Source of the DNA: Echinarachnius parma
Taxonomy: Eukaryota; Echinodermata; Echinoidea; Clypeasteroida; Echinarachniidae
DNA: 64,000 nt
Assembly (NCBI GenBank): GCA_037951105.1
Contig: JBAMJV010007700.1
Location: forward strand, 1-64,000
Direction of reading: 5' to 3'
Shown here piece after piece: positions 1 to 64,000 of the stretch. Position numbers and translations under genes: made by a program. Position 1 is the first letter of the stretch. Every line of letters begins with the position of its first letter. The notes below the pieces were generated by a model. It worked only from the letters and a program-made list of their open reading frames with translations, had not been told where the DNA came from and searched no databases.

Positions 1-364
1 GTGATTAATTGTATTGTTTATTAATTACACAACCCTTTGAAAAGTGTTGGACATCTATTTAATATCAAACAACGGTACAAAATTATATAAGCCTGTGTTG
101 TTCTTTGCGTGGTGGTCCTCTTTAACAATATCTTCAAAACATCATCCGAGTATAATGTTAACATTTAGGAGAAATAATAAGTATTGTTTGATGAAAGCCT
201 GAACAAAAATTACCAAACTGACTTTAATTGCTGCATTCCTAACTTTGCCAAAACACTTGCTGGACTGGTGAATTATATACACTTGAATAGTCACTGCTTC
301 ATATTTTGTGAGACCAAGATCCGCCAACATGTTTCGAGGCCGAAACCGTTTGGTAAGAGTCGTG

Positions 365-536
365 TAAGCGGGGGGTGGGGGGGGGGGGGGGAGGGTGGCC
401 GTAGAAAGTTTTCGAGGCCGAGACCAGGATCCATCAACAATTGTTGGTTGAGAGTCGTGTAAGCGGGGGGGGGGGGGGGGGGGATTTTAAAATGTGGTCT
501 CGAGACCGTTAACAAGTGGTGAAGGGGGGGGGGGGG
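365..536. repeat. Cluster of poly-G tracts
   Basis: Three G-runs of 12 to 20 nt lie within 170 bp. They are separated by related segments containing GAGACC..ATC and GTCGTGTAAGCGGGGG, so the block itself looks duplicated (the motif GTCGTGTAAGCG occurs before both long runs). Such runs could form G-quadruplexes; that is inference. Confidence 0.7.
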
Positions 537-1496
537 ACGCCTTGTGAACAGGCTGTGTTTAATGACAATCGCACTGTGAACACACTGTGATAACAATATG
601 AACACAATATGATATACCCTGTGTTCATAGTGTGTTAAATACTGTACCTTTTTCGCGTTGGGTTACGTTGTTATACATTGTATACTATATGGCTTGGTGA
701 GTTTTAACGAAGTTACAAACCCATAAGATCGAATTGATTTAAACCCCATTCTGTTATTGATTAAACATCAATTAATTGCACACAGTTATTTCCCGAAATC
801 GTCATTCATGAACGCCTTTATGGCTTTACTACATCTGCCAGGCAAAAATCGACCCTACTTTATTGTGGGCAAGCAAGTAAGATGTATTGGTTATGATCTC
901 ATATTCGTTATAAAAAGAAATCACAAAGATGACAAATGACTGTCATCATTGACATGCTTGTACGTCACATACTGTAATACAGTATCGCCATCCATGAACC
1001 CTGATGCATGTATGCCGTCTGATAACAATAGCGTCGATTATTGCGTCCGGGAAATAGTGCAGCTCCATCCCTTACTTTGTAATATTAATCATGCTAATAA
1101 TGAATAACACGTCACACTGTATGTATTTGTTTCGCTGGCGATTGATGTTGAAATCGTCAAAGCTCATTGTGCAGAACAATACACCCTCCCAGATGAACAA
1201 TATATTTTCGATTAAGTAGCTCTGAGTGCGCTAATAGCTTATATTGAGCATGAAGCCTAAATCAATCACGTCGGGTGAATTATGCGTGCGTTGCGATAAT
1301 CACTTTTTGATTACCTGCCTCGCATTCCCAGTTTTAATCAAATCTGTCATGCTTTTCGAGGTTATCGTCCAGTTGATAAATGTATTTTTGTGTACAGTGG
1401 AGAAGCATACGGAGTAAATGTCACGGGGAGCCTGTGCCTCCAAATAATTTTGAAAAGGAGGACATCCCAAGTCGAAATTCCCATAGAAACCATAGG

Positions 1497-1860
1497 ACAA
1501 TCCTATGGGTTCCGTATGGGTTTCCGTATGGGTTTCTTATGGGTTCCCAATGGGTTTCCAATGGGTTTCTTATGGGTTCCCTATGGGTTTCCAATGGGTT
1601 TCTTATGGGTTCCCTATGGGTTTCCAATGGGTTTCTTATGGGTTCCCTATGGGTTTCCAATGGGTTTCTTATGGGTCATTATGAGTTTCTATGGGACCAA
1701 AAGACATTTACCAGGTCGAAATTCCCATGGAGTCAAAACCCATAGGAAACCCATTGGAATCCCTTAGAAACCCATAGAAACCCATATTCCACTTTCCCAA
1801 TTGAAACCAATAGAAATCAACTGTACAGGCCTATGGGTTTCTATGGGTCTCCTATGGATG
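1497..1860 (+). repeat. 33-bp minisatellite built from 11-bp ATGGGTTTC units
   Basis: From about 1497 to 1677 the sequence repeats with a 33-bp period made of three 11-bp variants: CTTATGGGTTC, CCTATGGGTTT and CCAATGGGTTT. A more diverged version continues to about 1860, partly in inverted orientation (CCCATAGAAACC). The overlapping open frames on both strands (GFPMGFLWVPY-type repeats) come from the repeat period being a multiple of three and are not taken as protein. Confidence 0.85.
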
Positions 1861-2335
1861 TTGGTTCTATGGCAATTTCGACCTGGGATATTATTTGGAG
1901 GGGGAAAAAGACATCCATAAGGTGTGCCTCCCTCAATTCAGTCCGCCAGCGCTACGCCACTGCCCCCACCCCCTCCATAGTTTCCTCTCAGAATTACCAG
2001 ATGGGTAGCTACATAAAGGGGGGGGGGGGGTCCACAATAGTTTCACAAACAAAGCAATACAAAACTATAAATATGAAATCAAGATAATAATACGCATTAA
2101 ATACAAATTAAAGAAATCCAAAGAGAGTGCCCCCAAGCAGTTGGACCACGTTACGTCACCAAGTATAAGACAATAGTCATACAAAGCAGAATGGAGAGGT
2201 GGGGGAGGTTGCGGTCGGGGGCTACAGCATCCTGCCCCTACCCTTCCTGAAGTCAATATTATGGCAAAACATACTTTTAATTGTCATAGTAGGTGAAATA
2301 TATAACAAAAAGTTTGAACATTTTGTGCTTGACAG

Positions 2336-2478
2336 AATGCTTGCAAGGAACGACCGAACACGAGGGGTCGTGTTATTACGTCAGTCCTCAGAACATGACC
2401 CGTAACCACAGCGACATTGTGAACCTCTGCGGCGACTATGGGTTTCATCTCGTCTACGTGGAAACAGCACAAGAGCAG
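2336..2478 (+). CDS. Gene 1 exon: N-terminal half of C-type lectin domain
   Basis: The exon follows the acceptor TGCTTGACAG and ends at the donor GTATGC. It starts in phase 1 and ends on a codon boundary. It encodes a Cys at the domain start, GSCYYV (the usual opening of long-form C-type lectin domains), NLCGDYGFHLVYVET and a final EQ. This matches the beta1-helix1-helix2 part of the fold. Confidence 0.82.
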
Positions 2479-5400
2479 GTATGCGATGAATACAGAGCTC
2501 ATAGTTACGCAAAACTGATAGACCCCATATTCTGAACTAATTCCCAGTGGGAAACTCTCGTAGGCAACGGGTTCAATATGTAGATAAAGGTACTACGATA
2601 TAATATAACGCACAAGCCTAGTAAGAACGTTGTTTACATTTTAAAATGGATCCCTTACTATTCAATGCATATCTATGATTACTCTTGGAGGATATGATTG
2701 AAAAAATAAAACATTTTCTAAACATGTTCGCTGTTTTCTAACTTGTTCGCATGGCAATTATCCTGAATTTGTGCAAATGTTCTATAATTTTGTTTGTCAT
2801 AATTATCAACTCTTTAGATTTCCAAATGTATAATCAATGTTCGTATTAATTGTATTTAGATTTACTTATTTAGTTTTGACTATTATTTCAAAGAAGTATC
2901 ATTTTGAAATTGGTTTGCACGTTGTTTATTCCTAAAATCAGAATGTATATTGCTGACTAAAATACCACTGCCGTGGTTTCTATTGTATGAGGCTGTAATT
3001 TCTAATCATAATAAATGTTTAATCTGATTATTATCTTGTAAATGATACAACACATGATACACAATGATACACAATGATACACAATGATACACAATGATAC
3101 ACTAATGATAAGTATTACTTTCTAATTTATTGGTGTGATATTTTGTTTTTATTTTGTAAAAAACATTATATTTTCAACTCGACAGGCCTATCTGGAAAGC
3201 AGGCTTATTAACACTACAGCTGACTACTGGATGGGACTCACCCTTGATCCGCAAGTGGGAAACCCGTCATGGCTGGACGGAACACCTCTGACATTTGACC
3301 GAACAAACGGCGCCTCGTTTACCAATGGAGGGGAGTGTGTGAAAATAGGCGTGTCTTCAAACTATGACTGGGTGGGCCGGAACTGCAGCGATCGGCTGCC
3401 ATTCATATGCGAACGCGAGATTAGTAAGTATTGATAATAATAATCCATAAATATAAAGTGCAATATTGCAATGAATTCTCAATGCGCATACTTATATAAA
3501 TAATATTTATATTTTGGAGGAACAGAAAGTTGAACAGTTTCAGGCGTGGGGATGTAGAGTGATTCACCGCGGTTCGCAATACGTACCTAGGCCAGCTTGT
3601 GTACACTATACAATTAGCCAGTGTGTAATTCATACCGTGAGCAAGGCACTGGCAATATGGTAACGCGCATCTGATTTACGATTCCGATCCACATTTAAAT
3701 ATGGAGGGGTATAATTATGAACAAATCGGAGTGCCTATCAGTCTTTTCAGGTATCTCCAGGTTCAGTAAAACACAAAAGAATGTCAACCACAATAATATA
3801 CTATGTTCATCAAGTTGGTTATAATTTTAAGTTCCCCGTGATAGAGGATTCAAATGATGCATGAACTACCAATCGCCTTATAGTCTTACTCTCAGTCTAA
3901 TTACCTTTCTACTCTGAACCATATGTGTCATGGATTGCTTTTCATCGTTTTGTCAAGTCCAGAGAAAATCAAACTGTTGTATCATACATCTAATTGAATC
4001 ACTGTAATTGTGATTAACATGCATACGTTGATTATTTTGGTTTGTGAAGATTAAGTAAAAAGACGAAATATAATAAAAGGTCTGCATGTGCTAGATTTAT
4101 TAAACGCTCGCTACGACCGTTTATTATTCCTAGCTGTAAAATCAATATAATTCCACTAAAATATATTTTGAAGTCAGTCTTCTGAGACTAACTCTTAAAT
4201 TATAGTTTCCTGTATTATGATAAAGCCAATATTCTCGCAACTGTGTAGTGTCGGCTGGCAAAAAGTGTACAGTATCTGTAACTATGGCTGCGACGGAGCT
4301 GTAAACCATTACCCGACAAAACACATATCAAAGATATAATATATTAATACTAGATTAATTAATGTTAGATTCATCGCGGTTTCACATCCAACTTGGGAGG
4401 GTATGACTTGATACCACTGTATTACCACTGTATAGTTCACACCGTATACAGAGGTAATAATACAAATGTAATCTTGAGACAATTTGCATATTTCTTTCCC
4501 CCAAAATACTTGATACGTGTATTATACATCATTTACTCAGCATAAGGTTTATTCTGTGTTTCTCTTTGTAATGGCAGAATGCACAACCACTACACCAACT
4601 TCCACGCCGCCATCTCCACGGGCCGGTAAGTTTGCAATGTTGGTTCACTGGTCAGTCGAAAAAAACCTACCTCAAAGAACATACAGTGTGCTCATAGTGT
4701 GAACACACTGTGAACACACTGTGAGCACACCCTGAGCTCACTGTGAAATACAGTGTGAACACACTAAGAGCACACAATGATGGTACACTATTGTATAAAG
4801 TGTGAATACACCAATTTACCAACTTGAACGCACACTTGAACGGCATATCACAGTGTCATTACAAAGTCATTATACAGGTATGTGTTCACACCTTCAATAT
4901 GTTCACAGTACCGTTATCCACAGTGTGATAATTGTCGACGCTATTTAATGATCCACATTTAAAGGGGTAGTACAGTTCTGGTCCAAACTTAACCTTAGTA
5001 AGTCAAGCTTATAATTTATCATTACAAACTAACAGTTACAATGCAATGTTCCTTGGTATGTTTTCCAAAAAATGTGTAGCATTTATGATGTTTTGTTAAT
5101 TAATTATTGAACAAAATGTTGTGCCCCAACATTTATTAAATAATGATAATAATAGAGCGCCATGTGTCTAGGAGCCCTATTTCAGAGGCGCATTTATTTA
5201 CCCTTGGTCATCAGGTACAGTTCAAACCCGCACAGTTATTTTGTGCACCATCCCAACTCCCAGGGGAGCATAGGCATACTAGTCCAAGCTGCCCTAATAT
5301 GTAGAGCGCTACATGCTAATTTAACACCCGACCAAGTAGCCTACCCATTCATACTCCTGGGTAGAGAGCAGCAATGTAGATTAAATGCCTTGCTGAAGGA

Positions 5401-6513
5401 CATACAATGACGGGGCATCGATTGGGTTTGAACTCGGGTCCCGAGATCGGAAGTCATATCCGATCGTGCCACAACACCTCTATTTTCCAATGCTTTTAAA
5501 AAAAGGTGTTTTTTAAACAAAAAATTGTTTAAAGCGCCCTCTAATCAATAGCCCTACCTGTAGGCCAAATAAATATTTCATGATTTTCTTTTCTCATTTT
5601 GACTTGCACACATTATAATGCTTTAATGGATATTTGTTTTATTATATGCGAAAGAGCATCTTTTTTTGGCATCATGGCTTGATGCATGATAATGATAAAC
5701 AGCGACGGTGGTTAGTTGCGCCATGCATAGGTCACGTGGTCCACTCTGCTAGAGAGTCTAACAATGCTACAATGCTACTTTGAAACTTGTTCAATTCTTT
5801 TTCATACATCTTGTTGCTTTATATTTGCAGGCGGAATAATATCATCTTCTTTCGGGATCCTTACTCAGGGCGCCATGTTAAAGAACACCGTAGTTTACAT
5901 GCATGTAATGGCGTCTTCATTGGTCACGTGTGCTGCGCTGTGTCACTACGTGGTCTAAAAAGTTCATGAAATTCCTCTCAATATTATTTAAACATCTAAT
6001 ATTGTTTGTATTATATTGTTTGTGTTGTTTTTTTTAATTGTTTTTTAGGCGCAAGAATATCATCTTCTTTCGGGATCGTTGCTCATGGTGCCATTTTAAA
6101 GAAGACCGTAATTTACAAGAACAAGGTGGCTTCTTCATTGGTCACGTTTGCTGCGCTGTGTCACGTAGCCTAAAAATGTTTATGAATTCATAATATGTTT
6201 AGTTTGACCTTAATATTATTTATACAGCTTATGTTGTTTGTGTTGGTTTTATTTTAATTTGCATGCAGGCACAAGATTATCATCTTATTTTGGAATCGTT
6301 GCTCATGGCGCAATATTAAACAACACCGTAGTTTACAAGCACGAGGTGGCGTCTTCACTGGTCACGTGCGCTGCGCTCTGCCAGAGGGATGCCCAATGCG
6401 GATCGTTCTCCTTCATCCAACAAGAGAAGGCCTGCTTGCTCGCACCCGGTGGATTCATCGATCCTATTCACATCGAGAATCGCGAGGGCGTCAAAACATA
6501 CGCAGAGAAATAA
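2336..6513 (+). CDS. Gene 1: secreted C-type lectin with Thr/Pro linker and PAN-like C-terminus (5' partial, spliced)
   Basis: Four exons (2336-2478, 3186-3423, 4578-4625, 6269-6513) join in frame into 224 codons plus a stop. They encode a C-type lectin-like domain of about 128 residues, a 16-residue Thr/Ser/Pro linker and an 81-residue PAN/apple-like domain ending at TAA 6511-6513. Intron phases are 1, 0, 1, 1, so the lectin domain and the linker are symmetric phase-1 modules. The lectin has the WMGL core, GGEC and the terminal FICE signature with six Cys. It lacks the EPN/QPD and WND calcium-sugar motifs, so its ligand is unknown. The protein is probably a soluble recognition or adhesion factor. 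The first exon, expected to hold a signal peptide, was not found. Two truncated copies of the last exon lie in the last intron. Confidence 0.8.
3047..3104 (+). repeat. Short tandem repeat ACAATGATAC
   Basis: Five near-identical copies of a 10-bp unit, ACAATGATAC, lie in the intron splitting the lectin domain. The first and last units are slightly diverged. Confidence 0.85.
3186..3423 (+). CDS. Gene 1 exon: C-terminal half of C-type lectin domain
   Basis: This exon joins in phase 0 to the previous one (acceptor CTCGACAG, donor GTAAGT) and ends in phase 1. Its 79 codons include WMGLTLD, SWLDGTPL, GGECVKI, DWVGRNCSDRLPFICE. These are the WIGL-type core and the last three conserved Cys of the family. 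Where sugar-binding members have EPN or QPD this one has DGTP, and where they have WND it has DWVGRN. Calcium-dependent carbohydrate binding is therefore not predicted. Confidence 0.88.
4578..4625 (+). CDS. Gene 1 exon: Thr/Ser/Pro linker
   Basis: A 48-nt exon between TTGTAATGGCAG and the donor GTAAGT, phase 1 at both ends. It encodes CTTTTPTSTPPSPRA, a mucin-like hinge likely to be O-glycosylated. It joins the lectin domain (split codon gives Lys) to the PAN-like domain (split codon gives Gly). It is too short to be found as an open frame and is supported by its splice sites and phases. Confidence 0.72.
4685..4930 (+). repeat. Degenerate ACACTGTGA / TGTGAACACAC repeat block
   Basis: Roughly 11-bp units such as GTGAACACACT and GTGAGCACACC recur irregularly. 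The same motif family appears near 548-640 and at 56680-57040, so it is dispersed rather than local slippage only. Confidence 0.65.
4961..5700 (+). mobile_element. MITE family A copy interrupted by a SINE (gene 1 last intron)
   Basis: It begins AAAGGGGTAGTACAGTTCTGG, a variant of the family A terminus GGGATAGTTNAGTTTTGGTA. Shared interior landmarks are CATTACAAACTAACA, ATGATGTTTTGTTAA and AAAGCGCCCTCT. A tRNA-derived SINE at about 5160-5490 separates the two halves. The right end is not sharply defined. Confidence 0.5.
5160..5490 (-). mobile_element. tRNA-derived SINE relic
   Basis: Read on the minus strand from about 5485, the sequence has a tRNA-like promoter pair: TGGCACGATCGG (A-box-like) and GAGTTCAAACCC (B-box-like). 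Towards lower coordinates come GTCATTGTATGTCC and TTCAGCAAGGC, a type of segment common in marine-animal SINEs. There is no cloverleaf, so it is not a tRNA gene. Confidence 0.5.
5831..5958 (+). pseudogene. Truncated copy 1 of the gene 1 PAN-like terminal exon
   Basis: The acceptor TATTTGCAG is intact and the copy starts in phase 1 like the functional exon. It reads SSSFGILTQGAMLKNTVVY and continues to CAALC, then HYVV and a stop (5956-5958). Identity to the intact exon at 6269 is high up to the CAALC codons and is then lost. Three of the four conserved Cys positions after CAALC cannot be provided. It could be a decayed duplicate or an alternative last exon giving a short C-terminus. Confidence 0.7.
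6049..6172 (+). pseudogene. Truncated copy 2 of the gene 1 PAN-like terminal exon
   Basis: The polypyrimidine tract and acceptor TTTTTTAG are kept and the start is again phase 1. The copy reads ISSSFGIVAHGAILKKTV and reaches FAALCHVA before TAA (6170-6172). The first conserved Cys is mutated (TGT to TTT), which argues for decay. It diverges from the intact exon at the same codon as copy 1. The following sequence resembles that after copy 1, so a truncated unit of about 215 bp was probably duplicated. Confidence 0.7.
6269..6513 (+). CDS. Gene 1 terminal exon: PAN/apple-like cap domain
   Basis: Acceptor GCATGCAG, phase 1 start, 81 codons plus a split Gly codon, stop TAA at 6511-6513. Conserved pattern: CAALC, six residues later CGSFSFI, then CLL, and near the end REGVKTY. 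This is a four-Cys PAN/apple-like arrangement shared with the last exons of genes 2 and 3. An AATAAA hexamer (6509-6514) overlaps the stop codon. Confidence 0.85.
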
Positions 6514-6514
6514 A
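6509..6514 (+). promoter_or_regulatory. AATAAA overlapping the gene 1 stop codon
   Basis: The hexamer AATAAA spans the last sense codon and the TAA stop. If used as the polyadenylation signal, the 3' UTR would be only about 10-30 nt. No other clear AATAAA lies in the next 100 bases. It may be a chance match. Confidence 0.3.
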
Positions 6515-7855
6515 CCGAGCTCGATAAATGTTTTCGTCTAAATAATCATATTAAGTGTGTACATACTGAGATGTTGCATAATTGTATTCATGATAATATT
6601 CTGTTTAACAGTGCAGCCTTTGAAGAAATGGATTTTTTGGTATAGACTGAAGACGCTGCACAAAATAATTGTTTGTGAGGTAATGAAAAACTGAGTGTCA
6701 AATTTGAAAGAGCATACAGTTTTAATGACAGAATCAACTTTATTGATCAAAATCGGTTTAGAGAGGGCTGCAACTTACATCCATGAATATAACAATTTGT
6801 AAATATTGTAGGGCCCCAAAATAATTCAATAATTATGAACCAGCCATTGAGAAAAACAATGTTTACACTTTTCAAAACTTCACAAAAGATGTTTTGAAAT
6901 AGATGTTCTCTCTGTTGAATCATTATTTTAACAAAACATCACATGCACAACTTTTTAATAGAAAATGGTTGAAACCAAGCGCGTTTTAGAGAGCGCCCTC
7001 AGGCTTTTAACGGCTCTTTTTGTATAATAACAGGGTTTTTACTTAGTTGTTTGTGATTTGTTATACCTTTGGAGCAGGGTGGAAATATAACTATTAGTTT
7101 GTAATGTAATGGTGCAGGTCATGGTTACTAAAATTCAGTTAACTCCGAATGCATTGACTTTAGAGCGCATAATTGATCATGTTGATAGTCAACAATTGAT
7201 TTCTGATTTAATTCATCAAAGCCCTCTGTAGGCAGAGTTTTGGCAACAAGAGACATCATCTTGTTATCAAACGCTGTACACTCATGCTAATGGCCTAGTC
7301 CCACTGTACTGTTTTTCCTTCCGTTTCCTATCCGTTTGACATCCGGAAGGTACTAGCTGGAAATTAAATGAGGCGGACCAGGTTCGGAATGGACAAGCAG
7401 GATAACTTTTAATTCGGCTCCGTTTCGCGTGAAACGAAGCGTCATGAAACTGCATAATGTGCTAGATATTGACCGTTTCGCAACATTTGGTCGGAAGAGA
7501 AACGGTGCTGTGAGACTATTTCATAACCTACGCCTTGTATACGTGGTTTAGACGTCAATCTCTATTATACGGTATCTTACGGTTTGTGTTTTATTCCCTA
7601 TTGTTCTAAAAGGTTAAAATTGACGAAACGTATTGCATAATCGTGATTTTTGTTTTGGTTATTTTTGTTTGTATAACGGTTGTGGACTTCAATAGCGACG
7701 TTTTATATAAGCTTTGAGCGTCACGTCTGTCTCGACAAATTCAAAGTGGAAACAATTTATAAAATTAATGTGATATGAATGTAAAGTGAAATAAAATGAG
7801 TATATTTTAGGAGGAGTTCATTCACTATGATGGGAAATTAGTAGTTAAACATGTT
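6514..7855. other. Intergenic region after gene 1
   Basis: No exon recognised. About 6628-7145 is a family A MITE copy. The rest up to 7838 is AT-rich with no recognisable coding signal. Confidence 0.6.
6628..7145. mobile_element. MITE family A copy (diverged ends)
   Basis: It shares with the copies at 28617 and 29811 the segments TTGGTATAGACTGAAGACGC, GAGGTAATGAAAAACTGAGT, CATCACATGCACAAC, TTAGAGAGCGCCCTC and TAATGTAATGGTGCAGG. Terminal inverted repeats are eroded. It lies about 115 bp after the gene 1 stop. Confidence 0.6.
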
Positions 7856-8655
7856 TTTTTTTTTTTTTTTTTTATTGCTTCAAATAAAACAAATTTACAA
7901 TCGTTGATCGTTATAACATTCGACCTGCATATCAAAAACAATACAATTCAGAATAAACAATTGAAAATGAACAAAAGAGTAATCAATATCAAATTAAATG
8001 AGAGGTCTCCACTTTTTTTCGTGTGTATTCTGTTTTCCCTTTCTGAAAGCAATTATATATTCTACGTGTTGGAGAAAATCAAGTTCTTTTGTAAAACGTA
8101 AACAGGATACATTTTTTTCTTCGAACTTTGTTTTATAGATTAAATATCTTGCAAAAAATATAATTGTATTAGTCAAATGGTGAGTTTTCTCGCCAAAACC
8201 AAAACAAATGTCTAAATATGAGAACTGTTGAGTATATACATTTTTTCTTAATAACCAAGCATTTATATCTGACCAAAATTGTTTAACTTTAGAACATGTA
8301 CAAAACAAATGCAACAAACTTTGTGGTTCTTTTTTACAGAAATTACAGACTGGAGAGTTGTGTATACTTATTTTATATAAATAATCATTCGTCGCCAAAC
8401 GACGGTGAATAAATTGAAATTGAAATACACGAATCTTTGTGTCTAGTGTTACCCAATATACAATTCCGAATCGATTCTGCCATTGAATTAACTCTCTCAA
8501 ATTTACATTCAAGTCAAATGACCATTTTTCACACTGATTTGTATTCGATAAATTTATACAAAATGTAGACACTATTTTTTCATAACAGGCCTTTGTTACT
8601 TTTTTAGATCTAATATATTTTGTGTATCCATCTTCTTCTAGTAGTTAAACATGTT
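7839..8655 (-). mobile_element. 5'-truncated LINE (L1-like C-terminus) with 17-bp target site duplication
   Basis: The insert (about 7856-8638, minus strand) is flanked by identical 17-bp copies of TAGTAGTTAAACATGTT at 7839-7855 and 8639-8655. A run of about 20 T at its low-coordinate end is the poly(A) tail on the minus strand. A minus-strand open frame (8572-7994, 192 aa) carries the zinc-ribbon-like tail typical of some LINE reverse transcriptases: FIHRRLATNDYL, CNFCKKEP, LLHLFCTC and KQFW. This is what target-primed reverse transcription with 5' truncation leaves. The reverse transcriptase core is absent, so the copy is dead. Confidence 0.88.
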
Positions 8656-10120
8656 AAAGGAATGGATTGAAGGAATGCCTGTAAAGTGTCTAACTCCACG
8701 AAAATTTCTTGGAACTTCCTCGTTTCTCTTCTACCGTGTTGTTTAGCTTATAGTAAGAGAAGAATAAAATAAGGTTTAATTTTTTTTCAAATGCCCCTTT
8801 AGTATGACGATATCTATCATTCATCTCAAGAGCGTTAATGAACGGTAATAAACCTCATAAACGTCATACAGTAATTCGTTGTAAAAACTGACGCATATTT
8901 TTGCTTTTTTAACTAGGAAAGCAGTGTTCTTTTTCAATGAAACTTTCACACATCATTCGGATATATCTTTCAATGATTTTGGTACAGGATTGAATTCTCA
9001 AATTTAATTTTGGCAATATCTGCCACTGACAGGTGCACCTTTAAATATATTACCACGTAATAGAGAAGGGTTCAATCAAAGTTGTAGGAAATGTACTTGT
9101 CAGATATGATTATTGTATACAAAAAAGGGTCACATAATCATCTAAAGTGCTATTTGTTGCAATACTTCTCACTATTTTGTTCAAAAGATATCCTTTATAA
9201 TATAAATATATAACAAAGTTGATATTTGAAAACAAATTTGCTAGATCCCTTGAGTTGAACACTGAATTGATAACAAACCCAAATGTTTCTGTAAATGAAT
9301 AATTTCTTGTCGTAATAAAAATGTTCTATATCGACACCGTACGTTTGGTACCGTACTGTATTCCACAATAAGATGGAATGTTGGCACAAATACAAATTTC
9401 AACTGTTATTTAAATACAAATAGATACCTATATGTATTACGTATGTTATTTTCCCTATTCGACGATGAAGTATAATGTTATTAATTTGATTACCAAATAA
9501 AATTGTATAGATAACTTTACAATAATAATCTAATTCATATGCATGTATATAATGATAAAATAAAGTGCAATTTGCTGAGATGTTTGAGTTCTTTGTGTCA
9601 ATGTATCTATCAATACATCATATTATCCGAATATTATAACTAGAGTCGACAAGGGAAGTCGAAATAATATAACTTGTACAAATGCTTCTATAGTATTATT
9701 TTTACGGTAACAAAATATGAAAATGGTTTACAACAGTTTGGTGTAATATTCGGTAAACGTCGCTTGAACATTTAAGTAATATGCAGTTAGGTCGATGCCC
9801 TGCTTTGTTGACTTAAACATTCATTAACGAAGGACCAATGGTTTGCGTTGGACAAAAGGAATACATGAAATCTATAGAGAGCAATATAATTTGGATACCC
9901 TACTAAATGCGACAATCAGTACATTCGGGCTACACACATGACAGAGGAGATGATGAGTAAATGAGATTAAAAGACTAGCTGTCCGCGTTTCAGTAATTAC
10001 TCCTGTTTCTATTCAGCCATATATAATTTTATTTGAACAAATTAAATATAGTGTTAGATGAAAGGCGGTATCATATCATGACAGAAGGAGGAAACAATTG
10101 CATTTAAAGTATAATCATAG
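8656..10120. other. Intergenic, nothing recognised
   Basis: AT-rich sequence with no exon, repeat array or element edge that could be supported. Confidence 0.5.
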
Positions 10121-10420
10121 TTGTGTGTGTATAATGTGTTATGTGTGTGTGTGTGTGTGTGTGTGTTACTTAAAATAAGTGTGTGTGTGTGTGTGTGCAT
10201 GTGTTTATATATGTATGCTTGTGTGTGTGTGTGCGTGTGTATGTGTGTATGTATGTATGTATGTGTGACCGTGTGTATATATGACATGTACGTATGTGTA
10301 TGTGTGTGTATGTGTGTGTGGATGTATGTATCTACATTATGTATGTATGTATGTATGTATGTATGTATTTATTTATGTATGTATGTATGTATGTACATGT
10401 ACAGTATGTGTGTATTCAGT
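10121..10420 (+). repeat. (TG)n / (TATG)n microsatellite
   Basis: About 300 bp of GT dinucleotide tracts grade into GTAT tetranucleotide tracts with interruptions. The Val/Cys-rich and His/Thr-rich open frames on the two strands are by-products of the repeat. Confidence 0.92.
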
Positions 10421-10444
10421 GTAGTTGTGAACTGCACGTATATT

Positions 10445-11838
10445 ATACTGTTGTTAACTGGCGGTGGAGGGAATAGCACGGAATGTTACGTCCCGAGGGA
10501 TTTTAAATGCTATTGAGGGAAGAGTAAATAAGTCCAGAGACGTAGTCGAGGGACTTATTTTCTTCACGAAATAGCATTTGAAATTTCGAGGGAAGGAACA
10601 TTCCATGATTTTCCCGACAACAAAGTTAACAACTGTTTTATCATCTGACTGTCAAATTGAAATCATAATCCGTTTCACTCGCTCACAGAAACACCCGCTT
10701 CACATCACATTCACACAACACGTACAAAGCAGAGTTCACCCACTATTCATGTGCACAATACAGTCGATCAGCGTACCTAGTTTGCCTCTCTCCGCACTTA
10801 ATATCTCCACATATTCAGATCACTGCATTTCTATCAGAACTATTTGTCGATTGTTTCCTTCGATTATAGTTACCAGGTCACTTTCTGATTCAATTGTACT
10901 GAAAATCGCTGATTTTCGTTTATGTTTTTCTTTTGTTCGCTGCCCGCGAGATAAATGATTTTATACGTGTCACATGGATGTACAAGACGTAACACGGTAC
11001 GGTTTTAGTGGTACGATACACCGGTATTGTACACGTTTAATACGGTATGTGTACATTTTGTACCGTAAACAATTGCCATATAATATTGCCATGTTATATC
11101 CAAAAATATTACATGGCAGCGGCATGTACTGTATTTACTAAGTCAGGTGATAAACTGTATTATCACCTGACTTAGTAAATACAGTACATGCCGCTGCCGT
11201 GTTATATTTGTGGATAGTACATGTCAATATTACACCCCTGCAAGTCGATCAAGGGGCAATTGTTTATTACGATACAAAATGTACACATACGGCCGTACGT
11301 ACCGTACCGGCGTATCTTATACCGTGTTACTTGTACATGCATACAATCCTTTATCTCGCGGGCATGCAGCGAACAAAAGAAAAAAACAAACGAAAATCAG
11401 CGATGTTCAGTACAATTGGATCAGAAAGTGACCTGGTAAATATAATCGAAGGAAACAATCGACAAATAGTTCTGATATAAATACAGTGATCTGAAGAAAG
11501 GCAATCGTAAGTACGCCGATCGACTTTATTGTGCACATGAATAGTGGGTGAATTCTGCGTTGTGCGTGTTATTGTGATGTGTAGCGCCTAGCGGGTGTTT
11601 CTGTGAGCGAGTAGTGAAACGGATTTTGACAGTCAGATGATAAAACAGTTGTTAAATTTGTTGTCGGGAAAATCACGTAATATTCCTACCCTTGGGATTT
11701 CAAATGCTATTTCGTGAAGAAAAATAAGTCCCTCGACTTCGTCTCGGGACTTATTTACTCTTCCCTCAATAGCATTTAAAATCCCTCGGGATGTAATATT
11801 CCGTGATATACCCTCCACCACCATTTAACAACTGTATA
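10445..11838. mobile_element. 1.39-kb foldback element with arms of about 690 bp
   Basis: The sequence from 10445 (TATACTGTTGTTAAC) is matched by the reverse complement running back from 11838. The arms meet at a palindromic centre near 11132-11166 (AAGTCAGGTGATAA / TTATCACCTGACTT). Matching landmarks in the two arms include the AAATGCTATTGAGGGAAGAG block (10507 and 11762-11781), GACTGTCAAATT, CGAACAAAAG and the GCAGCGGCATGTACTG centre. Each arm has its own internal hairpin (TAAATAAGTCC..GGACTTATTT), so the folded form would be branched. No transposase is seen. Open frames in it are mirror images of each other and are not called as genes. Confidence 0.85.
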
Positions 11839-12008
11839 CTATTACATGCTGCAATATTAACTTTTTAATGCAATCATGTTGCGGTGTGAACTTTTGAAAG
11901 TGCACTTCACTCACATTATTGCTATATGATAGGGTTGATTTTGTGTGTGTCCCCGACATATCTGATTGATTATTAATAAGTGGCGCTATATTGCCGTCCA
12001 TATAATAT

Positions 12009-12596
12009 TTAAAGGGATCTAGTTGACATTATGCCAATACTAACAAAGAGGTAATGTAATTTGTATTTCTGTGATCCGATATTTCTGCTGAGTGATTAAT
12101 GAAATATCCATGCACGTTTATTAAACAAGTGCTGTATTGCCGGGGACTAATGAGCGAAAATGTAAAATGACTTTTGCTAACTCATTGTCAAAGGTTTGTC
12201 CAAGGAAGACTTTAAACGGATCTAGTCACATTGTCCAAATCCTAACAATCGAATTAGATTTCTAGTGGTTCTTGCATACCTTATTGTATTCGTATTTACA
12301 ATAGAAGCATGGGACATGTTTCGTTTTTTCGAATTTCCCTTTCGTTAAAAAGATATTGACAATTGAAATGTTCTGATGTTAAACTATCCACTGGACAGTC
12401 ATAAGCGTGTACAAAGTCGGTGCAATGTGTTAGTGAATATCACTTTGCATTTGTGCTCATTACTCGGCCATATAACGTCCATTTAACATGAAATTTTCCC
12501 AGTGGACATAATTTATCAGATAACAACAATATTCATTGTATCAACCGATCATCACTTTTTTCACATGTTAACAACATTACAAGATCACTTTAAAAT
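12009..12596. mobile_element. MITE family B, possibly two nested copies
   Basis: The left end TTTAAAGGGATCTAG is at about 12009, a second left end TTTAAACGGATCTAGT at about 12211, and the right end AGATCACTTTAAA at about 12582-12594. The interior contains ACTATCCACTGGACAGTC, shared with copies at 20755 and 38323. No coding capacity. Confidence 0.65.
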
Positions 12597-12830
12597 TCAA
12601 ACATTTCAATCATGAATATCGTACCAATATGCATGTTTTGCTTTAGTGCACTGTGTACCATTGCCAAATACATGATTTATGATCATGACAATTGTTGTCG
12701 ACGCTGCTTAATTATAAGCCCGTGTACTCATATAATTCATATTGAGGTATTCCTTTATCATAATTATCAACGTTGTAGGAACATTCGTAAAAGGTATATG
12801 GATGGGTTCAAGGGCGTCGATATCTTCTCG

Positions 12831-12836
<6 letters not shown>

Positions 12837-12861
<25 letters not shown>

Positions 12862-12981
12862 TGATACGTCATTTTGACCATCTCTGGCATGTCTGGCGAG
12901 GGAGCGAATCGACAACCCAGCAGCGTGCCCGGGGTTTTTTTATGACTGAGGGGAGGAGGGGGGGGGGGGGGGGGGGGGGGT
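12837..12981. repeat. Two poly-G tracts of more than 20 nt
   Basis: G-runs at about 12836-12861 and 12958-12980. The intervening sequence has the GTGCCCGGGG type border often seen beside G-tracts in this window. Confidence 0.85.
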
Positions 12982-13007
12982 AGGGGGGCCCAAAAGCTTT
13001 GAACTTA

Positions 13008-13500
13008 GCTGTTTAGAAATTGGAAGATTGTTAAGTGCACATTGCAAGCATCATGTTATGAGGTGGGCTTTGTCCAAGATGAACTTTAGCCTGAGAGATA
13101 CATATATTGCAAGCATTCTGATGGGGATCAGTCAAGGGATACCCACATTGGGAAGCTTATTGGGGGTCCAAAGGGCGGAGCCCCCGGAAGCTTTGGGATT
13201 TGTAACATCCAGATATAAAGATGTTGTCTATATGTAAATATAAAGTTAACTATTCTTTAGTTAGTTAGCTTTTGATTTAGCTGTTTAGAAATTGGAAGAT
13301 TATTTAGTGCATATTGCAAGCATCATGTTATTAGGAGGGCTTTGTCCAAGTATGGATGAACTTTAGCCTGAGAGATACATAGATTGCAATCTGATGGAAG
13401 CCTGAATACAATGAGTCAAGGGATACCCACATTGGGACGCTTATTGGGGGTCCCGGAAGCTTTGGGATTTGTAATATCCAGAAATAGAGATGTTGTCTAT
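13008..13500 (+). repeat. Tandem duplication, about 272-bp period
   Basis: Copy 1 is about 13008-13225 and copy 2 about 13280-13500. They share GCTGTTTAGAAATTGGAAGA, CATCATGTTAT, TTTAGCCTGAGAGATACAT, AAGGGATACCCACATTGGG and GGAAGCTTTGGGATTTGTAA, with small indels. A related AGCCCCCGGAAG segment recurs near 13678. No coding evidence. Confidence 0.8.
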
Positions 13501-13819
13501 TATGTTAATAGGAAATACAGTTGAAAAGTTAGCTCAATTTTAGTGAGGGAAGCGCCGACGCACAGTGGGCCAGAATCGACTGAAAGTGTGCCAAGAGAGA
13601 AGTCCTGAATAAAACTATTCAATAAGTACAGGGCCGGGACTGGGTGAAATAACCTTAATGGGGGTAGCAGGGGACGCAGCCCCCGGAAGATTTTGGATTT
13701 GGTCAGTTTAGCACTATCAAAAATGGTACTATATAGTAACAACTTTCACATTATGAATGAGAGGGGTCAATGCTCCTTTATTTCAATGTTATTATCTATT
13801 GTTGAACCCCAAATATTGG

Positions 13820-13895
13820 GGGGGGGGGGGGTAATAATATAGGCCATCCCCCCCCCCACCTGAAACATTGGGGGGATATATCCCCCTCCCCCATC
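13820..13895. repeat. Facing poly-G and poly-C tracts
   Basis: A G12 run near 13820-13832 is followed within 20 bp by C9 and further CCCCC-rich sequence, giving a potential G/C hairpin around GGCCATC. The local GGGGGGATATATCCCCC is palindromic. Confidence 0.6.
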
Positions 13896-14610
13896 CCCCC
13901 GTGATCGACGCCCATGGCTGGGCTACATACACATTCACACAATCACCCCTTTCGAGAAAGGTTTTGGAAATGCAAATGAAAACACAACACACGTCATAAG
14001 TCTGTTGTTTCATAATAATGGTAACGAAGACCGTGACAAAACAGTTCATAATTTGGTTTAATATATACAATGATGACTTTGCACGTTCGCTACATAATTT
14101 GGTTTAGTATACATGTGATATGCGAGATATAGCAGTAACTAGTAAATAATATTTAGCTATGTAATACGAAAAGCTAGATTGCCCGATGAATCCCAATAAA
14201 TGTCGAGCTTGATTGATTGAGTTACTGTACAAGAGATCACAGAACTCGTTAATAATTGTCCTGCTAATTTCGCTATTCAAATTTTAATAGGTGTTTAAAC
14301 GAGAATTGAATGTCATTGCCAAATTGTTCAACGTCAAATTTATATCTAACGACTTTGATTATTAGTGTCGATCAACTTAATTAACGAGCACGCAAATCTG
14401 CCGTAAAGCCGATACAATGCTTTGCTACGTGTCGTAACCAGGAAGGATGTTTTTCTGTTGTTTAGCTCATAATAAACGTGTTCCAGATTATTATTATTTT
14501 TCACTGAAGAAAATTAGCTTGAAACAGCTTTTGGGACGCTGGATTTTGGCTAGATGGGATCATGAAGATGAATATATATGAATATATATCATGCCAAACG
14601 AATAAGGATA

Positions 14611-14775
14611 CCTGTCTATGACAGCCAACCTGCCAAATGTAATAGTGGTCACCTAATGTGATCCCCTGCAGAAAAACCTGCCTATAGTGGCCACAAAATG
14701 TGTGCCGCAAAATACCTGTCTATAACGGCCAACCTACCAAATATAATTGCAGCCACCATAATGACCCCCTGCAAA
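14611..14775 (+). repeat. Tandem duplication, about 104-bp period
   Basis: CCTGTCTATGACAGCCAACC at 14611 recurs as CCTGTCTATAACGGCCAACC at 14715, each followed by CCAAATRTAAT and GACCCC/GATCCCC. A third partial unit (CCTGCCTATAGTGGCC) lies between them. Confidence 0.7.
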
Positions 14776-14967
14776 GAAAAACAATGTAATGGGACCCGCC
14801 CATGAACTGAAGTCACCTTACTTCAGCGACAAAATTGTTATGTTTGTTATTTCCCGTGGTTAGTTACTATTCACAAGTTTAACTATACATCCACTTAGAA
14901 ATGGGTTTGATGTGCGTTTTGTTTTATCAGGTATTTCGTAGTCATGGTATAACCCGTTGTTAACCCA

Positions 14968-15060
14968 TATTCAATTCAATTCAATTCAATTCAAATATGG
15001 TTTATTCATGAAAAATACATATATTGCAGCCACAGGGCTGAATTGCAACGTATTGGGAAC
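14968..15060 (-). mobile_element. Probable LINE 3' end with (ATTCA)n tail
   Basis: (ATTCA)5 is followed by AATATGGTTTATTCATGAAA and ACAGGGCTGAATTG. This looks like the 3' terminus of a CR1/L2-type LINE on the minus strand with its short microsatellite tail. No coding part was found upstream, so it would be an extremely truncated copy. Confidence 0.4.
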
Positions 15061-15605
15061 GTAAACATGCATAACTTATTTCTCATATAAATACATATAA
15101 AATACATTTTTTTAAATAGGTGTATTTTTGTAGAACAAAATTAAACATCTAAAATTGGACAACTAATTACGCTAAATATAAAAACGCTAAACATATTGCA
15201 CGTGTGTAATTGCATTTTAACAATAAAGCTCCAGTTGTGGTTTTGCATTATATTTAGGGAGAAAATTACAACAGAAAAAAAAAGTGATTACATTACATTT
15301 TAATAAAAAAGATAATTTCAAGGGGATAAGTATAAATCCAACTAACTAAACGGGTTTTGCAAGCAGTTCTATAAAAGTAAATCACAAAATGTGGGTATGC
15401 CATTATTTAAATAAATAATACAATATTATCATACATTATCATATTATCATGAATATGTAGATATAATCATAAAAGTAGGGTATAATTCATGAAGCAAATG
15501 TAATGCAATGTCAATAGACGGAGTTAGACAATCATTCAAATCATTGCCAGGAATAATTTGTTAAAGGAGTATAATTAAGAGGACTATTATATAAATACAC
15601 GGCTT

Positions 15606-15943
15606 CCCAGCTAGCCACCTGACGTTGGGCCGATGTCGGAATTTGGTTGCCGGATGTCGGCATATCGCCGTTGGCTCGAGGTTAAAATGTCCGCCAGCCC
15701 AACATCGTCACGACGTCATTTTTGTGATATATTGGCATAACGTCATTTTCCGACAATGGCCCAACATCATCTCATGACATGATGTTGGGCCATTGTCGGA
15801 AAATGACCTTATGCCAATATATCACAAAAATGACGTCGTGACGATGTTGGGCTGGCGGACATTTTAACCTCGAGCCAACGGCGATATGCCGACATCCGGC
15901 AACCACATTCCGACATCGGCCCAACGTCAGGTGGCTAGCTGGG
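15606..15943. mobile_element. 338-bp near-perfect palindrome (foldback element)
   Basis: Arms 15606-15772 and 15778-15943 are reverse complements with only a few mismatches, around a 5-6 bp centre (CATGACATG). The ends read CCCAGCTAGCCACCTGACGT and the mirror image. The arms are rich in CGACATCGG / CCGATGTCGG sub-palindromes. There is no coding capacity. The near-identity of the arms suggests recent origin or ongoing arm homogenisation. Confidence 0.9.
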
Positions 15944-16588
15944 TTTACGTATGCTGACAATACAATTAATATTAATGCAATTCATTATTTAAATAACACT
16001 ACTGTTCCTATGTACAATATATTAACGCGTTTTAACCAGTTTTAACCCGTCATTGATCACTCGGTCGATATTCATAAAAGCTCAATAGCAATTCCATGAT
16101 TTACATGTACTTTACTTTGGTATATAGCGCATAGAGACTTACGTAATATGCACGTTATAAATATGATATAATAATTATTAGTATTAGTGTTACCACCAAT
16201 CGGAATCGCTTGTATTGTGATTTTGAAAATAATATTTCGTTTGTGAACATCAAGACCAGACAAGAAATGGGCATCGAAGGGTCTGCTAAATTTAATAATA
16301 GTGGGTCGCAATCATCTGTTATTATTTCAAGTTCCAAAATTCACGAACATGTATTTTTAAGTATTCGTCTGAATATGCTCTTAAATTTTATGATTTCAAA
16401 ATATGTTATGACACCATTCCTGCAACTCTAGAATGTGACTTACCAAAAAGATTATCTTCATTTTTCTCGAAATGTATGTATATAAAACAAAATAAAAAAA
16501 CACCCCAAAACCTATAGTCAAACAGTCAGTGACATAATGTATTAGAGTTCCTTTTTAATTTGGCATACGAGTTGTATGGTTACCACCC

Positions 16589-16652
<64 letters not shown>

Positions 16653-18368
16653 ACCCTACCCCACTCCGAGGTAACAATGAACATATGTGTTTTTAATAAC
16701 GCAGCTTATTTAATTTACTCTGGCTCTAAACAAATTTAAATATAGCAGCCGGAATGCCCGATATGTAAAATGAATAATGAATATTACATTTTGTACACTG
16801 TACCCCCGAGTAATTATATAATATGATATAATATACTATGCACGACTGTACACATTTTGATAAGTCCCGGACGGATTATAGAGCGGGCGGTTGCTATAGT
16901 ATCAAACACAATTTAATTGACATATTGCGGGGTAATTGAATCCGATTGTCATATGACCTGTTTGGCGTGCGCAAACATTTAGCGGTCGACAAGCACAGTT
17001 ATATCCACACAAAGCACAGACCGATCAATAGCGGGTGACCGATCAGTGGAAATACCAACATGTACGGAGACGGACCACACAGTCTGCAATAATTGTTTGA
17101 ACCTTTTTACTGACAGGTTTCGTACGACCATTAAACTGCAATCATATTTTACATTTGCATTCATGTGCATTGGATGTCTGCTTTATAGAGAACACGTTAA
17201 TAAACGAACTGTCTGCGCGTGACATGTGGAAGCATAGCATTGTACAGCCGCGGGACGTTTCTCAAACTTTCCAGCCGGAGTGAAAACGATTTTGTCTTAC
17301 TTTGGATTTTAATCAAGAATTTGGTTCAAAGACAGGCTGCAACCAACAAGTTTAACAACTAGTACATGTGACCCGTAGGAAGATCATCATCGTTATTCAC
17401 CCAAACATTATATCTACGAAAAAGTAAGAATGATCTGATACCGGTCATTTGTAAAGACATGAGAAATTGTTCGCGATTGACTGATCTTTGGAAATACACT
17501 CGATAACCATTTTTGAAAAGATATATACAAATAGAACTACAAACATGTTATATTTTTATTTAAACGTTGTAGTATAATAACAAAAACATTAATTATAATC
17601 AAGATATTAACACTCTTCATGTTCTTTGGATAGTCAAGATTCACATATTATATGCCTGTTGCATTTACATTTGCGAGACAATGTACGACTGAGACCTAAT
17701 ACATGTACAAATTTATTGTTCGCAGTCGACCGCGGGAATTTAGTGTAGGACTACGTAATTACGTAGCCTACATTTTTGTACCGGCTATAATCGATCGGTT
17801 CGAATAACTGAGTTTTAAGCGTAAAGCTTCAATTTTCAAAACAAAAAGGATGATCATGCATTAAACACATTCAGATTTTGTTTTCTTGTTGTTAAAGCAC
17901 ATCGGTTCACTGAGGCCTGATTTTTTTTCAAGCTACGATTTGGACAGACACAAGCTGGCCTTTGGATTGTATCCCTCTCCATGCATGAAATACTGATTTT
18001 CCATTTCTGTTAGACTATCGGGAAAATAAGGTAATTCAAATGCATTTAATGGTTGAAATTGGAAATTACAGTAGTTTTATGGGAAAAAAACGTTTATTGC
18101 GGCCTTGCAAATACGTCAGATCAATATATTCATATTTAATTGTCACACCAATTTAGTAAAATTATGTTTGAAAGTATTTTATAAAATGATTGTAATGTAT
18201 TATGCTAGAAAGAAATGTTCTTTATTAACTGATATGTGTTGTCTGCCTTATCCTCTAACCCCTTGCCTACGAAATATTGCATTTCTCACGGAACAAATAC
18301 ATGGTAAACTAGGTTTATGTAGTGAATGGGATAAATACGCTAAACAGAGGCGATTATAAATTGTATTG
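15944..18368. other. Intergenic, one long poly-C tract, otherwise nothing recognised
   Basis: No exon or transposon edge could be supported. The only landmark is the poly-C tract at 16590-16652. Confidence 0.5.
16590..16652. repeat. Poly-C tract of 63 nt
   Basis: An uninterrupted run of 63 C, preceded by ACCACCCT and followed by ACCCTACCCCAC. It is the longest homopolymer in the window and a candidate i-motif / G-quadruplex. Its length may be affected by sequencing or assembly. Confidence 0.9.
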
Positions 18369-18677
18369 CCCGGATTCACAAAGGAGGTTTGTACAAACCA
18401 TGGTTTAAACCATGGTTTACATATATTGAGTGCCATTTGTAAACTGATGGAGAAAGAGTGTAAACTCCTTTATTGTTAACAATGTTGATGGTACACATTT
18501 ACTGAATGCACCAAATAAGTGTTGGTCTTCACATATGGTGAAATGTGCTGGTTAGCAAGCACTAACAGTCACGTCACTAGAAATTATAAATTGCTTTACT
18601 TGTCTACGAGCAACACTCCATAGATGTAGACCATGGTTTAAACCATCGTTTGTACAAACCTCCTTTGTGAATCCGGG
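18369..18677. mobile_element. 309-bp MITE with terminal inverted repeats of about 50 bp
   Basis: It starts CCCGGATTCACAAAGGAGGT and ends with the reverse complement. The repeat continues through GTTTGTACAAACCATGGTTT on both sides, with one mismatch (CATGG versus CATCG). The interior is unique and non-coding. Confidence 0.88.
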
Positions 18678-18939
18678 TCTATGTGCTTGTCTAGAGGCGA
18701 CCAAACATTGCTTAGAAAGATATTCCCATATTATAACAATTTTAGATGTGGAAGAAATATTATATCATTTGCCCCTTTACTTTCAAAATGCTTTGAAATT
18801 CACGATAGTCCCTTGTCAATATCTTATGTGCGAAATTATGGTAATCATTATTATTTGTATCTGTAAAAAACAATACAAATTGAATAACTCATTGAGTGTC
18901 AATACTGTCAATATAGGTATTTGTTTTGGTTGTTTGTTT

Positions 18940-18973
18940 GTTTGTTTGTTTGTTTGTTGTTGTTGTTGTTGTT

Positions 18974-19019
<46 letters not shown>

Positions 19020-19660
19020 GGGGGGGGGGGGGGGGGGGAATAACAACTTTACAGAAAATTACGAAATGCCCGAGTTCATAATATATATTCCATTTGATAT
19101 GGCAATGTGCAGTGTAATGTATCAAGTCTGTATAATAGCACTATGAGATAATGAGTTTATATCTACTGTAGATTAACATATTATGCTATTATGGTCTATA
19201 TGTATAGCTTTGGGTTTGTTTGTTTGATATTTTACCACGATAGAAAATGGACGCAGTTCGTTATAACACGTAATAAGAAAAGAATACGAGCATTGAGTTT
19301 GTTATTTTGTTTTTGTTTTTGTTTGTTTTTTGTTTGGTGTTTTTTTTTGGGGGGGGGGGCGGGGGGATTAAGAACTCTACGGAAAACTAGATATTGTACG
19401 AAATGCCCGCGTTCAGAATATATATTCCATTTGTTATAGTAATGTGCAGTGTAATGTATCAACTTGATCTGTAGAATGACACTATGATATAATGAGTTTA
19501 TATCTACTGTAGATTAACATGTTATGTCATAGGCATGATGGTCTCTATATGTATAGCTTTGATGTTTGTATATAATATTTGAACCACGATAGAAAATGGA
19601 CGCTGTTCGTTATAACACATAATACGAATTTTAAAAATACAAACATCGTGTACAAGTAAA
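18940..19660 (+). repeat. Tandem duplication of about 337 bp with T44-G20 homopolymer junctions
   Basis: Copy 1 carries a T44 run (18975-19018) directly followed by G20 (19019-19038), then AAATGCCCGAGTTC at 19064. Copy 2 carries T-rich sequence and a shorter G-run near 19350, then AAATGCCCGCGTTC at 19401. The bodies share GTGCAGTGTAATGTATCAA, ATATCTACTGTAGATTAACA and AAAATGGACGC. No coding evidence. Confidence 0.8.
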
Positions 19661-19871
19661 ATGAAACTTGCATGTGTTTTTCAAGAAGGAAACATCGATC
19701 TAGTTTACCATAACAAGGTTACTCATGATTTTAGTAGATAAACAAGTTGATACTTTTCTTCAAATTAAACCTTTTATTTAAACAGGGTTAACATATGAAC
19801 CATTACCAATCAAACAGTATTTCCTTAAATATGTTTTGATATCCTTTTTTCTTGTCTTTCTATTTGTGCAG

Positions 19872-36585
<16,714 letters not shown>

Positions 36586-38322
36586 CGCTGATTATAATTT
36601 CTCGCATTAATGAACTTGCATTAAAGGGATAATTTTGTTTTAGTATAGAGGGCGCTTCATGAACTTTTGCGTGAGATATTGAAAGCCAAGTGTAAGATTT
36701 GAAAGTGCACCCCATTTTAAAAAAAAGGAGCAACTTTACTTGAACAAAATCGATTCAGAAATAGCTACAATATCCATGAATATATCAAATCGGAATAAAT
36801 GTTGGGACCAACTATTATTCAATATTTGTAAAAAAATATATATATTTAAAAATCTTTCACATTTTAGAGAATATACCAGAATGGTATTTAAACAGTCTTT
36901 GATGACCTCTTTATCAAATACGTTTTAATAACATTCAAGTATCATCGAACTATAATTGTTCCTTTTGTAATGGTACCTTAGGAGTTTTAATTACGAACAT
37001 TCTTTTTACCAAACTGTACTATCCGTTTAAGTATGGTTTAATATGTTTGGTAAATGCGGTATACTTCTATTTTCATATAACTGTCATAATACATATGTAA
37101 ACAATTCTATCCAGCACTTGAACAATAACTTTGTATTGGTAGATTTCATTGTTCATCCGATTGATCTTGTCATCGATATTGTGTATATATTTCATTGCAT
37201 CATATTTCACGCGTGTTAGTTATTCATTACCAAATTAAACAAAATATGATATCCATTTCGTAGCGTGGTCGGAGAAATGTGCGGGGGGGGGGGGGGGGGG
37301 GGAGCACACCTTTTATATATGTTTATATTGTTTAATTTGTCTTATGTTTGGAATTGTCTTTTCCAAATTATTAGTGGGTCAGGGGTGGGGATGTGACCAA
37401 CCAAGTCCCTCACCCTGTACCAACATTACTAACTACTGAAGCAAGAGGGTTGACCCCAGCCTCCCCCCTCATATTTTTGTATAATTTGCCTTTGGGCAAA
37501 ATCCTTGTCTTAGGGTATTTTTAACCATGTTAACCCCCCTTTTAATTAGTTACATCTGTTTAAATATATGATTTTTTAATGTGGTTTTTCAAATAATGTA
37601 TATATACATGTAATTCAAACTACGCAGTTATGGTTCGTGTTTATATCAATGACATTTTGTGTTTTGATTTAATTAAATATTTATAGCACGTGTACTTCAG
37701 CTTGTTTGCTGCCATACGTGTTCGCAATAATTTTTTTAAAATATGAATAATAATAAATAATTGTCAATCGTAACACCACCGCTTTACATTACTGTGCTTT
37801 TCTGCGTATTTGACATGTTCATCTCCTAGCAACCTTCACGGTTGTTCCAGTTCGCAAGAAGATCGAGATGATACAATCGTTCATTGTTAAGCTATTTGGC
37901 ATTATTATAAATACCACATGTGTTTCCTACAGGAAAGAAGAGTGTATAAGAACAATGGATGAAACTGAAATGAAGGGACCGTGGTTCTAATACAACTATG
38001 AACGCCGAACTGACGACAGGCTAGACTAGCCCTAGGGAATGGAAAATGTGCACTTCGTGTGCGGAAATGATTGCGTTGAAAAGCGATGAATGCTTTAACA
38101 CAACATTCCATGTTTTTTCACATCGCTATAATTTTCGGCAAAATATTTACAACATTTTCGCAAACACCTACGGCAATTGATATTGCATTAATCTCTCGAC
38201 AAGTTTCCAAGCACTTGTATCATGTCAATGCTGACCTACACGCGTTGTATTTCTATTAGTCATTTATATTACGTTAATATTATCAAGTATATTTTTTTGT
38301 CATATAATAATGCAAAATATTC
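36586..38322. other. Intergenic region between convergent genes 2 and 3, left part
   Basis: A family A MITE copy (36621-37031) and a poly-G tract (about 37281-37301) are recognisable; the rest shows no exon. No clear AATAAA follows the gene 2 stop; ATTAAA at about 36620 lies 35 nt downstream. Confidence 0.5.
36621..37031. mobile_element. MITE family A copy just after the gene 2 stop
   Basis: The left end TTAAAGGGATAATTTTGTTT is followed by AGTATAGAGGGCGCTTC; the right end is ACCAAACTGTACTATCCGTT. The left terminus overlaps the ATTAAA that could serve gene 2 as a polyadenylation signal. Confidence 0.7.
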
Positions 38323-38567
38323 AAAGGGATCTAGTAACAATGTCAAAATCCTCAAAACTTAATTGGAATAGTATTACCAATGCAATCATGGAACAGGTTT
38401 GGGTTTTCCAAAAGTCTCTAATTCCGTTATAAAAATATGCATGCTTGAAGTGTTCAGATGTATAACTATCTACTGGATATTTAAAACATATCATAGACAG
38501 GAATAGACATTGTATTAACCACTCATACCTTTTTGCACTTGTCTAAAAAGTTACTAGATCCCTTTAA
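38323..38567. mobile_element. MITE family B, complete short copy
   Basis: The left end CAAAGGGATCTAGTAACAA and right end TTACTAGATCCCTTTAA are clean inverted repeats around about 245 bp. The interior keeps AACTATCTACTGGATA. No coding capacity. Confidence 0.82.
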
Positions 38568-39640
38568 AATAAATTAAACAAAACAACGCAGGGTATTTGT
38601 GTAAATAAGTATGTCAGTCGAGATGTGACGTTTGTACGTTTAATAATTCAAATTTGCTTATAATGGAAATACACATTATTGCAAATTCTTGAAAGAAAAC
38701 CGTACAACATGCCATGTTGTTTATCAGCCGTAGGTTATTGAGTATTCACCGCCATTTATGATGAAATCACTGAAATATTTTGTTTGTAGTACGAATGGTT
38801 GTCTATTAAATACGGGACAAATGATTAATTAATTATCTAATTATTACGGAGCAAATTGTATAAATGTCCGCTAGCGAAGAAAAGCGCATAATTCCCTTAT
38901 TAAAATTTACGAAATGAAGCGGTTGATTAAGTTGTGGTTTCAATTAGGTGCATGTATGATACAAGCTGAAATGAAGCTTCCAATAGTTGGGTATTCATTA
39001 GATCTACAAATGAATCTTGATCAAAAAGTAATATTATTACAATTGTTGTAGTCATCGATATTAAATTATTTAATTTTAACATTATTTGATTTCGACTACG
39101 CCCTTCAGGTAAATCTTTTAAACTTTCCCCCCAAAATGTCTTAATATTATGATATCCCTCAATTTACTGCTATCGTAAGTTCCAATATTTTAATAATTAA
39201 AGATGATATTGTGATGAGTGATTTAATATTAATAAATATACCGTTTTGCTTACATCTTCACATTTTCTCATCACAACTACATCATGTACATGTCCAGAAA
39301 GACCGAATACCCACGTAGTATCTTTATTATCATTATTAGGAACTGCCGCCCAATAATAAAAGCATAATTATAACCAGAATACACATGAAATCTTCTCATT
39401 ATAATTTTGATGCAAGATATTTGGACATAATTATAGTGAATTTATATTTTATAAAAAACAGTTGTCAATACATTTTTTATTTCTGCATTCGTTTAATTTT
39501 CGTAATAATAGCTTTTGTAAATTGTTGTTCATTCAACCTTTTTCTGAAGAAACATGTTTTAATTAAAGTTATTTGAACATAATTATTATCTCTATGAATG
39601 TCTTTGTAAGTCTGTATGGCCTTTTCCCACCGCCCAATAA
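38568..39640. other. Intergenic, nothing recognised
   Basis: AT-rich sequence without supported exons or element edges. Confidence 0.5.
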
Positions 39641-39649
39641 TTTTCATAA

Positions 39650-39703
39650 TCATTACTACAACAACCACTACCACCATCATCATTGTCATTACCACCACCA
39701 CCG

Positions 39704-39737
<34 letters not shown>

Positions 39738-39822
39738 TATCATCATAATATTCATCGTTATCGGCATTACCACCACCACCACCACCATCATCATCATTAT
39801 CATTATAATCGTAATTATTATG
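39650..39822 (+). repeat. (CAT)n / (CAC)n trinucleotide microsatellite
   Basis: Interspersed ATC and ACC triplets. The His-rich, Ile/Thr-rich and Met/Val-rich frames in it are artefacts. Confidence 0.93.
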
Positions 39823-39844
39823 ACTTCTTTATATCATTCAAGCA

Positions 39845-42215
39845 TTGAAGTATAACTATTATAAGTTTCCATTGATAACACAAAGGTTTACACCTCTAAA
39901 ATATGTTTTTCAATATCGTTTATTTTCCTTTAACCCACATCAAAACATACTCAATCACTCATGCTCTGTATTGCACTCACTCCACTACATGACAAATCAA
40001 AATTTCAACAAAAGTTTTTTTTCTATATATAGGACTTTAATTCACATTATTTACAGAGTTTAAAAATAGGGTTCGATTATCTCGCATGATATTTTAATGA
40101 ATAAATACTTATTGATGAATGGGTACAGTCCAAAATCGGGGGGAAAATATGCGCACTTTAAATAATTAAATAATGCGAGTTGTATAATGTCTATTTTGGG
40201 AGAAAAAAATAATCCGAAGAATCATAACTTTGCTTAGCTTTGTATGAAAGACGTTGTATTGCTGTAACTTCTTAGGCAATTTGCCATTTACTTTGATGAT
40301 GCAAATAACGTATGATCGTTTTCATTGTGATCTTTATCTTAATAATAAATTTGTACAGGTGATTTAAATTTGTTTATTTTTTGTTCAAGCTTAAACACAT
40401 GTTTCTTACTTATTGACAAAAGCGTGCTATTAAAATATTATCGTCAACATTGATCGGGGGTTTCACACGCGAGATGGTGTTAATAGAATAAATAAGATGA
40501 TATTATTGCAACGTCTAAAACATACCAGGTCTCATATTAAACGTTAAACGAGTCGATAAATGATGCGATGACTGTATTATAATAATATATACTACATGGC
40601 TTTATCATATAATATATATATTATGTCATTGATATCGTATTGATATTGATTTAATTCTTTGTTTTTTTGTTAATAAGCATAATTATTACATATCACTATT
40701 ATTATCATTATCCCTACTTATTACTTTTACAATTATTATCACTATCATTATATTTATAATCAAATATTTGCATTAAAATTAGTAGTGTTATAAGTATTAT
40801 TATTTGTATCATTATTAATACAAATTGGTATTGTTATCGTTATAATCAACGTTATCAACACGATATCAACATGGTTAGTTTAAATTATATTAGTGTCCTG
40901 TTCGTTTAATGTCTACGTCGTTCTAACATGCAATAAACAAGAAATATAAAGACTTACACGTCGCAGATAGTTAATTACTTTAAACATTTGTAAAGAAAGC
41001 TCACAATACAAATTCACAGTCACTTATTGATAAATGTTCTCAAGTACAATTATAACAAAGAATTTATTGTATTACGCCCATATGGGTCAGATTTTTGAAC
41101 GATGTACAGTTGGCCATTTTCAGACATTGAGCATTTCTATTCTTCGCTGTGTCTCCCCATTTATTACGATATTGCTTTTAATAGTAATATCCTAAAGAAT
41201 ATTAATAAGGCTTTCATAATAATAATAATAATAAACAATTCTTATAGTCTTATATAAACTGTATAGTCTTATATAGTTTCACTATTTTTAAGCACTCCAC
41301 AGGCCCTCAAAGACGAAAAAAACATTTAAAGTGGCATTGGTAAAAAATGTCCGCGTTTTGTTTTAATCAGTGAATAAAAACGGAACCACTGGGAGGAACA
41401 CATTCCAATCGTGTTCAACTTGAATCTGGAAGAGTGTTCTTTCGTGCTAAATCGTTTGTTTTAAACATTTCCTAATTTTGATTTTGGCCCTTTTTGACCC
41501 TCCTGTGTCGACTCAATTGTATTGATTTCTTTAATAAAAAAAATCATACTGCAGGATTTTAGGTGGACATCGTAGTAACAAGACTACGTTGTGAAGTGAA
41601 GCTTAGCATTTTGGGAACAAACACGTTCGTGCTTAAAAATCATTAGACCCTGCACGCGAACTTTTGCGTGAATCCTGCACTCGGACGACTCCCAAAGTGC
41701 TTACAAGCTTTGTTAAGAGCAAAGTGAGTGCCATTTGTGTTATAGGTTGTGGCCTAGGATTGCATGTTATAATAGTTCTATATATGAAAGGCGCTATTTT
41801 ATATGACGATGAAATTAGGAAATCGTTACTTTCCAACAATCTTAATTGTTGCTAAATTTTTCCCAGAATGTGGTTTGAATGGTTGTCTTACTATTTCTGG
41901 TTTTGTTTTCGTTTTTATCGGTGTATGTTTGATCGAAATGCTACAAATATAAATTGAAGTCAATTATGACATTATAACAGATTGTCCTGCCCGAAACCCG
42001 GTGATATTCACGTGACATTGGAAGATAACTTTAATACGTCCGATTGACATGTTCACAATCTAGTATAATTTTGATCTGCGCATTTATAGTTTCTTTCAAT
42101 TTTGCATGACACGTTCCAGATTTACCACGGTCTGTTTATGTTGGGCTAATCACCTGAAGTGGTTAAGACAGAAATGACAGAAATAATTTACAATGAATGA
42201 TATACTAGGAAAAGA
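39845..42215. other. Intergenic, nothing recognised
   Basis: AT-rich with ATT/ATA-rich stretches (40680-40870, 41210-41235). No exon, tRNA or transposon edge could be supported. Confidence 0.5.
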
Positions 42216-42218
42216 TAT

Positions 42219-43544
42219 CGATATTTTTGGCAAAGAGCAGATATGTTTTTGTTAAAAAATCAAAAGTCGCAGCAGATAACCAAGGTATATCACAATTCAC
42301 AAATAATTATGCAGTAATATGAATATATATAACATCGCACTTTTATTAAAAATTCGACGCTGGCCCACCTAGACTAATCACATTATTTTGAAATGAAACT
42401 GCACAAATATCCACGAAATTATATAATGCAAATTAAAGTCAATTGACTAAATACTAAATTACGATTCATACTTGTTTAATATTTGTGAAGAGCTCATATG
42501 CTTACAACAAAAAGTTTTTTAAAAAATAACGTTTTCGCGCTTTAATTTTGAAGATTTTATTAAATGTATCAAATTAAATGTATTTTTTTGTTTTAGTTTC
42601 TATAACTTTTCAGGAGGTATAATCGCAAATTATGTCGACCTTTTGGCATATAAACCCTTCATAATACACGCATAGGACACATTGTCATCGAAAATGTTCA
42701 ACACTTTAAACATGATAAACGCAAAGAGTACATATTTTCTACACAATATGAACTATGAACAATTAAAAGTTCATCTAGAAAAATATTACAATCTTTTATA
42801 TTTATGAATTATGTGATTAAATATTTGTTTTGGTTTTATGAAAATGTTATTGTTAAGTATACGCCACAATTATATTATCAATCAATTCGATATTTTTGGC
42901 AAAGAGCAGATATGTTTTTGTTTAAAAATCAAAAGTCTTAGGCGATAACCAAGGTATATCACAATTCACAAATAATTATACAGTAATATGAATATATATA
43001 ACATTGCACTTTTAATAAAAGTTCGACACTGGCCCACCTAGACTAATCACATTATTTTGAAATTAAACTGCACAATATCCACAAAATTATATAATGCAAA
43101 TTAAAGTCAATTGACTAAATACTAAATTACGAATCATACTTGTTTAATATTTGTGAAGAGCTCATATGATTACAACAAAAAGTTTTTAAAAATAACGTTT
43201 TCGCGCTTTAGTTTTGAAGATTTTATTAAATGTATCACATTTGTTTGTTTTAGTTTCTATAACTTTTCAGGAGGTATAATCGCAAATTATGTCGACCTTT
43301 TGGCATATAAACCCTTCATAATACACGCATAGGACACATTGTCATCAAAAATGTTTAACACTTTAAACATGATAAACGCAAAGAGTACAAATTTTCTACA
43401 CAATATGAACTATGAACATTTAAAATTAATCTAGAAAGATATTACAACCTTTTATATTTGTGAATAATGTGATTAAATATTTGTTTTGGTTTAATGAAAA
43501 TGTTATTATTAAGCATATTATACGCCCCAATTATATTATCAATC
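42219..43544 (+). repeat. Tandem duplication, about 669-bp period
   Basis: Copy 1 (about 42219-42884) and copy 2 (about 42888-43544) are colinear and highly similar. Examples: TATTTTTGGCAAAGAGCAGA, ACTGGCCCACCTAGACTAATC versus GCTGGCCCACCTAGACTAATC, and AGGAGGTATAATCGCAAATT in both. Differences are scattered substitutions and short indels. No reading frame is conserved. Confidence 0.9.
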
Positions 43545-44360
43545 ATTTGTTTTGATTTATTAATATAAGATGGTTTTAATTGTTATATTTTGATTCAATG
43601 AATCCCTTGGTTTATTTAAATATAGATTATACTGTCTAACTGATGTGTATAAGAGTTATTTGATTTCATGTTCCCATTGTCTCCATGTTTGAACATATCA
43701 CGTAATGCGGTAGAATTTAACTCCAAATAAAATATAACTGAATGTAAAGGAATGTCTACAAGACTATCCCTAATATATAAGACCACCTATCAAAATGTTG
43801 AGCCCCATGTGTAATGGATGTTCTGATAAGATATGAATCACAGACCCAAATAGAGCCTCATCAGAAACTATTTAAGATGTAGGCTAATTATGCCATATAT
43901 ACCATGTGATGAGTTGACTGGACAAGCGTCCACAATACTCTCGATATAGTATCACAATAAAAGACGCGGTTTTAAAACATGAATATAACATATGTTATAG
44001 TATGTTATGTCATGTAGGTTTTATTCAAACAATTGTAGTAGTCAAATTATGTTCGGAATGTATCACTTGCATGTGCTGTAACCGGAAATTAATTTCGGAA
44101 CCTCTGAATAACCCTCTGAGTGCTAAATTAAATTGATGTTATCCACTTGAACCAATTCTGTATGTACAAGCGTTCATAAATGTAGCTTAATCTCCCATTT
44201 AATATGAATACAATTTGGCCTATAGTCAGAAGACTGATTGCCTATATAATTCATCCCAAATGACATATTGTGTATTCCAGAAAAAATGTATCAAAAGTTT
44301 ACTCGTACGAGCATTCCGACAAGAGTTGCCCATGACACTCAAAGGGTTAATCGAGAGGAT
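43545..44360. other. 3' flank of gene 3, nothing recognised
   Basis: No exon or repeat recognised. The gene 3 transcript should end here on the minus strand, but no convincing AATAAA was seen directly after its stop. Confidence 0.45.
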
Positions 44361-44605
44361 TTAATTGAGTTGATAGGTGTGGGCCCCCATGCGCAGGTCA
44401 ATGTGCTTCCTGTCCACCTTCGAGGCCTTGCCGAACAAGCACTCCTTCTCCAGTCCGATGAACGAGAAGGAGGCACACTGCGGATCCATCTGACAGAGAG
44501 ATGCGCATTGTATGGTGGAGTCTGCCGGGTGACTTCGATATACTACTGATGCTTTCAGAGTCGCCCCGCGGTTAACCACGTGGAACCTTCCAGACGGCGA
44601 ATTAC
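44361..44605 (-). CDS. Gene 3 terminal exon: PAN/apple-like cap domain
   Basis: Read on the minus strand: acceptor TTACCTACAG, phase 1, stop TAA at 44363-44361. Its 245 nt equal the gene 1 cap exon. It encodes [16 protein letters not shown], then [21 protein letters not shown] and RMGAHTY. Four Cys are at the same spacing as in the caps of genes 1 and 2. Confidence 0.88.
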
Positions 44606-47600
44606 CTGTAGGTAACGATAATGCGTCAGTTCATGGTATAAACATTAACATGTATGCATATAAACAAATCATATGGTTGAGATTACCGAGATACTTTTTC
44701 ATACAACTGAATCTCCGCTGCCCGGACTGCCTACCAATACTATACAGGGTTAATTTTAGGGTTAATTTCATCAACATCATCGACCGAATGTCATTGTATT
44801 TTGTTTGATTGGGTAGAACATTCTTTTTCCAACAAAATGATACCATAAGCATTGATTTTGGGTAAGGCGTTTGGATCCTAGGGCCATTCTTCTGAGGCAA
44901 TGTCGTTTCCTAAATTTGCTACTTTTTCGTCTCCAGCGATCCTCGGAACACTGAGGCATTCTCGCCCCACGGCCTCCCATAGAATTAGCTGTACAGAAGA
45001 ACCGCATGACCGCTCTCCCTTTGATAAGGAAGACAATGTGAGCCATACCGTACGGGGTACTCGATTACGCAACATTGTCTTCTTTATCAAAGGGAGAGCA
45101 GTCATGCGGTTCTTCTGTCTATGGGATGCCGTGGGGCGAGAATGTCCCAGTGTTCCGAGGATCGTTGGAGACGAAAAAGTAGCAAATTTAGGAAACGACA
45201 TTGCCTCAGAAAAATGGCCCTAGGATCCAAACGCCTTACCCAAAATCAATGCTGATGGTGTCATTTTGATGGGGAAAGAATGTTCTAACCAATCAAATAA
45301 AAAACAATGACATTTGGTCTATGATGTTGATGATATTAACGATCGTAGGTGTTGCATTCTTTCTGAGACACCCTGTATAGCTAGCGCTAGCAGCAGCAGC
45401 CGACATGCGCTGCACTGTCGCATGATGGGTAATCTGGACAGGGGCATGAATATCACTGCTTGGTATAGCGCGCGTTGAGTGTTCTTAGTGCAGTTGGTGC
45501 ATGCAACTTCAAAACAGGTCAAGGATCTTGACTATTCACCGCGTGGAACATTCTAGGTGGATAATTGCCTGTAGATACATTATGTAAGTAAATTTGTCAC
45601 GAAGGTGTCAATTCATCCTATATTGGATGAATTATTGGATTGAATTATTGGATTGAATTATTTTTGAATATCTTGGAGTGATTGTTTTGTGTGACTTTAT
45701 CAACATGAAGAGCACTACTTTGATTAGAATCGCAAACTTAATGTTTTGTTGCCTCGTTTTGAAGCAGACCCTTTCAACCACAAAGAAACTCGAAATGTTT
45801 TCTCCATATGGAAACCAGTGGGGAAATGGATTATCACATACAATCCAGAGAGAAGACTGTATGTCCCATTCTGCAATCTATGTACACACTTTTAGGATCC
45901 TGTCCAGACCAAACTCATTGAACATAGAACTACGACCAAACAATCAAATTGGATTTTGTCTCATCCTATTACTGTCTGGTGATGTGAGCATGGATCCAGG
46001 CCCACGAGGAGTGGACTTGAGCCTTCCCAAGTGTGAGACTTGTCAGACAGTAGTGAGGAAAAATCGCAGACAAGTTCAGTGTTCAGATTGCGAAGATATT
46101 CATCATGCAACATGTGCAAACGTTTAACCAAAAGAGTACAAGAATGTTATTAAGCACAAACTGAATTGGTACTGTCCTGCATGTAAACCAGAGCCGTGTG
46201 GCATGTGCGAAGAACTAGTCACAAGTCAACAGAAGGGGGTGGAATGTGACAAATGTTCAAAGTGGGTCCATGCTTCCTGTGGAGGAGTAAATGATGCAGA
46301 ATACTCCAACTTAGAAGGGAAAATTTGTATCTGGGTGTGCCCTATATGTGACTTTATGAATTTTTCAGATACTCTGTTTAACAATTCCTTGAGCAGTACT
46401 ACAAGCAATCGATTTTCTGCCCTGAGTGATAACGATGATGGAAATACTAGTCACACTTCTGAAATTCCTGATTCTAACATTTCTTCTCAAAATCAGCATT
46501 CTAAGAGGAAACCGTTTAACAGCAAAAAGAAAGGCAAATCACGCAACAGTAGAGACTCATTGAGAATTATGACAGTCAATTTTCAAAGCATCAGAAATAA
46601 AATAGCTGACACTAAGGTGCTAATAGATGAACATGACCCAGACATAGTGCAAGGGGTGGAGACCTGGCTTACGGGAGATATTAACAATGCTGAGATCTTT
46701 TCGGACTCTTACGACGTCTTCAGAAAGGATAGGCAAGTTGGAGTGCATGGTGGAGTATTAGTGGCATGCAAAAAAGATCTTATCCTGACAAGAAAGGAGG
46801 AGTTTGAGGTGGACTCAGAACTTTTGTGGACTCAGTTAGAATTAAAGGGACGCCACTCACTCTTGATTGGTACTGCTATAAACCTAGGCATGATGATAAA
46901 AACTTTGTTAGTGAACTTGAGATTCTCTTGACAAAATCAGCAGGAAGGGAAGAAGATATAACATTCTACTTGCAGGTGACTTCAACCAGCCAACATCGAC
47001 TGGACGAACTATGTTGTAGTATCAAACCACACAGCCTCAAAGGATACTGCAGAATCCCTTCTGCAGACGGTTACCGGTTTTGGTTTAAACCAGTACGTTA
47101 AGAAGCCAACCAGGAAAGAAAATATCTTGGATCTTGTATTTACCAACAATGACAGTCTAGTTAAAGGCATTAGAGTTGAACAGGGGATCGGTGATCATGA
47201 CATAATCATAACTGAGGTGGACCTAAAAGCCAAACACATACCACAGAAAGCTGCAGCCAAACCAAATAGCTTTACCCTGGTTTAATAGAACACACCACAG
47301 GCTTAGGAGAAAGAAGCAGAGAGCTTATAACAAAGCAAGGAAATCTAGAAAGACCGAAGACTGGAATACCTTCCTGTCCTGTCAAAAAGAAACTGAGGAA
47401 ATCCTTAAGTAAAGCTGAGCAGGTGTTTGTATCAGATCATCTTACCACAGCAATGAAAGAAAATTAAAAAAAACAGTTTTGGTCATACATGAACAAAATG
47501 GGAATAAGTGAAGGAGGAGTTGCAGATCTCATGATAGGCAACAAAATCGTTAGTGATGGACAAGGGAAAGCGGAAGCACTAAATACTCAGTTTGCTAGCG

Positions 47601-50600
47601 TATTCACCAACGAAGATCAAACTAGTATTCCTTCATTGGGAACAAGTAACATCCCGAGTATTCCAGAATTAAAAATAAATGAAGATGGAGTTCTCAAGCA
47701 GTTGCAGGACCTTTCTCCAAACAAGGCATCAGGACCAGACCAAATACCTCCCTGGTTTCTGAAGATGTTTGCACCGAAACTGGCACCATTGTTAACCGAT
47801 CTGTTCCAGAGCTCCATTGACAGTGGAATTCTGCCACATCAGTGGAAGTCAGCAAACATCTGTGCAATCTTTAAGAAAGGAAATAAAGCTGCTCCAGAAA
47901 ACTACCGACCTGTCTCGCTTACCAGCGTCACATGCAAAATCCTTGAACATATAATCCATTCACATGTTATGGATCATCTAGAACAACATAACGTACTAGT
48001 GGACACACAGCATGGATTTAGAGCAAAGCGCTCCACGGAAACTCAACTTATAGCAACGGTTGATGACATTGCCAAAATACTAGATCGTGGAAATTCAGTA
48101 CATATGGCTATCCTGGACTTCACTAAAGCGTTCGACAAGGTCCCATACGAACGGCTACTGGAAAAGCTTCACTACTACGGGGTTCGACACCAGATCCATC
48201 GGTGGCTTAGATGTTTCCTGACATCCCGCACACAAAGAGTGGCTTGTGAAGGTAGTATGTCATCATCAACTGAAGTCCTGTCAGGGGTACCACAGGGAAC
48301 AGTTCTTGGACCGTTACTGTTTCTCATGTACATAAATGACCTACCGGACGTGTTGGAAAACCAAACCAGGCTGTTCGCAGATGACTGTTTGGTATACAAG
48401 GAAGTAGTGAATGAAAGGCATGCAGACTCCCTACAGGCAGATCTTACATCTCTGGAGTCATGGCAAGATAGGTGGAATATGAATTTCAACGCCTCCAAGT
48501 GTTCCTTAATGATCATCTCAAATAAGAAAAAACCACTGACAAGGGACTATATATTCTGTGGTCAAGTCTTACAACAGGCAAGATCTCATCCATACCTGGA
48601 ATAGAAATAGACAGCAAACTGACGTGGTCAAATCAGGTCGACAAGACAGTCCTCAAAGCCAACCGGACATTAGGTTTCTTGAGGAGAAACCTCTGTTCTG
48701 CCCAAGGGAAGTAAAAGACATCGCATATAAAACACTAGTAAGGCCTGTACTGGAGTACGCAACCTGTGCCTGGGACCCATATAGAGTAGGGCAAATAAAT
48801 AAACTGGAAGCAGTCCAAAGGAGAGCAGCACGTTTCACAACTGGAAATTATCAGAGGGACAGTAGCGTCACGCAAATGCTGACCGACCTAAACTGGGAGA
48901 CATTGGAGCAAAGAAGGGAAAAAAGTCGACTAGTTATGCTGTACAAAATCCACAAGGAAAAGGTTGCTTTAAAGCAAGAGGACTATGTTAAGATGTCAAC
49001 GGGGTCAAAAACAAGAAAAAACCACCAATACTCGATAGAAATCCTCTATGCTAGAAAGGATGTATACAAATACTCCTTTTTCCCAAGAACAAGTATTGCG
49101 TGGAATACACTCGACCAACAGTCTCTGCTAGCTTCATCTGCAGAGAGCTTCAGGCACACACTCTAGCATGCACTGCCTGCCCTAATAAAGTTAGCGACAT
49201 GCGGAGTACCGCCCTGCTGACTACAACTTCAGAAGGTTCAGAAGGTATTGAGATTGACATGATCAAAAACTCATTGAATGGCTGAGCATGCTAATAGACT
49301 TTGATATTCTACTGTAGCTTTTAGAGGATCTCCGAGGTTAACCACGTTGTACCTATCAGATGGCAAACTACATGTAGATAGCGATATGATAATAATGGAA
49401 TTAAATATGTCAACAAGGATACTGATGCCCCCAAAACAGAAAATAAGCGAACAAGAAAAACGTACTAATTACATTTGTTCTTTTAGTGTTAGTGTAATGT
49501 TGAGCAGTATGCTGGTGAACAGAAAGCAGATCGCCTTGATAAAGTATAGTAGGATATCATGAAAGAAATGCAAAGCGATATTCGCTTACTCAGTGCAATG
49601 ACTACTAGTTTTTACGTAATTATAACATTCATGTAGGTTGTTACAAATTAGAACGCTTCAATCGTATATAACTTTTTAACGAAAGGGTAATTCGAAAAAC
49701 GGAAACCTGCTCCACGCTTATATTTTGAATACAACAAGGTATGAACAAAACGACTACCTTTCTAAGGAAATATGTGTGGATTTGGACAATGTTACCTAAT
49801 CCCTTTAAATAGACAAAGATATACCATTATTAAATCAATGTGTTTTCTATTTGATAGGTTCTAGAAAGATCACCGATTTCTTTAATATTTTAAACGGATC
49901 TAGTAACGTTGTCTATAAATGCAAAAACTGATGAAGAGTTGATACAATTTGTATTTATGTGATGTGACAAGTCCACTGAGCATGCTGAGTGATGTGTGTA
50001 AATTCCACGCTAAATCAATGTCATATGACTAAGTAAAAGCGAAAATGCAGAGTTATATTTGTTAACTCATTGCAGTAATTTTCAATTCATCAAAATACAT
50101 GTATATGGTAGATTCCTAGATATTTGTTTTAATTCTGGTATAATTATTGCAAGCCAGCCGTTAGGATATCAAATAAAAGATTCCTGATCCTTACATTGCC
50201 TGATTGAAAATAAATTGAACAATTAAGTTTCCACATATTTGTTTTGTGAATTGGTTCTGGGAGTTACTTAGTAACTTACCGTGGATTTCGCAGTCGGTTC
50301 CCTTGTATCCGGTCGGGCAGGCACAGCTGTAGGCTCCAACATGATCGGTACAAGTCCCTGAGTTCTTGCACGGAGATAAGGCACAATCGTCGGTATCTGG
50401 TTGGAAGACAAGAAATGTTTTAATTATTGCCAAGCATGACCTCTAGTATCATCCAGCTACACCTGGGGATGTGAGGCACATCACATCGGGGCGATGTTAT
50501 CCAAATGGAAGATTTTACTTTATACTTGTTTCTAATGAATTTACCTTTCGTAAAATATAGGCAGACGTGATGTGTTAATTCTGAATACAACAATAGCCTA

Positions 50601-53600
50601 AAAGGGGAATCCAATTATTATTTCAAGCATTCGTGTCCGGGCAACTATCACAATGTTGTTATATTAATGTAATTAATGTAATTTAATAATGAAATTAATG
50701 TAATTCAATACAAACAGTACCGCCGGGGGGGGGGGGGGGGGGGGCACTTGCCCTACCCAGACATTATTTTACCCAAAAAATAAAAGCATAAGGGGAAGTT
50801 CGTCAACAAAAACAGAAATGCATAGTGTACGTGCCCAAACCTCCCCCAAATAACCCCTCTCCCCCCCCCCCCCCCCCCCAAAAAAAAAAAAATATATATA
50901 TATATATATAAAATACAAAAATCTAATTAATGAAATAAATATAGATAAATAAATAAACAAATCAAATAAATAAACAAAAGAATGAATAAAAAATAAATAA
51001 ATAATAAGAACATAATTCAATCCGCGCAAGCTACGCCACCAAATAAAAAGGTAGGGACACTACAAATAATCACCTGTCTGGCAATACGTCCCCTCGAATC
51101 CGTACTCACACTCGCAGGTGTAGTTGCCATGGATGTTGTGGCACGTTGCCCCATTTTCACACTGATGACCCGTGTCACACTCGTTAACATCTGGTGGTAA
51201 GTGAGAGCAAAACTTGTATTACTAATATCACTGTTATAATTATTTTGTCTCTTATTATTACTGTTATTACTATTGATAGTATCATTATTAATAGTAGTAA
51301 TATAAGTATTGATACTATTACAATGATTATTACTGTAATTATTGTTAGTATTATTACCTTTTGATTGTGCATGAAATACAAACATCAAATAATACAATAT
51401 GACACAGAATCATTCTTATATATTTACAGTACGTACATCTTAATGTCCGTTGCTCTTGATCGACTTGCCCGGGTATGGAAAAGGTTTCCCTAATAACTGT
51501 AGTCCGCAGATCTTCTACAAATGTATTTTGTGTGTGTGTGCGTGTTATTTTTATGATTAGTGGAATTCACATATTTCATAATAATAATATGTTTATGAAT
51601 AAAACAATACCAAAATGTACGAAAAGGATAGCAAGGTCTAAACATCCTTTCCAAAGTGGGTCTCCCTATTAAATCGTACATCTACATTATTAAAACAACA
51701 AAAGGAAACGATTTACTATATTCATATTAACTGTTCAAACATTCTTGAACGTTTTAGTGAATATGTTTCAAATCTTTATGCTAATTAAGTTCACATCCAC
51801 TTTTACCACATTCTGCATTACCGTCGTTACCACCATCTCACCCCAATTATCAATATCATTACGACCATCATCGCCATTGTCATCATCACTATCATAATCG
51901 TCGTCATCATCATCATTAAAATCGTCATGAGCATTATCAATATTACCATTCATCATCTATATCATGACCAGCAAATTGTTCTTACCGGTTTCGCAGCTCC
52001 TCTCCGCATAATGTCTTTATCTTCATAATCATTATCATCATCATCACCATCACTTTTACCACAAAAATCACCATCCCCACCATCATTTTCACTATCCTTT
52101 CATTATTATCATCATAACTATCAACTATCGTCACTATCAACATCATGTTAATCACCATCATTGTCATCGTCATTATCATATTTCTTACCGTCCTCGCAGT
52201 GGGTGCCCTCATATCCGTCAGTGCAGTTACAGGAAAAGCCATCCATGGAGTCCACACATGTCCCTCCATTCAGACAGGGTGATGACTCGCATTCGTCCGC
52301 ATCTGCCAATTTCAATGAGATAAAATGCTTTTTTTTTGGTTTACAACAACGATGTTCGTGTTAACAAAACTATCGTTGTACGCGTCCAAACTGGTAATTA
52401 CTTTTCGAAGAAAACAAATGCATGCTACCCCTAAAACAAGAACATAAACAAACTGTAACTTGAACAAAACTTACTCAAATCTAAATATAATTCAAATTAT
52501 TTATTTCTTTATCACGTCTATATTTTTGCTACTTTTTAGTAACCAACAAAAATAAGGACAATCAAACTAAATCTTCTGCAACAAAACTGTCAACGAAAAA
52601 CAACAAGACATGAATAGAACATTCTAAATAAACTAAAACTGCCTAAAAAAAGAATACCTGTCTCGCACTGTGGTCCTTCCCATCCTGGAGTGCAGATGCA
52701 CTGGTAGCCGTTGACTAGGTCCGTACATGAAGCCCCATGTTGGCATGGTGTAAGTGTTACGCATTCATCGATTTCTGTGGGCAGGATGAAATGAGAAGTA
52801 ATTTGATTGGAAATTCACCATATACTCAACGGATTGTTTGTACGCATGTATAACAAGTTATTTGTTAACCCATGTCTTAACACGTTAATTGATACAATAA
52901 TGTTGGATAATATACATATCGTATTATAAAGGATAATACATGATATGGGAGACATGATATCACAATGCTGAAGAGATGTACAACATGTGATCGTATGCAT
53001 GGTATAAATTGAGCATACATCTTAAGAATAATAATACATATAGAGGCTTCTAACGCGCCAATTCCACCTTTTGCAATGTGCTCAGGGCGCAGTTAACTCA
53101 TCTTCACACATTTGAACACAATTTTAAACAACATAAAACATAAACATATTTAACAAAAATCATAATGAAACTACTGGAAGTTACTGATATGCAACTTGAA
53201 AATATATGTTTTCAAACTAGTCTTACAGGATTCTAAAGACGTAATATGTACAATGTGTTGGGTTAGCTCATTCCAGAGTGAAGGACCCGCATGTACAAAA
53301 GCCCTGTCCTCTATGATCTTTGCCAATTTCCTCGAAAATGTACATTACTTGTTCACACACAAAAAAACACCCGTTAAAGTGATCATTAATAGTTTTTGCT
53401 GTCGTAAATCTTGTGATTTTGATTGCTTTCTAGGATAGTGATTAGTTGTTAAAAGGTGTATTGATTTAAATAGAGAACACGTATTTATGTGAGGTCTCTA
53501 ATACCCAAATCTCCAACAGAGGTTTAATCCACCAATCACTAATTTGCCAGTTTGTTATGTAATCACAAGGCCCCTTTGACTTATAATACACAAGATTGTT

Positions 53601-56600
53601 TCAGAATTGCTTGTTTTTTCATTACCCAGTGTGTATTCACACTGACAACGAACTAATTTAACGATTGGCAAAAAACCTGTATACTAGGGCCTTGGGTTTA
53701 CCCAACTTAAATTGTATAACCCTTTTTACTTAGAATGAAGGGAATAAATTTCATTTCAGGTTTAGTAATGTAATTTCATCGTTAAGCAATAACAACAAGT
53801 GAAATGTTTACAAAAAAAAACATGATTTTTAAAGACTAAATCAACGTTGTTTGATCAAAATTGGTCCAGAGCAAGATTTTTAAAAATCCGTAATATTTCC
53901 AATTTCAATAATTGTTGTATCAGATTGTTTATAACACATAGTCTACAAAAACACAAAGGAAATGATCCCGATAGTTAGACTACAGATTTATTGTCATATC
54001 TTGTAAGATGTTAATCGTTTATAACTGTGAACTATCAAACTTGGCTGAGTGGATGCACATAATCATAATGGGACAGCCTGTAGCCGGCAATAAAAGGATG
54101 CAAAAGAGGGACATGACTACCAGTCCAAAGCTTTATGTCACCTATACCTACCTGTTTGGCAGTTGGTGCCCGTGTATCCAGCCGCACAGTCACAGGAAAA
54201 GGAGCCGACCAGGTCATTGCAATTACCTCCATGTTGGCATGGTGATGAAGTACATTCGTCGATCTCTGATCATATCATAACAATAAACACATTTTAAAAA
54301 GCCGTGCGTGAGACATGTAAATGTATTCATAACGAGGATACTTCATAACGAGGATACTAGGCATATATCTTACTTTAAAGGGACCTAGTAAATATATTGA
54401 ATCGTTTGACACTCTAGACACAATGCAATACTTGCTTATTGCAGGGATGCCACTGGGTCGCCTCCAAAAAACCGGAAACACAACGCGGCAGACGTAACTC
54501 TCCGTGTATAGCGTATGCACTGCACTGCCGTTCGATCGCGTGTACATACATGAAATACATGTATACTGCGTACGTATTGAAAAACGGCTACCGGTGTGTT
54601 AAGCGAATGGTCTTCCTCTCTCATTCGAGTGCGGTATACCATACGCTATTCAATGCGAGCGCGCGCTCGTTACAACGGTATTCCCATATATTATATGCGG
54701 AATGTCATGAGTAAAAGATGCGCACGCACGCTGTAGACAGGAAAAGAAAATGATTTGAAGAGACGGGGAGAGGGGGAGAGAGGGAGTGAAAGACGGAACT
54801 TTTTTTGATTGATGACGGAAAAACCGGAATTCCGTCTAAAACCGGAAAAGTGGCATCCCTGTTATTGCACCACAAAAAAGGTGTTTACCAATGGACGGTC
54901 CTGCATCAGGCCTGTATTTAGGAACCAAAACCACAGTTCTAGTTTTTGCAATGTTAATTGGATGGAAGGTTGGGTTATATTACACCTCTGGTCATTCAAT
55001 ATTATACAATTAGTGCATGGTTTGGAGTTGAATATACCAGAATAGACAACGATACATTTTTAATTTCTCGAGAGCGATTATATTGCATCGAGGCCGCAGG
55101 CCGAGTGCAATATAATCGCACGAGAGAAATTAAAAATGTAGAGGTGTCTATTATGGAATATTTAACAACAGGAATCATGTACTAATTGTTATATAAGATG
55201 ATGACACTCAGGAGCTGATATGTAGATTTCCATGAACACGGATCATGACAAGTGACATGAAGTTACTCTTCATAATGAAGAAGAATGATGTGTACTCACC
55301 AAACTAGTAGCCTTAGGCCTATGCCGAATCAGTCAATCATTGAAATTTGTCCTCAAATGTTTTATTGCTGACACGGTCCTCTTGAAAACACTTTATAAAT
55401 GTATTTTAAAATGTAAAATAGGCCTAGTCTAAATGTTGTTACTGCTGACCGCTTCGCGTAATAGCTCCCACCCGTTGCCCTGGCGCACCTCGGCGCGGCG
55501 TAGAACGACCGTAGAAATTAGACCAGTTCATCCTTTAGCTCCGTTAGAATGGCATCAAAATCACTGTCTTTCTCGGTACAATATGACCACACAACTCGAA
55601 TAGAGAACGCAATGACTACTTTGGTTTTCTTCGAGTCCATATTATCTATCAATTGTCCGAGATCGTCCTCCGAAATTGTTGGAAAACGGTTTGTTTCTTC
55701 GCTGGTAGCCATAATTGCAACTTGTTTGTATCATATCACTGCATGCACCCGCCGCGAGAAAAAGTTGAACAAATTTGCTATCGCTAATTTCGTATCGGTT
55801 ACAATCGAATAAAAAAAGGCCCACTGACATTAATACAAAAATGCGAAACACGATATATCGTTTTATTAAACACCCAGAATATATCGTTATATCGATAGTA
55901 AGACAATTATCGTATCGCCATTGTTTTGGCATCGTTTGGGTGGTCTATGGGAAATTTGTACGTCACTGAAAAGTTATAATACATATGTATTATAACTTTA
56001 CCATTGATTATACCGGATTAAGCATCGGTAATCAATAGGACCAATAGGAACGCTCAATTTCCCTTAATTATGACGTCATCATCTTATATAACAAATTATT
56101 ATTACAATCACGTGACTGTGTTAAGCCAATCATTGACGCGTATTTTACTATTAATAAAGCCAGATGACATAAGAAGATAATACTGACCCACTTCACAGCT
56201 GACACCGGTATAAAACGTCGGACAGTTACAGTGGAATGCGTTGGGGAGATTGTGACAGGTGCCCCCATTGATACAGGGGGAAGAGAGACACTCGTTGATT
56301 CCTGAAAGATGATGATACAAACGATGATAATTTGATAAAACTAATATCATCATCAACAACAACAATACTGAGAATAATTATAATCAGAAGAAAAAGAAGA
56401 AGATGGATAAGAAAAAGAAGAAGAAGAAGAAGTAGAAGACAAAAACAAAATGATAACAAATATAATTATACTCATACAATGTAGCGATAGTAGTGTAAGT
56501 TTATGACATTTATGTGGTGGTTTTTGTTAATTTTGTTGTTTTACAAACCTATATACTCTGATATGTTCCTATGTCATACCACCCTCTCAACCTCCAATAT

Positions 56601-59600
56601 CTGATCTTTAATGTCAAAGTGCTTCACAATAGAACAATATCGCTATCGGAAAACATAAGAATGTGTGACAGCTAGTGTGAACACAGCCAGTGTGTAAACC
56701 ATGTTAAATTGAAGTATTTCAACAGCTCACCACACTGTGAGCCCACCCTGTGTTCTACACTGCGAATCTCAGTATGCTCAAACTGTGTTCAACACTTTGA
56801 AATACAGTGTGGACACACTGTGGTCTAATTGTGAAATACAATTGGCTGAAGCAAGTCCACACTGTACGTGACACAGAGTGTACCCTCCCTGGTTCACATT
56901 GTATATGACACACAGTGTGCGCACACTGGTTCACATTGCATAATGACACACAGAGTGCACACTGGTTCACATTGCACTTGACACACAGTCTGTTCACGCT
57001 AGTCCACATTGTGACACACAGTGTGCTCACAGTATGACATGCTATATTTATGTTCCTCTGGTTCGGAGGCTCTAAAAAGGAAGAAAGCTTGAATGTTCTT
57101 ACCGTTATCACACAAGATATGAGTCATATTGTCTGGACAGTCACAGATGAACCCGTTGACGAAATCCGTGCAATTGGCTTCCGCGGGGCATGGCGACGAA
57201 ACACACTCATCAATATCTGCACAATATAAGAGTAAGCTGTGATTAGTGGTGTTATTAATGGACTTTTCTATAACATGCTCATTAATTAACTGGTACGTGA
57301 CATCTCACGATAAAGCCCCTCCCCCACGTTCACCCATTATTCAGTCACTTGTTTTAGTCGATCAGTACCAACATGGATTTATAGGGATCTAGTAAGTTTG
57401 TTGGCATGTGCAAAAAGGGGCTGTTATGTGGCAGAGTAATGAGCGAAAATGCAAAGTGATATTCACTATTCATTGCAGTGATTTTTACACGCTTATGTCT
57501 ATCCAGTGGATAGTTTAAAATCCAAACACTTCAATCGTAAATATCTGTTTAATAAAAGGGAAATACGAAAGACCGAAACCTGTCCCATGATTCTATAGTT
57601 ATTACGAATACAACAATGTATATGAGAAATTAGGGGCAGCCAATAGCTTTTAGGGTGTTGCCCATTCGGCACATGCAAATGAGCACCGTAAATGGATTCC
57701 TTGCCCCAAATTACCCTAGAATAATCGTTTTTATCAATATTGTACTATTCCTAGATAGAAAATGACCCCTGACCACATTTCAGAAATATGCAAATTAGCT
57801 AATTATCTTTATAATGCAAATTAAACCACTTTCCCTAGCTTCGATTTCTTAGGACTTTTATTATGTTGTTCAGGGGAGTTTACTGAGCAGAATTCCGAAG
57901 AACATTCCCATGTTGTAAATTTGCCGAGGTCAAGACCCTATATTGACTGGACTAACATTTTCGAACGACACAGAACATACCTGACATTTGGCTCGCTGGT
58001 ATAGCGTCCGTCTCATGCACGGAGCGGTCGTGGGTTCGAACCCCGGCCTGGTCATACCAAACATGCCAAAAATCATTATAAAAATGATTCTTACTGCCTT
58101 TTAGCAAATCGCTCGGTATATATAGAACGGTGAAGGGGAACGATAATATTAATGTTATGCAGGCCCCTCTGGAAGAGTGTCGATCGTCTCTAGAGTGGCT
58201 ACCCTAGTACGGTACGGTAAATAAGACTTTATTATAGTATTAACATTATCATTATTAACTCACCAATTGTACAATTAGTTCCGTTGTAACCCATCGCGCA
58301 GGAGCATTGATATGAGTTCACCAGATCTTCACAAGTGGCTCCATTTTGGCACGGTGCAGATTGACACTCGTTAACATCTGGTAAAAATAATCAATAATAC
58401 AATTATGGTGCACACAATGTGTGCTGGTTCGCATCGTATCCTATGACCGGGGTAATAATAAAATTGTAAAGCGCTTAGAGATGATTATCAATCGTGATAA
58501 GCGCTATATACAAATTGGATATTATTATTATTTATTATTAATTATCAATGGAATGAATAACAGTCAATCACATTCCCGACAAAAGTGGAAGCGTTTGTAG
58601 TCCCGCTATAGCGGGATATTGGATAATTCATTAGTTGTCGTTCGCTCAACTCAGCCTCGATGCGCAAAGTGAATGGACACACGCCTTCCGTTCATCATGT
58701 TCATGGCATGATTGTTATTATAACCAAATAGCATTTTTGGGAAACGCCCCATGCACACAAATATATCTCTTTCATTACCGGCTGTATCAAAAGATACACC
58801 ACTAATGTAAACTATATGACAACATCTGCTTTGAAATTGACAATTCGAGCAATAAAATGTTCAAAATGGAAAATGTCAAGGTACAGATTGAATTCAACCG
58901 CATTACAAACCACGTGCAACCCACGATGCGTGCGAATTTAGCGTCTGGCCACAGCCACCGTTCCCAGCGAAAGTGGGCAGAATTAGCCGTTAAATGTCGG
59001 CCCAATTTCAGCGGCGGGGATGGAACTTTCCTTATACATTACTTCTGTATTTCAAATAAACGATGTTATGGTTCAGATTTTACCATAATATTATCAACCA
59101 TCTGTTATACTTATGGGCCGGTCATACTTACGGTATTGGACGTAGTGATCCGTAGGGTAATTTAATGTGGGTCAGACGTGGTGTAAGTACGTTAAACTAG
59201 GTTAAACTAAGTTGAACAACGTGGAACTACGTTGAATTACGTTAAGGTACGGTGGTTGGCCACGGAAGGGTACGGATAAGTACGTTTAAGTACGCTAATG
59301 TGGGTACAGCTGGCTCACGGACAGGTACGGAGTGGTACGTCTGACTACGCTTGAGTACGAGAGACTGCGGTAGCCACTACGCTGGACTACGCTAAAGAAC
59401 GTCAAACTACGGTAAATAGCTGCAACCAGTGGCGTAGCTACGGGGGGGCACGGGGGGAAACGTGCCCCCCCCCCCCCCCCCCCCCCAATCGTTTGGCAAA
59501 AAAAAAAAAAAAAAAAAAAATGACGACCCGACATGAAGCCAAATGTGTCTACAATGTATATCATTCATTATTATCACGTTTTATTTAATGTGTGATAATA

Positions 59601-62600
59601 ATCATTATCAACGATAATAACCAAGAACATAACAGTCGTTCCCTAGTACTAGCAATAGCGCACCTATATCAGTTTGAAGAATCCTTCCAATACAGGGTGG
59701 CCCCCAAAAAACGGAACGGGGCACTTCCCAAAATAAAGTAACACATGTATTATGTCCATCGGATAGAGTGTCTTTTCAAATGAACAACGATACCAAGAAC
59801 AGTCAATTTGGTCGTGTAGTTTTTGTTTTAGGGCCCTGTGAGTGACACCATGTCAGGTTCTCTTTTTTGTCAATTTGTATTGAGCCAGCGCTTGATGAAT
59901 TGCACGAACCGCCGTTCATATCGTTGAGCATCTGTTCTTGGTATCGTTTTTCATTGGAAAGGACACCCTATCCGATGAACATAAACATTGTGGTATTATA
60001 TTTTGGGAAGTGCCCCGTTCCGGTTTTTTTGGGCCACCCTGTATAGCGCCTTATGCACATTTTCAGTCCCGTGCGCGAGGATCGACGCTCACCCCATTTC
60101 AGAAGACATAGAGCGCGTATAGGCCTAACAAATTTCTTAGCATGGTAAATCGTTTATCATACCAAGGGCCCTTTTAGGATCTTGAATCTGCCTCCCGCTT
60201 TTATAGATAATTTTGACGCCTTCATGCAGGCTATAAAGGCGCATACTGCGTAGTCCTAAATGTCTAGGTAAAGACAAACTTCTTTTTACTAATTTCTTCA
60301 CTCCAAATGCACCCGTTCCATTAATTCATGATGCATAATCTAGGCATATTGTTGATAATCATGATTGAAGGAGCACCAGTCATCTTCTCCAGAGTCGATA
60401 TCTGCATCAGTTGAGCATAGGCCTACTGAAACTAATTCAAGGGACCCGAGCATAGCTGTTTTATTTTTAGTTTGAAAAGGACTGTAAATCTTAATTTTTG
60501 CCGCGCGCTTCGCGCGCATATTCTGAAATACTGATATATACGAAATTTATTAGACCCTCATCTATCATGTCTATAGCACACTATCATCGGAAAATAAAAT
60601 AATTTGAAATAATATATTTCTTTTAGTAAATTCGGTCCATATGCGCTGAATGCAAATAAAATTGGAATATTATGTCCCCCACATTAGAAAGGGGAGGAGA
60701 TTGTCCCCCTCCTTTGTCATTAAGTATGTTTGGTTCCATACTTATATACTTTATATTACGTGAAATTTCTGTCTTAGGTGTGCACCAAATCGCACAATTT
60801 CAGGCCCCAAAATACGAAAGCTCCCTACTGTGGGAGGGGGACACCCCCTCCCACACCCTCCCCCAATCGGTCGCTTCGCTTCCTCGCAATGTCTCCCCTC
60901 CACTTTTGCTTAGTTCCATTGGAGCTCAATGCCCTAGACTATATCGATGGCTCTATAGTATACAGGATCACGTGAATCCATCTCACGGGCTTAATCTTTC
61001 CTCGCTATTACCGTTTTAAAATACGTAACGAGTAGATTCACTATTATATACCATTTTAACACCCATGATTAAGACAATGATAAAGACAATAATGACTATA
61101 CTTCTACAGTGATATTTTAAACACCAATTTCAAAAATTTCAAAAAAATTGGGAGGGGGTGAACCCCCTCCCACACCCTCCCCCAAATAAATGTAGACAAG
61201 CATACGGCGCGAGAGTATTTGAGTCTGGTGTGTGTGTACACGTAGGTTTGATTGTGTGTGTATACTTTATCATGAGGGAAATGATTTCTTTAATTCAGTA
61301 TTATCAAATTTCCTTCCAAGGTATGCACCAAATTGCATTATTTCAAGTAAAAAATTTGCAAAACTCCCTACCGTGGGAGGGGGGACACCCCCCTCCCACA
61401 CCCTCCCCCCCTCGGGCGCTACGCTCCCTCGCAGCTGTGCCCCCCAATCACTTGACCCTCGCTACGCCACTGGCTGCAACTCCGCACGGAATATAACAGC
61501 CAACCGGTGGTGTGGTACGGCCATTGCGCTTGTTTTTCAAACATAGCAGGTCTGTGAAATTTGTCTTATTTTTTTTAATTAAACATGTCTGGATCAAGAC
61601 TGTCGATGCTGGTTTTGTGCACGGTAAAGTACGTTAGAGTACGCTAGAGTACATTTAAGTACGTAACGAAGTACATTATAGACTACGCCAGACTTCGTTA
61701 GACTACGTTAGACTTCGGTTTAGTACGTTATTACTACGGATGCCTTTAAGTAACGTACCGCTCTTTTGAACATGTTCAAAAATTAAATCGAAGATCACCG
61801 CTCCCCCGAGTTAATACCAAGTTAGACAGACAAATCACAGACAAATACGGTACGATACGGATGCTAGTACGTTCAACTACCTTCAACTTCGTTCAACTAC
61901 GATCAACAACGTTAGCCACCACTACGTTCAACTACGTCCACTACCGCAAGTATGACCGGCCCTTAAACAAGTTGCTTTACGTAACTTTCCAACTGCTGTT
62001 GTTTGGCTTTAAACAATCATGTCAAATATCACACACGACGGATTATATTGCAATTTAGATATGTTAATTTTAATAAATGAACAAATGGATATACGTAAAT
62101 AAAATAAATTATAATCCGATGTGTGTGCGTTTTGTACCGACTGGATCAATATATACAATGAGGATATTAACATTTCTATTTAGTTAACATCAACTCGCTT
62201 CAATATATTCAAGAATGACATTCCACTCGCATGCATTGCGATTACTCTCGCACAACTATAGCCGGCGTGTGTTTCTTATACATGCGCGTGCACGTAGATT
62301 TTTAGCCGTGTTTGCCTTTGGTTTTCCAGTCTGAAACAAGAATAGAGCTGACGGACCTGTACACAACACCGTGCAAAAATAAACTAATTGCAAAGTAATA
62401 ATATTACATGTCAAAAGCCGATCAATGCACTTTCCAATGAAATGCAAATGTATCAAATGGACTGACTTAATGACTTTATTTTGTATACACTAACTTAGCT
62501 GTGATTTGCAGTTGAACATGTGACTTGGTGATCCCGTATTGCAATTTTGAATACTGTACAAAACAGTATAAAAGTATAAAACAAAGTTTGTTTCTGCCGG

Positions 62601-63092
62601 GGAAATTGTCATACTGGGAAGTATCTGTTATTGTCTCGCTATACAAAAAAGATTTTAAAATAGATAAATACAGGGACAAAGTCTTATGACTATTTATCAA
62701 AACGTGTTTGATATTTTTGTCTACACCTTATGTGTACCTCGCATAAGATTCTTTATGTGTACCTCGCAGAAGATTATTTTTCCCGCAGCGTCCTCTATTC
62801 CAGAAATGTATTGTCTCTTTAAGGAGTATTGATCCTTTGTTATATTGCTCAACCCGTTCTAGTCCAGAAATACTCGGGCAGTGTTAAGTGGAAATTTCGT
62901 ATCGTATACTGTAAAACTGAATCGTCTTCGATGGATTAATGTATATCCTTAAATTGATGTATTCGATTGGTTATATACCTGTGAGGCAACGCGTTCCAGA
63001 GTATCCATCCACACAGGCGCAGGTGTATTCGTTTACAGCGTTATTGCACGTCCCTCCGTTTTGACAGGGAGATGAGCTGCATTCATCAATAT
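44361..63092 (-). CDS. Gene 3: secreted multi-EGF protein with PAN-like C-terminus (5' partial, spliced)
   Basis: Ten exons on the minus strand join in frame (transcript order): 63092-62979, 58377-58264, 57216-57103, 56301-56188, 54265-54152, 52774-52658, 52302-52189, 51190-51074, 50396-50280, 44605-44361. They give 426 residues plus stop. Nine are single-EGF exons of 114 or 117 nt, all phase 1-1. The tenth is the PAN/apple-like cap. Most EGFs begin D.(D/N)EC and have an aromatic residue before Cys4, consistent with calcium-binding EGF units forming a rod. No membrane segment is present. The 5' end, including the signal peptide, lies beyond the right edge of the window. The protein is probably an extracellular adhesion or recognition molecule, related to genes 1 and 2 only through its cap. 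A LINE and several DNA elements fill its introns. Confidence 0.87.
44740..45380. mobile_element. 640-bp foldback element next to the gene 3 cap exon
   Basis: Arms of about 300 bp (44740-45040 and 45062-45380) are reverse complements around a centre near 45050. The ends are CTATACAGGG and CCCTGTATAG. Paired landmarks are GGGCCATTCTTCTGAGGCAA / TTGCCTCAGAAAAATGGCCC and CGCATGACCGCTCTCCCTTT / AAAGGGAGAGCAGTCATGCG. Its ACAGGGTG-type end resembles that of the element at 59691. The several open frames inside are reflections of each other. Confidence 0.88.
45519..45568 (-). pseudogene. Decayed copy of the gene 3 cap exon, relic 1
   Basis: On the minus strand the acceptor ATCTACAG is kept and the phase is right. 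The copy reads [15 protein letters not shown] and then stops (TGA). The intact exon reads [17 protein letters not shown] at this place. All Cys codons are gone. It lies about 0.9 kb upstream (in transcript sense) of the functional exon. Confidence 0.65.
45678..46127 (+). pseudogene. LINE leader with 2A-like motif and first PHD finger
   Basis: The open frame ends at a TAA (46125-46127); the same frame resumes directly after it with [19 protein letters not shown], so this is a single nonsense mutation. Before the PHD finger it has [16 protein letters not shown], which aligns with the 2A consensus D(V/I)ExNPGP but has Ser for Glu and Asp for Asn. The first finger contributes CETC, CSDC, HHATC and, past the stop, CPAC. 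Confidence 0.75.
46203..46931 (+). pseudogene. LINE fragment: second PHD finger and N-terminal half of APE endonuclease
   Basis: [16 protein letters not shown] and CPIC form a PHD-type finger, followed by a Ser/Asn-rich hinge. The endonuclease starts [11 protein letters not shown], then [10 protein letters not shown] (catalytic Glu region) and HGGVLVACK. Near 46875 the frame shifts; the next frame continues [19 protein letters not shown]. Further endonuclease landmarks (AGDFNQP, then [11 protein letters not shown] and [12 protein letters not shown]) are seen up to about 47215 in shifted frames. Confidence 0.8.
47489..48604 (+). pseudogene. LINE reverse transcriptase core
   Basis: 371 codons open. 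RT landmarks in order: [64 protein letters not shown] (motif A), [20 protein letters not shown] (motif B), LFADDCLVY (motif C) and MNFNASKC (motif D). The frame is lost after about 48590 at RSHPYLE. The core itself looks catalytically intact; the element as a whole is not. Confidence 0.9.
48558..49166 (+). pseudogene. LINE C-terminal tail
   Basis: The downstream frame encodes [56 protein letters not shown], and ends SAESFRHTL before the stop TAG (49165-49167). This is the well-conserved tail of CR1/L2/Jockey-type proteins. The first 50 codons of this frame are out of register with the true protein. Confidence 0.82.
49271..49371 (-). pseudogene. Decayed copy of the gene 3 cap exon, relic 2
   Basis: On the minus strand it reads [20 protein letters not shown], then [12 protein letters not shown] and TGA. 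The intact exon reads [20 protein letters not shown], then [13 protein letters not shown]. The stop falls exactly at the codon of the first conserved Cys (TGC to TGA). The acceptor CAG has become CAT. Similarity ends at the stop, a few bases from the end of the LINE. Confidence 0.75.
49560..50110. mobile_element. Two MITE family B copies side by side
   Basis: One copy ends GTTACCTAATCCCTTTAAAT at about 49789-49808 (interior AACTTTTTAACGAAAGGG). The next begins TTTAAACGGATCTAGTAACG at about 49889. Both lie in the last intron of gene 3. Outer edges are uncertain. Confidence 0.6.
50280..50396 (-). CDS. Gene 3 exon: EGF-like domain 9 (last before the cap)
   Basis: 117 nt, phase 1-1. It reads [33 protein letters not shown]. 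Asp replaces the usual Glu before Cys1. The split codon at its end gives Gly with the cap exon. Confidence 0.92.
50720..50912. repeat. Poly-G, poly-C, poly-A and (TA)n tracts
   Basis: G18 near 50726-50744, C18 near 50861-50879 followed by A13 and a TATATA run to about 50910. A GCTACGCCAC motif lies further right at 51030. Open frames here are low-complexity. Confidence 0.85.
51074..51190 (-). CDS. Gene 3 exon: EGF-like domain 8
   Basis: 117 nt, phase 1-1, donor GTGATT. It reads [34 protein letters not shown]. The calcium-binding consensus is present (DVNEC, Tyr before Cys4). One residue longer between Cys1 and Cys2 than most of its neighbours. Confidence 0.92.
51770..52160 (-). repeat. ATC/ATG trinucleotide-rich stretch
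   Basis: Imperfect CAT/ATC repeats produce Asp-rich and Met-rich frames. At 51988-52012 a short sequence reads, on the minus strand, GAGCTGCGAAACCG followed by the donor GTAAGAA. It resembles the 3' end of an EGF exon, perhaps a deleted exon remnant. Confidence 0.6.
52189..52302 (-). CDS. Gene 3 exon: EGF-like domain 7
   Basis: 114 nt, phase 1-1, donor GTAAGA. It reads [32 protein letters not shown]. Calcium-binding type. Confidence 0.92.
52658..52774 (-). CDS. Gene 3 exon: EGF-like domain 6
   Basis: 117 nt, phase 1-1, donor GTATTC. It reads [33 protein letters not shown]. The split Glu codon is completed by the previous exon. Confidence 0.92.
53040..53440. mobile_element. Possible LINE/SINE-derived segment in gene 3 intron
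   Basis: Segments such as TTAGCTCATTCCAGAGTGAA and ACAAAAGCCCTGTCC resemble the 3' regions of LINE copies seen in many aquatic animals. This is from memory of the pattern; no reading frame supports it. Confidence 0.25.
54152..54265 (-). CDS. Gene 3 exon: EGF-like domain 5
   Basis: 114 nt, phase 1-1, donor GTAGGT. It reads [32 protein letters not shown]. Calcium-binding type. Confidence 0.92.
55030..55167. mobile_element. Small foldback repeat, about 138 bp
   Basis: Arms AATATACCAGAATAGACA / TGTCTATTATGGAATATT continue through ACATTTTTAATTTCTC and GATTATATTGCA with their complements. The loop GGCCGCAGGCC is itself palindromic. It is GC-poor except at the centre. Confidence 0.75.
55518..55712 (-). 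pseudogene. Possible DUF3504/Crypton-related N-terminal fragment
   Basis: A 64-codon minus-strand frame begins [18 protein letters not shown] and continues [20 protein letters not shown], then [17 protein letters not shown] before a stop. The arrangement F..(I/V)(S/T)E.DL, DSK.TK....., a basic/aromatic helix and (D/E).L..EL resembles the conserved N-terminal segment of Crypton-related (DUF3504, ZMYM/KCTD1-like) proteins that are frequent in marine invertebrate genomes. The recognition is from memory and moderate. The downstream catalytic part is absent, so if the family call is right this is a truncated gene copy or a single exon. It lies in an intron of gene 3 on the same strand. Confidence 0.4.
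56188..56301 (-). CDS. Gene 3 exon: EGF-like domain 4
   Basis: 114 nt, phase 1-1, acceptor ATCTTTCAG, donor GTCAGT. It reads [32 protein letters not shown]. Gly instead of Asp at the first calcium-ligand position may weaken calcium binding. Confidence 0.92.
56340..56460 (-). repeat. GAA/CTT-rich microsatellite
   Basis: AAGAAGAAG-type purine tracts next to ACAACAACA. Leu/Phe-rich minus-strand frames are artefacts. Confidence 0.8.
56680..57040 (-). repeat. Degenerate ACACTGTG/CACAGTGTG repeat block
   Basis: Irregular units such as TGACACACAGTGTG, CACTGGTTCACATTG and GTGGACACACTGTGG. Same motif family as at 548-640 and 4685-4930. Located directly downstream of the EGF 3 exon in transcript sense. 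Confidence 0.7.
57103..57216 (-). CDS. Gene 3 exon: EGF-like domain 3
   Basis: 114 nt, phase 1-1, donor GTAAGA. It reads [32 protein letters not shown]. All six Cys are kept, but the usual NGG/NGA before Cys3 is replaced by AEA and the GY.G turn after Cys5 is missing, making this the most diverged EGF of the array. Confidence 0.9.
57379..57620. mobile_element. MITE family B copy (one clear end)
   Basis: It begins TTATAGGGATCTAGTAAGTT. The interior contains GAGCGAAAATGCAAAGTGAT, CTATCCAGTGGATAG and AAAAGGGAAATACGAAA, shared with the 12.0-kb and 49.6-kb copies. The right end was not resolved. Confidence 0.65.
57985..58245 (+). mobile_element. tRNA-derived SINE with tRNA-Met-like head
   Basis: The head (about 57991-58060) has TCCGT-CTCATGC-ACGGA, an anticodon stem-loop with CAT, followed by GTGGGTTCGAACCCCGG, a T-arm with perfect B box. 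No acceptor stem pairs with CCTGGTC, and the D-arm is irregular, so it is not a working tRNA gene. A body with TGGAAGAGTGTCGATCGTCT and a TAAATAAGACTTTATTATA tail follows, as expected for a SINE. Confidence 0.6.
58264..58377 (-). CDS. Gene 3 exon: EGF-like domain 2
   Basis: 114 nt, phase 1-1, donor GTGAGT. It reads [32 protein letters not shown]. Calcium-binding type. Confidence 0.93.
58455..58545 (+). mobile_element. SINE/LINE 3' tail fragment with (ATT)n
   Basis: GTAAAGCGCTTAGAG and AAGCGCTATATACAAATTGG followed by ATTATTATT is the widespread 3' tail shared by L2/CR1-type LINEs and their partner SINEs. Only the tail is recognisable. Confidence 0.55.
59691..60043. mobile_element. 353-bp MITE with TACAGGGTGGCCC ends
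   Basis: The left arm starts TACAGGGTGGCCCCCAAAAA and the right arm mirrors it. Inverted similarity extends about 120 bp (AACGGGGCACTTCCCAAAAT, ATCGGATAG, ACGATACCAAGAACAG with complements). The unique centre is about 100 bp. Innermost of three nested elements. Confidence 0.85.
60660..61450 (+). repeat. Three copies of a GGGAGGGGG / CCCTCCCACACCCTCCCCC module
   Basis: Modules at 60829-60900, 61147-61187 and 61372-61446 each have GGGAGGGGG, a short spacer and CCCTCCCACACCCTCCCCC. The first and third continue with CGCTWCGCTYCCTCGCA. Each is an imperfect palindrome able to fold back. Overlapping plus-strand frames are Pro-rich by-products. Confidence 0.75.
61963..62978. other. Gene 3 intron 1 remainder, nothing recognised
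   Basis: No exon or repeat edge supported between the outer foldback element and EGF exon 1. Confidence 0.5.
62979..63092 (-). CDS. Gene 3 exon: EGF-like domain 1 (first in window)
   Basis: 114 nt, phase 1-1, acceptor AAATACAG, donor GTATAT. It reads [32 protein letters not shown]. Calcium-binding type. Its phase-1 start requires at least one more exon to the right of the window. Confidence 0.93.
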
Positions 63093-64000
63093 CTGTATTT
63101 ACAAACATGAATGCAAGGAAAAGGGGATTGTTAAGAGACGAAAATACATAATGACCCGAATTCTTATCAATGCCACAATTTGGTCCATGCTTAACGTTTA
63201 AAAGAGACAGACATTATCAGAAACCAGTGGAACAGTTTCGGGCCTGTGTTATTTATTTAGCCATGATGATGATCTACCGGATATATTCATTTTTTGGGGT
63301 ATTTTTGTATTATTTTTATATTATAATTTGATTATCTAATCTATCTCTCTATTTCCAATTGCGCCTTAGGACAAAGAGCCGCGTGAAATTCCAGTCATAT
63401 TATAACCTATCACCAGTAATAGTATGTTTTGATTAATCTAAGCTTTGAGTTAACCTTTGACTGCATAGAGTATAAAAAATAACTTTGTCTAGATGCCTTT
63501 GCAGATGGATTAGCACTGATAATGAGGACAAGGTTCTTGTCAGATAGCACATGTGCGAAACGATTTCAACATTTACTGGAGAACTCTGGTCTGCGTATCT
63601 GATAAACGAATGTAATACTACTATCGTAACAATCATAGGTAAGAGGTTGTCTTAAATTTTGTTTTGAAAATATTTCCTTGAATTTATTCTTTTCTAAACA
63701 GAGGTGAATCTTTAAAAAGGATGTTTTATCAAAGTATTTTTCACAAAGACCAAATACTGATATGCAAATCCATGTTGAAATCTCCGCCCGCATTTGCTTT
63801 AGTTTATTTTAAAAAGAAGCCACATTTGCCATATTAACCTTCGATACCCCTCTTAGCATGCTCAGTGGATAGCACCCACTCCCCTCCCACAGACTGTCCC
63901 TCCGATGCAAACTAAAGCCGCGACGAAATTCGGCTTTATGCTGATAAAAATGATAACCGAAAATTTCCGGCCACAAACTTGCCACACCTACGCACACGAA
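63093..64000. other. Right edge, nothing recognised
   Basis: No further EGF or signal-peptide exon was found, so the upstream part of gene 3 lies outside the window. Confidence 0.5.

What the first reader, a model, noticed from the sequence alone, without database searches (positions are those of the whole stretch)
2336..63092. Three neighbouring genes with different recognition modules share one C-terminal cap exon
A C-type lectin gene, an SRCR-EGF-discoidin gene and a multi-EGF gene each end in a phase-1 last exon of 245, 248 and 245 coding nt. All encode the same four-Cys PAN/apple-like pattern: C.xLC, C.SFS.I, CL, then R.G..TY. The modules in front differ completely. This looks like a local gene family made by exon shuffling onto a conserved terminal exon, plausibly diversifying secreted recognition or adhesion factors. 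PAN/apple domains are known to mediate protein-protein or protein-carbohydrate contacts; a common partner for all three caps is inference.
Basis: partly seen in the sequence, partly recalled or inferred. Interest (0 to 1): 0.78.

Follow-up and report, generated by a model that had tools for sequence, protein, structure and literature searches.

The report
One PAN cap, many recognition modules
Several echinoderm genes that carry different extracellular binding modules (lectin, scavenger-receptor, EGF, discoidin) all end in the same kind of last exon, an ordinary small PAN domain, which suggests that evolution changed the front parts around one fixed tail; what the tail does is not known.

Summary
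Three genes in the window end in phase-1 last exons of 245, 248 and 245 nt with the stop. All three encode a four-Cys PAN_1 domain above Pfam's cut-off. Inferred splice joins give near-complete or complete Lectin_C, SRCR and F5/8C domains in genes 1 and 2.

The family is not local. The genome (an echinoderm, by mitochondrial genes) holds 17 close full-length caps, alleles included, on the window contig, C7835, C6040 and seven more contigs, plus a more distant cluster near C-type lectins. All 28 of 28 caps tabulated stop 0-5 codons after the match. Front ends, by proximity: CTLD; CTLD-kringle; SRCR-EGF-F5/8C; SRCR-EGF; SRCR-multi-EGF; multi-F5/8C.

The history is mixed. F5/8C caps and their F5/8C modules spread together by gene duplication. 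Two of gene 2's closest SRCR relatives are on capped contigs. Module gain, loss or exchange at phase-1 introns would explain the rest. Trees of 80-residue caps cannot decide whether the window caps form one clade (p-AU 0.07, 0.12).

Known means, a fixed terminal PAN exon. Function is inference; structure prediction could not be run.

The parts
2336..2478 (+). gene 1, CTLD exon A (143 nt, phase-1 start)
   Evidence: acceptor ..TTGACAG, donor GTATGC; joined with exon B gives Lectin_C 4-107/107, E 1.3e-15 for the joined protein with cap
3186..3423 (+). gene 1, CTLD exon B (238 nt), donor A|GTAAGT in phase 1
   Evidence: Lectin_C alone 26.4 bits for the ORF
5831..5958 (+). cap fragment 1: from its acceptor through the first half of the cap to a stop
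   Evidence: 69% identical to cap1 over 36 aa, E 2.8e-12; sequence; dN about equal to dS against fragment 2
6049..6173 (+). cap fragment 2, nearly the same truncation
   Evidence: 69% identical to cap1 over 42 aa, E 3.6e-14; sequence
6269..6513 (+). cap 1: terminal PAN exon of gene 1 (CTLD), 245 nt with stop
   Evidence: PAN_1 32.3 bits, cut-off 21.4
21339..21484 (+). gene 2, SRCR exon, N-terminal half (phase-1 start chosen among three candidate acceptors, phase-0 donor)
   Evidence: SRCR 57.2 bits for the ORF; boundaries
25293..25458 (+). gene 2, SRCR exon, C-terminal half (phase-0 start, phase-1 donor)
   Evidence: SRCR 40.4 bits; joined halves SRCR 1-100/100, E 1.2e-30
29366..29485 (+). gene 2, EGF exon (phase 1-1)
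   Evidence: EGF 29.2 bits, boundaries
34142..34301 (+). gene 2, F5/8C (discoidin) exon a, phase-1 start
34805..34997 (+). gene 2, F5/8C exon b
   Evidence: F5_F8_type_C 53.9 bits; boundaries chosen among those
35599..35728 (+). gene 2, F5/8C exon c, start approximate (acceptor not placed), phase-1 donor
   Evidence: joined exons F5/8C 1-127/127, E 7.2e-26; donor
36338..36585 (+). cap 2: terminal PAN exon of gene 2 (SRCR-EGF-F5/8C), 248 nt with stop
   Evidence: PAN_1 29.0 bits
44361..44605 (-). cap 3: terminal PAN exon of gene 3 (multi-EGF), 245 nt with stop
   Evidence: PAN_1 29.6 bits
49274..49360 (-). cap fragment in the last intron of gene 3
   Evidence: 55% identical to cap3 over 29 aa, E 3.7e-4
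50280..50396 (-). gene 3, EGF exon nearest the cap (phase 1-1)
   Evidence: EGF 32.7 bits, boundaries
51074..51190 (-). gene 3, EGF exon
   Evidence: motif, boundaries
52189..52302 (-). gene 3, EGF exon
   Evidence: motif, boundaries
52658..52774 (-). gene 3, EGF exon
   Evidence: motif, boundaries
54152..54265 (-). gene 3, EGF exon
   Evidence: EGF 38.3 bits, boundaries
56195..56301 (-). gene 3, EGF exon; donor not placed, low end is the motif end
   Evidence: motif, acceptor
57110..57216 (-). gene 3, EGF-like exon; donor not placed, low end is the motif end
   Evidence: motif, acceptor
58264..58377 (-). gene 3, EGF exon
   Evidence: EGF 38.4 bits, boundaries
   Evidence: EGF 28.7 bits, donor

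Best explanation
The window holds three members of a genome-wide family of mosaic genes made of extracellular modules. Their last exon, usually about 245 nt and entered in phase 1, encodes a four-Cys PAN domain plus the stop. Because this exon carries the stop and no donor, it can only be the end of a protein. Exchange, gain or loss of whole phase-1 modules (CTLD, SRCR, EGF, F5/8C, in one case kringle) upstream of it changed what sits in front while the tail stayed. Ordinary gene duplication then multiplied each combination, in clusters. Shown here: the exon anatomy, the phases, the front-end types by proximity, the terminal position, and lower dN than dS in cap duplicates. Inferred: splicing, secretion, the order of events, and function. 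Most likely function: the front modules recognise a target, and the constant PAN tail makes one common contact, for example with matrix glycans, a sister chain or a coelomocyte receptor.
For: Caps are PAN_1 above cut-off. Whole-genome searches with each cap give 17 close full-length places, alleles and C6040 included. 28 of 28 places tabulated stop 0-5 codons after the match. A script found a phase-1 acceptor for 21 of 28, and 20 of those 21 exons are 245 or 248 nt. It missed 7. By eye one of these has the window's acceptor, and six have TCAG|G inside the match, also phase 1. Front ends: SRCR and EGF on C2736, F5/8C on C1973 and C2356, EGFs on C6995; SRCR halves on C6995 about 1 kb upstream of its EGFs; CTLD on C9811, CTLD plus kringle on C7622. 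Gene 2's SRCR has close non-allelic relatives on capped contigs: C-half C2736 first and C6995 second (61.8 bits, next 61.5); N-half C6995 first. On C7689, C2736 and C6995 alike the two SRCR halves lie apart. Cap duplicates have dN below dS: 0.028/0.194, 0.022/0.150 and 0.050/0.151 among the three cap2 copies, 0.048/0.171 for the C1973 pair, 0.042/0.076 for the C2356 pair.
Against: No transcript was seen, and modules are assigned to caps by proximity and phase. Cap trees are poorly resolved: 8 of 21 and 12 of 19 inner branches are open, so the number and direction of swaps is not shown. Much of the pattern is co-inheritance: the F5/8C modules of the capped genes are each other's closest relatives, and the CTLD of gene 1 is closest to CTLDs on PAN-bearing contigs. 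In the N-half SRCR search C2736 ranks only eighth among non-allelic hits. The cap has no feature that sets it apart from a PAN domain except position and the four-Cys pattern. Nothing here tests what it binds.
Confidence: 0.62

Rival explanations
1. Plain descent with module loss. One ancestral gene, for example SRCR-EGF-F5/8C-PAN, was duplicated, and copies lost or repeated modules. A separate CTLD-PAN family is equally old. No exon was ever shuffled onto the cap in this lineage.
For: F5/8C modules and caps are co-inherited (15 of 15 hits below 1e-11 on cap-bearing contigs). Gene 2, C2736 and C6995 share related, split SRCR halves. CTLD-PAN neighbourhoods exist elsewhere as a cluster. An SRCR N-half hit at C1187:99781 (-) lies about 11 kb upstream of a PAN exon of that cluster, so SRCR may once have stood there too.
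Against: Cap1 sits behind a CTLD whose best non-allelic relatives are on C7622 and C1187 (45%). Yet cap1's best non-allelic cap hits are those of F5/8C and EGF genes (62-65 bits), against 33-39 bits for the caps of C7622 and C1187. The AU test does not reject one CTLD-cap clade (p 0.24), so this is only a hint.
Confidence: 0.27
2. Local homogenisation. Gene conversion between neighbouring caps in the cluster keeps them alike, so resemblance reflects proximity and not a shared role.
For: Cap3's best non-allelic hits in the genome are cap1 and cap2. The three window caps as one clade is not rejected (p-AU 0.068 and 0.124).
Against: The caps are only 38-47% identical, too diverged for recent conversion. 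Cap2 is closer to caps on other contigs.
Confidence: 0.06
3. The caps are short independent genes or unused exons, and the upstream modules end elsewhere.
For: No RNA evidence. Inferred introns before the caps are 0.6, 2.8 and 5.7 kb in the window. Partial cap fragments show that the exon is also copied without function.
Against: Acceptor phases match the phase-1 donors of the preceding modules. Similar orders recur on independent contigs. Cap duplicates show lower dN than dS.
Confidence: 0.05

Closest known systems
PAN/apple domain, Pfam PAN_1 (PF00024); four-Cys core as in the plasminogen N-terminal PAN and the apple domains of Toxoplasma MIC4
   Same: Profile match above cut-off for all three caps. 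The four Cys align with the core of MIC4 (4a5v, whole-chain E 2e-8, best single stretch 0.0015) and, weakly, plasminogen (E 0.05).
   Different: Four Cys where the classical apple domain has six (the count of six is recalled). Last exon in every place tabulated here.
Echinoderm SRCR mosaic genes (sea urchin SRCR superfamily, PMC10855680; passages seen)
   Same: SRCR with EGF-like and F5/8C modules, tandem clusters, exon-intron divergence between sibling paralogues examined as exon shuffling.
   Different: 'PAN domain' and 'apple' do not occur in that text. Here the same tail also sits near CTLD and multi-F5/8C genes in which no SRCR was seen in the stretches read.
Plasminogen/HGF-type proteins (PAN followed by kringles; recalled)
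   Same: PAN and kringle in one gene neighbourhood on C7622.
   Different: There PAN is N-terminal and a protease or protease-like domain ends the chain. Here PAN is C-terminal, after CTLD and kringle.
Snail FREPs (recalled)
   Same: A fixed C-terminal domain behind variable front modules in a secreted invertebrate family.
   Different: Fibrinogen domain, not PAN; Ig domains in front. Used as an analogy only.

Membership tests
PAN_1 domain (PF00024) | whole-protein score at or above Pfam's gathering score of 21.4 bits | tested here: met
   32.3, 29.0 and 29.6 bits for caps 1-3
PAN_1 domain (PF00024) | PAN fold: helix held to a central beta sheet by the core disulfides | not testable with these tools
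Apple domain (six Cys, three disulfides; definition recalled) | six conserved Cys | tested here: not met
   each cap has four Cys
Phase-1 exon-shuffled extracellular modules | module flanked by phase-1 introns | tested here: met
   CTLD, SRCR, EGF and F5/8C as whole modules start in phase 1 and the module-end donors that could be placed are phase 1; cap entered in phase 1. Boundaries were chosen among candidate AG and GT sites; two EGF donors and one EGF acceptor were not placed
Ca-dependent sugar-binding C-type lectin | EPN or QPD triplet and WND motif (recalled) | tested here: not met
   gene 1 CTLD reads SWLDGTPLTF and YDWVGRNCSDRLPFICE: no EPN, QPD or WND (sequence). The fold matches Lectin_C 4-107/107
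SRCR domain | full-length match to PF00530 | tested here: met
   1-100/100, E 1.2e-30 after joining two exons; group A versus B not tested
F5/8 type C (discoidin) domain | full-length match to PF00754 | tested here: met
   1-127/127, E 7.2e-26 after joining three exons

The most novel reading that the evidence does not exclude
The PAN exon is a universal docking tail. Echinoderms plug different recognition heads (lectin, scavenger-receptor, EGF, discoidin, kringle) onto one terminal cassette that meets a single shared partner, so that many targets feed into one effector route, like an opsonin kit. The broken half-copies of the exon upstream of caps 1 and 3 would then be the scars of the recombination that makes new combinations.
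Probability: 0.1. Interest if true: 0.72.

Novelty: new variant of a known kind. Interest (0 to 1): 0.42.

Why it matters
Echinoderms are known for very large repertoires of SRCR, lectin and Toll-like genes, but how new combinations of modules arise is mostly inferred. A fixed terminal exon with about six kinds of front end in one genome gives a countable case. The tail is a marker with which products of the process can be found, and a common tail makes the question of a shared partner directly testable.

Tried and rejected
Local origin of all three caps: tested by best hits and by AU tests. Neither shown nor excluded. Cap trees used 24 and 22 of the 30 aligned rows (near-identical rows dropped) and 78 columns, with many open forks; not used to count swaps. 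Architecture and contig labels gave 3 and 7 fewest changes. No shuffled control was printed, and cap 3 was labelled SRCR there without proof, so no weight is put on them.

Cap fragments as alternative last exons: fragments 1 and 2 have an acceptor and an open frame to a stop. Against each other dN is 0.166 and dS 0.161, which looks neutral. Against cap 1 they give 0.149/0.452 and 0.120/0.511, which does not; 36 codons, few changes. I read them as leftovers, but a truncated isoform is not excluded. A first run with a frame slip gave false values for the comparisons with cap 1 and for the C2356 pair; corrected.

Gene 3 starting with SRCR: SRCR-like exons lie on the minus strand of C7835 at 123 and 141 kb, upstream of the cap 3 allele. 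No such hit on C7689 beyond the window was listed, and that stretch was not read; left open.

Carbohydrate binding by gene 1's CTLD: the classical motifs are absent. Poly-A signals: the first AATAAA after each stop was printed but means little in DNA of this composition.

Eight bore on the question, three of them with no paper at all (8, 38, 41); one search was about MIC4. From the listings, none is on a terminal PAN exon in echinoderms, within that open-access library only. The cap family may be described elsewhere.

Organism class: echinoderm is inferred; sea cucumber or sea urchin was considered and not decided.
Full report
What is there. The 80-81 residues are 38-47% identical in pairs and share all four Cys. 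Each is a PAN_1 domain above Pfam's curated score. In the Protein Data Bank the profile of the three finds mostly PAN/apple proteins: Toxoplasma MIC4 (whole-chain E 2e-8, best single stretch 0.0015), then weakly plasminogen, a kelch-domain protein, MIC5 and factor XI. The four Cys line up in the MIC4 and plasminogen alignments shown.

What precedes the caps. Gene 1: exons 2336-2478 and 3186-3423 join to a nearly full C-type lectin domain (4-107 of 107) and end in phase 1, which fits cap 1. The motifs of Ca-dependent sugar binding (recalled) are absent from its sequence. Gene 2: an SRCR domain split by a phase-0 intron, one EGF exon and a three-exon F5/8C domain. Gene 3: nine EGF motifs on the minus strand, four of which I scanned and which pass PF00008. 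Its start was not found. The donor phases printed for minus-strand EGFs are shifted by one, because my script cut the core one base short; corrected, those that were placed are phase 1. Boundaries were chosen among the candidate sites that the call lists.

Which genome. The window is the first 64 kb of a 97.8-kb contig in a 1.2-Gb assembly of 14,790 contigs. The one cytochrome oxidase 1 match reads canonically with AAA as Asn and ATA as Ile. It is followed by ND4L and COX2. Code and gene order point to an echinoderm; that reading is from knowledge.

How far the cap spreads. Searches with each cap give 17 full-length places with E at or below 1e-10 in at least one search: three in the window contig, four on C7835 (its alternative contig: 99.2% over 1,047 bases at cap 1), one on C6040, and nine on C2505, C2736, C1973 (two), C2356 (two), C10760, C11381 and C6995. 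C6040 matches the window at cap 3 over 1,885 bases without a mismatch apart from one gap, but its next 1.4 kb has no window match, so it is redundant assembly or a recent copy. More distant PAN exons cluster on C1187, C7622 and C9811. I tabulated 28 places (17 close, 11 distant). All 28 of 28 reach a stop 0-5 codons after the match. Left out of the 28: four cap fragments; the weaker hits C4913 and C3725, which stop 20 and 13 codons after shorter matches; C1187:32068, C10736 and C12379, not examined. A script placed a phase-1 acceptor for 21 of 28, and 20 of those 21 exons are 245 or 248 nt, one 266. For the other seven it chose a wrong AG once and found none six times. By eye these too are phase 1; the six are about 230 nt long by my count.

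Other PAN domains of the genome. PF00024 alone finds at least 111 places. Of its eight best, with other Cys patterns, five stop 2-4 codons after the match, and three run 10 to 17 codons past it, so may be internal. PAN at the end is thus common here but not shown to be a rule of all PAN exons.

Front modules elsewhere. Ten kb upstream of six caps were read. C2736: SRCR and EGF, no F5/8C motif, and no F5/8C hit on C2736 or C2505 in the genome search, which scored 150 of 656 candidates. C1973 at 110 kb: F5/8C. C1973 at 51 kb: an F5/8C motif, and an F5/8C hit at 64 kb. C2356, two caps: repeated F5/8C motifs; of three stretches scanned from one of them one reached 26.9 bits against a cut-off of 28.2 and two gave nothing, but the F5/8C exon search hits this contig six times below 1e-12. 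Thr-rich stretches lie between in at least one. C6995: four EGF motifs with SRCR halves at 74.4 and 75.1 kb. On C9811 a Lectin_C exon lies about 1.1 kb before one cap, and a CTLD end by eye before another. On C7622 a CTLD and a kringle (E 2.5e-23) lie 6 and 3 kb before the cap. An SRCR N-half hit lies on C1187 at 99.8 kb, 11 kb upstream of a PAN exon on the same strand, so the lectin cluster may not be free of SRCR.

How it came about. All 15 of 15 F5/8C hits below E 1e-11, self and alleles included, lie on cap-bearing contigs, and the next is at 4e-7: the F5/8C-cap genes look like duplicates of one another. Of 1,450 first-look SRCR candidates, 150 scored, gene 2's C-half is closest to its allele, C2736 (83.7 bits) and C6995 (61.8; next C12118 at 61.5). 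Its N-half is closest to its allele and C6995, with C2736 eighth among non-allelic hits. In these three genes the two halves lie apart (0.6 to 3.8 kb), whereas they are adjacent in, for example, C3719. So SRCR-EGF-F5/8C-cap, SRCR-EGF-cap and SRCR-multi-EGF-cap look like one lineage in which EGF number and F5/8C presence changed. Gene 1 is the best hint of exchange. Its CTLD is nearest to CTLDs on C7622 and C1187, but cap 1's best cap hits are of F5/8C and EGF genes (62-65 bits), against 33-39 for the caps of those two contigs. An AU test does not reject a single clade of CTLD caps (p 0.24), so this is not proof.

Constraint and wear. Duplicated caps have lower dN than dS: 0.028/0.194, 0.022/0.150 and 0.050/0.151 among the cap 2 copies, 0.048/0.171 for the C1973 pair, 0.042/0.076 for the C2356 pair. 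Allelic pairs of caps 1 and 3 differ too little to say. Two half-copies of the cap, with acceptor and intron tail, precede cap 1 on both contigs, the three units spaced 218 and 220 bp. One stands before cap 3 in the window and three on C7835. Between themselves the two before cap 1 show dN equal to dS; against cap 1 they do not.

Copy number. C7835 carries two caps of gene-2 type (44.1 and 68.2 kb), each with an F5/8C hit upstream; the window has one. Only one SRCR C-half hit near them was found on C7835, so the second copy may be partial. A LINE in the last intron of gene 3 is present in the window and absent on C7835.

Prior work. Sea urchin SRCR genes with EGF and F5/8C modules, in tandem and with exon-intron divergence examined as exon shuffling, are in print (PMC10855680, passages). 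A sea cucumber preprint describes SRCR diversity (PMC13228809, passages). Neither text contains 'PAN domain' or 'apple'. Eight literature searches on the question listed nothing on a terminal PAN exon, three of them returning no paper (listings only).

Verdict. A real, genome-wide family built by known means around a fixed terminal PAN exon. The proposed role is untested.

Noticed in passing
window 45605-49252: LINE-type retrotransposon (RVT_1 E 3e-34) in the last intron of gene 3, absent at the matching place on the alternative contig C7835, so apparently polymorphic.
   Followed up: partly
L040, L041 (C7835:68176 and 44116) against window 36338-36585: The alternative contig has two caps of gene-2 type about 24 kb apart, the window one: a copy-number difference between contigs that look allelic.
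   Followed up: partly
window 5831-6173; L012:1924-2037, 2139-2189, 2973-3059; window 49274-49360: Repeated broken half-copies of the cap exon just upstream of caps 1 and 3; the two before cap 1 carry an acceptor and are cut at nearly the same codon.
   Followed up: partly
L080:83-580 and 2798-3391 (C7622): C-type lectin domain followed by a kringle domain upstream of a terminal PAN exon, an unusual order.
   Followed up: partly
L013 (C6040) against window 44242-46126: C6040 matches the window over 1,885 bases with no mismatch and one gap, then diverges downstream of gene 3: redundant assembly or a recent copy, so genome counts may be inflated.
   Followed up: no
C1187:99781-99915 (-): SRCR N-half hit about 11 kb upstream of a PAN exon in the lectin-PAN cluster; whether it belongs to that gene is unknown.
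   Followed up: no
G000, many contigs: 1,450 and 1,765 first-look candidates for the two SRCR halves (150 scored each): probably a very large SRCR repertoire, as known from sea urchins.
   Followed up: no
C1187:122351, 124412, 126470: Three PAN exons at 2.06-kb spacing that translate identically: a recent tandem array.
   Followed up: no
window 24250-25150: Long ACTT-type tandem repeat, open in several frames as LTYLLTYLL, just before the second SRCR exon.
   Followed up: no
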